From Bolinopsis microptera (taxonomy: Eukaryota; Ctenophora; Tentaculata; Lobata; Bolinopsidae): 64,000 nucleotides of DNA. The stretch is taken from assembly GCF_026151205.1 (NCBI RefSeq), contig NC_087076.1, positions 21,198,828 through 21,262,827 on the forward strand. Reading direction: 5' to 3'. A model generated the notes under the pieces. It made no database searches. It was not told the DNA's origin and saw nothing but the letters and a program-made list of their open reading frames with translations. Shown here piece after piece: positions 1 to 64,000 of this stretch; position 1 is the stretch's first letter; each line of letters starts with the position of its first letter. The position numbers and the translations under genes were made by a program.

Positions 1-59
1 ATACACCTTAAAGAAAATAATCACACTCCACACAACATTTATTTTTTAAATTTCAAAAT

Positions 60-2335
60 AAATCTCTAAATTTCTCGGTGACTGCCGATTTATAAAAACG
101 TTCAAATGATTTAAAGTTATCTCTCAAAAAAATCCGATTCCATTTATCAATCGGTTGCATTTCTTAAAATGTTAAAAGGGACACCAGTTCTACTGTTCGG
201 TGCGGTGTACAATGTTTACCATCTTCAGTGGTAGGTTGATACTATTACTAGTCAAATTGTTCATTAAGATAGCTTGAAATGTCTGGTTACAGCAGTATCT
301 CACAGTGGCGGAGGTCCGTGTCTTTTCTCGTGATCTTCATTTCAATATCATGAGGCTCGTTCTTGGATTCTGAAATGGTCGAGTGACAAAAATTTGTTAT
401 TATGTACTTTTTGGTAAAGACCACATTTCGTGTTCGGAACGTAAAAGTAGAAATGATCACATTTCATGAAATAATAATTATTGAACAGTTTGTAGAAAAT
501 TTTAAACAAAAAGAATATGTTTCACTTCTTGTACTTACTATTCACAGCTGCCTAACAAGGTTTACAAAGGGTTCACACTTTGTTTTGTCAGTTGAAATTT
601 TCGTTCCTGCTGAGTAAGAATCTGAGATAAAGTGTTATAATATGCTATAATAGCAAAACATGCAGATTTATGAAAACGTTTAAAATGATAAATCCGATTC
701 CATTTATCAATCGGTTGCATTTGTTAAAATCTTAAAAGGGACACCGGTTCTACTGTTTGGTACGGGGTACAATGTTTACCATCTTCAGTGGTAGGTTGAT
801 ACTAGTGAAATTGTCCATTAAGATAGCTTGAAATGTCTGGTTACAGCAGTATCTCACAGTGGCGGAGGTCTGTGCCTTTTCTCGAGATCTTTGTTTCAAT
901 ATCATGAGGCTCGTTCCTGAATTCTGAAACGGTCGAGTGACAAAAATCTGTTATTATGTACTTTTTGGTAAACACTACATTTCGTGTTCGGAACGTAAAA
1001 GTAGAAATGATCACATTTCATGAAATAATAATTATTGAACAGTTTGTAGAAAAATTTAAACGAGAAGAATATTTTTCACTTCTTGTACTTACTATTCACA
1101 GCTGCCTAAAAAGGTTTACAAAGGGTTCACATTTTGTTTTGTCGGTTGAAATGTTCGTTCCTGTTGAGTAAGGGTCTGAGATAAAGTGGTATAATATGCT
1201 ATAATAGCAATACATGCAGATTTATGAAAACGTTTAAAATGATTAACCCGATTCCCTTTATCAATCGGTTGCATTTCTTAAGATGTTAAAAGGGACACCG
1301 GTTCTACTGTTCGGTACGGTGTACAATGTTTACCATCTTCAGTGGTAGGTTGATATAGTCAAATTGTTTATTAAGATAGCTAATGTCTGGTTACAGCAGT
1401 ATCTCACAGTGGCGGAGGTCTGTGTCTTTTCTCGAGATCTTCGTCACAATATCATGAGGCTCGTTCCTGGATTCTGAAATGGTAGACTGACAAAAATCTG
1501 GTATTATATGTATAATAGTCTTTGATAAACACCAAAGTTCGTGTTCGGAACGTAAAAGTAGAAATGATCACATTTCATGAAATAATAATTATTGAACAGT
1601 TTGTAGACAAATTTAAACGAGAAGAATATTTTTTTCACTTCTTGTACTTACTATTCACAGCTGCCTAAAAAGGTTTACAAAGGGTTCACATTTTGTTCTG
1701 TCAGTTGAAATGTTCCTGTTGAGTAAGGGTCTGAAATAAATTGTTATAATATGATATAATAGTAATACATGCAGATTTATCTAAAACGTTTAAAATGATT
1801 AATCCGATTCCATTTATCAATCGGTTGCATTTCTTAAAATGTTAAAAGGGACACCGGTTCTACTGTTCGGTACAGTGTACAATGTTTACCTTCTTCGGTG
1901 GTAGGTTGATACAAGTCAAATTGTTCATTAAGATAGCTTAAAATGTCTGGTTACAGCAGTATCTCACAGTGGCGGAGGTCTGTGTCTTTTCTCGTGATTG
2001 TCGTTTCAATATCACGAGGCTCGTTCCTGGATTCTGAAATGGTCGAGTGACAAAAATTTGTTATTATGTAGTTTTTGGTAAACACCACATTTCGTGTTCG
2101 GAACGTAAAAGTAAAAATGATCACATTTCATGAGATAATAATTATTGAACAGTTTATAGAAAAATTTAAACGAGAAAAATATTTGTCACTTCTTGTACTT
2201 ACTATTCACAGCTGCCTAAAAAGGTTTACAAAGGGTTCACATTTTGTTTTGTCAGTTGAAAGGTTCGTTCCTACTGAGTAAGGATCTGAAATAAATTGTT
2301 ATTATATGATGTGATAGCAAAAAATCAAAACTTTG
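60..2335 (+). repeat. Tandem array, about 4 units of about 555 bp (family A)
   Basis: Four head-to-tail units have matching landmarks near 136, 691, 1248 and 1801, so the period is 553-557 bp. Each unit carries short ORFs of 68-71 codons (402-617, 956-1171, 2075-2281); the third unit's ORF is broken. The same family recurs singly at 5737-6043, in diverged longer forms at 4505-5310 and 7396-8300, and inverted at 26560-28445 and 30310-30775. I recognise no domain in the small ORFs; they probably reflect recent duplication rather than a gene. Confidence 0.85.
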
Positions 2336-2384
2336 TTAAATCTTTGAATATATTTTGAATTTTGTTTAATGTTAAATACATATT

Positions 2385-2925
2385 TATCACAGTGCTGGCA
2401 AGCACGACCGTTGCATTTATTGTGGGTATACTATGTTCCCCATTTACTATTATACCCCCTTTACTATTATACCCCCTTTACTATTATACCCCCTTTGGTA
2501 CACGTTACAAGCCTCTTTTGTGCACGCGAAGCGTGCACTCCGGCCGGAGGCGGCGGCCGAAGGCCGCCGCCTCCGGCAGGAGTTTTTCAGGCATTAAGAC
2601 TCATCGGAAGTCGTTCAGCAGATTTATTTTTAGTTCAAAACATTCTAATTTGATGTCAAAGATGACAGGAATAAAAAATAGTTATGTTGAGATTTTTAAG
2701 AAATTTGCATAAAATACTCGCCAGCACTGTTATACGAAATTCGGTAAAAAACCCAAAATCGCCATATTCAGGTGCCTTAAAAACCATCTTAAAATTGAGT
2801 TAGAGATCTGAAATTTTTCAGGGCGTCTAGACGTTGACCAAATCGACTGCAAAAAAAGTTTCAGGTTTCAGGAGCATCGGGAAATGGGTTTTCTAGAACC
2901 CCTGTTTTACGATAGATTGTCGTGA
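2385..2925. repeat. Dispersed repeat C, copy 1
   Basis: It is highly similar in direct orientation to 19500-19912, including a CAGTG(C/T)TGGC(A/G)AGCA-like motif near the left end and its complement GCCAGCACTG near 2725. Similarity continues to about 2925. No coding capacity is visible. Compared with copy 2, this copy carries an extra segment of about 90 bp (about 2495-2587) with a GC-rich double hairpin. Confidence 0.75.
2520..2577. other. GC-rich double hairpin, both with GAA triloops
   Basis: Stem 1 is GTGCACGC (2520-2527), loop GAA, GCGTGCAC (2531-2538). Stem 2 is 16 perfect base pairs (2543-2558 with 2562-2577), again around a GAA loop. The stems are separated by 4 bases. The local GC content is far above the surrounding AT-rich DNA, and the block is absent from repeat C copy 2. 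Confidence 0.9.
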
Positions 2926-2966
2926 TACATACATACATACATATATATACATATACATATATTCAG
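2925..2966. repeat. CATA/TA microsatellite
   Basis: Short run of CATA then TATACA units in AT-rich DNA. Confidence 0.85.
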
Positions 2967-3990
2967 GGATAGACGCTTTGCCAGTCAATTGTAGCCTGTA
3001 TTTAGGTGTCCATAGATTTAAAAGTATAAAAGATACAGCCATTTCCGACCACAGGTCTTGCAAATAATTGTTTACACTTTAGTTTACATTGTATAAAAAA
3101 ATTATTTGACGTCATAAACACCCCTTGATGACGTCATCAAGTTAACCGTTTTTAAAACTTGATTTTTGACAAAGTAATAACTTTTAAAATTAATTTTAAA
3201 CCATTAAGGAGTAATTGTATTCAAAATCTGAGGAAATTTTTACCTTAGATAATTGTTCAAGCATTCTGAAAATCTACCGGAAAGTTTTTCTAGCTTGCTC
3301 CTTCATAAAGATATTCGTCATTGAAGTTTGTGCTTTTTTGAAGAATTATTTTATAAAAACGTCAATTTTGCGATTTAGTATTCTCTGGTGTTGGGCCATG
3401 CCTTGGGTTGTGGAGCTCAGTTCAGCTTCCTATAGGTATAAATTGTGCATTAGGCTAGTTTTAAAGTTGAAAATCGAAAAGTTGCACACGTGGGGACACG
3501 CCCAAATTGATAGAAAATTGCTAAAATCACTGAAAATTGCTGTTTTCGTCATTTTCTGTCTACTTTAGAGTGCCGTTGTGATTACAGTTCTTCTTGAAAT
3601 AATTTGAAACTTTGCATGCCTATTAAACTATATATAATACAATTACATGCAAAAATTTACGGCGATTCAATATTGGATGCGCACGCAACGTCCGCTCAAA
3701 GTTTGCACGTGCGAAAGGTGAGAATTTTGCTCATTCGTGATTTCCAACAAATTCTGCTTTGCCACGACAGTTTAATGTCATTATATATGAATTTAATGCC
3801 AACTTGAATGAGTATTAAGTGGCATATTCAGTCAGTGATCGACCGATATGCTTCCCTAAACACAAGGAAATGTTTTTTAAAGGAAAAATTTCGAAATCGT
3901 TGAAACTTCCTCCTTATTAATGAATATATCAGTTTATGTTTCGACTTTATAAAGTACCCTGACATTATAATCAAAAAGAGATGATATTTT
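2967..3990. other. No supported feature
   Basis: AT-rich DNA. Two short open frames (3215-3568 and 3604-3807) show no domain, splice context or repeat homology that I can recognise. Confidence 0.5.
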
Positions 3991-3991
3991 A

Positions 3992-4500
3992 CCAAAACCC
4001 ATAATCATGGGTAGAGTGGACCGCTGCCAGTGTCTCTCTTTCCCAAACAAAAGGAAATGATATTAATTTGATTGACCGTTCTCAAATGCAAAATGATACC
4101 GAGAATGAAATCGGTCGCTCGCTTTTCCCATTCATTTACAATTGTAATACTAATAGATTAAGAAGAACTACCCCAAGGCAGCTGTACTCGGCAATGAAGA
4201 TTCAATAAACTTCAGCTTGTTCAATAAGTAATAACTACCACCCTTGTCCCTTACCCCGAAATACTAGGTATCGACCCGAACGCAACCCAAAGAGATTTTT
4301 ACAGCATCTGATTGACATGTAATCAATCGAAAATTATTACAATTCGTAAGCCGTGAATGAATGGGAAAAGCGAGCGACCGATTTCATTCTCGGTATCATT
4401 TTGCATTTGAGAACGGTCAATCAAATTAATATCATTTCCTTTTGTTTGGGAAAGAGAGACACTGGCAGCGGTCCACTCTACCCATGATTATGGGTTTTGG
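3992..4500. mobile_element. Foldback MITE with terminal inverted repeats of about 147 bp and TA target duplication
   Basis: The ends starting CCAAAACCCATAATCATGGG (3992 onward) recur as a near-perfect inverse at 4354-4500. TA directly flanks each side, as expected for Tc1/mariner-type insertions. The 200-bp middle is non-coding. Diverged half copies lie at 14230-14450 and 24514-24710. Confidence 0.88.
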
Positions 4501-5397
4501 TAAATAAATGATATGTATTTAACATTGAATAATGTTTATAAATGTTTATAAACACAAACATGTCTCACAGTGATGGAGTTATGTGTCTTTTTCAGGGTAT
4601 TCATCCCTTATCAATGCCATGAAGCTCGTTTCTGTAATCTGTATTCTGAAATGGTGATTTGATTGCCGAGTGACACATTATTTCTGGTATTGTACATGTA
4701 ATTTCTGGTGATCAGCACAGTTCATGTTCAAAATTTGATCACAGTCAAGTTCAAAATAAGTTAGATAATATCAATGTGTGTATTAAACAGCGATTGAATT
4801 TTAGGAATTCAGCACAATAGAAGTGTTATCACGAAAAATCACTTTAAAAAAGGTCATTTTACTAACCTTCAATTACTAACCATCAATTCTCATTAATTGG
4901 TTGAAGCTGATATCCTTTCTTTCTACCTGTTGAAAATTCGTATAGTCTTTATACTGCATCGTCTTCGTTCCTGGAGTTGGTTATTAATAACTTAAAATAA
5001 GAGTAAATTATCATTAATTTACGATAATATAAAGATCTTCTCGCTTTTGCCAAATTTGAAATGGAAAGCACCGGATCTCCAGTCAGTTTCTAATATTTGC
5101 TAGACAATATTACCAAGCTATCAATGGTGTATGTAATAACAATTAACTAGATTCTACTTATTAAGTATAGGTACGTACCGTAATTGTAGCTGCTGATTAA
5201 GCTGAAAGTTGGTTTAAAAACGAAGGCAAATAACTTTGCTTTTCTAAAGTTGTTATATATTAGGGCTGGATAAACTTCAGCAGTTGAAAACTAATTACAA
5301 CACTACAAATCTATTACATTTATTGAGTATTATGTAACGCGATGGAAATATTTTAAGCGGGTAATATCATCCTGTCCAAACCCAGGATACATAACAT

Positions 5398-5706
5398 CAG
5401 TGGCGTAACAAAGGGCCCCGCTGACCCCGCTGTGCGTGACTGCGGGGGGGGGGGGCGCCGTCTTAGGGGGGGGGGCGCCAAATCGTCGTTTGAATGTGGG
5501 ACAATTTCGAAAACTTAACTTAAGCACTAGCAAAACTGCGCGTTTTGCTCTAGAAACGCACTTTTTTAGAGATTTTACCGGCGTATTCTCCCAAATCACC
5601 TAATTTGTTCAATTTTAGGGAGGGGTACCAAAAGGGGAGGGGGCGCCAACAGGGGGGCGCTTTTTCGGCGGGGGGGGGGGCGCCAACAGGCAACGTTTTG
5701 CCACTG
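5398..5706. mobile_element. Non-autonomous hAT-like element with 8-bp target duplication
   Basis: The element starts CAGTGGCGTAAC and ends GTTTTGCCACTG, imperfect inverted ends typical of hAT. It is flanked by a perfect 8-bp duplication, CATAACAT (5390-5397 and 5707-5714). The interior has long G runs and GGCGCC motifs and encodes nothing. Fragments of the same family lie at 16245-16657 and, inverted, at 46393-46625. Confidence 0.92.
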
Positions 5707-5736
5707 CATAACATGAAGACTTTCTTGTAACTTTGT

Positions 5737-6043
5737 ATGAGAAGTATTAATATAAAGATATAAGCCTTATAATGTTACAATTTTTTGGATATTGATTGAG
5801 CAGTTTTTTTGAAAGATTTCGACGAAAAGAGTAATCTTTCGCTTCTTGTACTTACTGCTCACAGCTCGTAAAATGGTCAACAAAGGATTCACATTTTGTC
5901 TTTTCAGTTGAAAGGTTCGTTCCCGCTGAGCAGTGAGCACTGAGCAAGGGTCTGAAACAAATTGTTATAATATGATATAATAGCAATACATCACACCTTT
6001 GCTAAATCTTTGAATAGATTTTGAATTTAATTTAATGTTAAAC
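5737..6043 (+). repeat. Family A repeat, partial unit
   Basis: It matches the second half of the 555-bp array units and the inverted right-arm block 27370-27600. Confidence 0.75.
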
Positions 6044-7395
6044 CGATATTACACTTTTACATTCGTTGCTAAATTGTAGCTCTCTTATCAGCAGTTTTGT
6101 GTGCGCGTTGAATTATCTCTCTGGCTTTGTAGATTTGTATACATTGTTTGTACATTTTCTGTACAACGTGTACGATGCCTTTGCCGCTACAGAATGAACA
6201 CTTGGATATGCTAGATGATGCTATGGTTATGAATGGCCAGTTCCTTACGGAGTATGTGAATCAGATACACATGGCAACTAACAGTATTTTCAAGGAGATT
6301 AGAAGTAAAATCGGTGCCGAACACAACGATGATGTGCAATTTGACAAACTGAACCAGAGAAGTGTGCCTAGAGAGAGTTTATCAGAATGGCTAGAGACAG
6401 TGTGCTGTTTGCTGAACGATTATTGTGGTCCATTGTTACAATCTGCCACAGAAACAGCTACCGACAACAGGGTGTTCAGGAAAGAAAAAATAGTAGATGC
6501 GAATAAGATCATAGAACTGCAAGAGAAGTTACTCTCTAAGCAAGAAGAAGATATGACAAAAATCAGTGATCTGCAGGAGAAGTTAGCTTTGAAGAAGGAT
6601 GACGAGATTGGAACTGTGAAAAGTGCAGCTCAGAAAGAGATTAAGACCTTTTCGTCTCTGTTGAAAAACACGTGCAAAAACGCCTTTGCACCGAAGAAAA
6701 TCCAAGCTGCAGTAAAAAGGGTTGCCCTAGAAGAAGATCGAAGTAAAAGTCTGATTATATTTGGGATCCCAGAGACTGAGGAGAACTTGGATGCTAAGGT
6801 ATCTGGTATTTTGTTGGACCATCTCAACGAAAAACCAAAAATTTTGAGATGTAATAGAGTTGGAAAGGACACAAGTGAACGAGTCAGACCAGTTAAATTC
6901 ACTTTGTCAAGCTCAGATCAAGCTCGTACCATCTTGAGCAAGACTAAGTTATTAAGACATGTAGACGGGTTTACTTCTGTTTACATAACTCCTGATAGAT
7001 CAGCTGCATACAGAATAGCCTACAACAAAGTTGTCGTCCAGCTACTCAATAAAAGGACAGCAGAGCCGGACAAAGTTCACGTAATCAGGAACTTTAGAGT
7101 CATTAGCTCGGAGAAGGAGCCTTGAGAGTTTTATATTTTCTATAAGTACAATATTATATGTTTTGATTCATTGATTAATTAATTGTTGCTAGGGCCCAAT
7201 GTTATTGCGGGTGTGGTATTTACTGCACACTACCGTGTTTTGGTTACCCCTCTCTCAATACATAATTTGGCTTTCGATATTCTGGGATAGTGAAAATTAG
7301 GGCTATATCGGTTTTTTCCTTTTATAACTGGGTTTATTTAGAAGCATTCAATTCTGTATAATTATGTATTGTTTGAAAAGTTTTAGATTAAAAAA
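6044..7395 (+). mobile_element. ORF1-only LINE-like retroposon (HAL1-like organisation)
   Basis: The right duplication arm (27330-27400) is continuous where this block interrupts the left arm, giving an empty site. The inserted unit is about 1.35 kb, carries one intact ORF and ends in an A-rich tail (about 7387-7396). TTAAA occurs at both edges and may be the target duplication. No reverse transcriptase frame is present. Confidence 0.7.
6148..7125 (+). CDS. LINE ORF1-like protein (coiled coil plus RRM-like domain)
   Basis: This open frame of 325 codons may start at the second Met (6175), which follows a GTACAACGTGTACG stretch and gives 316 residues. A charged, heptad-like region around residues 105-165 (repeats of LQEKL) suggests a coiled coil. 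It is followed by RSKSLIIFGIPE and CNRVGKD-x-RPVKF motifs (about residues 205-260) and a VYITPDRS motif, the layout of the RRM-like nucleic-acid chaperone of L1/CR1-type ORF1 proteins. Such proteins bind the element's RNA in the cytoplasm. No ORF2 follows, so any mobility would depend on a partner element. It could instead be a domesticated gene, because the frame is fully intact. The family call rests on motif order only. Confidence 0.75.
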   Translation: MYIFCTTCTMPLPLQNEHLDMLDDAMVMNGQFLTEYVNQIHMATNSIFKEIRSKIGAEHNDDVQFDKLNQRSVPRESLSEWLETVCCLLNDYCGPLLQSATETATDNRVFRKEKIVDANKIIELQEKLLSKQEEDMTKISDLQEKLALKKDDEIGTVKSAAQKEIKTFSSLLKNTCKNAFAPKKIQAAVKRVALEEDRSKSLIIFGIPETEENLDAKVSGILLDHLNEKPKILRCNRVGKDTSERVRPVKFTLSSSDQARTILSKTKLLRHVDGFTSVYITPDRSAAYRIAYNKVVVQLLNKRTAEPDKVHVIRNFRVISSEKEP

Positions 7396-8300
7396 AATAC
7401 ATATTTATAAATAATATGTATTTAACATTGAATAATGTTAATAAATTTTTATAAACACAAATATGTCTCACAGTGATGGAGTTATGTGTCTTTTATCGGG
7501 GTATTCATCACTTATCAATGCCATGAAGCTCGTTTTGTAATCTGTATTCTGAAATGGTGATTTTATTGCCGAGTGACACAATATTTTTGGTATTGTACAT
7601 GTAATCTCTGGTAATCAACACGGTTCATGTTCAAAATGTAAAATTTGGTCACAGTTAAACTGGAAAATAATTAAGATGCTTTAATTTTGTCTTTGCCTTA
7701 TGATGAGTTATACTTTAGTTTACTTTTACACATTTGCTCACATCACTCACAGTCAGCCACTCTGACATGGTTAACATTTAACAACAACCTTCCTTGTGTT
7801 GTTGGTTAATCATATGATCGGGATATAAATACCTCATTTCATTTCATAATAGCAATGTGTTTTAAACAGCAATTGAATTTTAGGAATTCAGCACAATAGA
7901 AGTGTTGCAGTATATGACGAAAAAAAAACAAACACTTTAAGTGGACATTTTTCTTACTAACCTTAAATTCTCATAAATTAATTGGAGGTGATATTCTCTC
8001 TCTTTCTTCCTGTTCATCTCTATTCTGTCGACATTCGTATAGACTTTATACATCATCGTCATTGTTCCTGGGGTTGTTAATTATTAACTTGAGATAGGAG
8101 TAGATTATCGTTAGACCTTATGAAGATCTTCTGGTTTTTGTTATTTGAAATGGATATCACCAGATTTGCGGTTAGTATCTAATATTTGCTAGACTATATC
8201 ATCAAGGGTTTATGTTTGAGCTGGATTCTACGTACATCTCACGATTGTATTAAGTGTTTTCGTTTAAATTGAATATATTTATGAAACAAAGTGTTTTACT
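7396..8300. repeat. Family A repeat, diverged long form
   Basis: It resembles 4505-5310 and is matched inverted by 26560-27370 in the right arm. No coding potential is visible. Confidence 0.7.
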
Positions 8301-8651
8301 ATGTTATAATGAAAATGCATTCTTTGTTAAATTTTTGAATTTAAATTGATTTTACATTTTATTTTGCTTTGTCAAATGCTGTTGTGTTGGGATCTCAGAA
8401 CAGGTTACCTCGATAACTTTTCTGGGGACTTATGGGTACTGGGTTTCTGCTGTCATACTTTTCCATCCGGAAACTCAAACACACATTTTCTTATTTGGAT
8501 ATCTAAGTTAGATTGCAGTATCATCTGAGCTATTTGTCATAGCCCATCAACTGTAAGATTAAATTAAATCAGTTTTCTATAGTAATATAACCATTAACCA
8601 ACTCTCCCCCTTACGACATTATTTTACCCCCTTTCGTCAGTTATGCTGATA

Positions 8652-11600
8652 CTACCCTGGTTGTACGAAGAGTTTAGTTATCCTTTTGTAGTGATGATTA
8701 TGGTCATTTAGCATATCCGCCTCTACAATACCTGTATTTACACACTCGGGTTCATTAAAATCGAAAATAAATTCCGTTCCTGAGGTGCAGGTCACCTCGC
8801 TGCTCCCTTTATGGAGAGCTCTGGAGTCAACACAATTCACTTCCACCACGGTTCCTGGGACTACTGGGAACTGTGTTGTTGTTCTGATCGCAGTTCTCCA
8901 CTCAGGCTTCAGTCCCGTACAGCTCACTGTCGATATGTCATATTAAATCACGTTAAATTGATTAATAAGGGTTATTTTGACGGTTTCCTGTGTTTTCTTC
9001 CGCAGTTCCGCGATTTAGTTTTCCTGTCCCAACCCGAACCCTTTCAAGCAACCTCAAATATAACTATACTATCGTTTGCTCGGTGGTCCAAGTCTCAAAT
9101 ACTGTATACAATTTACCATTCTGTAGCGCAGTTAAATTAAATTTAAAACATAACAATAATATAAAATTTAAAGTTATCTTACCACAGGCAGTTTTGTTAG
9201 TGTTTGGTTTCCATCCAGCGTCGCATGTCTCACAGCTTGTCATAGCATCATTCCGATATGTTCCTTCCCCACACGGCTCTGGAATTATAACGTTATATAT
9301 TATTACAACTGGTAAATCGTTGTGGAAGATAAGGAAATCGTTATTATATAAGTACACTTCAGATGTGTTAAATCAAATTAGATTTAAAACAATAGGTGAA
9401 TAATTAAATATCCACACAACCACGGTTTTTTGATAGAATTATTACCACCCAGACTCTTACGGTTCTTGTCTTTTCTTACCACAAATTTGCCTTCTTGATT
9501 CTAAGCCCTATCTGGCGCCTTATCCTGATCCCGTCTTAACCCTTAGCCTATCTTTGCCCATCTATATAATATAGATATAATCATCTCAGCTCTATTTAGA
9601 AGTTATTGTGAGTACCAATATCCTCGGTTTTCATTCTATAATTGCACAGTTATTTCAAATTTAAAACACAGCAATAATATTAAATATAAGCTTCAAAGTT
9701 ATCTTACCACAGGCTGTTTTGTCAGAGTTTGGTGTCAATCCAGCGTCACATGTCTCACAGCTTGTCATAGCATCATTCCGATATGTTCCTTCTACACACG
9801 GCTCTACAATTATAACGTTAAAAATGGCAAATCGTTGTGGAAGATAAGAAAATCGTTATTATATAAGTACACTTCATATGTGTTACAATTACATAAGATT
9901 TAAAACAATAGGTAAAAAATTAAATATCCACACAACCACGGTTTTTGTTAGAATTATTACCACCCAAACTCTCACGGTTCTTGTCTTTTCGTACCACAAA
10001 TTTGCCTTCTTGATTCTAAGCCCAATCTGGCGCCTTATCCTTATCCCGTCTAGTCTTAACCCTTATCCTATCTTTGCCCATCTATAATCTATATAGATAT
10101 AATCATCTCAGCTCGGTTCTTGTTAACAATTCTTACCACATTTTGTTCTCCCTGAGTTTCGTTCCTGGCCAAGTTCACAAGTTGTACACAAGGCTGCTCC
10201 TTCTGAACTGATCGTGTTATCAAGGCATTCTTCACATGTGTTCATTTCAATGTTCTTGTAGCTTCCAGCTGGACATAGCTCTGAAGAATTAGGAAATCTT
10301 TAAGCAGCAATTCGTTTGAACTACCTTATTTAGAAGTTATTGTGAGTACCAATATCCTCAGTTTTCATTCTATTATAGCACAGTCAATTCAAATTTAAAA
10401 CACAACAATAATATTAAATATAAGCTTTAAAGTTATCTTACCACAGGCTGTTTTGTCAGAGTTTAGGGTCAATCCAGCGTCACATGTCTCACAGTTTGTC
10501 ATAGCATCATTCCGATATGTTCCTTCTGCACACGGCCCTGGAATTAATAACGTTAAAACTGGCAAATCGTAGTGGTAGATAAGAAAATCGTTATTGTATA
10601 ACTATTTAAGTACAGTTCAGATGCGTTACAATAACATTAGATTTAAAACAATATGTGAAAAATTAAATATCCACATATTCCACGATTTTTCGAGGAAATT
10701 ATTGCCACCCAGACTCTTACGGTTCTTGTAATTTTCACCACAAATTTTCCTTCTTGGTTCTAAGCCCAATACTAATTTAAATTGCTATCAGTCATTAGGA
10801 TTAAAACTAAAAATTCGGCTCATCAACAAACTATATGGCACAATCCACATATTGTGTAAACTCTGCAAAATAAATATTGAACCAAAAAAGTTTTGAGTTT
10901 GTTTGGTAAAATACCTTACTGCTTATGTTCAAGATATTTTGTAAAAACATCAGTTTTCAATTGATAATTGTTTCAACCTTAATAGCTGAAAATGGCTTGT
11001 CTCCATGATGTCTACTACAAAATATGCAATATTTCTAAATCATAGTTAGCTATTTTGCAATCTGAAAGAATATGATTTCATTTCATTCGGAGAACAGTAA
11101 ATGATAAAATGATGACCACTTTATTAAGTTATACATAACAATATGTACTAACTATTTACTATCCTATATCCCATATCCTATACTATATGCGTTTATGTTA
11201 AACAACTAAATAACATACTTAAAATTTAGACAGAAAACACGTAATCACGAGCTTACGAGAGAATCATCAAGTTGTCTTATTTTTAAATTAAAGTTATTGT
11301 TTGTTAAACCAAAGCTTGTTGTTATTAGTCACCTGGTCCGTAGTAATCAGATGCTGAGTCAGAGGAAAAGAACTTTATCTTTGTCACGTCTCTGTTCCAG
11401 TACGTGCTCCAACTACTGTCACTACACGTTGCTTGAGAGATCAGTATGTTGAGCACCTCTACCTCGTTACAGTGTATCACTAGTCTAACACCTGCAGTTC
11501 TGGTTAGAGTGATACGCCACACCTTGTCAGTAGGAGAGGGGGGATTAACATGGAGGTTCATGTAGGGTGTGTTGCAGTAGCCGAGGTTGTATTGTGGAGT

Positions 11601-14600
11601 AGAGTCGAAGTAGAGCTGGACTAATCCTGCATAATCTATTATAGAAGAGTAGAAGCGCACTTTCACCGCTTCGCCACTCCTCAGCCCACTATTAGTTTTA
11701 ATTTCTAAAGGTGTCGACTCAAGATCCCACTCTATTTGCACCTCACGTTCGACTGGTAACCAACCTGTTAATTGTATGTTTAATTCATGACTACTGATCA
11801 GCAACGATTAATGAATATCATGAATTTAAAGAAGAGGTGTTCTAGCAAAATTGTAAAGGAAATGTATGAATGTCGCCCATAGTTTATTCTCAGAATTTAA
11901 GGACCCGACCATACTATGACTGTTGTCACCATGACTGTTGTCACCCGAGCGTGCTAAATCACTCTACAGTCAACCTTCGAGATTGTTCTAAAAGGGCCCC
12001 CGATGGTTGTAACCAACTTAAATCGATGTATTTTCGAAAGCTGATTCCGAATCACCCCCATGACATAGGGTTAAAATGCTCTCCTGACGAGATATTGGCG
12101 AAAAACTGTATCGATCACGTGATATGACCGTATAAGGAAGTTAGTCTAATTTCTCGTTAGGGTTAGGGTTTCAGCATATGTTTTTGTTAAGGATTGGGTT
12201 AGGGTTAGGGTAGGGATCAGATTAGAGGGTTAGGGTACCGAAAACTCGTTCAGAACCAGCTAAAGAATGGGTTAAAAAAGTCACGTGACACTCGAGTGTA
12301 GAGTGATTAATCATCATCCGTTGTCACCATGACTGTTGTCATGGTGCGGTCAGATGTAATGACCATATGTACGTAGTGTGTTTATAGGGCGTGCCAAGGA
12401 TACGTCAAAAGTCGAACCTAGCTGATAATCCGTGCCTGAAGTGACTGCAGGCACAGTCTATTGATTCAGTACTCGTGCCAACTGTTATGGATAACGTGAC
12501 GTCACGATTACCTAATAAGGTCAATATTTTGCGTGATATGGACATTTGCAGTGCAGAGTGCAAAGATAGTACTATAGTACAGAAACATCCGTCTAAAAAA
12601 TCAATCTACTGACAGAATTAGAAAAAGCTTCCAAAGGATTTATGACGTTTTTAGGTTCAATTTTAAGTTTCATTCGGGTGGCCAACTTTTCCTAAATTGT
12701 CGACGTGTCTTAAGGCCACTTTTTGCCACTTTTACCACTTTTTACCTCCTTTCTTGTTTGTCAAATATCTTCAGCTGTGAACATCGTAGAAGGATACGAA
12801 TTAATAGAGGGTTATTATCATATCGACGAGAAAAACTTTTGTAAGACAAATGTTCATGTCAGACAATTAGATAATTGGATAGTTACTAATTACCAAAATT
12901 CATAAACATTTTTATTGGCTCAAAATGATCGGAATTTCTTGAAACACACAGGTAGTTTTTGAAAAAACTTTCGAAAATTTAAAATTTTTTTCCGCCAAAA
13001 GTTTTTTCGAATAGAAGTTCTAATGAAAGCATCAAACCATGGTTTGGTGGCCGAACTGCATCCGACCGAATTGGTCCCCACTGGGAACCGAATTGGTCCC
13101 CACTGGGAATCGAACCCCAGTCGTCCGTGTGGGAAGTAAATGTATTAAAACCACTAAACCACCAGGCCGACGTGACAGCACTCACTTTTTACTATTTTCA
13201 TTCCAATTATCATAGTATGTTTAGAGATCGAGCCTAAAATCTTGACAAATAGCACAGTGTGTTAAGAGGCCGTGCCTGTACTCGTGACAACAGTCATAGT
13301 ATGGCTCTTACTTCCTTTTCCCATAGGTAGTATACAAATTTGCGAAATTTGTGACTAAAATTATGGTATTACCAAAATGTTTGTAACCAAATTTATTGTG
13401 AACCAAATTTATTGATCTTAAGGTATACTTTTATGCGATACATCGCATAAATATCATTATGGTAAACTTTTAATCAGTATATTATGTAATCATTTGATTT
13501 AACCTGTTATCCGGTTTGCAGGAACCATGTAATTCAAATTTTTCCCGCTAACTTCATTTCCCGATTACTTCGCTGCCTGTTAGGTGCCTTGCCGTCGCTC
13601 GATAGGCAGCAGTATTTATGCGACCAGATCTGTAAAAAATTTTCTTACAACGACATATTATGCTATCTTTTATAATCCAATATTTTAGATCTTTACACCT
13701 TGTTGTATTTGCGGAGGATCAAAGCATACAGACTGTTACTGGTTACAATGCTAAAAAACAGCAAACTTTTTTCCCTAGAGCGTTAATTGTATTGACGGAG
13801 GTCACTAGTATCAAGATCTTAGTTTTAAGTTATATTTAAACAAAACACTTATTTAACAATAGATGTATCTCCAATCAGATATAGATAATGTAACTACACA
13901 AGCCACAGCACTTAAGTCTATGATATGTAGGCTGAGACATCTAGAAAATGCCGTTTTGAGTATAAGTTGTTAACTCAGAGTCAGACCCCTGTTTGTTTCA
14001 GCTGTTAGATTTAGCATGAAGCAAAGAGAGGAGTGAATTTCCGAGAATTAAACAATTTGAACTTATTGTAGTGACACCAGATGGATATTTAATGTTATCA
14101 TTTAGGTCTTGATTCTTTTCTGTTTGATCCCTGTCACCCTGTGGTCAATTCAAAGATAATACTTTCAACACTCGCACTTCTACTGGATAAACTTCACCTC
14201 ATTGGACACACTATCTACTTATCTACAGCTCTTATCCCGACGTACACAAGTATCAGCCCGAAAGCAGCTCAAAAGGATTTCTACTGAGTTTGATTAATGT
14301 AGTAAACTTAAATTCGTTACAATTTGCAGGCCGTGAATTGATGGGGAAAACGAGCGACCGATTTCATTCCCGGTATCATTTTGTATAAATTTGAGAAAAA
14401 AAAGGAGATCCGGTCGATGGTCCAATCTACCCAATTTTTGGTTTTGGTGAAACATATTTAATACTATACTATCTCATTTCACCGGGTACAATTGTGGTAT
14501 ATTTCTATTTTCTATAACGATAAATTATTGATATGTTTTTGATCAATGATAAGTAAAATAGCAGCTCATGCATGCACATGTCACGTACCTAGCTTACCAC

Positions 14601-14664
14601 AGAGAGATAGCGAGATGATTTGTAGGAATATTAACTTCGTTTGAAGATTCCGCATGTCTGCCAT
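8652..14664 (-). CDS. Secreted modular protein, left paralog (signal peptide, beta-rich module, 4 GCC2/GCC3-like modules, sushi-like module)
   Basis: Seven exons on the minus strand: 14664-14598, 11764-11333, 10537-10442, 10280-10137, 9803-9708, 9278-9183 and 8926-8652, totalling 402 codons with stop. All junctions are GT-AG and phase 1, so each internal exon is a symmetric 1-1 module. Exon 1 encodes MADMRNL and a hydrophobic signal peptide (LIFLQIISLSLC). Exon 2 is a 144-residue module with a VWRITLTRTAGVRLVIHCN motif; I recognise no family. Exons 3, 5 and 6 are 32-residue repeats with a C-x-EGTYRNDAMT-x-CETCDAG pattern, like ephrin-receptor/GCC2_GCC3 modules; exon 4 is a longer relative. 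The last exon has four Cys in a sushi-like pattern and runs into a short tail. A donor at 8731 (phase 1) could instead splice onward. The combination recalls SVEP1-like matrix proteins; the role is unknown. Confidence 0.8.
12156..12236 (+). repeat. Degenerate interstitial TTAGGG repeats
   Basis: Two clusters of TTAGGG-type units (12156-12169 and about 12197-12236) are separated by unrelated bases. Confidence 0.8.
12975..13190 (-). mobile_element. tRNA-derived SINE
   Basis: On the minus strand an A box TGGTTTAGTGG (13161-13151) and a perfect B box GGTTCGATTCC (13116-13106) lie 45 bases apart, the spacing of a tRNA-type internal Pol III promoter. The acceptor and T stems do not pair properly, so this is not a working tRNA. 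A duplicated GGTCCCCACTGGGAA stretch and an AT-rich tail follow downstream. Confidence 0.78.
13305..14229. other. No supported gene
   Basis: AT-rich intron sequence of the left secreted-protein gene. I see no domain, exon with conserved match in the other arm, or RNA gene. Confidence 0.5.
14230..14450. mobile_element. Half copy of the long-TIR MITE
   Basis: It matches the right half of 3992-4500, including the ACGAGCGACCGATTTCATTC stretch, and ends near the GGTTTTGG terminus. The inverted counterpart is 24514-24710 in the right arm. Confidence 0.75.
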
Positions 14665-15256
14665 TCTACATTGTTAGAAAGATCGATGTTTAACTTTAAA
14701 CTAATTAACTCGCCAGAGTGCTATCACGTGAATTAAATGAATTTGTGGATTTGCAGCCGAACGAAACGGTTTTATAAACCCTAATCCTATCCACTTCCAG
14801 TAGGCATGACCCCGAAGCTGATCACTATAACCGTAATTCGTGTTTTACAAGCCTGTCGTGTGACGGGTGACCAAAACAATTTTTGCCGATTACTTCTTGG
14901 GCAAGCGTTTCAACCCTATACATTTATAGCAGCCCTATATATTTAAAGCAGGTAATTCGGAATCAGCGTCCAAAATACATCGAACGAAGCTTATACTATT
15001 GACATTTATATTTGTTTGGAGAGGCGAATCATACACAGTTTATTGACATTTTACATACTTTCATGGCCGGGCTCTTTCCTAAACGTTTCAAATATCATCG
15101 GCGAGTGATAACTAGCAGAAAGCCCATGCTCTACACCATTCTGCCCTCCTCTAAAGACTAAATAATCGGGTCTACAATCACCATCTTGCGATTAATTTTG
15201 CGATTAAATAATTTTAATCTTATACCTTTCTAGATGCAAACATCATATTTATGATA

Positions 15257-16177
15257 CTAGAAAACCCGTGGTCACAGGGAGGAAGCTAATAGTATTTTTT
15301 GTCAGTAAGTTTAAATCGAATCAAAAAATATCCTACTCAACCGAAGATACAGCCGATTAAAATGTTGCTCGCACTAAACACAACGTAATATCAACAAAAC
15401 CGATAAAAATGCCGTTTTAACAATCTTTGCACGTGCACGTGCGTGTAGCAACCCTCGTTACCCTGGTTACTATGCAACCTTTTGCTTTTTACCTAATTTG
15501 CACGTGGGTGGTCGTACAGACATTGTACAAACAAAGATAATTCTCTGAATTATTATATGACTAGAAAACCCGTGGTCACAGGGAGGAAGCTAATAGTATT
15601 CTTTGTTGGTAAGTTTAAATGGCGTCAAAAAATATTCTACACATGAACCGAAGATACAGCCAATTAAAATGTTGCTCGTACTAAACACAGCGTAATATCA
15701 ACAAAACTGATCAAAATGACTTTAAAACAATCATTGCACGTGCACGTGCGTGTAATAATCCTAGTTACCATGGTATTGGTAACTACGCAACTTCCTATTT
15801 CTCGTCTGATTTGCACATGGGCGGTCGTACAAACGGCAAACAAAGATAATTCTCTGAATTATAAGTAAGACTAGAAAACCCGTGGTCACTGGGAGGAAGC
15901 CAATAGTATTTTTTGTTGGTAAGTTTAAATTGCGTCAAAAAATATACTACACGACTGAAGATACAGCCAATTAAAATGTTGCTCGTACTAAACACAGCGT
16001 AATATCAACAAAACCGATCAAAATGACGTTAAAACAATCATTGCACGTGCACGTGCGTGTAATAACCCTCGTTACTATGGTTACTATTTAACTTCCTATT
16101 TCTCGCCTAATTTGCACGTGGGCGGTGAGCGGTCGTACAGTGTACATACAGAATAATTCTCTGAATTATAGTAGAGA
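15257..16177 (-). mobile_element. Tandem array of three non-autonomous Helitrons
   Basis: Units are 15257-15560, 15561-15870 and 15871-16177. Read on the minus strand, the array starts TCTCTACTATAATTCAGAG, preceded by host A, and ends ACCACGGGTTTTCTAG, followed by host T. These are the 5'-TC, 3'-CTRR and A/T target hallmarks of Helitrons. Both internal junctions read CTAG directly joined to TC. Each unit carries a GCACGTGCACGTGCGTG block near its middle. No Rep/helicase is encoded. Related copies lie at 22702-23021 and 29369-29891. Confidence 0.88.
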
Positions 16178-16244
16178 TATAGAGGCAACAAAAAGTTGCA
16201 TTCAAAAGAAAAAACGGTTCGGCTCTATCACAAATTTCATCTTG

Positions 16245-16657
16245 CATCTTAGGGCATTAGGGGGGCGCCAAAATCATTGATGTTAAGTACGCCGAAAAAC
16301 CGGTCTAAATTCTAAGAGTAAGACATACGTGAAATACGGCATATTTTGCAGCTTTAGAAAAAAAGTTTGATGTTAAATTTTGTCCGAATACGCTCGTATG
16401 CCGTACGTTTATAAAATAAGCTATGTACTTAACATCCTTGGCCAAATTGTCGTTTGAATGTGGGATAATTTTGAAAAACTTAACTGAAGTACTAGCAAAA
16501 CTGCGCGTTTTGCTCTAGAAACACACTTTTTAGAGATTTTTACAGGCGTATCCTCTAAAATCACCTGATTTGTTCAATTTTAGGGAGGGGCGCCAAAAGG
16601 GAGAAGGCATCAACAGGGGGCGCTTTTTCGGCGCCAACAGGCAACGTTACACCACTG
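16245..16657. mobile_element. hAT-like element fragment
   Basis: It shares the interior and the right end (ends CCACTG at 16657) with the complete element at 5398-5706. It has about 150 extra bases and a lost left terminus. Confidence 0.75.
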
Positions 16658-17129
16658 ATTCAAGTGCGACCTATTCCTGTAATTTAGTATATTGTGTCAT
16701 GTTAAGTAAGGACAAATAAGACCGTCATGACTTTGCAACGTGGCTATGGATGGTATTCAATGTGATCTTTTGCATTTTGCAGCGAGGTAGTGCAGTTGGG
16801 AAAAAGAGAAAACACATTATATTACAAATGTTTTGAATTGGCTTGCATAAAAATTGAAGACTGACAGTTCATAAAAACCATACTCAATGCCAAATTCCAA
16901 TGAGTGGTAAAGCTTCTAGAATTTTCTATTACAAAACAGAGCGACCAGACGACCTGTGGGCCTTATGGCTTTATGGCATCATCCTGCTCGCTGCGTCTTT
17001 GGTGTTCGTTACCAAAATCAGTTGTTATCGATTTTACCCGAGAGAAAACGTCCGCGGTAAATTTAGATTTCCAGAGAGCGGGAGTTAAAACCAAACGTCA
17101 GGCACAACTCTAACTCTCTAAGAGAACTC

Positions 17130-17960
17130 TGGCCGGGCATTGGGAGAGGGACAAATCTTAATATGCTAAACTAATGGTAAGCACCCATCAAACTAGGATA
17201 AACTATATGGTCATCCACATGGGATTCCTTGTCCAAACGTTGACCGTTTAGAGCTGATTTGCATTGCCAACTTGGGATTTTTTCCGAAAGTGGTTGGTTT
17301 CGGGTCAAGGCATTGGGAGAGCAAAGAGGGACATATCTTAATATGCTAAACTAATGGTAAGCACCCATTAAAATAGCTAAATAGGATAAACTATGCTCAT
17401 CCACATATGATTCCTTGTCTAAACGTTGACCGTTTAGAACTGATTTACATTGCCAACTTGGAGGGTCTATGACAATAGTGAAACGACATTGGGGGTCACG
17501 ACGCGTGATACAAGGCATTGGGAGAGCAGAGAGGGACAAATCTTAATATGCTAAACTAATGGTAAGCACCCATTAAAATAGAATAAACTATGCTCATCCA
17601 CATCACAGGCGGAGCAAAGTGCAAAGAAACTGCCACAAACTGCTACAAAAGTACAAACTGCTACAAACTGGCACTAACTGGCACAAACTGCTACTAACGG
17701 CGCGCGAATGCGTGGGCGCGATTGCAGCAGTTTATAGTAGCAGTTTGTGGCAGTTAGTGCCAGTTTGTAGCCTAGTTAGTAGCAGTTTGTAGCAGTTTGT
17801 GGCAGTTTGTTTGCACTTTGCTCCTCCTGTTGTGACATGGGACTCCTTGTCTAACGGACGGTTAACTTTAAGAGCTGCTTTACTAAGAAACTTGGTACCT
17901 TGAATTGTTGAAGTTGTGGAATTGCTGGCCCAGTCTACAAAAAAATACATGATGTGAACC
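17130..17960. repeat. Tandem repeat of about 170-205 bp, three copies plus a remnant
   Basis: Units begin GGCATTGGGAGAG at about 17134, 17308 and 17513 and share AATATGCTAAACTAATGGTA. The third is interrupted by the foldback element at 17604-17834. A diverged copy lies at 18835-19130. A short ORF over 16900-17113 has no recognisable domain. Confidence 0.75.
17604..17834. mobile_element. 231-bp foldback element with ACAT target duplication
   Basis: The ends are inverted copies containing GAGCAAAGTGCAAA, and the arms are built from short ACAAACTGCTAC-type subrepeats. ACAT flanks both sides (17600-17603 and 17835-17838). A related repeat unit at about 17215 preserves an uninterrupted CCACATGGGA site. 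Confidence 0.85.
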
Positions 17961-18074
17961 GCGACGAATCGTGTTCGCAAGATCACTTCGAAATAAGTGA
18001 CGTGAACCGACCCGACGAATCACATAATGATCCATAAGAAGGATAGGATGTGACCTGAACTTGGAAATAAGTCA

Positions 18075-18205
18075 GGATATTTTGTCGCAGTAGAGTACGC
18101 TACCTGGATCGTAGTGCGACACGTACCCTAGTGCGACAGAGGGTGTTTTTGTCGGACTTCGCACTAGAGTACGTGTCGCACTAGAGTACGTGTCGCACTA
18201 CAGTA
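18075..18205. repeat. Cluster of short direct and inverted GTGCGACACGTAC-type repeats
   Basis: Several copies of GTCGCACTA-GAGTACGT and its complement occur within 130 bp. Confidence 0.7.
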
Positions 18206-18366
18206 CGATTACCGTCCAGTTATGAGGGTTATTTTTTATTGTTGATTGGGACTGGCCAAAAAGTGCTAACCAATGTTAACGGAATAAAAATTTAATGCAC
18301 AATAATTATGTGAGTTGTGAAATTTCTGAAATCCTAGTCCTACTCCTACACACCTAATATTATGTA

Positions 18367-18415
18367 TTCATTATCTTTTCTTAATCTTATTATAATTGTA
18401 AGAAAAGATAATGAA
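18367..18415. repeat. Perfect 17-bp hairpin
   Basis: TTCATTATCTTTTCTTA (18367-18383) pairs perfectly with 18399-18415 around a 15-base loop. Confidence 0.85.
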
Positions 18416-18599
18416 AAAATGATAATATACCTACAATTCTACGTGCTTATTGTCACAAAATCTTAATTTCTCTTTTAAAGTAAAAGAAAATAATCTGAGC
18501 ATTAAGATTCTATAAATGAGCCAGTTAGTGAAGACAGGAAAGGTGTGCAATGGGAGAGCCAAGCTTGCAAGATTCGTCGAATTATTATATGTTATACTT

Positions 18600-18765
18600 A
18601 TAGGTACTCATTTTTTGTCATTTCCTTGTAGCCCAATGCGATTGTTTAACTTTAACTTTAAGTTTATGAAGAATTATGTAATTACAGATAGTGTCATTTC
18701 CTTGTAGCCCAATGCTAATGTTTAACTTTAAGATTTATGAAGACTTATGTAATTACAGAGAGTAG
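18600..18765. repeat. Tandem duplication of about 75 bp
   Basis: TCATTTCCTTGTAGCCCAAT and the following roughly 60 bases occur twice in direct tandem. Confidence 0.85.
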
Positions 18766-19499
18766 CAGAGAAGTTTTGCGTGTGGCTCGAAAACACAATT
18801 TTTAGACCAAAAATTAGTTTTTAGCAATTTTAAACGGGAAAAACGTCCGCGGTAAATCTAGATTTGCAGAAATCAGGAGTTAAAGCCAAAGGTGAGGCAC
18901 AACTCTAAAATAACTCCGGCCAGTTCTGGGTCCTGGCATAACATAGGTTGAGAGACGTCATAAGACAATCTTGATATGCTAAAATGAATGTAATGGTAAG
19001 TGCCAATTAAATCAGGATAAACTCTGTTTATTAACATGAGACTCCATGTTGACAGTTTAGAGCTTATGTACTAAGCAACGTAATACCGTGAATTATTGAA
19101 GTGGTGGAATTGTTGGTTGCAGCCTGCTCGACGCAGATTACTGAACTAAAACCTTGACCGGAGGATAATGATGTCCTTTAAAAAATAAAAGCTGTGCGGA
19201 GAATTGCAGGTAAATCTATAAGTTTATAAAACACATTACGCAGACACGCACAAGGATTACATTTTAATTTCCCGCGTCGAGTGCGAAGAACGAGGGATTG
19301 TTATGAAAATAACGCTGACTTGCTTTAGCACGAGGGGTTATTTTAACATAACTTTAAGCGTGCAGGCGTTTTGTGTTATAAACTCTTCCGGGATGTTGCT
19401 AAGTGCTAGGGCTAATTCGTTTTAATATTTACTTTAAATTCTAGCTAAATTAAAATATGATCAGTATGGATTAAGAAATGGAATTGGGACGTATATCAT

Positions 19500-19912
19500 T
19501 ATCACAGTGTTGGCAAGCATGATCACCGTCGCCCTTATAGTTATACTCACTATACTATTTACCCCTATACTATTATACCCCTTTTACTGTTTTCAGGCAT
19601 TAAGACTCACCGAAAGAAGTTCAGCAGGCATATCTTAAGTTTAAAACATTCTAATCCAATTTCAAAGATGACAGGAATAAGAAATAATTATTTGGGGGTT
19701 TTTAAGAAAATTTGCGCAAAATACGCGCCAGCACTGTTATACGAAATTCGGTAAAAAACTCAAAATCGCCATATTCAGATGCCTTAAAAACCACGTTAAA
19801 ATTGAGTTAGAGATCTGAAACATTTTTCTAAACTTCAAACAAGTTTTCAAGTTTCAGGAGTATCGGGAAGTGGGTTTTCTGGAACCCCTGTTTTACAATA
19901 AATTGTCGTGAA
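19500..19912. repeat. Dispersed repeat C, copy 2
   Basis: It is a direct-orientation match to 2385-2925 but without the double-hairpin insert. Confidence 0.75.
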
Positions 19913-20496
19913 GTATATCTATAATCTATCTATATATTATAATATGTAGTCAGTAGTTGAGTATTCTAACATTACCCTATTTGATTTTGACAGCTAAAAG
20001 AGCTGGAATGTGGTCAGTATCTGGAGGTACGACCTCATCTGACTCGTTTCAACAACGACAAGAATATTATGGAGAACGTAGCAATGAACATGGACGTGAG
20101 GAGGGTGCTATCACCAGGGTCCCTTCCCGGGGTAAAAACTCGTTTCGGGAGACCCAACTGGTTCAAGGACTTTGTAGAAATTGGATAGAAGAACCCCGCG
20201 TGAGTAAATGGATAATGAATTTTGCATGGTGTAGGTCTGCTCAAACTTCTAACACTTGTACAAGTATAGAGTACTGTAAATACAGTACTGTGCTATACTA
20301 CAGGGATTTTATGTCATGAACAGGGAGTCATAATTAGTATTTAGTAATACTCAGATATGCTAGCATGAATTTGTCTTATCAGCATGCATTTGTTTTATCA
20401 GTAGCAGTTTTTGAGATGCAATTTTATGATATTGAGTTCATGAAATGAATAAATTAAAAGTTGAATTTTGGTCATTATGTTTTGGGGCAATTCGGT

Positions 20497-22707
20497 AATG
20501 TGGCCCAAAAGTGACTACCCACGCGCAACCTTTTAATAACTCACGTAATTCGTCTCCAAATTGTACCAAAATTTCAGAGATTATAGATGTGGGTCAAACT
20601 TAGATTTCCTGAAAGTTTCGTAAGCCACGCCAAATTACAGTGGGCATGGCGTGACACTCCCTCTTTTTCACTATTGTCTTCATAAAATGAGAATGCTTTA
20701 AACTAAGAACTCAACATTTTTTGCACACATTTAGCTTGATGATTTAAAACCTTTCTCAAAGTTTCTAGTTCATTGTTCAAAATTTGGGTGAGTTATGACC
20801 ATTTCAAAATCCATCGGATACGTGATCCGAGCACTTAGTCAGTGATCTTTGCACTCAATCAATCACGTCACTCAATCTGATCAAGAGTAAGGCATTAGTG
20901 TTTAATAAAACAAATATTTAATAAAACAAGTATTTATTTTTACGGCACAATCAAACAATATCAATAATACATAATGTGTGCAGAGCCGTACCGGATGTAG
21001 AATTTGAGATATAATATAGATTAGTTACCATGTATTAGGGTCATCTCGATTTTGAAGGGATAGCAAGTGCTTTTTAAGGTTCGATTTAATAATACCTGAC
21101 GAGGCTGAGAAGTCTGAATTTTTGGAAGAACCCGGGATTATTATCCCATTTTCATTAGCATCACATATTTCGAATACATAGGGGATGAGATCATTCCAAA
21201 TTTTCGTAGAGGTGTACAAAAAGTTCTGTTGGGAGATATCTAACCTCAGTAATGGGACAATCAGACAAAGTTTTTCATTTCTAGGACAGAACTTGAAAAG
21301 ATATTTAATCGACTGGGGGACATCAAATTTAAGAATTTTGAATAGTTCCATAAATGTATGGTACATGTGCAGATTTATTAATGATTGATTGAGGAGCACT
21401 ACCCAGAGGCATCACTCGGCACTAACGCCTTAAAATCTTTAATTACAATCAAATATAAATATATGCACACAATGTATAAAATATGAATAATGTATAAAAT
21501 ATGATTACGCTATTAGCAAATTTAAATAGTACTATTAAGAATTTCTAAATAACTCTTATCTCTTTACATAAATTTAGAACATCGACACAGGATCTGAAGA
21601 ATGCGCGGTGATATTTTTATCTTGTAAATGACAGTGAAATTGTGCGGTAACGATAGCATTGTAAAAAATGCTCGAAGGTAGTCATATTTCGTTATGAGGT
21701 TAAAGTTTTGTTGCTCGTTATTATCAACGTATGTTGTACCAAATTATTTAAATTTCTAAAAGTACAAAATTTGAGTTATTCCAGTCCTCGTCCTCCGGGC
21801 TAAGTGCTTGTGCAGTAAGCAAATGCTTGCTGACTGTAGAATTGAATGAAATAAGGAATTTGTCTTGTAGGCAAGTCGTGACGTATTTTATGTCCTTGTT
21901 AATAATGTTAAGTTATATAACTTAGGCCCAATGTAAGAAATGCTCTTGTCTGAATTACATAAACAGTTAAATGGTACTGCAAAGAACTCAGGTTCTCTTC
22001 TAGGTGCGTTTAACTTTAAGTTTGAAACAGTGAACATTCTTATATAAATATTTGGTGGTGCAGTGTTAGAATAAACTTTGTGCATTAAGCATAATATACA
22101 TTTAGCTATCACGTTCGGTAAAGCTAGTACTTCTAGTTTATTGAACATTTCCTTTGTGTGTGAAGGTGTACTGTTCAGATCTTTGTCATAAAAATAGCGG
22201 TGGTATTGGTTATCTGCAGCGCGAATGCCCTTTTTCTGGGTCGAGAAAACGGAGTTTAGCGATCTTGTTCCCCAAACTGTGCAGCAGCTTAGTAACTAGT
22301 ACAAGCTGTTGTATATCAACTTGAGTGCTTTGTTAGGTACTGAGCCTTTGAGTTTGTAGAGAATGCCCGCATTTCTAGATACTTTAGTGGCTAAATGTCT
22401 AATGATCACGGCAAGAAACTTTTCGTGATCACTTTGCTTTAATCGTTCACCTCCCATGTAGATTTCTATATCCTTTCTTCAGGTAGAAAAACAATCGTTG
22501 TTCCGCAGTAAAGGGAGGATAGTTAACCATTTTGATGATTCAATGGATGGTTCATTCCTTTTTATTGATTGTAAGGAACGAACCTGTGACTAGCAGACCT
22601 AACAAGCCCTGACATGGGGACACCACCATTAATTCGTGTTATAGCGTTTTAGGTGCTGTCAGCTGTATAGGCCGGCCCATAAGTAGGCTGCAACCAATCA
22701 AGCGGTG
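20497..22707. mobile_element. Disrupted mariner-like element, copy 2
   Basis: 20497-20900 matches the long inverted terminal repeat at 38138-38500. 22470-22707 matches the transposase 5' region at 39168-39392. LINE debris occupies the middle, and a Helitron fragment cuts the far end. Confidence 0.8.
20930..22465 (-). pseudogene. LINE (CR1/L2/jockey-like) reverse transcriptase 3' fragments
   Basis: On the minus strand 22450-21888 translates to a reverse-transcriptase thumb-like region (GILYKLKGSVPN, then TQKKGIRA and EMFNKLEVLALPN) with an in-frame stop after IYNSLY, ending near ISYIGPKLYN. A second C-terminal fragment (21399-21025) has FLYTSTKIWNDLIP, the usual C-terminal motif of such proteins. 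They appear to be remnants of two related copies. No catalytic YxDD region is left. Confidence 0.75.
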
Positions 22708-23021
22708 CAATTTTTCTATTCAGAGAATTGTCTTTGTACAATGTTTGTACGACCGCCCACGTGCAAATTAGGTAAAAAGCAAAAGGTTGCAAAGTAACCA
22801 TGGTAACGAGGGTCGGAGGGTTATTACACACACGTGCACGCGCGAAGATTGGCGAACGGCATTTATATCGGTTTTGTTGATATTACGTTGTGTTTAGTGC
22901 GACCAACATTTTAATCAGCTGTATCTTCGGTGGGGATGAATACTTTTTGACACGATTAAAACTGACTGCCAAAGAATACTATTAGCTTATTAGGTCCTTC
23001 CTGTGACCACGGGTTTTCTAG
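22702..23021 (+). mobile_element. Single Helitron copy, degraded 5' end
   Basis: Same family as 15257-16177 in the opposite orientation. It ends GGGTTTTCTAG at 23021 followed by T. The 5' end is eroded where it adjoins the mariner relic. Confidence 0.8.
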
Positions 23022-23724
23022 TAATATTATAAAACGATTATCACGTGTGCCAAACACCACTCAAGCACTCAGGAATGCAATACAAGTAAAAAAAATACAT
23101 TGTAGGTAAATTTGATCGTGCGTGGTGTAACCGCGGCAAAATTTGTGTTAGTTTTGCTGAACCAAAAAAACAATTTTTGGTAATATTTGTTTATTATATT
23201 TTAGACGTCAAATTATATGGAGTTAAATGTCACTACCTATTTCACTAACTATTATCTAAATAAATTTTTGAATTACGTAAAATTGCAAATAATTGAGATC
23301 TTACAATACCAGATGACCTCAGGCTAATCATTCTTTCGCATTTCGCAACGATCGTTCTTTCGGTAGAGATGGATTCACTTTAAAAGTTCATCTGGTGGCG
23401 GTGCCAAAGCGCTAATATAATGTACGTGTTATCTGAATGTTCAAGAAATGTTATCTCCCATAGTATTGTCCTAATATATACTGAGAGCTCTTGTGGATAC
23501 ACCGTTTTCTTGAAATATATGCTTAAAACTATGAGCTGTATTATACTAGCAACCTCTGTTAATAGCATTGCCATTAGCTTGCAGTCTGCGTACAAGTTAC
23601 TCGATCATTAGCCCATCGTAGCAACTTTACAGAAAGCCGTCCCACCACCCTGAGCTCTCAGAGAGAACGAGGGAAGACTCACGATCTCGATTGGTGGATT
23701 GCAAATACGTCTAACTCTACTAGA
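23022..23724. other. No supported gene
   Basis: AT-rich spacer. The overlapping short open frames at 23380-23611 have hydrophobic content only and no recognisable family. Confidence 0.5.
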
Positions 23725-23795
23725 CAGAAAATTGTCCACATTACCATTAGGTCTAGACAGTGTCTAGGCCCAATGGTAATGTGGACCATTTTCTG
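23725..23795. repeat. 71-bp palindrome with 1-base centre
   Basis: The 35-base arms 23725-23759 and 23761-23795 are inverted copies with three mismatches. Confidence 0.88.
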
Positions 23796-24296
23796 CAGCA
23801 TTAGCCATGAGACTGAGAGCGAACTCTCTCCAAGGTCACCACAACTAAGTTCAACCCTTTGCCTTTGCGTTCAATTCTATAGCTCTCCAGTTTCACACAA
23901 TCGACTCCGAAGAAGGCGTGTGTTGAGTGTTGACAAGATGAAAATGAAGATGTCAATAGTATTAGCTTCGTTCGATGTATTTTTGACGCTCATTCCGAAT
24001 TACCCGCTAAAAATATAGGGTTGAAACGCTTGCCCAAGAAGTTATCGGCAAAAACTGTAATTTAGGTCACACGACAGGCTTGTAAAACACGAATTAAGGT
24101 CATATTGATCAGCTTCGGGGTCATGATTACAGGCTAGGATTAGGGTTTATAAAACTGTTTCGTTCGGAAATTCATTTAAGTCACGTGATAGCACGCTGGC
24201 GAGTTAATTAGTAAACTTGTACTATGTAAGTATGTACTTTCCTCAATCTTCAGTTTTGACATTTCGTTTAAACATCGATTTTTTTAACAATGTAGA

Positions 24297-26309
24297 ATGG
24301 CAGACATGCGGAATCTGGAAACGAAGTTAATATTCCTACAAATCATCTCGCTATCTCTCTGTGGTAAGCTACGTAACATGTGCATGCATGAGCTGCTATA
24401 TTACTTATCATTGATCAAAAATAGGTCAATAATTTATCGTTATAGAAAATAAAAATATACTATATACCACTTATAATACCCGGTGAAATGAGATATTAAA
24501 GTTTTATATATTTTTACCAAAACCAAAAATTGAGTAGATTGGACCATCTACCGTATCTCATTTTTCCAGACAAAAAGTAAGTAGATCAATTTAAGTTACC
24601 GTTCTCAAATTTATGCAAAATGATACCGGGAATGTAATCGGTCGCTCGTTTTTCCCATTTATTCACGGCCTGAAAATTGTAACGAATTTAGGTTTACTAC
24701 ATCAATCAAACTTTTTGATATGGGCAATTTAGTTCATTTTTTGTGGTTTTTTTCGCCTTAGTATCCACATTTAAACAGATATAAAGCTATAACTTCCAGA
24801 GAATATGTAGTTTAGGCTAACCTTTCATATAAAGTAAGTTTCATTCAAAAATATTGATATTTGACCAATTTATGGGACGAAATCTACCAAATTTGGTGCG
24901 TATGCCCAAATATGGGCATACGGTTTTTGGCTCATAGCTCAGTCATTTTTTGTCCAATCTTGATGAAATTTCATATACGAGTTCAGGAGACCACTAGCTA
25001 CAAGTAGAGCACCATAAACTTGGGTTTTGGGCATGTTCAGGGTATTTGGCTAAATTGGGCCTAATTTGGACCAAATATAGGCGTGGCTGCCCTGCGCGCA
25101 CCGTTTGGCGGTTGGGGTCCGGTCTTAGTTTTTTGGTCAACTGTTTCACAAAATCAATCAAGTTTCACAAAAAAATACCCATCGGTTCAACAAACTACGT
25201 GAATTTATGGAACATACTTTCAAACTAAGTAATTTGACAACGCAGACTTAACAGTATGGTCGGGCCCTTAAATTCTGAGAGTAAACTATGGGTGACATTC
25301 TTACAATTCCTTTACAATTTTGCTAGAACACCTCATTTTATATTCATAAATCGTTCCTCAGTAGTTATGAGTTAAACATACAATTAACACTTAACAGGTT
25401 GGTTACTAGTCGAACGTGATGTGGAAATAGAGTGGGATCTTCAGTCGACACCTTTAGAAGTTAAAACTAATAGTGTGCTGGGGAGTAACGAAGTGGTGGA
25501 TGTGGTCTTCAACTCTGCTGGCCGGGGAGACGTTGCAGGATTAGTCAACATCCACTTTAGCTCTACTCCCCAGTACTTTCTCCACTGGTGCAGCACATCC
25601 AAGCATAACTTCACTGTTAATCCTCCCTCTCCTACTGACAAGGTGTGGCGTATAACCAGAACTGCAGGTGTTAGACTAGTGATACACTGTAACGGCGTGG
25701 AGGTGCTCAACAAACTGCTATCAACGTGTATTGACGGTAGTTGGAGCACGGTCTGGAACAGAGTCGTGGCAAAGATAACGTTCAGGTCCACTTACGTCGC
25801 ATCAGATTACTACAGACCACAACCAGGTGACTAATAACAACAAGCATTGGTATAACAAAGTATCAATTTAAACTTTGATTTATAAATAAACTAACTTGCT
25901 GATTCTCTCATGTCATAATTTTATCAATTACTGTTCTCCGAATAAGATAAAATCACATTCTTTCACTAAAGGCAGAGCTATAATAATGTTATGTGATAAA
26001 TTTGAATTAACTGTGCTACAGAATGTAGCACACAACCCAATTATTATTAATCAGTTTAACGTGATTTAATATGACATATCGACAGGGAACTGTACGGGAC
26101 TGAAGGCTGAGTGGAGAACTGCGATCAGAGCAACAACACCATTCCCAGTAGTCCCAGGAACCGTGGTGGAAGTGAATTGTGTTGAATCAGGAGCTATCAA
26201 TAAAGGAAGCAGCGAGGTGACCTGCAGCTCAGAAACGGAATTTATTTTCGATTTTAATGAACCCGAGTGTATAAATACAGGTATTGTAGAACTAGAAGCG
26301 AAACCCTAA
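24297..26309 (+). CDS. Secreted modular protein, right paralog (signal peptide, beta-rich module, sushi-like module)
   Basis: Three exons: 24297-24363, 25398-25826 and 26086-26309, 240 codons with stop. The signal-peptide exon differs from the left copy's at one residue (L-E for L-Q). Exon 2 (429 bp) is clearly homologous to left exon 2 but is one codon shorter and has IT-RTAG where the left has ITLTRTAG. Exon 3 holds the sushi-like four-Cys module. Introns are GT-AG and phase 1. Reading through the conserved potential donor at 26281 reaches GIVELEAKP and a TAA stop that lies in the first CCCTAA telomere unit. The four cysteine-rich exons of the left paralog are absent. The gene may be functional, or it may be truncated by the telomeric tract; if the donor at 26281 is used, further exons would be needed and none are seen. 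Confidence 0.72.
24514..24710. mobile_element. Half copy of the long-TIR MITE
   Basis: It starts ACCAAAACC and matches the left part of 3992-4500, inverted relative to 14230-14450. It lies in intron 1 of the right secreted-protein gene. Confidence 0.75.
24720..25235. other. No supported feature; repeat-like
   Basis: This intron segment has no counterpart in the left arm, so it is probably an insertion. I see no termini or coding potential. Confidence 0.5.
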
Positions 26310-26371
26310 CCCTAACCCTAACCCTAACCCTGACCCTGACCCTGACCCTGAACCCTAACCCTAACCCTAAC
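26303..26371 (+). repeat. Interstitial telomere tract (CCCTAA/CCCTGA)
   Basis: About eleven 6-bp units, CCCTAA flanking a block of CCCTGA variants. The left arm has unrelated sequence at the corresponding place (about 8540-8700). Confidence 0.95.
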
Positions 26372-28445
26372 CCATCAATCTAACTTAGATATCTAATTAA
26401 GAGAATTTATGTTTGAGTTTTCCGGGTGGAAAAGTATGACAGCAGAAACCTAATACCCAGAGCTAGAGGTCCCCAGGAATAGTTATCGAGGTAACCTGCT
26501 CTGAGATCTCAGCACAACAGCATTTGACAAAGAAAAATAAAATGTAAGATGAATTTAAACTCAAAAATGTAACAAAGAATACATTTTTATTATAACATAG
26601 TAAAACAGTCTGTTTCATATATAATATGTATATTAAGTTTAAATTAAAACACTTAATACAATCGTGAGATGTACGTAGAATCTAGTTCAATGTTACAACA
26701 TAAACCCTTGATGATATAGTCTAGCAAATATTAAAAACTAACCGCAAATCCGGTGATTTCCATATCAAATGGGAGAAAAAACCAGCAACCATATGGCAAA
26801 TTTTTATTAATTAACAACCCCAGGAACAAAGACGATGCTGTATAAAGTCTATACGAATGTCGACAGAAAAGAGATGAACTGGAAGAAAGAGAGATAATTT
26901 AAGCTCCAATTAATTTATGAGAATTTAAGGTTAGTAAGAAAAATGTCCACTTAAAGTGTTTGTTTTTTTTCGTCATATACTCCATGTCAGAGCGGCTGAC
27001 TGCGAGTGATGTGAGCAAATTTGTAAAAGTGAACTAAAGTATAACTCATCATAAGGCAAAGACAAAATTAAAACATCTTAAATTTTTTCCAGTTTAACTG
27101 TGACCAAATTTTACATTTTGAACAATGAACATTAACCGTGTTGATTACCAGAAATTACATGTACAATACCAAAAATAATGTGTCACTCGGCAATAAAATC
27201 ACCATTTCAGAATACAGATTACAAAACGATCTTCATGGCATTGATAAGTGATGAATACCCCGATAAAAGACACATAACTCCATCACTGTGAGACATATTT
27301 GTGTTTATAAACATTTATAAACATTGTTCAATGTTAAATACATATTATTTATAAATATGTATTTAACATTAAACAAAATTCAAAATCTATTCAAAGATTT
27401 AATAAAGGTTGGATGTATTGCTATTATATCATATTATATCAATTTGTTTCAGACCCTTACTCAGCGGGAACGAATCTTTCAACTGAAAAGACAAAATGTG
27501 AATCCTCTTGTGAGCAGTAAGTACAAGAAGCGGAGGATTACTCTTTTCGTCGAAATCTTTCCAAAAACTGTTCAATCAATATCCAACAAATTTTAACATT
27601 ATTAGGCTCATATTAATACTTGTGTGTTGTAATTAGTTTTGAACTGCTGAAGTTTATCCAGCCCTAATATATAACAACCATAGAAAGGCAAATTTATTTA
27701 CCTTCGTTTTTAAACCTACTTTCAGCTTTAATCAGCAGCTACAATTACGGTACGTACCTAAACTTAATCTGCAGAATCTATTTAATTGATACTTTGATAG
27801 CTCATGGTGATATAGTCTGGCAAATATTAGAAACTGACTGGAAATCCGGAGATTTCCATTTCAAATGGCAAAAGCGAGAAGATCATTATATTGTTAATTA
27901 GTGGTAATCTACTCCTATCTTAAGTTATTAATAACCAACCCCAGGAACGAAGATGATGCTATATAAAGACTATACGAATGTTCAACAGGAAAAAAGAGAG
28001 GATATCAGCTTCAACCAATTAATGAGAATTGAAGGTTTTATAACATGCCCCTTTTTAGAGTGCTTTTTTGTGATATACGGCAACACTTCTATTGTGCTGA
28101 ATTCCTAAAATTCAATTCCTAAAATTCAATTGCACACATTGCTATTATCTAACTTATTTTCGACTTGACTGTGATCAAATTTACTTTCACATTTTGAACA
28201 TGAACTGTGCTGATTACCAGAAATTACATGTACAATACCAGAAATAATGTGTCACTCGGCAATAAAATCACCATTTCAGAATACAGATTACAGAAACGAG
28301 CTTCATCGCATTGATAAGTAATCAATGCCTTGGTAATGAATGCCTTGAAAAAGACACATAACTCCATCACTGTGAGACATATTTGTGTTTATAAACATTT
28401 ATAAACATTGTTCAATGTTAAATACATATTATTTATAAATATGTA

Positions 28446-29235
<790 letters not shown>

Positions 29236-29368
29236 GTCCAAACAGACCCCAAACACTAACAGTTCCCCCTCCCCTAATAAGCTTATAGTATAACATTACA
29301 GCGATCATCTTCCGGGCTAATCCAATTATGACGCTACTTAAATGCAGCTATAACATATTATACAGTAA

Positions 29369-29891
29369 CTAGAAAGCCCGTGGTCACAGGGAGGAAGCTA
29401 ATAGTATTCTTTGGTAGTCAGTTTTTATAGCATCAAATATCCATCACAACCGAAGATACAACCAATTAAAATATAGCTCGCACTGAACACCACGTAATAC
29501 TAATAACAAAAAAATGATCAAAATGCCCCTCTCAAATCCTTGCACGTGCAAGTGCACTTTTAACACCGTTACCATGGTTATTATGCAACTACCTATTTCT
29601 TATCTATTTGCACGTGCATTTTTTGTTAGTAACTTAAAATCGCGTCAAAAATATTCTAGACAACCGAAAATACAGCCAATTAAAATGTTGCTCGTACTAA
29701 ACACAGCGTAATATCAACAAAACCGATAAAAATGACGTTAAAACAGTCATTGCACGTGCACGTGCGTGTAACAATCCTTGTTACCATGGTAACTACGCAA
29801 CGTTTGATGTAATTGGATTTGTTTACATAATTTGCACGTGGGCGGTCGTACAGACAGACAGCATAAATAATTCTCTGAATTATAGTAGAGA
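29369..29891 (-). mobile_element. Helitron, one and a half tandem units
   Basis: Minus-strand ends are TCTCTACTATAATTCAGAG (from 29891, preceded by A) and CTAG (29372-29369, followed by T). The interior contains two partial units of the 15257-16177 family with the GCACGTGCACGTGCGTG block. Confidence 0.85.
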
Positions 29892-29995
29892 TGAGAGAGA
29901 GAGAGAGAGCAAGCCCCGTAACTCTTGCCGTTCTGCTCAAGCCATTTTACAAGCCATAACTCTTACCGTTTTTTTTGTATAACCGACCTGAAATT

Positions 29996-30188
<193 letters not shown>

Positions 30189-30309
30189 TTCTGGTGTTAC
30201 CTAGTTGAGTGTGTTCCATAACCTAGCACCCTGCCTAAACGTTCGGTACTCCTGGACCTATGTGGCAAGCCTGCTCCCTGAACAACAACAAAAAATATTT
30301 ATAAGGTGA

Positions 30310-30775
30310 TAATATCACTTTATTTCAGATTCTTACTCAGCGGGAACGAACCGTTCAACTGACAAAATTTGAATCCTTTGTTGACTATTTTATGAGCTGT
30401 GAGTAGTAAGGTGAGGTAAAAGAAGAGGAATAGCATACTTTTCGCTGAAATCTTTTAAAAACTGTTCAATCAATATCCAATAATTATTATTATTTCATGA
30501 AATGTGATCATTTCTACTTTTACGTTCCAATCACGAACTGTGGTGTTTACCAAAGACTATTATATATAATACCAGATTTTTGTCACTCGACCATTTCAGA
30601 ATCCAGGATATTGAAACGAAGATCACAAGAAAAAACACAGAACTCTGCCACTGTGAGATACTGCTGTAACCAGACATTTCAAGCTATCTTAAATGGACAA
30701 TTTTACTAGTATCAACCTACCACTGAAGATGGTAAACATTGTACACCTCATCGAACAGTAAAACTGGTGTAAATC
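30310..30775 (-). repeat. Family A repeat, single inverted unit
   Basis: Inverse match to the 555-bp units of 60-2335. It may continue the inverted duplication outward. Confidence 0.8.
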
Positions 30776-30789
30776 TTGTGTAAAAAACT

Positions 30790-32340
30790 GTGATAAACAA
30801 TATGCAGTAAAAATTTCGTCAAAACGGTTTCGGTAATGGCATCTATATTCAATACACAATGGAATCTATATTCAATACAATAGTACTAATATCAAAAGTA
30901 TGACATTTGTGATTGGACTGATTTTATTGTTGTAGACAGTTTGCTTTATAAGTCCTTAAATTATTTATAATTCCATGAACTTCCCTGCTAAGATCAGTCT
31001 CCGCACTTTAGTTTCTACTATTACTACCTCTTAGACAAGTTCTTTTTCTACATTCTATAGAAACCATTATCATTCGGGAAGTCACGCTAGTGAGCTCCAC
31101 TCGATACTCGGAATTTTTTATATTATTCGTACAAATTTGTAAATGGAATGACAATTGGAGATTTTGGTGAAGGGCATATTCATGGAAATTTTGCTACTCA
31201 TATGTCAGCAATATCCGAAAAATTGATCTGCCGAAATTGGAGGTCTGAACAATTGACTGAACTTAATGTTGCTTTTTAAGTGTGCAAAATAAATTATGTA
31301 TTGGTAAAGACTGTTAAGTGTTATATTCACCGCAAAATTCAAGAAATTTTGTAAGGTTGTTCCAAATCAATATAAACTAGGAAAGCTTTGCTTCCTAGAC
31401 GGCAGACCACTTCTCCTCTTTTAAATAAACATATACCGGCAGTTTCCAGGACAGGCTGGAGGGTAGTGACTAAAAAATCAAAGATGCTAACCCGGTTATC
31501 TAAACAATATCACTATCAGCTGATTCGGACCGACCGCGGCCGCAATCATTCCTTTTTTAGTTTTTTATTTGTCATTTGTATTTCCCGTACCTCACATTAT
31601 GACATTATGACTCACGGATCTCTGGTTACCGAGCAAATTCGGAGCCAAAACTGCGTAGTATTGGGTTGCTAAATAAAAGTTCCTCTAAAGTTTTCGAATT
31701 AATTTTCCATAATGCCGAAAATTTTGACTTATAACATTTTTGGTCCGAGTCATTCTCGAAGTCGATACGTACCTCTGAGTACGTACCTCTGAGTACGTAC
31801 CTAGAGGGCAGAGTTACGAGCTGGTGTTGCAAAGGGGAGGCCTGCCACCTGCCTTCTGAGATCACATTACAAAAGGAAGCCTCCGGTCCAAAATTGTGTA
31901 TCGGGGGTAGATGCGGACTTCGGAAAACCGAACAAATATTTTCTGCTAATAATGAACAGGGTAGTATGAAACGTGGAGAAAAGTGGTTTCCAGAAAAACA
32001 TTTTTTAAAAAGAATTCGGAAAACCGAAAAGCCGGCAAGATCCGGAAAGCCGGCAAGAAACCGGCAAGATCTTATAAACATATTTCAGTTTGTCCTTTTC
32101 CCAGCCCGGTACCGGCCGGGACAAAATTTCGATCCCGGTCAACCAGTCGACCACTGGTTACCATATCAGTTACTAAACTATTATATATCTGCAATGAGAC
32201 ATGTTTTGTTTACTATATCTATGTATACTACTATGTATTACAATTTTATTAGATAAAAACGTGTCTTTCTTCTACCCATTCGACAAAAATTTGACTAACT
32301 CTAGATAACTAACTTGACCAGAGAAATACTGTTTGTTCTT
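30790..32340. other. No supported gene
   Basis: A minus-strand open frame of 151 codons (32081-31626) overlaps several plus-strand frames and has no recognisable domain. The DNA around 32020-32130 is rich in CCGG-containing short repeats and looks transposon-derived. Confidence 0.45.
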
Positions 32341-32358
32341 TTATTTGAACGGCTGGAT

Positions 32359-32585
32359 CAGCAGTTAGCAGCAGTGAGCAGCAGTGAGCAGCAGTGAGCA
32401 GCAGTGAGCAGCAGTGAGCAGCAGTGAGCAGCAGTGAGCAGCAGTGAGCAGCAGTGAGCAGCAGTGAGCAGCAGTGAGCAGCAGTGAGCAGCAGTGAGCA
32501 GCAGTGAGCAGCAGTGAGCAGCAGTGAGCAGCAGTGAGCAGCAGTGAGCAGCAGTGAGCAGCAGTGAGCAGCAGTGAGCAGCAGT
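32359..32585. repeat. 10-bp minisatellite (GCAGTGAGCA), about 22 copies
   Basis: The copies are virtually perfect. The right flank GCAGTTTCTTTGCAC matches the end region of the foldback element at 17604-17834, so the array may have grown from such an element. Confidence 0.97.
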
Positions 32586-32744
32586 TTCTTTGCACTATAG
32601 TCCTTTTGTGTTTTGAGTATCTGACATGGCGAATCAGATCACGTCACTGATTAGGAACTAAAAACCAAGACCGTCGACGAAAGTGCGCATTTTGGTAAAT
32701 TATAATCTTGTATTGATTCATGGGAAATAAACAAATAGCATTGA

Positions 32745-32885
32745 GCATTAGCAGTCGGTGTAGTCTGAAATCTGAAATATAAACAGATGCAGATGATAGT
32801 CGGACGTCGGTGTAGTCTGCATTCTGGGATATAAACAAATAACAGTCGGTGTAGTCTGCAATCTCGGATATAAACAGATAAAAGT
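32745..32885. repeat. Short tandem repeat, about 3 copies with CGGTGTAGTCTG
   Basis: Units of 37-60 bp each end in ATATAAACA. Confidence 0.8.
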
Positions 32886-33268
32886 TTGAGATTTTGCGTG
32901 CAATTTATTTTTAGTACTTTGTGCAGTGCTTATTGTGGGCAAATTTTCTCGCATGTCTGGTAATATGTTAATAAGCTAAGAAATAATTTAAATTTTATTT
33001 TAAAATGAATTAAAAGGGCGCGCCGCGCATATTTTTCCATGCAGCAATGTAACATTTCAAAACTCATGTTGACGGATGTTACTCGTCTAAATTTCTTCGA
33101 AGTAGCGCGCGCCGCTTTCTTCTCGAAATGGCCCGATGGCAAGTGCTACGAAGTAGCGCGCGCCGGGCCAGACCATTAAGTTTAACAAAGGTCAAAACTC
33201 ATGTTGCCTCTATATACTATTTGATCAGCGTTTTAGTGTGTTCTTTCATTATCAACGATCTTTTCATT
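32886..33268. other. No gene; GCGCGC-rich duplicated stretches
   Basis: CGAAGTAGCGCGCGCCG occurs twice (about 33098 and 33149) in otherwise AT-rich DNA. Confidence 0.5.
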
Positions 33269-33423
33269 GCTCTAATCAGAGCCCTCTCACTTGCAGTAGT
33301 TGCTCTAACCAGAGCCCTCTCGCTTGCAGTAGCGCGCGACCGCCAAAGTCTTGTGAAACAAGTGCGTCACGCATTCACATAGCCATGTGTATACGCGTAC
33401 TGCGTGACGCGCTTGTTTCACAA
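33269..33423. repeat. Tandem duplication followed by a 23-bp hairpin
   Basis: AGAGCCCTCTC-x-CTTGCAGTAG occurs twice (33269-33331). Arms 33351-33373 and 33401-33423 (TTGTGAAACAAG...) are inverted with one mismatch around a 27-base loop. Confidence 0.85.
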
Positions 33424-33971
33424 ATAGAATAGTATACAATGAAACAAAAAGTTTTCAATGAAACGAAAAGTTTTATTTTACATTCCTTTAATCATAAATA
33501 AAATAAAAGCTTAAACCACGAATTAGTCAGCTAGAAGTAAACTTGAGGAAATGTTCTTTGGTGATTGTATATAATTATTTTTAAAAAAACTTTATTTGGG
33601 TGTTAGTATTTTTATTATGGAAAGTAGTTGAATTTAGGGGAATTTAGTGAAACTAGGTCAGTTTCCCTATTGTCTTAGAAAAATTTCTACTTTACAGTAG
33701 GCAATGCTGAGTGGCAGGAATGAGGGACCAAAACGCTTGGGGCTAACAATGGCCCATTTACAAACCACTTCAGACATGGCGATGATATCATTTATGCTTA
33801 ATTCGTCTGAAACTTACCCTACTGCACTTCTAACATTCTATCAAAAATCTCTTCTAAAATAGGTATGAAGATGCATAACACAAAACACGCAAACAAAATG
33901 TTTATAATCCATATATAAATAAATTTCTATAGAACTTTCAAATTTCTATAAAACTGATAAACCTATATATA
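33424..33971. other. No supported feature
   Basis: AT-rich DNA without recognisable coding or repeat structure. Confidence 0.5.
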
Positions 33972-36437
33972 TTTGATCGAACAAGCCTAAATTCATGATG
34001 CACTATAAACTTGATTTGAGACAGAAATTTTAGACAATTTATCTGCTTACGTGTAATTTCAAACTCTTATCAGTTACCATGTCTTTTATCTAATTTTTAT
34101 CAGCAGATTTATAAATCTGCTGTTCATTTGTAGTTATTACCTTGCTAGTTATGAGTAAATTTTTGCCTTCCATCAATTGAGTGCAGCTTTCAGTTTTAAA
34201 ATTTTCAGTTTATTCAGATTTTTTGTTTTCGATATTGCAAATTTTTAATAAATCATGTTCACAGCAATAGCAGCAAATCTGGGGAAACTTGGTGGACATT
34301 GACTTTTTTCACACAATTTGAGTATGTTGACTTCAACATTATGTTGCAGCTCATTGTGGTTAATCTCAATGTTGGAGTGATGTTTTTCTGGTGCACAAAA
34401 CACTACAGTACGGTTATGTTGAATAATTGTGGTTAATGGGTCATCTATGTGGCCACTATGGTGGTTAAAATACCAGTTTTAGGGTTAACCACCATTTTGA
34501 GATATGATATTATGAACTGAGTAGTCATTATATTGAGATCATATCATGGTGCAACTATCACAAAAGTTTTCAAACCTCATGGGGGGCATTTTGTGGTCCT
34601 AATGGTGGTTAAATTGAAGATGAACGGTGAGCTATAAATATTGCTCTGATTATAGATGTATAGTGGTGGTTGTTCATTTGTGCATGGATGATAATTTTTT
34701 ATCACAAATGTGCAATTTAATAGTATGGTTGATTTGAGGTGGTTAATATTCGTAAAAAGTGCTAAAAAGATGGTTAAAATGTCAAAATTTGTTGTTAACC
34801 ACCAATCAAAACATTATTAATGATTTTAGTCAACATTTTATGGTCAACAAAGGACATTTGAAGGGTCTTGATAAAAGTTATCAAGAAATGTTGTCATAAA
34901 AGTGGTTAAAAGGGCTATATTACTTGCTAGGCTGTTGAACAAGGCATCTATTAAAGTGAAAATTAACCACAATATGAACTTCAGATAATGGTTTGCTATC
35001 CAAATGAGTGTATATTTGTTTGCAAATGCATAATTTACCCCAAGTTCATGCATTCGGATCAATGTGCAGCTAAGGTGGTTAAAATGTCTCGAAAATACCC
35101 TATATTTGCACTAATTAACCATTTTTAGAGCACATATTAGCTTTGTAAAGCTATAGCTGGCCATGCTACATTATCTAGATATAACTACCTGCTCATTTAT
35201 ATGACCAGAAACATTGCTGAGTCCTATGTTGCGTCCATCATGGTTAATAAAGGTCTAAAATTGACCAAAATCAGTGTTTTTGGTCGTTTTAACCACCATA
35301 CGGCCACACATTTTGTTGCATTATCTTTAAAATCACTTATTATCCTCCAGCTATCTCTCATAATCAAATATCAAAACAAAATAAGGCACAAAAAGTTCGG
35401 AGGTTGCTGAATAATGGTTAATTTGTGATGGCTTCTGTTGACCGAAAGTCCAAAATAAACATGTTTTAACCACATTGAGGCCACATCTAAGGTTTTATGG
35501 TATTGGGACCATAGTCAAAAGTTTTGGGCACCTGAATGGTGACCTCTGCTTTTGAAATTATGGTGATATTTCAATGCTGTGCCATACCAGGTGGTTAAGT
35601 ACGCGCTAGCGCGCGCGCACGCGTACAAACATGGTTTTTTTGATATACCACAGTTGGTGGTTAACTGTTCTACATCAAACCTTCACTAAAAGTATTGGGC
35701 ACCATAGTGGTGACATAATATATAAAGAATTTAAGCCTAGACTAAATATGTTGGCCTACAGATGGTTAAGTACGCGCTAGCGGGCGCACGCGTACACTAT
35801 AACATAAACAAATAAACCACTCCACAGACCACATTTATTAATTTTTTTAATTTCCTTCTTCAACTATGTGTCAATGAACCATTTTTGTTCAATAATGACC
35901 ATCAATATTAACTGTAGTACTTATATCTTCACTGTAGTAAGGGTTTGGGTGTTAGAGGTATAAAAAATGTCCACTAACAAATCAGTCATTTTTCGACTAC
36001 TTAACCACCTAACTCAGCACCAAAATGTTCTGAGATTTTTTTCGTTGCACTATCATGAAGCTATGACATTTTTGGACCTATGTAAATAATCAGATTACTA
36101 AAATTCATAATCTTTGATTTTTAAGGGGGGGTTAAATGCTTCAAATTGGTGTATTTCAAAGTTTCCCCAGATTTGCTGCTATTGCTGTCCAGATTATGGT
36201 GATAATGGATGTAAAGGTACTTCAACCGAATTAACAATCCAACCGTGTGTATGACGTGTCCCAGTAGCCAATCATAATATATGTATTTCTACCGGTGGCA
36301 CGTACTGGATGGCGGTTAGATGAGTACACTACTCTCACAAGCATCTCGAGTCTCTCGGTGATCCTGCCTCCACACCACACTCAGTCTGGACTCCCTTCCG
36401 GCCGACCGAACTATTTTCCTAATATCTCCTAATATAA
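33972..36437. repeat. Repeat B copy 1, split by a 1.93 kb insertion
   Basis: Outer parts 33972-34260 and 36189-36320 match 36439-36655 plus 41673-41836. Confidence 0.85.
34261..36188. mobile_element. Non-autonomous TIR element packed with TGGTTAA motifs
   Basis: Perfect 30-bp inverted ends start ACAGCAATAGCAGCAAATCT. Repeat B copy 2 (41730-41760) shows the uninterrupted site. About 22 copies of TGGTTAA or its complement are spread through the interior, often as GGTGGTTAA. Two copies are followed by AGTACGCGCTAGCG, near 35590 and 35765. No transposase frame is present. The superfamily is not recognised; the target duplication is at most 1-2 bp. Confidence 0.85.
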
Positions 36438-36655
36438 CTTTGATCGAACAAGCCTAAATTCATGATGCACTATAAACTTGATTTGAGACAGAAATTTTAG
36501 ACAATTTATCTGCTTACGTGTAATTTCAAACTCTTATCAGTTACCATGTCTTTTATCTAATTTTTATCAGCAGATTTATAAATCTGCTGTTCATTTGTAG
36601 TTATTACATTGCTAGTTATGAGTAAATTTTTGCCTTTCATCAATTGAGTGCAGCT

Positions 36656-36955
36656 TGTTAGATGGCCTCTAGTTGAACAATAAAACCCGTATTTGTCGTA
36701 TGTACAAAACCTGTAAAACAAAATACTTTATTACATAATAGAATAACTTTACCACCAAATTAAACCAATTCCAAATAAATACCTAATAACTAAACATTAT
36801 AAATACTTACCGATTGGACGGTAGTGTGCTGCCAATGTTCCACTCCTCCCCAGTCCAATCGGTTATCCTTCTTTGCTTGTCATTGCTAGAAAAGGTAAAC
36901 ACGGTTAGAAGTATTCTGTCACGAAAGAGAGAGAAAAGTGTGAACAGTAATAACA
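36656..36955 (-). repeat. Long terminal repeat (3' LTR in element orientation)
   Basis: 300 bp, TG...CA ends, identical by eye to 41373-41672. Confidence 0.95.
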
Positions 36956-37024
36956 TTCCCCGGTTTTCCTTTTCCAGCAATGCTAGCCCCAATTTCTCTC
37001 AAGATTGCACTGTTAAATTACACA

Positions 37025-37875
37025 AAAATACGCTCGAAGATCCCGTCTGAGCTACAGCTGTCGTCAGATTATCACCCGCAGTGACCTATCTGGACGAATC
37101 CATTAAATAATTAAAATACAGTCAACAACCCCGTTTGAGTTATAGCTGTCTTCAGATTATCACCCGCAGTGACCTATCTGGACGGATCCATTAAATAATT
37201 AAAATACAGTCAACAACCCCGTTTGAGTTATAGCTGTCTTCAGATTATCACCCGCAGTGACCTATCTGGACGAATCCATTATATAATTACAATACAGTCA
37301 AAAACCCCATTTGGGTTATAGCTGTCTTCAGATTATCACCCGCAGTGACCTATCTGGACGAATCCATCAAATAATTAAATACGCTCAACAACCCTGTTGG
37401 AGCTACAGCTGTCTTCAGATTATCACCCGCAGTGACCTATCTGGACGAATCTATCAAACAATAAACTTGTACCCACAAATACGCTCAACAACCCTGTTGG
37501 AGCTACAGCTGTCTTCAGATTATCACCCGCAGTGACCTATCTGGACAAATCTACCAAACAATAAACTTGTACCCACAAATACGCTCAACAAACCCCGTTG
37601 GAGCTGCAGCTGTCTTTAGATTATCACCCGCAGTGACCTATCAAGACGAAACTGCCGAATATTAAAATCGTCCCTGTATTTACGCTCAACAACCCCGTTG
37701 GAGCAACAGTTGTCTTTAGATTATCACCCGCAGTGACCTATCAAGACGAAACTGTCAAACATTTTGATAATACACATAAATCATAAATACGCTCAACAAC
37801 CCCGTTGGAGCATCAGATGTCTTCAGATTATCACCTTGAGTGACCTATCGAGACGAAACTGTTCGGAACTTATTA
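37025..37875 (-). repeat. Nine tandem units of 88-101 bp inside the LTR element
   Basis: Each unit contains TCAGATTATCACCCGCAGTG (slightly varied) about 90 bp apart. The array lies near the 3' end of the element in its own orientation. Confidence 0.92.
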
Positions 37876-38137
37876 CAGAGAAAAACATAACAAGTCATAT
37901 TAAAATCTCTTTAAAACCCCGCTAAAATATAAATGCCGCGCGCGCGCGCATTTTCAAATGCTAACACTATAAGTACTTTCTACACCTACGAGCTCAAAAT
38001 TACTAGCAACACAGAAAATCCTTTGTTCTAAAAAAAACTCACCGAGAGGTTATAATATCCAGCTCAAAAACTAAAAGCGTCCCCATAAAACGAGTAAATA
38101 ATTGAGATAAATACTAAAAGAACAACTCGGCAAAGTA

Positions 38138-39777
38138 CAGGGTGGCCCATAAGTGACTACCCACACGCAACCTCTTAATAACTCACGTAATTCGTCTCCA
38201 AATTGCACCAAAATTTCAGAGATTATAGATATGGGTCAAACTTAGATTTCCTGAAAGTTTCGTAAGCCACGCCCAATTACAGTGGGCGTGGTGTGACACT
38301 CCCTCTTTTTCACTATTGTCTTCATAAAATGAGAACGCTTTAAGCTAAGAACTCAAAATTTTTTGCACACATTTGGCTTGATAATTGAAAACCTTTCCCA
38401 AAGTTTCAAGTTCATTGGTTAAAATATGGCTGAGTTATGACCATTTTAAAATCCATCGGATATGTGATCCGAGCACTCAGTCAGTGATATTTGCACTCAA
38501 TTAGTGATCTCGTCACCCAATCTGATCAAGAGTAAGGCGTTAGCGTGTATTAATGAGGTTCATTAGGCTTTGATTGGATACCGATGATGACTTTGCTAGA
38601 AAGGAAAACACAAATTTTTAGGATAAATCAATAAATGAAACCAACTTTTCAGGAAAAGCCGTTCTCTCCACCACTTCATCCGGTCTAGTAGAGCCCCAGT
38701 GAATTGCCTTCTGGGAGTTGACATATCCGTTTATATGGCAGTGAGCCTCGTCGCTGTACCAGATTTCGTCCTCAAAGTAGGGATCCACGTTCTGCTTGGA
38801 CAGGAATGTGTTGGCGAAATCTATCCTCGATTGGAAATCACGGTCCAAAAGTTTGTGTTTCTTTGTGATTCGGTAGGTTCGGTTAGAAAGGTCTTGCTTT
38901 AGGATTCGCTGAAGGGTTGTTCTGCTGATGTCTAAGGCAGGAACTCGTTTCCGGGTGCCAATCTTAGGTGTGTCCATCACGTCACCAACAACCATCGTGA
39001 CGTTTTCTACAGTCCTAGCAGTTCGTCTTCTGCCGACTCTTCGCCGATCGTGTGCAGAAAACGTAAACTTGATCTTGTGATGAATGTCCGGCAAGGGGGT
39101 GGTCAGTTGAATTTCATCTGAAATTGTCGTTTAATCTGAGGGTAGAACTCCCCATTTTCTTTCATCAGGTAGACGAACAATCGTTGTTCTGCAGTAAAGG
39201 GAGGATAGTAAACCATTTTCGATGATTCAATGGATGGTTCATTCCTTTTTATTGATTGTAAGGAACCTGTGACTAGCAGGGCTAACAAGCCCTGAAATGG
39301 TGACACCACCATAAATTCGCGTGATAACGTTTTAGGTGCTGTCAGCTGTATAGGCCGGCCCACAAGCAGGCTGCAACCAATCAAGCGGTGCATGTGAGCC
39401 AAACACGCCATTAACCAAGTGACGAGATCACTGACTGAGTACTCGGATCACGTATCCGATGAGTTTTGAAATGGTCATAACTTAGCCATATTTTAACCAA
39501 TGAACTTGAAACTTTGGGAAAGGTTTTCAATTATCAAGCCAAATGTGTGCAAAAAATTTTGAGTTCTTAGCTTAAAGCGTTCTCATTTTATGAAGACAAT
39601 AGTGAAAAAGAGGGAGTGTCACACCACGCCCACTGTAATTGGGCGTGGCTTACGAAACTTTCAGGAAATCTAAGTTTGACCCATATCTATAATCTCTGAA
39701 ATTTTGGTGCAAATTGGAGACGAATAACGTGAGTTATTAAGAGGTTGCGTGTGGGTAGTCACTTATGGGCCACCCTG
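38138..39777 (-). mobile_element. Mariner-like element with terminal repeats of about 360 bp, inside the LTR element
   Basis: Ends CAGGGTGGCCCATAAGTGAC (38138) and its inverse (39777) are flanked by TA duplications (38136-38137, 39778-39779). The inverted repeats extend about 360 bp. The transposase between them is broken. Confidence 0.93.
38618..39225 (-). pseudogene. Truncated, frameshifted mariner/IS630-type transposase
   Basis: The N-terminal part (from about 39219 to 39103: MVYYPPFTAEQR, a helix-turn-helix start) is out of frame with the continuation. The continuation (39094-38618) has an HTH-like region and IWYSDEAHCHINGYVN, the DDE-type second-strand motif around the first or second catalytic Asp. 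It stops after FIDLS, so the last catalytic acidic residue is missing. It cannot encode an active enzyme. Confidence 0.85.
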
Positions 39778-39779
39778 TA

Positions 39780-40320
39780 GATTAGCTCCCTAAATTAGCT
39801 ACAAACATATTATATACGCAGATATATTATTATGTTTACCTGGGACCACATTCTTTTGCAAATTAAAATGATATATACAAACTTAAAATAAAAACTGACG
39901 AGACGAAATAATATATACTCCTGACATTGCTCAGCAATTAACTCGTAAAAAACGACTAAAACACGATTCTACGAATCATGGAACTGAATTTACATACTGA
40001 ATATTACTCTTATTTCTTATAAACAGACATAATTGATCTTATAATAAATATTCGACTCATTTCTATATTTATTATCATAGAATCCGACAATAAAATGCGA
40101 TAAAAACTTAAAACACGACACATAACAAATTACAAAACATAAAGCTGAATAAACTCACAATTCCTAAAATAGAAACATTGACTTTTGTTTGACCCAACGC
40201 TCTTGACTCATACATTAAACGACACAAAACAGTCATTTGATTGCCTTCTTGTTTCTCAATCAAGATACTTTTCAAAATCTACTCTGAACAAAGGTTTTTA
40301 TGTATTGCTAGCTCTCTCGA
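39780..40320. other. Non-coding interior of the LTR element
   Basis: No pol-like frame follows the gag stop on the minus strand. Confidence 0.7.
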
Positions 40321-41271
40321 TCATTCCGTATTTCCAAGGTCAGCATCCTCAGATCCGGGGAATGTGTTAAAGGAACACTGAGCAACCATATGACCTGGTT
40401 GGTGGCATATAAAACAACATACCTTGGGACTACTACTCCCCCTCATATAAAGCTTTTGTCCTCGTTTCTGAGCATATGAGTTGTATCTTTGCTGTCCTCT
40501 ATCCTGAGCATCAGGGTTATATCTGTTTTCTTCTCTCATTGTTTGACCCGTGAAATTCCTTTGATCCCCATTTCTGGTCCAGTGAATGTCAGACCCCAAT
40601 TTGTAATCCCCAGCTAGAAAGACAGGTTCCTGCTTTACCATTTCCTCCATAAGAGTACTTTTAAAAGGTAGACTAGAGTGATTCTCATTCCTTGTGAATC
40701 CATCTCCAAACGTCCTTTTTAACTGTTCTTGCATCAAGTCATAGGATAATGTACTAGTGCAAGTTGCTCTAACTAATCTCGCCTGTTCATCACTTAGGCT
40801 TGCCTGATTTAATAGTCTATACGCTAATACCATGTCATCGTAAAGATCTTCGTTCTTTCTGAGCTGTTTGAGAATTTTATACCTCCTCTGGAATTCCAAG
40901 ATGTAGTTGTCTATATCTTCTCCATCTCCTCTCCTGTATCCCTCAAAATCATCTATTGCCTTAAATAAAGACTGAGTACTGTCCTTCTTATACAGTTTGT
41001 CCAGTTCGGCAATGAGTTTATCAACTCCATCTTCTGCTCCTAGCACTTTTAATGTCATGTTTATAGAAACCTCCTGTGGTCTACCTTTCATGTTCATAAT
41101 CAGCTTACTAGCTTGCTGTTTCGTTGATGCTGCGGTGCCAAGCTGCCATATTAGCACTTTCTTCTTCCATGTGCTGTAGTCAGCGCTGTCGTCTAAAACT
41201 GGTATCTCACGAAGACTCATAGTTATAGTTCGACTAAAAAAAAACAAAAAAACTCTAAAACTGTCTCTCAA
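40321..41271 (-). CDS. Gag protein with CCHC zinc knuckle (copia-like)
   Basis: 316 codons; the likely start is Met18 (MSLREIPVLDD), since the first 17 residues are basic-hydrophobic and upstream. DYSTWKKKVLIWQ, then DGVDKLIAELDKLY and YILEFQRRY resemble the capsid-type gag region of copia-like elements of marine invertebrates. A knuckle CFICHQPGHMVAQC (residues 286-299, CX2CX4HX4C) binds RNA. Gag packages element RNA into particles; with no pol in the element, reverse transcription must come from a partner. The frame is intact, consistent with the apparently identical LTRs. Confidence 0.88.
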   Translation of the reverse strand: MRDSFRVFLFFFSRTITMSLREIPVLDDSADYSTWKKKVLIWQLGTAASTKQQASKLIMNMKGRPQEVSINMTLKVLGAEDGVDKLIAELDKLYKKDSTQSLFKAIDDFEGYRRGDGEDIDNYILEFQRRYKILKQLRKNEDLYDDMVLAYRLLNQASLSDEQARLVRATCTSTLSYDLMQEQLKRTFGDGFTRNENHSSLPFKSTLMEEMVKQEPVFLAGDYKLGSDIHWTRNGDQRNFTGQTMREENRYNPDAQDRGQQRYNSYAQKRGQKLYMRGSSSPKVCCFICHQPGHMVAQCSFNTFPGSEDADLGNTE

Positions 41272-41372
41272 ATTAGTCTCTAAATTAGTCTAAATTGTAG
41301 TCTAAATAACAAACAATCAAAGTGCCACTGTCAGGTCGTTGCGTAGAACGTTTTCCGACTTCCTGCTATCAC

Positions 41373-41672
41373 TGTTAGATGGCCTCTAGTTGAACAATAA
41401 AACCCGTATTTGTCGTATGTACAAAACCTGTAAAACAAAATACTTTATTACATAATAGAATAACTTTACCACCAAATTAAACCAATTCCAAATAAATACC
41501 TAATAACTAAACATTATAAATACTTACCGATTGGACGGTAGTGTGCTGCCAATGTTCCACTCCTCCCCAGTCCAATCGGTTATCCTTCTTTGCTTGTCAT
41601 TGCTAGAAAAGGTAAACACGGTTAGAAGTATTCTGTCACGAAAGAGAGAGAAAAGTGTGAACAGTAATAACA
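41373..41672 (-). repeat. Long terminal repeat (5' LTR in element orientation)
   Basis: 300 bp. Just inside it (minus strand, 41372 downward) GTGATAGCAGGAAGTCGG is the expected primer-binding-site position; the tRNA is not recognised. Confidence 0.95.
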
Positions 41673-41835
41673 CAGCTTTCAGTTTTAAAATTTTCAGTTT
41701 ATTCAGATTTTTTGTTTTCGATATTGCAAATTTTTAATAAATCATGTTCAGATTATGGTGATAATGGATGTAAAGGTACTTCAACCGAATTAACAATCCA
41801 ACCGTGTGTATGACGTGTCCCAGTAGCCAATCATA

Positions 41836-41866
41836 ATATATATATATATAATATATATTCATTTTG
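41836..41866. repeat. TA microsatellite
   Basis: Short TA run ending repeat B copy 2. Confidence 0.9.
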
Positions 41867-42383
41867 CACCCAGAGAAAGATGTGATCACAGAGGTAGTAA
41901 CAATATTATGTTCATGACAAGGTATTGGCCATTGGGCTGCTGCAAGTTATATTTTGCTAAGATATTACAGCTTTTGTAAGCTTACGCGTATACACTTGGC
42001 TATGTGAAATCTTTTCATGCATTCTCATTGATCTGGAGTCCTCATTCATGCTAATTCACATTACTTTTATTGTATGTTTTATCCGTTAAAAGTAGACGCG
42101 AATATTTATGTAACGGTCCTAATATTTGGAACAAATATTTTACGAGTATCACCTGTTAATCATAAAATAGAGATTTGCTGATTTTTTGATTTACAGGTTA
42201 AATCGTGGAAGGCACCTGCAGTTTTTGGTATGAGGCTTATATGCTAATTTTGTATAAACTGCTTTAATGGGACAAGTACAGGAAATGTCAATTTAAATTT
42301 TACTCTAAAAATTTGCCGTATTTCTTCAGCTGTTTTTGACTTCATGTTGCTTAAGTTTCAGCACCAAGTGTAGTAGTTAAAGA

Positions 42384-45300
42384 ATGCCCTCTGCTCCAAT
42401 ACCCCCTCCTACACCCCCTCCTAGAACTCGAAAAGAAGAACTCGATAGAACTAGAAAAGAAGAACTTGATAGAAGAACTCAAATAGAAGAATATATAAAA
42501 TCAGAAAGGCTAAAATCAGATAAGGTAGAAGAAAACCCTGTCACTTCAGAATCGGATCTATGTGGAATATGCAAGAAAGGAGATGGGAGAAGAACATCTA
42601 GATGGGTTGAGTGCGGAAAATGCCAGGTATGGTTCCACATTTCATGTGTCAATGTTTCAGTGAAACAATATGATACTATAAGTAAAGAGTCAACCGAGTG
42701 GACATGCCAGAAATGCAAGAAAACAGGCAAGATGGATAAAAGTAAGTTGGCGTGGGGAGAAATGAATAGCGAGGAAGCCATTACTGAAATGATCAACACA
42801 GTGTATGCAGAGATAATAACATGGGATAAGAATTTTATGCGACTTCCACGTGGAAAGGCTGGCAAAGACTTCATCCTTGAGCTAACCAGACTGTTCACTA
42901 TGTTCACCCCAGACTCTGTGTGGGAGAAGGATTCACTTTCCCTTGTACAGATATTTATCCCTCTGATCCTCCAGAAACCATCAGCAAGATCCAAAGCTCG
43001 TGAGAACAACAAATATCTGATATCAAGGCTTCAGAAATGGGATATCGGAAACATAGAGGAACTCTTAAACGAATGTAAAGTGATACAGAGCCGCCTTCAG
43101 AAGATAAACATCACTAAAGAGTTCAATGAAAAGAAAGCTTTCTGCCGGAGAATGCTTCAGGGTAAAGTAAAGGAAGCCACACGACTAATAGACAATGAGA
43201 AGAGAACTGGGATTCTTCCTATAGATGACGACACAATCAGACAGCTGCGGGACAAACACCCACCTGCAACAAAGCGTAAGGGGCCAGAAAAACTGCCAAC
43301 AATCGATATCCAACCTGTATTGTTCGAAGAAATCGATGGTGAAGCTATAAAAGCTGCAGCCAAGAACACCCATGGTTCAGGAGGCCCTACCCTCATAGAT
43401 GCTGATGGTTGGAAACATATCTTATGCTCAAAGAGCTATGGAAAATCCAATGATATCCTAGCTCATGCCATAGCCGATGTCACCAAAAGATTATGCACAG
43501 AAACTATCGATCCATCCATACTCAGAGACCTTCTTGCAAGTAGATTGATTCCTTTGGACAAGCGACCAGGAGTCAGACCCATCGGAATCGGTGAAGTTTT
43601 GCGACGTATCATGACAAAAACCGTAACAAAAACCATCAAAGAACACATAAAGGAAGCAAGTGGGTCTCTTCAAACCTGTAGTGGCATTGAGTCAGGCATA
43701 GAGGCTGCAGTTCACTCAATGGCGGAGAACTTTGCCAACGACAACAGCCAAGGCCTTCTCCTAGTTGATGCATCAAATGCATTCAATAGTTTACACCGAG
43801 AGCAGGCCCTTGATACTGTTGCAACAACTTGCCCTGTGTTTCACCAATTCCTTAAAAACACCTATCAAACAAGGACAAAACTCTACATTTCGGGGTCAAA
43901 GTCAGGGGAGTTCATTTGGGGCGAAGAAGGAAACACTCAAGGAGACGTTGCAGCAATGCAATTTTACTCCATAGCCACTAGACCTATAATAGATGATCTC
44001 AGAGCTTATGCAGAAGCAACCATGGTGTGGTACGCTGATGACAGCTCTGCATGTGGAAGCTTCATCCAACTTCTTCAGTGGTGGAATAGACTTTGTGACA
44101 TCGGTCCGGGATATGGGTATTATCCCAACGCTAAAAAGACCATTCTAATTGTCAAGAATCTTAAAGACCAGGCTGTAGCAGAGACACTATTTGGGCATCT
44201 TGGAGTTAAGATCACGACATCTGGAGAACGTCACCTTGGTGCAGTGGTAGGATCAAAGAAATACAGGGAAGATTACATCAAAGAAAAAGTTGAGAAATGG
44301 ATAACAGATATTGAACAACTTGCTGATATCGCTTCTGAAGAACCACAGCTGGCTTATTCAGCCTTCACCAAAGGAATATGCCACCGATGGAGGTTCTTCA
44401 TGAGAACAATACCTGACATTGCAGAGTACTTTGCCCCACTGGAGAGCAAGATCACGCATGTGCTCATTCCAGCCCTCCTCGGTCGTCCAGTCAACCAGCA
44501 CGAGAGAGATATCCTCGAACTTCCTGTTCGTTGTGGCGGGCTAGGTATCATCAATCCTGTCAGAATAACATCCCGTGAATATGCTTACTCAGTAGCGGTA
44601 ACTAAAGACCACGTGAGTTTGATCAACCAACAAGACCCAGATATCACCAAGCTGGACATGGGCAAGATAAAAGAAAAGAAAGAAGAACTGAGGAAACAGA
44701 AAGAGGAGTTTCTCTCTCAAAGGTTCAAGGTGCTCCACAAAGAATCAGATCATCAACTAAAGAACCACTTAGACCAAGCAAGAGAGAAGGGAGCCTCAAC
44801 ATGGCTTTCGACACTACCACTGAAAGACCTCAACTATGTTCTGAACAGGCAGGAGTTCCAAGACAGCATACGCTTAAGGTATGGTTGGAAGATCCAAGGA
44901 GTGCCCTCTAAATGTGCTTGTGGAAATGTTAACAGTATCTACCACGCCCTTGACTGTAAACTAGGCGGATACGTTAGCATGCGCCACAACGCTATTAGAG
45001 ATACTGCTGCTTTCTTCCTCCGAGAAGCAAAGTGTAAAGATGTAAGGATAGAACCAGCACTCCTGACAGTCCAACCAAGCTCCTTCTCAAGAAAGATCAA
45101 CACCCAGGATGAAGCCCGTCTTGATGTTGCAGCTGTCGGATTGTATGCACCCTTTGAAAGAACATTCTTTGACATTAGGGTCACACATCCTAACTGTGAC
45201 ACAAACACATTTAAGATGCTAGATAAGATCTATAAAGATCACGAGAAAGAAAAGAAAGATTTGTATGAAGAGAGAGTACTTCAGTCAGAGAAAGGATCCT

Positions 45301-45569
45301 TTGTCCCTCTAGTCTTCACAACCTCTGGAGGTATGGGACCGCTATGCACTGTATTTGTAGATCGTGTCTCTGAGATGATAGCTGACCATAAAAAAGAAGC
45401 CAAGAGCCAAGTCAAAAATCATATCAGAACACGATTCAGATTTGATCTGTTAAGAAGTACACTCATTGCACTAAGAGGAATCAGAGGAAGATCAACGGCC
45501 CAGCATCTTGAACTGCATGACATCTCCTTCAACCTCATCCCCCAGAAGACGAGCTTTGAGGTCTCCTAG
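42384..45569 (+). CDS. Retroelement polyprotein: PHD finger, reverse transcriptase, restriction-like endonuclease
   Basis: 1061 intact codons. A proline-rich, basic N-terminus is followed by a PHD finger (C60, C63, C77, C80, H85, C88, C108, C111). A reverse transcriptase follows, with motif A (LLVDASNAFNSL), motif B (GNTQGD) and the catalytic YADD (residues 550-553). The C-terminus has a CCHC cluster (C844, C846, H854, C858), RHN and an EARLDVAAVG...FFDIRV stretch that fits a PD-(D/E)XK restriction-like endonuclease. No apurinic endonuclease is present. This is the plan of RLE-type single-ORF non-LTR elements; the PHD finger may guide it to modified histones. The exact clade is not named. A shared family is widespread in cnidarians from memory, not checked. 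Confidence 0.88.
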   Translation: MPSAPIPPPTPPPRTRKEELDRTRKEELDRRTQIEEYIKSERLKSDKVEENPVTSESDLCGICKKGDGRRTSRWVECGKCQVWFHISCVNVSVKQYDTISKESTEWTCQKCKKTGKMDKSKLAWGEMNSEEAITEMINTVYAEIITWDKNFMRLPRGKAGKDFILELTRLFTMFTPDSVWEKDSLSLVQIFIPLILQKPSARSKARENNKYLISRLQKWDIGNIEELLNECKVIQSRLQKINITKEFNEKKAFCRRMLQGKVKEATRLIDNEKRTGILPIDDDTIRQLRDKHPPATKRKGPEKLPTIDIQPVLFEEIDGEAIKAAAKNTHGSGGPTLIDADGWKHILCSKSYGKSNDILAHAIADVTKRLCTETIDPSILRDLLASRLIPLDKRPGVRPIGIGEVLRRIMTKTVTKTIKEHIKEASGSLQTCSGIESGIEAAVHSMAENFANDNSQGLLLVDASNAFNSLHREQALDTVATTCPVFHQFLKNTYQTRTKLYISGSKSGEFIWGEEGNTQGDVAAMQFYSIATRPIIDDLRAYAEATMVWYADDSSACGSFIQLLQWWNRLCDIGPGYGYYPNAKKTILIVKNLKDQAVAETLFGHLGVKITTSGERHLGAVVGSKKYREDYIKEKVEKWITDIEQLADIASEEPQLAYSAFTKGICHRWRFFMRTIPDIAEYFAPLESKITHVLIPALLGRPVNQHERDILELPVRCGGLGIINPVRITSREYAYSVAVTKDHVSLINQQDPDITKLDMGKIKEKKEELRKQKEEFLSQRFKVLHKESDHQLKNHLDQAREKGASTWLSTLPLKDLNYVLNRQEFQDSIRLRYGWKIQGVPSKCACGNVNSIYHALDCKLGGYVSMRHNAIRDTAAFFLREAKCKDVRIEPALLTVQPSSFSRKINTQDEARLDVAAVGLYAPFERTFFDIRVTHPNCDTNTFKMLDKIYKDHEKEKKDLYEERVLQSEKGSFVPLVFTTSGGMGPLCTVFVDRVSEMIADHKKEAKSQVKNHIRTRFRFDLLRSTLIALRGIRGRSTAQHLELHDISFNLIPQKTSFEVS

Positions 45570-45644
45570 ATTTGTTTATGTAAATTTTGATATTTTACTG
45601 TACTATTTTATGTTGTATATAATTTTACGGACGAAATGATACCA

Positions 45645-45758
45645 GGGGGACTCCCAACCCACCGCTTCGGCGGGTAGTTGACGCACCTTTCACAAGCAAG
45701 AGCCACTTTGGTCTACTTGCTGTGAGGTGTCTCAGCTACATGGGTTGGGGGTCCCCCC
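45645..45758 (+). ncRNA. Structured 3' UTR element (three-stem, cloverleaf-like)
   Basis: GGGGGACTCCCAACCCA (45645-45661) pairs with 45741-45757 over 17 bp with one G-U. Inside are CCGC-TTCG-GCGG (45662-45673, a very stable tetraloop) and a long stem 45684-45700 with 45715-45729. It lies between the retroelement stop codon and a T run, so it is probably the template-recognition structure of the element's RNA. Confidence 0.8.
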
Positions 45759-45779
45759 TTTTTTTTTTTTTTTTTTTTT
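45759..45779 (+). terminator. T21 run after the structured RNA
   Basis: 21 consecutive T directly follow the closing stem. It could end Pol III transcription, or it could be the A-tail of a minus-strand retroposon; neither is shown. Confidence 0.4.
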
Positions 45780-45979
45780 ATTTTATTAATTCTGGTTTTA
45801 GTTAAGGAGAGTCAATTTCAAGAAGCTCTAAATGAACAACAGAGCTCTGAACTATACAGTGTACACGCTCTGTCAAGAGATATTGATAAACATGCAACTG
45901 GATTCATTTGAAAAGGTAATTTTTCAGTGTTTCAGCATTCGCCAAGCTGATGTTTACTTCCTTTTGTTACTTTGGTGTG

Positions 45980-46189
45980 CTACATAGAATCCTCTATCAG
46001 GTCATCAGAGTTGCTGACCACCTGGACTGCAAGGTCGCTGCCTTTATTCCACTCAAATCTTGTAGGTTTATAACCTACCAGGACGCACGCTGAGTTGGAC
46101 TCGTCGACGGTCCTTGGAACAAATATTTTACGAGTATCACCCGTTAACTCAAATCCAGTAACAAGTTTCCATTTCGACAGCTGTATCAT
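45980..46189 (-). CDS. Possible terminal exon of an unrecognised gene
   Basis: A 69-codon frame ends in TAG at 45980. It includes TGDTRKIFVPRTVDESNSAC and FEWNKGSDLAVQVVS, which look like real, non-repetitive protein, and upstream AG acceptors exist (for example at 46203-46202). A 40-bp piece of the same sequence recurs at 42115-42158 on the other side of the retroelement. Family unknown; no other exon found. Confidence 0.35.
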   Translation of the reverse strand: MIQLSKWKLVTGFELTGDTRKIFVPRTVDESNSACVLVGYKPTRFEWNKGSDLAVQVVSNSDDLIEDSM

Positions 46190-46392
46190 GCCACTGGAGG
46201 CTCAACCGGGAATGATTTCATAAACTTTGTAAGCATTTCTTTAAAGTGCAGGGGATCTTCAATAGTATGCATGTTTGGTAGGATTAAGTTCCACAATCGA
46301 GGTTCAATAACTGCAAACGAATTGTCGTAGAGCGTTTGGTTCACTGCTATATTTCTTCAGAATGGGAATAATTGCCTTTTGGCCATGTCAGA

Positions 46393-46625
46393 GCAGTGGC
46401 ATAATGTTGGCTGTTGGAGCCCCCACTAAAAAAGCGCCCCCTTTCCTATTGGTGCCCCTCCCTAAAATTGAACAAATTAGATGATTTTAGAGGGTACAAC
46501 GGTAGAATCTCTAAAAAAGTGTGTTTCTTGAGCAAAATGTGCAGTTTTGCTAGTACCGTATTTAAGTTTTCCTAATTGTCCCACATTCAAACGACTGTTT
46601 GGTGCCCCCCTAAGATGGCAGCACT
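46393..46625 (-). mobile_element. hAT-like element fragment, inverted
   Basis: It begins CAGTGGCATAATGTTG and matches 5398-5706 in reverse. The far end is lost. Confidence 0.75.
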
Positions 46626-47436
46626 TTCCACATGTGCCGATGCAGATAAAACGTGTGAAATTTTGAGAGGAAATCAGCATTAGAGAGCGTTATAAAACAC
46701 TTTTACATTTTTTCCCCAATTAATGAAAAATGCTTCTGTTTTAGAACCTATTCTTAAAGTTGGACTTTGCAATTCTTAATTTTGTGGCTGAACAAAATCA
46801 TTTTAAATGTAAATTTGTCTGACTGCCTTAGTACTTAGTACTTATGATTTTGATTTGTAGATAATTTTGCTTGGGGCTCTTACAAATCAAATCAGCATTA
46901 ATTGTGTACTAGAACCATAACTCAGGACTCTAGGGAATCTGCAGTAGCCACCACGTCAACATCATATTGGACAACCAACACATGACCACTACTAGCAGGA
47001 ACCCGTCTAACCCTAAAGTGGTGTCAAGACTCAAGAGACTAAAATAATAATAACCTATTTAATTCGTGTTTATATATATATATATATTATATTGTATTAT
47101 ATTATATATATATTTATATTGTCTCGCTTTACATATAATAAGATTTTCAACTTTGGTAATCACACTAAACGCTTAATGGTGCCAGAAGAACAGATCAAAC
47201 CTAGATCAAACACCCATGTGTCACTCTGGTAATCACCTTATCAACACTGCACTAGAGCTTCTACTCATCCATGTATCTCACTTGATACATTTTCATTTCC
47301 ACACATTAAATCCTCTAATGACACAGGTCCAGCCTCTCTTTAAAATACATATTTTTAAATAGCCACAAGAATAAGATTTTTAAGTAAAATTGACTGTTTA
47401 TTCTTGTGATTATACTCACTTTTAAAATGTTTAGAT
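46626..47436. other. 5' region of the kinase gene, AT-rich
   Basis: It contains a TA/TAT-rich tract at 47066-47112. No promoter element can be assigned with confidence. Confidence 0.4.
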
Positions 47437-50400
47437 ATGTCCCATGGATCAATGAGGTACTTTCAAGATAAAAACTCCAAGTCAGGACAAGCCTCCAAAA
47501 CCATTAATCATACAAGAATTGATAGGTACGAATCTTAATTTCATACCTTACTTGAGGAGCCTAGTGGGTTCTGTATGCAATTGCTTTTGTTCAGGTAAAG
47601 TTTGAATTAAGCATAAAAACGTGGATTTATCATCTGTGCCTGCTCCATTTGTGAGCTGAAATTGTTTTCAATGGAGGGTCACTTTTTGGTCACTTTGATG
47701 CTGTTTAATTAATAGTATAGATATATAATCATAAGTAAACATAATCTCTTTAAAGTCTAAGTTACGTTCGAAATCTTACGATTTAACTTAGCTATCTAAA
47801 GCAATGCTTGCAATAAATGTGATTTGTTGGCGACAGAGAAATGCTTGGTAATCAGAAATACACGGTCGTTTGGGGAATATTTGCTATTTTATTTACTATC
47901 TGTAGTTTTTTCGGAGATTCATTGTACTAACATTTTTCGAGAGTTTCTCAGCTGGTTTTTCGCAAGGTTCTGTAGCAAACGCAATGATCTTCCAGATACA
48001 CACAACTCAATATACTAAACTGATTTTAATTGGCAGACCTGTGTTTTTAAGAGCTTTAAATAGGATTTAAAATGGGACATATTTCTTCTTTGTAGCTGTA
48101 TTTATCCTTTTACAGCATATCGTCGATAGAAGAGAAGTATGAAATCTCACCTGACATACTTGGACAAGGCAGTTTTGGGACAGTCTACAAGGCCACCAAC
48201 ATTGCCACGGGCCAATCTTTCGCAATGAAGAAGATTGAAAAGCAGACTGTAAGTAAAATACCATTGTACTTAAATACATGTTCCGTTTTATAATTACTGT
48301 TTATTAACAAGCTGGTCATTATGCACGTCGGGCAGAGTTAGGAGTCTTGTTAAACTTTGAACAGTATAATCATCATACAATCATCTCATTATAACTTGTC
48401 TTTGATAGTCAGCCTTTCTATTTTCTGTATAAATTTCGGCCCCTTTTCAAACGAAAAACAACAAATTTTAAAAACGAATTTACTGTTCTTTTAAATGATG
48501 TAACAGCCTTTCTAACCGACCGAGGTTAATAGTGCTTGATTTTTACAAAACAAACTATATTTTATCGTAACGTAACGTGACAGAATTCATTCCTTACAGT
48601 TGGGAGTAACGGGACACAAGATGTTGGAGAGAGAGGTGGCTATATTGAAGAGGGTGCAGCATCCCCATATTGTGGCATTGGAGGAGGTCTTTGAGACAAG
48701 CGAGGTGAGAATGAACTTGTTATCAAAGTTTGCGATTTAGATTGCACTGTTTATGGTTTTTATAACACTCCTTCTGTGATCAAGGAGGAAACAATTTTCG
48801 AATTTAGTCATAGCTCACCTGTTAAGTTTATCTTGTGTATCATGATTTGCTCTTTTGTGAATCGTTGGGGGCCAAGCCAAATATTAATTGGTACAAATTA
48901 TTATAATTTCTCTTTTTGATACCTTTACTTTGCTGTTGGCATCAATAAAACAAATGATCAGTGTCCCTTATAATGCACAGTGCACTACAACTTTTGTGAA
49001 CACGGTTTGACTAATTTCTCTATTTAGTGTGCGTACAAAATATCGTAATGTTGTTGAAAACACCGCTTGTTTGACCACTACGTTCTCTGAATAGGCTTTC
49101 ACTGCGCAAGTGCTTTTGACATCGGACCTTTTTAAAAGATGAAAAACAAGATTTTAAAACATGCTCACTGCGCATAAACAACAGAATATTTAGTCACATT
49201 TGGAGTTTTAAACAGTGCTCATGATCAGTGCATGAGCCACTCACTGCCCAGCCTACCACCACAACCTGATCTATTGTTCCTCCATAGTGATTCAGCGAGC
49301 GTCATGGTATTAGTACTAACACTGATCTCAACGTTTGGTTTATACCTTATAATCATCTCGCCGTGACTGCCATTTAATCAATATCGGCAATTCGGCATAT
49401 ATTATACGCCATCTATTATAACACCCATATCTATAAGTAGCCAAGTAACCTATTGATGTAGAGATAAGACTTCATTCAACTAGTGTCTCACTGTACAATT
49501 TACCTTTCTTTGGACGACGAGGTGGTCTCCACATGTAGAAGTGAACGTGAGAGCCAATCAGGTAGCTGGGATTGAGGGCGAGGTCCAATGAGTGGCGACT
49601 AACAGCGTTGTGTTTGGAGTGGTAATTAATACACCTTACCGCCTGCGAGTCCTTCTATTACTCAGTAGATCAGTAGAGAGAGAGGGGGAGAGAGTTGATC
49701 ACATAGCTGCAAGTCTACTTCATCATATCATAAACTCATAAAGAGTACGGCTGTGCCTCTGAGCAGCTCACTGATATATACGGACTGTTTCCGAGGAACG
49801 CCTGATGCTTCATGACTATCAAATAAGCACATAGTACCTACTACTACTACTACTACAAATACTGCTATAAGTTCCGGGGAAATAACTCAAGGGCCACAGA
49901 CTGTCAGCTAAGATTATGGAGCATGCTAATAATAATAATTCCGGTATAGGAACTTAGGAACAAAGGTTAAGTAATTACTCACTGCTTCACTCCCGCGGCT
50001 CGGCGTTGTTCCGCTATTTATCAGCATGCTTACCATGCAGCATGCTACGTGAAACAATATTATAATGTCTTGGTCCGTGGCCTACCTGCCAGCAATATAG
50101 GTATCAAGAAAAAATAAGATGTTAAGTTTAAAGTATAAATGATTTAGTAAGTTTCTAGTTTGAGTTGATAATAATGGTATGTAAGTGTTATAATAGTTAT
50201 TAAGTTAGTTTCTAGTTTTGGTAGTTAAGGGGGCCGCGCCGGGGGGACGGGGGTCTTCATCAAAAATCGACAAAAATCGAGGTCCAAGATATTCAAAATC
50301 TAATTAAAAATCTTTAAAGGCCTATCTCTAAATTCTGGCTCTATAGTTCTCTTCCAACTGATCCTAAGAAGATATCCTGAAAGTTTGAGGGTGATTGCTC

Positions 50401-53400
50401 AAAAAATGTAGGAGAAAATATATTTTTAGACTCGATTTTCAGAACGCGCGATTGAAAATCGCTCGCGCAATACAATTACGCATATAAGCGCTGACCTTTG
50501 ACCGGTGATATATGCGACGTTAGCAACTCTCGTAGTTAGCATGGTGTTATGCGGCTCGTAACCTTGTTAAAACATGTGATACCCACGTAAAAACCACGAC
50601 CATTATCATTTATCACCGCTACTCTGCTAGGTCTAACAAAACCGAATATTACCCACAAAGCCACAAGTATAAAGTGCTTTAAATGAGTTGCACATTTAAC
50701 AGCACTCGTGATATTGTGGCACCTGATAACTCTCCACTCTCCAGCAAAGTAAGAAAGTAATACCCACTACCTGGTTGTGGGTATTACGTTGCTGTTGTGG
50801 CACAACCCCCTTCTGATCCGTTTGTGGTGATTATATCAGACAGCATTGTTTCCTTGATCAGATGGTGTTTTAGGTCACACATGTGTTTTGAGTTGTGACG
50901 GATGCGATTAAAGAATGACAAGTAAAGATTCAATCACTAACTTATGGCCACTTGTGCAAGCCATCCTTAACCATAGGTGCAATATAATCAAAAAACTAAC
51001 CTTATATCACTCACAAAAAGCGTGGGAAATAGCCTCATTTCCCAAACTACATCGCTTTAAGTTTAGAGTACGTGGGAAATAGCCTCATCTCCCAAACTAC
51101 ATCGCTTTAAGTTTAGAGTACGTGGGAAATAGCCTCATCTCCCAAACTACATCGCTTTAAGTTTAGAGTACGTGGGAAATAGCCTCATCTCCCAAACTAC
51201 ATCGCTTTAAGTTTAGAGTACGTGGGAAATAGCCTCATCTCCCAAACTACATCGCTTTAAGTTTAGAGTACGTGGGAAATAGCCTCATCTCCCAAACTAC
51301 ATCGCTTTAAGTTTAAAGTACGTGGATAACAGTACATCACCTGAGAATGTCGATCATGGTCATGGATTAAATGTTAAAATTTTAAGTCCGCGGAAAAATC
51401 TTATTTGATCATATAATCGAGTATATTATTATCTTCAACATGCACTCAACACGACAACACAACTCCATTAAACAATTATACATTCTATTCTGTAAAAGTT
51501 TCAAATCAATAATCAAATAAAATAATGAGTAAGTGATCATTGATCAAAGACAAATATCACTCGTTTTCAGGACACATATCTGTTTATGGAGTTGTGTGAT
51601 AAGGGAGAATTGAAGTCACTGCTTGATAATACAGAGCTCTCCGAACTTGTTAGTACACTACTTACTTACTTACTTAGTGCTAACTCAGTACACTACTTAC
51701 TTACTTAGTACTAACTTAGTACACTACTTACTTACTTAGTGCTAACTTAGTACACTACTTACTTACTTAGTACTAACTTAGTACATTACTTACTTACTTA
51801 GTGCTAACTCAGTACACTACTTACTTACTTAGTACTAACTTAGTACACTACTTACTTACTTAGTACTAACTTAGTACACTACTTACTTACTTAGTACTAA
51901 CTTAGTGCACTACTTACTTACTTAGTGCTAACTCAGTACACTACTTACTTACTTAGTACTAACTTAGTGCACTACTTACTTACTTAGTACTAACTTAGTA
52001 CACTACTTACTTACTTAGTACTAACTTAGTACACTACTTACTTACTTAGTGCTAACTTAGTACACTACTTACTTACTTACTTAGTACTAACTCAGTACAC
52101 TACTTACTTACTTAGTACTAACTTAGTACACTACTTACTTACTTAGTGCTAACTTAGTACACTACTTACTTACTTAGTACTAACTTAGTACATTACTTAC
52201 TTACTTAGCACTAACTTAGTGCACTACTTACTTACTTAGTACTAACTTAGTACACTACTTACTTACTTAGTGCTAACTTAGTACACTACTTACTTACTTA
52301 GTGCTAACTCAGTACACTACTTACTTACTTAGTACTAACTCAGTACACTACTTACTTACTTAGTACTAACTTAGTACACTACTTACTTACTTAGTACTAA
52401 CTTAGTGAACTACTTACTTACTTAGTACTAACTTAGTACACTACTTACTTACTTAGTGCTAACTTAGTACACTACTTACTTACTTAGTACTAACTTAGTA
52501 CACTACTTACTTACTTAGTACTAACTTAGTACACTACTTACTTACTTAGTGCTAACTTAGTACACTACTTACTTACTTAGTACTAACTTAGTACACTACT
52601 TACTTACTTAGTGCTAACTTAGTACACTACTTACTTACTTAGTACTAACTTAGTACATTACTTACTTACTTAGTGCTAACTCAGTACACTACTTACTTAC
52701 TTAGTACTAACTTAGTGCACTACTTACTTACTTACTTAGTACTAACTTAGTGCACTACTTACTTACTTAGTACTAACTTAGTACACTACTTACTTACTTA
52801 GTACTAACTTAGTACACTACTTACTTACTTAGTACTAACTTAGTACACTACTTACTTACTTAGTGCTAACTTAGTACACTACTTCTCTCCAAATTAATGA
52901 TTTCAATAGACCTTCAGTAGTTGGTTCACTTCATATAGTTATTTCTATTATTAATATATAAATAACTCAACATTACCCAGACATGAATGTTAACATTTAC
53001 AGGAATGTGCAGAGATCATCAAGAGATTGTCCAGTACAATCGCGTATCTTCACGACAACGGCAAGTATTCATTCAATCCGTGACTCCACCGTGCTTATTT
53101 TGCAATTGCGGTGTCAACAATTAAACAAAAAGTTGCCAAAAAGTGGACGAAAGCAGTGATCTCCAGCTTATTGATCATCATATAACATACCACCAACCTC
53201 GTGTGGTAACGTGTTCGTGTGTTCGTGTGTTCGTGTGGGCAACTAAACTTTAGTGATGTTCACCTCTACTTGTGATGTATTGGTACTGTGTGTTTTATTG
53301 TTTACATGTTAAATTATGTACATGATATTCAATTATCATTCAAGTATCATAAGATGTATCTTCCATAATTGTCCACATTCTTTCAGACATTGTACACAGA

Positions 53401-56400
53401 GATCTGAAGTTAGAGAATATACTTTTGAGCGCTGGTGTTATTGACCCCGAGGATAGATTTAATATCAAGGTAAGTTTATATCCTACTTAGTTAAATTAGA
53501 AATCTTCCGTAAAATTTGAGTTTAGTTTAAGTTTGATTTTAATTCAAGGTAAAAGTTATGTAAATCTTATAATAATCATAATATGATACTTTATTATGTA
53601 AATATGTAAGTTAAGATCTAATTAAAAATGTAAATGTAATTTTCCGTTTGAATAAAGCAAAGTTAAAACTTCATGTTAAACTTATGAAAACCTCATCACG
53701 TACGTAAGTTCAATTTGTAATTTAATCAGTTAAGTTATTTTAAGTATAGTATTTATCCAGTATGCTCTAGATTATAGAAAGTAAAGTATCAATTTAGGAA
53801 TATTGGTTATAACTGAATAAACTTTGTGCGATCGGGACGTGTGAGAATTCGGTGGTCATATTTTTAGCACACTGAAAAATAATGCGGCCGACATTTCATA
53901 GGGTGTTCATTCTCACCAGACAATGAAAATCACAACGTGTTCATTCTCACCAATTTAGTCAATATTTAAGCTAGGATTGTTTCACTTTGTTATACTAAAC
54001 ATACTTGGTTTCACGACTGGGCGTGATATATAATATTGCTAGGGAGAGGTGGTATTTAATAGAAGTGTTTTCAATCTACTCCATATTTTCAATCACGATA
54101 TAATCAGAATTTAATCAGAATTCAAATTTGTATAAGACATTCAAGATCATCTTCTTAATGATGATGTTAAGACCTAAAACCCTAAGTATCACCAGGATAA
54201 TTTGTTGTGTTGCCTTATATCACGTGACATTGTATCAGGTGACATTGTATCACGTGACCTTGTATCACGTGACATTGTATCACGTGACATTGTATCAGGT
54301 GACAGATTTTGGACTATCGTTCCTAACTGGAGGTAGTAATACGTTTGGAAGTGACAAGATGATGACGACTACCTGTGGAACTCCCATGTACATGGGTAAG
54401 CAAGGCTTGTTAACAATCATTTAAATAAAGATTTGTTATTTGAAACCCATTATTATTATTAACTAGCAAGTAGATACGTTTAGAACTAACAGCAGCTTTG
54501 GGGACTATTTAGCTGAGTACCGTTTCATTCATATCAGTACTTGCAGTGCAGATTATCTGATTATGATTCAGCGATCATGTGAAATTTGTACGTGATAATG
54601 CCATGTGAAATGACTAATTCTATTGTTCACAATCTCGATCTGTAATTTTAAAATCAACTCCTCCCACATCATTTATTCTGATTGATCATTTTGAAACGTG
54701 ACAGGGAATGAACTAGTCATAAATTCAGATTAAATTCATAAGAAAGATTTTAAAACTATAATTAAACTTTAATTAATGCCGACTATTAAATTTGTAATTG
54801 TCCCATTCTGACTCAGTGCAGAAATATATAATGCTTCATAGCGAAATATTGTGGCGCACTATGAGGTGGTGTTTTTTGTATTTAATTATGATCTTTAAAA
54901 CATGATTAAAAAGATCTCAAGACTTGAGAACTTGATTATTTTAATACGTAATTATTTTCAGCTCCAGAGATATTGGACAGTTCAGTTGGTTACTCTCATC
55001 AATGCGATATATGGAGTATCGGGATTATAATGTTTATTTTGTGAGTTTTGAGATATTTCCTGTTTTCTCAGGATTTTATACAGAGTTGGGCGTTTTACTG
55101 AAACGCAAAAATGATCCTGTAACTCTGTTATCTGTATTCCATTGCACAATTCATGTTCAAACAAAAAAATATGAAATTAACTTTTAAAATTTTGAGCAAG
55201 TGGTCAGATCGTTTTTCTTCCGAACAAATTGAACAGAACTCATGATGTTTCTAGAGTTTGACAACATTTTTTCCTATTCATTACAAAACATATTGATTGA
55301 CTAAATAGAATGATCATGATGTTAGACTGTGCACAACACTCTATTGAGCTATTGTTTGATAAATTTCGTGGCTAAGTTTGTCTATTTTAGAGAAAAGAGA
55401 CCATTTAGAAAACCAATGACACCAGTGTCATGCAGGCAGCATTTACTTTTCTTGGTACTGCTTAGTCACTTAGTGGTATCAAGAGCTCAAGACCTTTGAG
55501 CACACACATACAAACAATATAATGTCATATGCATTAACCAGGAAAACCGTACGAATACATCCGCAAACACACATATTATATAATATATTATGCATGATGA
55601 TCCATTATGTATGTTAAGATGGTTGAATATTACTCTTCAAATCGATTATAAGCCTAATTTAAGTTGTCTTAGGACTGTCCCTATGAAGCTTAGTCTAAAA
55701 AATTGTACACGTTTTGCACTGAAAGAATCAATCAGGTCATTGTCATAGCTAGGGCACATATCGAGCGACCACCATAAAGTTAAGTATCAATAATTGAGAT
55801 GACTCGGCGAATTTCTGACGTGATCTTGCATATCAAATTTAATACCTGAAATTCAATGGGAGCTGTCTATAGAGGTAATCTATAACCTGCTCAAGCTCTC
55901 TATCCACATATAAACTACAGTCGCTGCACTGAAAGCAGCTATAATAATACCACAGCATCAGGATATACGTCACTATTCGAACAGGACTTTGTCGGTGATT
56001 TCCGTATGTGAAACACTTGTTATTATGATTGGTCACAGTCGCGAATGGCGTGGTTACAATTTTTAAATACTCGATGCAACGTGATGAGACATATTTGTTA
56101 CTTTGAGGAACAGGATATAATTGGACGCGACAATGATAAATATGGCCGGAATTCCAGGATTCTTCCTAATTTAGGTGTTATTCGATTAATGGAGTAATGA
56201 CTGCCCTATGAAATATTTGTATGAATATTTGTATAACAATAAAAATATTGAAATTTGATATAATGGAAGAAAGAGGGTACCGGTTAATTTTAGCTCCTCC
56301 CCAGGTTAAGTAGGAAGACTCCATTTGAGGCAGACTCCGAGGATGAGCTGTACGAAAAGATAAAAGCTGGAGATATAAAGTTTGAAGGTCCGGAATGGGA

Positions 56401-59400
56401 AAACATCAGCGAATCAGGTATGTTAGGATTGCGTACAGCTTTTGTTTTTGACTCTTGAAATTGTCCGGTTGTTTTGTATCGCCACTGTACAGATACCTAT
56501 CAAGCAAAACTCACTCAGATGTATGCCTATCCTCTTGTGAACATTAAATCTATTTGAAAGCAATTGTCGAGCAGTTTTTGTGCACGATAATGATGGCTTT
56601 GACACGGTTATGACGTCACAAACACGGTTATGACGTCACAAACATGATAAATTAGCTCATAAGCTGTGGATTTTGACGTGCGAAAGGTGCGTGGACACAT
56701 TGAGCTTGTCATGTTCACACGATGTTCATTAGCAATTTATTGGTGGCTCCTTGGAAAGATTGTAAATCTTTAAATGATTGTGGCAGTTTTGTGTGGTAAT
56801 AGTGGTAGGAGGCAATAGTAAGTATCGATAGGTGGAGAAATTTAATATTAGTTTTGCAACCTGATAATATGTAACAAACTGGCGCCCCTGGTAGAAAATG
56901 CAGTCCCTTTTCCTTGGAGCTGTCGTCTCCTGCTCTAAGTATATTAGCGTCCATTGTTTATAATTACATATACCCAATTATTGCAGGCTGTGAAGTATGA
57001 GAATTGAGTTATTTTAAACCTTTTCAAAATCATTTTGTTGGGTGGGTCTTATTTTTGGGAGCAAACATGACGACCTTCACCCTGTAAATGTATGTGATCA
57101 GGACCCCAGTCGAAATGGCTATAATTGAAAGATTATAGAAGAAAAAACAGACGAACCCATGTTATAGGCTCTAGCAACATTGTAAGGAAATTGTAAAAAA
57201 TCCGCACTAATGCCAAACTTACTTATTCTTGAATATTGCAAAAATGCCACATTTGAAGTATCATATTAGTATCATTTCTCAGAAATGGTTTCTGTATATC
57301 GCTTGAGTAGGCAGGTGTACCTACTGTAGAAATCTAATTAGATTAATTTGATCCTTGTCGGTTTCAACTGATATTATGATATCAGTTGAAACTTTAATAA
57401 CAAAGTTTGATATAACTCTAAAAGCACATTGAGCTTGTTGGCAAATTTACGAAATTTTGATTTTCTGGCCAATTTTTCTCCCCACCCCTTCTCGATTGGT
57501 TTAAACACCTTTACAGCATGAACTGATAAATAACATAATAAACCAGTTTTCCGGTAATTTTGGGGAAATCAGACATTTAGAAAATGTTTCCATTTTGAGG
57601 AATCATTATATGCAACTACTAAAACAAAACGCGCGAAAGCATTTTATTTGAATAAATTTGTCATCTAAAGTCGGCAGTGTGTTATTTTATGCAAGCGCGC
57701 GGCGCGTCTCCACTTTCAATCACATGAGTTCTAGGGCCATTTCATCTGCCACATGGCCATCGTCTCACTGCAGATTTGGAATATGCTCTAATACATTACC
57801 ACGTTGTTGATCGGAGACATGTAACGTAGTATTGCATGCTAAATTTCAATTAATTTAATGTAAGATTATCGCACACCGACAAATAATATAAAATAACACG
57901 CCCTTCGATAAAGTTAATTTCATTTCAGCAAAAACTCTCATCAAGTGCATGGTGAAAGTGGACCCGGCAGCCAGAATCACTGCTAAAGAAATCAAGGATC
58001 ACCACTGGGTCAGAGTATGTGATTCTTTCATCTGCATATGGTTCAATGTCACTGGATACTTCTTTCCGTGCTATCAAATCGAATTGAAAAACGATTTTCA
58101 CGATTCAAATTTGATTCTTACCTTCAAAATTCGTTATACCTCAAGTTATCGTGCTCCAGCTTTCTGGGGTGAAATTTTAATTTCCTAAGATTGGATAATC
58201 GTTTACGGATCGGGGATTCCTACTCGATTAGGTTGAGTGAGGCGATTGCAGATTGAGTAATTGCATGCCCTACAAAATGACAAATTAAAAATGACCTCTG
58301 ATTCAATAGTAATGTTGAAGTCCCTCCACCTTATGTAACCATTTCATTTCCCCGAATCAGAACTGACCGTTCTCCATTACAGGGTGACAGTAACGATAAC
58401 AGTAACGACGACGACCAAATGACAGTTATTGAAATGATGAAGATGTTCCACCGTGAAAACTTACCCCAAGCTGATGTCGAAATAAAATTAACTGAGGTAA
58501 TTGTTTTCTAGATTGGTTAGATTTCCAAGCTAAGTCAATGATGTACGTTTTCTGAAGAAAAACAAAACCGATGTACCATGCAATATGATACATGCATATT
58601 TCTTTCGAATAAATTCAAGCAGCAAGTTGTTTGCAGTGGTGGCAATTATGATGCTCTTTAGATAATAGATTAGAATATTGGTAGTATCCAGTATAGAGAT
58701 GTTTTACTGTAATGTTCTAAAGCTACTAAAACAAATATATTAATTATAAGTGTTTAAATAAATTACGGGTATTTGCCTCACAGAATGGCCAAAAAAAAGG
58801 AAGGTCTCTCAAAGTCACAAAACACACTTTATTCCAGTTTTTATCTCATAAGAAGCTAAGTTGACACTCATATTTTTCTTCCCGGGGGTTCATTTAATCT
58901 CATAACCATTTTTTCTTTGAGAAAAATTGGCCGGAAAATCTTCCTCGAAAAAAACATGCCTCACAGAATGGCCAAATCTGAATTTCTATAATTTTGTTGA
59001 TGGAGATACTTTTTAAATTTCTATCACCACACGTTCTTAGAAAACCTATTAAGGAATGGGGTAATAACCTAAAACTCACGAAAAAACTGAGCTGTGAAAA
59101 ATTATTTCACAAAAAAGAAAAAATGCCTGACAAAATGGCAACAAAAAAAAGAAAACGAGAAAATTTTATTTTTCTAAAACCTTTGGCTCTTGTTTCAGGC
59201 ATGCTGCTGGTATTAATATGCCTTGTTAACACCCCCATATAGGTGAAATTTCTTAGAACTGAATAAAAAGGGCATAATTTCCTACACCAAAAATGGCCAT
59301 TTTGTGTGGCGTTGTTCATATTCCCTGATTTCATGATTTATAACCTTCATTCGGCTGTAAAAACACTCCATCTGGGGTGTTATTGTATAATAAATAGCTT

Positions 59401-61520
59401 GTGAATACTTTAGACTTATGGTTTCATTGAATAAAAGGAGTTTTAAATTTTGGCCATTTTGTGAGGCATATTTTGGCCATTTTGTGAGGCGTTTAGCCAT
59501 TTTAACATTTTGTTTCTTCCTAAATTGAACAATGTTCGTTTTGTTTGATGAATACTATTCTTTAAACATCTTCTGTCATACTGGTGCCAGAAGTTCTCAC
59601 CAAAATGCAAACTTAGTTCAAAAATTTGAAAAGAAATTTTGTGAGGCATATTTTGGCCATTTTGTGAGGCGTGTAGCCATTTTAGCATTTTTTTCTTCCT
59701 ATATTGAACAATGTTCGTTTTTTTTGATGAATACTATTCTTTGAACATCTTCTGTCATACTGGTGCCAGAAGTTCTCACCAAAATGTAAACTTAGTTCAA
59801 AAATTTGAAAAGTGCTCAAAATTTCTACATAAACAGTCATATTTATGCCAGAAAATGTGGTCCTAGTTAATGATTTCACCACAGGAAGTGTTGCCAGAAG
59901 ACTTTTGTTTCATATGGTATCCACAAAACCTACCAGTCTTTTATAAAAAATTAGTTACAAAAACATTTACAAATTTGGCCATTCTGTGAGGCTAGCCATT
60001 CTGTGAGGCATTTACCCGTATATCTGTAAATAATACTTGACGGCATTTATTTTAAACAGGTTTTAGAAGCAGATGTTGAAGAAAAGAAGGATGTTGTGGT
60101 TGAAATTCCTACTCCTCGAAAGAAATTTACTCCTAAAGAAAAGGTATTATTTTGATCAACTTTCCACACGGTGTAAATGTACTCTCGGGTTTTTTAAGTT
60201 AAGGAAATATTTGTTCCGATACTGATATAACTATAAGCTCACGTAAAAAAGCAAATTTTTCTGAAACTGCGCTGACCAGTCAAGACATTTTTTCAGAAAG
60301 CCTTACCAGAAAATCGACGTATGTCTGTTGACCCGCATCTTATAGCGGCCAGAAAAATGGGGGTACGTTTAAAATTGGATGCATGTGTAGCATGGCGAGA
60401 TTCTATCCTGTTGCCAACCTTAAACCTTTTTGCTTTGCTCATATAAGCTGAAACTGCTGAAAGGGTGTCCTTGTTTTTCATATTTTGTCTGAATTAGTGC
60501 ACGACCAGCTTAAGATGTACATAACATGCTGACTATTTTGTTTAAGTTGATTTCTTGATGTCGATCTCCACTGTGGCAGCCAGTGCCCTGGTGCCCTGAA
60601 GGACGGCGCAATATTCTTAAACCTGTCATGTTTAATCTGGCTGTTAAAACTCGTACAAAGCTGAATACGATAGATAGTGGTTGAATATTGCAACAGCTCT
60701 TGATTGAAGTATTATTGCATAATTCAGCATAGTTAATTCTGCGATTTTTTGATGTTTTATTTAAAATTAATCGTCCTACTTGAAGACTGTTGCGAGTAAG
60801 TCGTTGAAGACGCGCTTTTAATAAAACATTGTTACAATGTTGGCAAATTAACTGTTTTCATAACCCATATGTTAAATGTATAACTGTTATGTTAAAACTA
60901 AACTGTTAAAGGGGCGGCATGATCGCATAGTCCACCAAACAGTCTTGAGTCTGCAACATCGATAAGATGATAATGACAATATCTTGAAATGCTTGAAAAG
61001 AGATCTGCCCTTCCTCTGATAAAGTCATCACTTTAAGATCATTCATCTGTTCCGTGTAACTTTAACTGTTAAATATTATAAACTATTGTAATGTAAACAC
61101 TTTACTGAGGCAATGCTTCTGAAGAGAAGTGACTACCAAATGACGTGCATTATCAGTATTACAATATCCCACAAAATTTTCGAACAGCCGTAAAAAACGA
61201 ACAAAAATTCACACACAAAAAAAAGGTCATTATCTCGGACTCGCCTCAGAGCCCGGTCTTTGCACTTGATGCGTTGTTTTGGCATACTACTGAAATCCGT
61301 GTGTCAGGCATTGACTGGATGCGTAGTCGGGTAGGGGTTACGTTTCCAAATTTCGAAGTTCTTCCTGATGAAGAAAATTATTTAATACTTTGGATGATTT
61401 TATTTTGAAAGGCTTCTTATATGACATGCATTATATGACATGCATTGATGCATTGCTACCACTTTTTTGTAGGCATTAGATGGCAGTTGGAAATGCAAAA
61501 AAGAAGAAAGGATGTTATAG
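47437..61520 (+). CDS. STK33: Serine/threonine kinase 33-like protein (14 exons)
   Basis: Exons: 47437-47525, 48116-48248, 48600-48704, 51571-51648, 53003-53060, 53387-53469, 54299-54395, 54962-55040, 56305-56417, 57929-58014, 58383-58496, 60060-60143, 60297-60362 and 61473-61520, 410 residues. Frame is kept at every junction. Kinase landmarks are all present: ILGQGSFGTVYKA glycine loop, FAMKK lysine, LEREVAILK glutamate, IVHRDLKLENI, VTDFGLS, CGTPMYMAPE, QCDIWSIG, MKVDPAARITAKE. VFET, YLHDND, and VIEMMK after the domain match the STK33 subfamily of the CaMK group, as does HTRI-x-IEE-x-Y before it. All catalytic residues are intact, so an active kinase is expected. The acidic/lysine-rich tail is short compared with the vertebrate protein. 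The last small exon is the least certain. Intron 5 starts with GC. Confidence 0.92.
48705..51020. other. Kinase intron 3, no other gene recognised
   Basis: It contains a G-rich stretch near 50229-50250 and CTACTACTA runs near 49840; nothing else can be supported. Confidence 0.5.
51021..51320. repeat. Six nearly perfect 50-bp tandem units in kinase intron 3
   Basis: Units start CGTGGGAAATAGCCTCATCT at exactly 50-bp spacing (51021, 51071, 51121, 51171, 51221, 51271), with single-base variants in the first and last. Confidence 0.97.
51650..52885. repeat. 31-bp minisatellite (about 40 units) filling kinase intron 4
   Basis: The unit is CTACTTACTTACTTAG followed by TACTAACTTAGTACA, with A/G and T/C variants. 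It begins immediately at the splice donor of exon 4 and contains the branch-point consensus TACTAAC in most units. Confidence 0.97.
53061..53066 (+). other. GC splice donor of kinase intron 5
   Basis: Exon 5 ends CACGACAACG followed by GCAAGT. Using GC keeps phase 1 and rebuilds the conserved Asp of NDIVHRDLK with exon 6. The only nearby GT (53066) breaks the frame. Confidence 0.85.
53470..54217. other. Kinase intron 6, no feature
   Basis: AT-rich, nothing recognised before the 15-bp repeat. Confidence 0.5.
54218..54303 (+). repeat. 15-bp minisatellite across the exon 7 splice acceptor
   Basis: Six units of TATCA(C/G)GTGACATTG. Units 2 (54233) and 6 (54293) carry CAG|GTGAC acceptors; the others carry the E-box CACGTG. 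The real acceptor is at 54297-54298. Confidence 0.95.
55041..56304. other. Kinase intron 8, no feature
   Basis: No gene, element end or repeat recognised. Confidence 0.5.
56418..57928. other. Kinase intron 9, no feature
   Basis: It contains a small duplication (GGTTATGACGTCACAAACA twice near 56609-56645) and nothing else supported. Confidence 0.5.
58766..60018. mobile_element. 1.25 kb MITE in kinase intron 11
   Basis: Inverted ends are CGGGTATTTGCCTCACAGAA (58766) and its near inverse ending at 60018, flanked by TA. GCCTCACA(A)AATGGCC motifs repeat many times subterminally and internally, and a segment of about 180 bp is duplicated (59450-59800). No transposase. Confidence 0.88.
60363..61472. 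other. Kinase intron 13, no feature
   Basis: An 87-codon frame at 61145-61408 has no recognisable domain. Confidence 0.5.
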
Positions 61521-61667
61521 AGGTTAGATGTTTCTAAATGGTACCCTTGCTGTAGAGTCACACATTTTGTAAATCAGCTGACGTTTTCGTTTTAAAATCA
61601 AAACTGTACCAAGAATGTATATTATCTCATTGAGCACAGTTAGTAAATTTGATAGGAAAATGTTTTA

Positions 61668-61673
61668 AATAAA
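61668..61673 (+). promoter_or_regulatory. Candidate polyadenylation signal AATAAA of the kinase gene
   Basis: Located about 150 bases after the proposed stop codon, a normal distance. Confidence 0.5.
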
Positions 61674-61928
61674 TACTGGGTATCGATGGAGCAATTCTCG
61701 ACAACAATATTCATTTATACATTCATTTGTACCTTGACTATGTGCTGTTCTGATGTGATGTCTGGATGTTGAGGGTGGTGGCAAAGTGTGAGCTTTTTTA
61801 TCATCAGTCTTTGAAAACGTTAAACCAGTAGTAGTTGCTAAAATAAGCAGGAACTTATCAATGATAATATAGTAACAGCTTTTTACAACTTTAAATAATT
61901 AAGTCGAGTTTGAAAGTCTACGTAATTC

Positions 61929-62960
61929 CTAAAATCCTTCGCATTTATTTTGAAATGGAAAGTGGAAGCACGTGATTATCATTGCACGATCATAAGGATT
62001 ATAAATACCTTGCTGAAGAGTCTCTAGACACGGTGTCCTCCTTTTGATCCTTGAAATGACAAAGGATCTAAATCCAGAAACTGTTAGAACGTAAGTAAAG
62101 AAGTTCGCTATGACATTGAGGGTAAGGACCGTGAACGCGGCGCCGTAAAAATGCGTGTAAAATGAGCTAGGCTGGTCGGGATTCTTTTCCACGTATTGTT
62201 CAGCAATAGAGTAAATAGAGAGCGGGAGGACTGAAACAGTGTACATGGATGCTGAAACGATTACCATCGTGATTCCTTGCCAGCGTAAAGTTATATTAGA
62301 CTTTCGTGAGCACTCCACTGCCTTTATGATGAGAATAACTGTGGCCACTACAGTTACTACACTGGGGGTCAGCAGAATATGGAACGAGCTTATCGGAGCC
62401 AGAAAATTCCAGGTATCAGAGGAAAATCCGTAGTCGTGAGTAAAGATCCTGGAATCAAAGTATATGTCATCCTTGTCTACTATGAGAAAGGTAATGGGGG
62501 TGTAGAAGGAGATCAGCCAGATAGCCAGACAGACTCTGTGAGCAAGCTTACTTGTCCAAGTACTCGATCTAAGGGGGTATGTCAGCATCAGCAGCTTGGT
62601 AGTTGTCAAGCCACAGATTAATAACGTGCCAGCTGGGTAGCAATAGTAGGACACATAGACTCTAGTGTAGTTACAGAACCTCCCCATATCCCAACCATCC
62701 CCACCTATAACCGTTGAAACACCAATGGGCAGCACTCCAATCACAGACAGTACCAGATCACATACTGCCACGTGCTGAATGAACGTTACAATGACTTTAT
62801 TAAGGTTGAAAGCCCTGTATTTAATGGAAGCGTACAGGATTGTGGTGTCTCCAAGGACGGAACTGAGCACTACGAACATGTACCAGCCTGCCCAGGTGTA
62901 TCTTAGGGCGTCGTTCTTTATCTCAAACAGAGAGCTATTAGAGTAGTTGTAGGAAGTCAT
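61929..62960 (-). CDS. Divergent rhodopsin-like (class A) GPCR, intronless
   Basis: 343 residues with seven hydrophobic segments (about 24-47, 56-82, 97-124, 142-162, 186-213, 227-253, 270-295). N-terminal N5 and N8 are glycosylation sequons. Class A features: D68 in TM2 (AVCDLVLSV), W90 before C96 at the TM3 start, W148 in TM4. The DRY position reads TKL (121-123), and the NPxxY motif of TM7 is replaced by NFFTY (286-290). The TM6 CWxP motif is not conserved. It is a plasma-membrane receptor of unknown ligand in a lineage-specific orphan group; the ligand cannot be inferred. Convergent with the kinase gene, with about 410 bp between stop codons. Confidence 0.9.
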   Translation of the reverse strand: MTSYNYSNSSLFEIKNDALRYTWAGWYMFVVLSSVLGDTTILYASIKYRAFNLNKVIVTFIQHVAVCDLVLSVIGVLPIGVSTVIGGDGWDMGRFCNYTRVYVSYYCYPAGTLLICGLTTTKLLMLTYPLRSSTWTSKLAHRVCLAIWLISFYTPITFLIVDKDDIYFDSRIFTHDYGFSSDTWNFLAPISSFHILLTPSVVTVVATVILIIKAVECSRKSNITLRWQGITMVIVSASMYTVSVLPLSIYSIAEQYVEKNPDQPSSFYTHFYGAAFTVLTLNVIANFFTYVLTVSGFRSFVISRIKRRTPCLETLQQGIYNPYDRAMIITCFHFPFQNKCEGF

Positions 62961-64000
62961 ATCTTACAACTTTATACTAAGTTATTGCCACTAAGTTATA
63001 ACATAACGCAACTAACGAAAAAGACAATGTATCATTGGGTGTAAAAAATGTTATGTTGCGTAGACTAATGTTATTATCAGATTAGATGTAATATGGTGTC
63101 TTGTAGTTGTATAATTATATTCTGTGTTTACATAATTATGGCATATTTCGCTCCTTTATTATTCATTGCTGTACACGTCTTCATAGGTTAAGTAACAACT
63201 TTTGCTTTTGGGATTCCTATAATTTCAGATAAGAAGATTCTTAACTTCTAACTCTCAAGACTCAACATGTTGTAGTCGACCTCTAAGATTTATTTTGAAA
63301 ACCTTCCACGTTAACCAAACCATTCGCAGACAAACTCACCCCGACGAACGTCACTGCCTACGACAGCGAAAACTACTCCGATAAAAATGTCGAGAAACAG
63401 AAAACCAGGACCCGACTCAAAGAGAGATGATAGAAAACAGACCAACTCCCAGACGGTGAAATAATAACAATCAGCCCAACATTGGAAACATTTCTCCCGC
63501 GTTTTATTTCGTGTTGTGTGACAATATTTCGGACCGGGCTATCGATCAAATTTCCACTTAATATCAAGCTGGCCTGGCTTTATAACATTTCGGATATTTA
63601 CTGCTTCAGTGCGGTAAAATGCGGTAAAATTGCATCAAGAGCCTTGGATGGCTGATGTAAAGTTTTTTTGGAATGATGGTTATGTTAGAGAGAAGTTTAA
63701 TCCAACAAGGCAATCAATAACATTACGAGTTTATGTACATTTGACATTGTAAATATTCTATAGAGGTGTCGAAATTGGATTTCAGTTTTTGGAGGTTGGA
63801 ACGATATTCAAGTTTGGATTAAGTTACATACACACTCAAACATGGCAAAATCCAAGAGGATAGGTTTGCACCAACTTTGCCATTCTTCGTTATATGCGGA
63901 TTTATTAAAAGTTTGATATATCCACCTTACAAACACAACATGTTTAACAAACACATAATTTATACACAGCCGTATAAAGCTTGCCTCTAGATTTCTTTCA
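62961..64000. other. No supported gene
   Basis: Upstream region of the GPCR and beyond. AT-rich, without recognised exons, RNA genes or repeats. Confidence 0.5.

Follow-up and report, generated by a model that had tools for sequence, protein, structure and literature searches.

The two predicted genes in the window (the whole stretch of DNA that was analyzed, 64,000 nt) appear to be members of a large gene family in a ctenophore-like genome. The family radiated recently and encodes recognition proteins that are probably secreted. The first domain of this family changes its amino acids far faster than neutral DNA, and the function of the family may well be defense. With high confidence in the four points jointly, we found that a phase 1-1 exon encodes a 143-residue module with at least 150 copies; that in the window subfamily this module stands between a near-invariant signal-peptide-like exon and a downstream part made of cysteine-rich exons in variable number, a sushi-like exon, and a brief hydrophilic terminus; that strong diversifying selection acts on approximately 30% of its sites, which coincide between two subfamilies and alternate in an i, i+2 pattern; and that constant region and module are exchangeable.

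Predicted gene pair and module family

A sequence-only reading of this DNA had described two secreted-looking modular paralogs arranged head to head, and the gene models support this description. Its exon 1 junctions (14598 left, 24363 right) proved to be the exact exon 1 ends, and its exon 2 junctions (11764 left, 25398 right) the exact exon 2 starts. The modelled internal exons have AG/GT borders and enter in phase 1, in line with the phase 1-1 structure that had been proposed. The features are listed below; the signal peptides of both genes were assigned by eye.

Left gene (minus strand, predicted)
14598..14664, minus: exon 1, signal-peptide-like, MADMRNLQTKLIFLQIISLSLC plus a split G codon
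11333..11764, minus: exon 2, hypervariable module, 143 aa, phase 1-1
10442..10537, minus: cysteine-rich exon, type C1 (PF07699 on the spliced protein)
10137..10280, minus: cysteine-rich exon, type C2 (PF07699 on the spliced protein)
9708..9803, minus: cysteine-rich exon, type C1 (PF07699 on the spliced protein)
9183..9278, minus: cysteine-rich exon, type C1 (PF07699 on the spliced protein)
8732..8926, minus: sushi/CCP-like exon (family profile)
6050..7395, plus: recent element in the last intron, 330-aa ORF (genome copies)
5760..5951, minus: terminal exon (sequence)
130..2322, minus: 554-bp × 3.9 tandem array with four more terminal-exon-like ORFs, e.g., DPYSVGTNLSTDKTKCEPFVNLFRQL

Right gene (plus strand, predicted)
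23148..23948, plus: upstream stretch common to other module loci (81% in the best matches)
24297..24363, plus: exon 1, signal-peptide-like
24717..25185, plus: transposable-element piece in intron 1 (genome matches)
25398..25826, plus: exon 2, hypervariable module, 142 aa, phase 1-1
25980..26025, plus: relic of an intron of the kind found after C1 exons (46 bp, 85%)
26086..26280, plus: sushi/CCP-like exon (family profile)
27453..27520, plus: terminal exon, DPYSAGTNLSTEKTKCESSCEQ*

Both genes run beyond 4505..28445, the range first assigned to the pair, and terminal-exon-like ORFs lie on each side, including a further one right of the right gene at about 30328. With the acceptor at 5951, the left terminal exon is in a shifted frame (14-nt insertion relative to the right copy); a putative acceptor at 5925 would give the family's usual AGTNLSTEKTKCESFVDHFTSCEQ end. 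Rfam gave 0 matches within the window.

The module occupies a single exon, and its copies lie on all 13 large contigs and on C45 of the 264.65-Mb genome. All 150 copies that were scored, of 410 candidates, matched, with a worst listed E value of 3.7e-18. A phase-1 AG and a phase-1 GT were present near the ends of 111 of the 112 full-length modules under a permissive donor test, and 105 of the 112 had the acceptor at its strict place. The module had been said to fall into no known family. Indeed, among 107 members, no Pfam family matched more than 5 (best E value 4.1e-4, for Ig-like_Pom152_1 in 2/107; CUB in 3/107, best 0.07), and a PDB profile search gave a best E value of 0.69. Since nothing consistent emerged, assignment to a known domain was rejected. 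Likewise, the module family is not reported in those parts of the literature that the search reached, including portions of PMC10232365, PMC11797021, PMC6278862, PMC11184263, and PMC4204807.

Leader exons were counted with a 20-base pattern of exon 1, which has 26 genomic occurrences with 0-1 mismatches. These 26 leader exons point to paralogs with the same secreted architecture, which was traced in full in four genes. In those four genes, 0-9 cysteine-rich exons follow the module. They resemble the Ephrin_rec_like/GCC2-GCC3 repeats (PF07699), for which the spliced left protein (left gene only) is above the cutoff (33.3 versus 23.1 bits; E value 4.3e-8), but here they are laid out as alternating 96- and 144-nt exons. 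The exon read as sushi-like shares four conserved cysteines with Sushi/CCP (PF00084), although both window copies are below Pfam detection and two relatives reach 16.0-16.4 bits against a cutoff of 20.7. A family profile of eight rows, two of them added from traced genes and being the more sushi-like ones, matched CR2, Crry, DAF, and factor H in PDB (complement receptor 2, E value 3.7e-5), which supports its assignment as a CCP module. The predicted end is short and soluble, and a membrane anchor is not visible.

Relationship of the two arms

Self-BLAST of the window bore out the inverted collinearity that had been claimed for the two arms, with matches spanning the entire gene unit:

14287-15013 versus 24712-23942, inverted, 76%
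11257-11915 versus 25909-25253, inverted, 80%
8722-8968 versus 26290-26044, inverted, 93.5%
7906-8515 versus 26984-26376, inverted, 84%
7362-7770 versus 27405-26982, inverted, 91%
4504-5308 versus 28436-27620, inverted, 85%

The spacer between them, described as roughly 9 kb, is 15013-23942 (8.9 kb). Such collinear similarity across the whole gene unit is what a single inverted segmental duplication would leave, with cassettes gained or lost between its arms. However, the partners are not nearest relatives. With the right gene's module as query, the left module came at row 28 of 150, and 26 other copies scored higher. For promoter plus exon 1, searches in either direction each gave 12 other places that outscored the partner (identity was 75% with the partner and 85% with the best other place), and for the 3' region three other places outscored the left arm. 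In the tree, the right module joined L016/L020/L014 at 83/79, whereas the left module had no firm place, and the two were not joined. Finally, a copy of the left constant region lies 0.31 Mb away and is 98-99% identical. On these tests of module, promoter, 3' region, tree, and left constant region, we rejected the origin of both arms in one duplication as very unlikely; later gene conversion from elsewhere could mask an original sister relation.

The difference in cassettes between the genes is real: four cysteine-rich exons are present in the left gene and none in the right. It had been interpreted as a gain or loss caught between two arms, and this part of the claim did not hold. In the right gene, a 46-bp piece (25980-26025, 85%) survives as a relic of the left gene's post-cysteine-rich intron, and a gene on C9 likewise has no cysteine-rich exons; therefore, we ascribe the difference to family-wide cassette turnover. 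Its polarity can be read in part, since persistence of the relic indicates that the right lineage lost these exons.

Exchange between constant region and module is documented on C5. There, C5:20895130-20897619 matches the left block from the cysteine-rich exons to the sushi-like exon at 99% identity, and next to this copy of the constant region (98-99%) the module survives as a broken remnant; the breakpoint lies in intron 2. Such joining of constant regions to unrelated modules shows that exons are being shuffled within one genome. The stretch 23148..23948 has counterparts immediately before four modules located on C2 and C3 (L014, L016, L020, L022); in the tree, three of these four modules cluster weakly with the right module. 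The element in the left last intron has at least a dozen near-full-length copies at 97-99% and is absent from the 98-99% copy of that intron at C5:20.898 Mb. The element piece in right intron 1 has at least 26 genomic matches at 90-91%, in 13 inverted pairs among the matches listed.

Diversifying selection on the module

Comparison of 53 module sequences by NG86 gave a mean dN of 0.214 and a mean dS of 0.174. The whole-exon dN/dS was 1.23 with a column-bootstrap interval of 0.96-1.56 (dN > dS in 474/500), and thus the excess of dN rests on sites and not on the average. Among 380 pairs with alignable flanks, dN exceeded dS in 323 and intron divergence in 367, by local alignment, which understates divergence. 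When 100-nt flanks were aligned end to end (1224 pairs used out of 1378), pN was higher than pS in 977 pairs and higher than flank divergence in 995.

The codon models, run with our own code on one tree with mostly weak forks, favored M2a over M1a in clade 1 (2dlnL 986), with 29% of sites at an omega of 5.75 and 32 module sites selected at P > 0.95. Six null simulations of this test yielded a 2dlnL of at most 0.8. In an independent subfamily of 15 sequences, the values were 270 for 2dlnL and 6.6 for omega, and 26 of the 32 selected sites were common to both subfamilies (Fisher p 2e-16). Sites picked in one subfamily had a dN/dS of 2.13 and 2.14 in the other (remaining sites, 0.81 and 0.60). 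M0 omega was 1.92 for clade 1 and 1.0 for clade 2. Within-gene controls, taken with the NG86 comparison, gave 0.53 for sushi (9 sequences), 0.55 for C1 (23), 0.67 for C2 (15), and 0.29 for the leader (4); dN above dS was not seen in cysteine-rich, sushi, or leader exons.

At selected codons, NG86 dS (0.318 versus 0.144) and third-position diversity (0.320 versus 0.110) were higher. Fourfold third-position divergence was not raised, being 0.093 at selected codons, 0.089 at the unselected codons between them, and 0.114 elsewhere. Because of this, we ascribe the former two values to multi-hit codons, and we conclude that selection, and not hypermutation or template-directed mutagenesis, explains the variable codons. 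PHI detected no recombination signal within the module exon (p 0.73), and gene conversion inside the module is therefore unsupported.

The selected sites alternate: 16 pairs were found at lag 2 (6.7 expected), a number reached in 0/5000 permutations (local permutation p 0.002), without excess at lag 1 or 3. The variable sites are aromatic, polar, and charged, with Y, S, G, E, D, and R enriched. Judged by its periodicity, the pattern resembles one face of a beta sheet.

A module that was a passive passenger of mobile DNA, most copies being noncoding debris, would fit the conservation of intron and promoter DNA between dispersed family copies, the transposable elements in both window genes, the broken module remnants, and the few listed copies with a stop. 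Nevertheless, this explanation is scarcely credible given that nearly all 150 listed copies are free of stops, that 111/112 modules keep splice sites and phase, and that selection in the module is codon specific.

Possible function and comparison with known systems

We propose that the genes encode lectin-like secreted recognition proteins, diversified by selection and with cassettes reshuffled in introns; this reading as a whole, defense included, we consider about as likely as not. The module would be a beta-sandwich with one sheet face binding ligand, and each gene would yield a soluble binding protein of its own specificity, in which the cysteine-rich and sushi parts would act as a stalk or as the portion that binds effectors; together, these two steps are fairly probable. 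That the targets are foreign (microbial or parasite surfaces), amounting to humoral innate recognition, is a more tentative step, to which we give slightly less than even chances. Fast-changing sites patterned like a sheet face are as expected if a surface is forced to track changing targets.

The main rival, which we regard as rather unlikely, is that the same surface is used in prey capture, as a colloblast glue or venom-like secretion matching varied prey. In venom families, too, the leader exon hardly varies and the mature domain evolves fast, as seen here. In addition, PMC6278862 describes an enrichment of Mnemiopsis colloblast candidate genes for sushi/SCR and lectin categories and for genes specific to ctenophores. 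However, variation is restricted to sites that alternate regularly, and these sites are enriched in Y, S, G, E, D, and R; both features fit a binding face more readily than they fit turnover across the surface at large. A role in recognition between individuals (allorecognition) or between egg and sperm could likewise produce strong diversifying selection on one inferred surface, but it is distinctly improbable. No specific paper emerged from the portion of the literature on ctenophore allorecognition that was searched, the dozens of dispersed genes (26 leader exons) differ from one polymorphic locus, and the predicted end is short and soluble, with no membrane anchor in view.

FREPs and VCBPs are hypervariable secreted immune families of invertebrates. 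Together with 185/333 of sea urchins and C1qDC, they share with the present family a multigene, secreted, modular, and fast-changing character. Unlike in these families, the variable domain of the present one matches nothing in Pfam or PDB consistently, its variable sites alternate as on a sheet face, and an immune role is a proposal. Two traits of hypervariable immune families were found in the present one, namely, many paralogs of secreted architecture and selection confined to the putative recognition domain. The abstract of PMC4204807 presents He185/333 as an anti-pathogen family that is highly variable and has codons under positive selection, and PMC6835236 deals with C1qDC family expansion. 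Expanded recognition families are known from many animals, but we found no report of the present one in the literature searched. If the proposed function is correct, a branch that is maybe sister to all other animals would possess a large repertoire of its own, built on a new scaffold, and the question of how diversified recognition arose would become testable. The sheet-face pattern recurs in two subfamilies and predicts ligand-contact residues.

Variable lymphocyte receptors are LRR proteins that are assembled somatically and diversified at beta-strand residues. The present module is alike in principle, with alternating beta-strand residues apparently forming the diversified face, but it is non-LRR, and its variation is germline variation between paralogs (one assembly). 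Conotoxin-type gene families also have a constant leader exon and a fast mature region; their product is a short cysteine peptide, whereas the module is a large domain with a conserved core, joined to modular constant exons.

Gene models and the module family

For the two head-to-head paralogs, the exons and splice junctions proposed in the sequence-only reading matched the gene models exactly. The internal exons of both genes are entered in phase 1.

Exons of the left and right genes
14664-14598, minus, left exon 1 (signal-peptide-like leader)
11764-11333, minus, left exon 2 (module)
10537-10442, minus, left C1 exon
10280-10137, minus, left C2 exon
9803-9708, minus, left second C1 exon
9278-9183, minus, left third C1 exon
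8926-8732, minus, left sushi exon
starting at 5951 or 5925, minus, left terminal exon
24297-24363, plus, right exon 1 (leader)
25398-25826, plus, right exon 2 (module)
26086-26280, plus, right sushi exon
27453-27520, plus, right terminal exon

Pfam analysis of the left spliced protein detected Ephrin_rec_like (33.3 bits; cut-off, 23.1) and no match for the module or the sushi exon, while a profile of eight sushi-exon sequences matched complement receptor 2 in PDB at 3.7e-5.

The genome searched comprises 264,652,675 bases in 232 contigs, the largest 13 of which (C1 to C13) sum to 258.07 Mb (97.5%); the window occupies C5:21198828-21262827. In a search with the right module, 150 of 150 scored candidates (410 in total) matched, so there are at least 150 module copies, with matches on every one of the 13 large contigs and on C45. 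From these matches, 113 distinct copies were collected and 107 were aligned, once partial, stop-bearing, and near-identical copies had been left out, as had a second instance of the right copy. Two cysteines are invariant in the aligned modules. Phase-1 AG and GT were found near the module ends in 111 of 112 full-length copies, with the AG at the strict acceptor place in 105. The leader exon is nearly fixed: a 20-base pattern from it had 18 exact occurrences and 8 more with a single mismatch (reversed control, 3 occurrences at up to three mismatches). Dispersed copies are alignable in introns and promoters too. Two module loci 2.5 Mb apart, L031 (C13:16142010) and L037 (C13:13653573), share 100% identity for 1.4 kb or more on each side, which points either to duplication in the very recent past or to an artefact of the assembly.

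Kinship of the two arms and cassette turnover

The inverted collinearity of the arms is real. Their proposed origin from one duplication was not borne out, since the module, the promoter with exon 1, and the 3' region all have closer relatives elsewhere. Among the matches listed for the right module, the left module stood in row 28; the partner was outscored by 12 other loci for the promoter and exon 1, from either query, and by 3 for the 3' region. In the module tree, the right module grouped with loci L016, L020, and L014 with weak support (83/79), and the left module had no resolved grouping. Furthermore, 23148-23948, upstream of the right promoter, matches DNA immediately upstream of the L014, L016, L020, and L022 modules.

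A second copy of the left block (11189 to 8700) lies at C5:20895130-20897619 with 99% identity, and the match extends at 98-99% to at least 5300. Just upstream of this shared block, the second copy has a broken module remnant, and similarity there is only 70%. We conclude that the constant region (the exons downstream of the module) was copied apart from the module, with a breakpoint in intron 2. The right gene retains a 46-bp relic of the C1-following intron, showing that its cysteine-rich exons were lost.

Absent from the second copy is the 1.35-kb element of 6050-7395, whose two flanks there show an 11-bp overlap, the outcome expected from a target-site duplication. This element contains one 330-aa open reading frame (6133-7125; no Pfam match), has at least 12 near-full-length copies at 97-99%, and is reminiscent of ORF1-only (HAL1-like) elements.

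Architecture of traced genes (SP, leader; M, module; C1 and C2, cysteine-rich exons of 96 and 144 nt)
C6: SP-M-(C1-C2)x4-C1-sushi-terminal
C9: SP-M-M-sushi-terminal
Window, left: SP-M-C1-C2-C1-C1-sushi-terminal
Window, right: SP-M-sushi-terminal

The repeat unit is the C1-C2 pair with its introns (about 737 bp), and longer C1-C2 arrays are located at C3 2887672-2893955 and C10 13770222-13777694. More distant subfamilies show other orders, with modules near sushi or cysteine-rich exons.

Diversifying selection on the module

To represent the window's subfamily, 53 rows of the 107-row alignment were picked on the basis of the conserved sequence that precedes the acceptor. The subfamily's mean dN and dS (NG86) were 0.214 and 0.174, an average that does not settle the matter by itself because the column bootstrap of the ratio spanned 0.96-1.56. 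M2a was favored over M1a with 2dlnL of 986 and omega of 5.75 at 29% of sites; 2dlnL did not exceed 0.8 in any of six simulations with M1a as the null. A second subfamily (n = 15) yielded 2dlnL of 270 and omega of 6.6, and 26 of 32 selected sites were common to both. Sites picked in one subfamily and scored in the other had a dN/dS of 2.13-2.14, versus 0.60-0.81 at the remaining sites. For the other exons, dN/dS was 0.53 (sushi), 0.55 (C1), 0.67 (C2), and 0.29 (leader), from few sequences and with some intervals reaching 1.

A locally raised mutation rate at the selected codons is ruled out by fourfold-site divergence, which was 0.093 there, 0.089 in the codons between them, and 0.114 elsewhere, compared to 0.097-0.098 (median) or 0.138-0.141 (mean) in the flanks. 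The selected codons were higher in NG86 dS and third-position diversity, which we read as multi-hit codons.

The selected module sites are 8,10 / 31,33,35,37 / 42,44,45,48,50,52,54 / 58,60,62,63,65-68 / 112,115,116,118,122 / 131,133-135, and also 95 and 143. Pairs at lag 2 were in excess (16 observed, 6.7 expected). The residues over-represented at these positions are Y, S, G, E, D, R, K, Q, and H, whereas few are V, L, I, or P. From this pattern we infer that the sites may form one exposed face of a putative beta-sheet on a conserved core. The family members would be soluble binding proteins differing in specificity between paralogs, and cassette turnover in phase-1 introns could supply new combinations. 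A defence-related target is our first choice, and use in prey capture is the second.

Other features in the window

The segment 24717-25185 is half of a palindromic element; at least 26 matches were listed at 90-91%, forming 13 inverted pairs with starts about 0.85 kb apart. At 130-2322, the units of a 554-bp tandem array have terminal-exon-like open reading frames and acceptors, possibly representing alternative last exons; similar arrays were found on C5, C8, and C9. A 1062-aa open frame at 42381-45569 with a PHD finger and a reverse transcriptase (PF00628, PF00078) looks like an intact retroelement. Judged by eye, an intronless 344-aa frame (61929-62963) resembles a seven-helix receptor, and 54104-58188 contains protein-kinase exon-like pieces (DFG, APE-side, and lobe motifs); Pfam at 0.001 gave no match for the former or for two frames from the latter. 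A repeat of roughly 307 bp (15256-16170, 22718-23032, 29350-29899) is present as three tandem units left of the left promoter and as a single inverted unit before the right promoter. Next to the right gene are long tracts of simple repeats, (GA)n and (AC)n (28701-29255 and 29947-30222).
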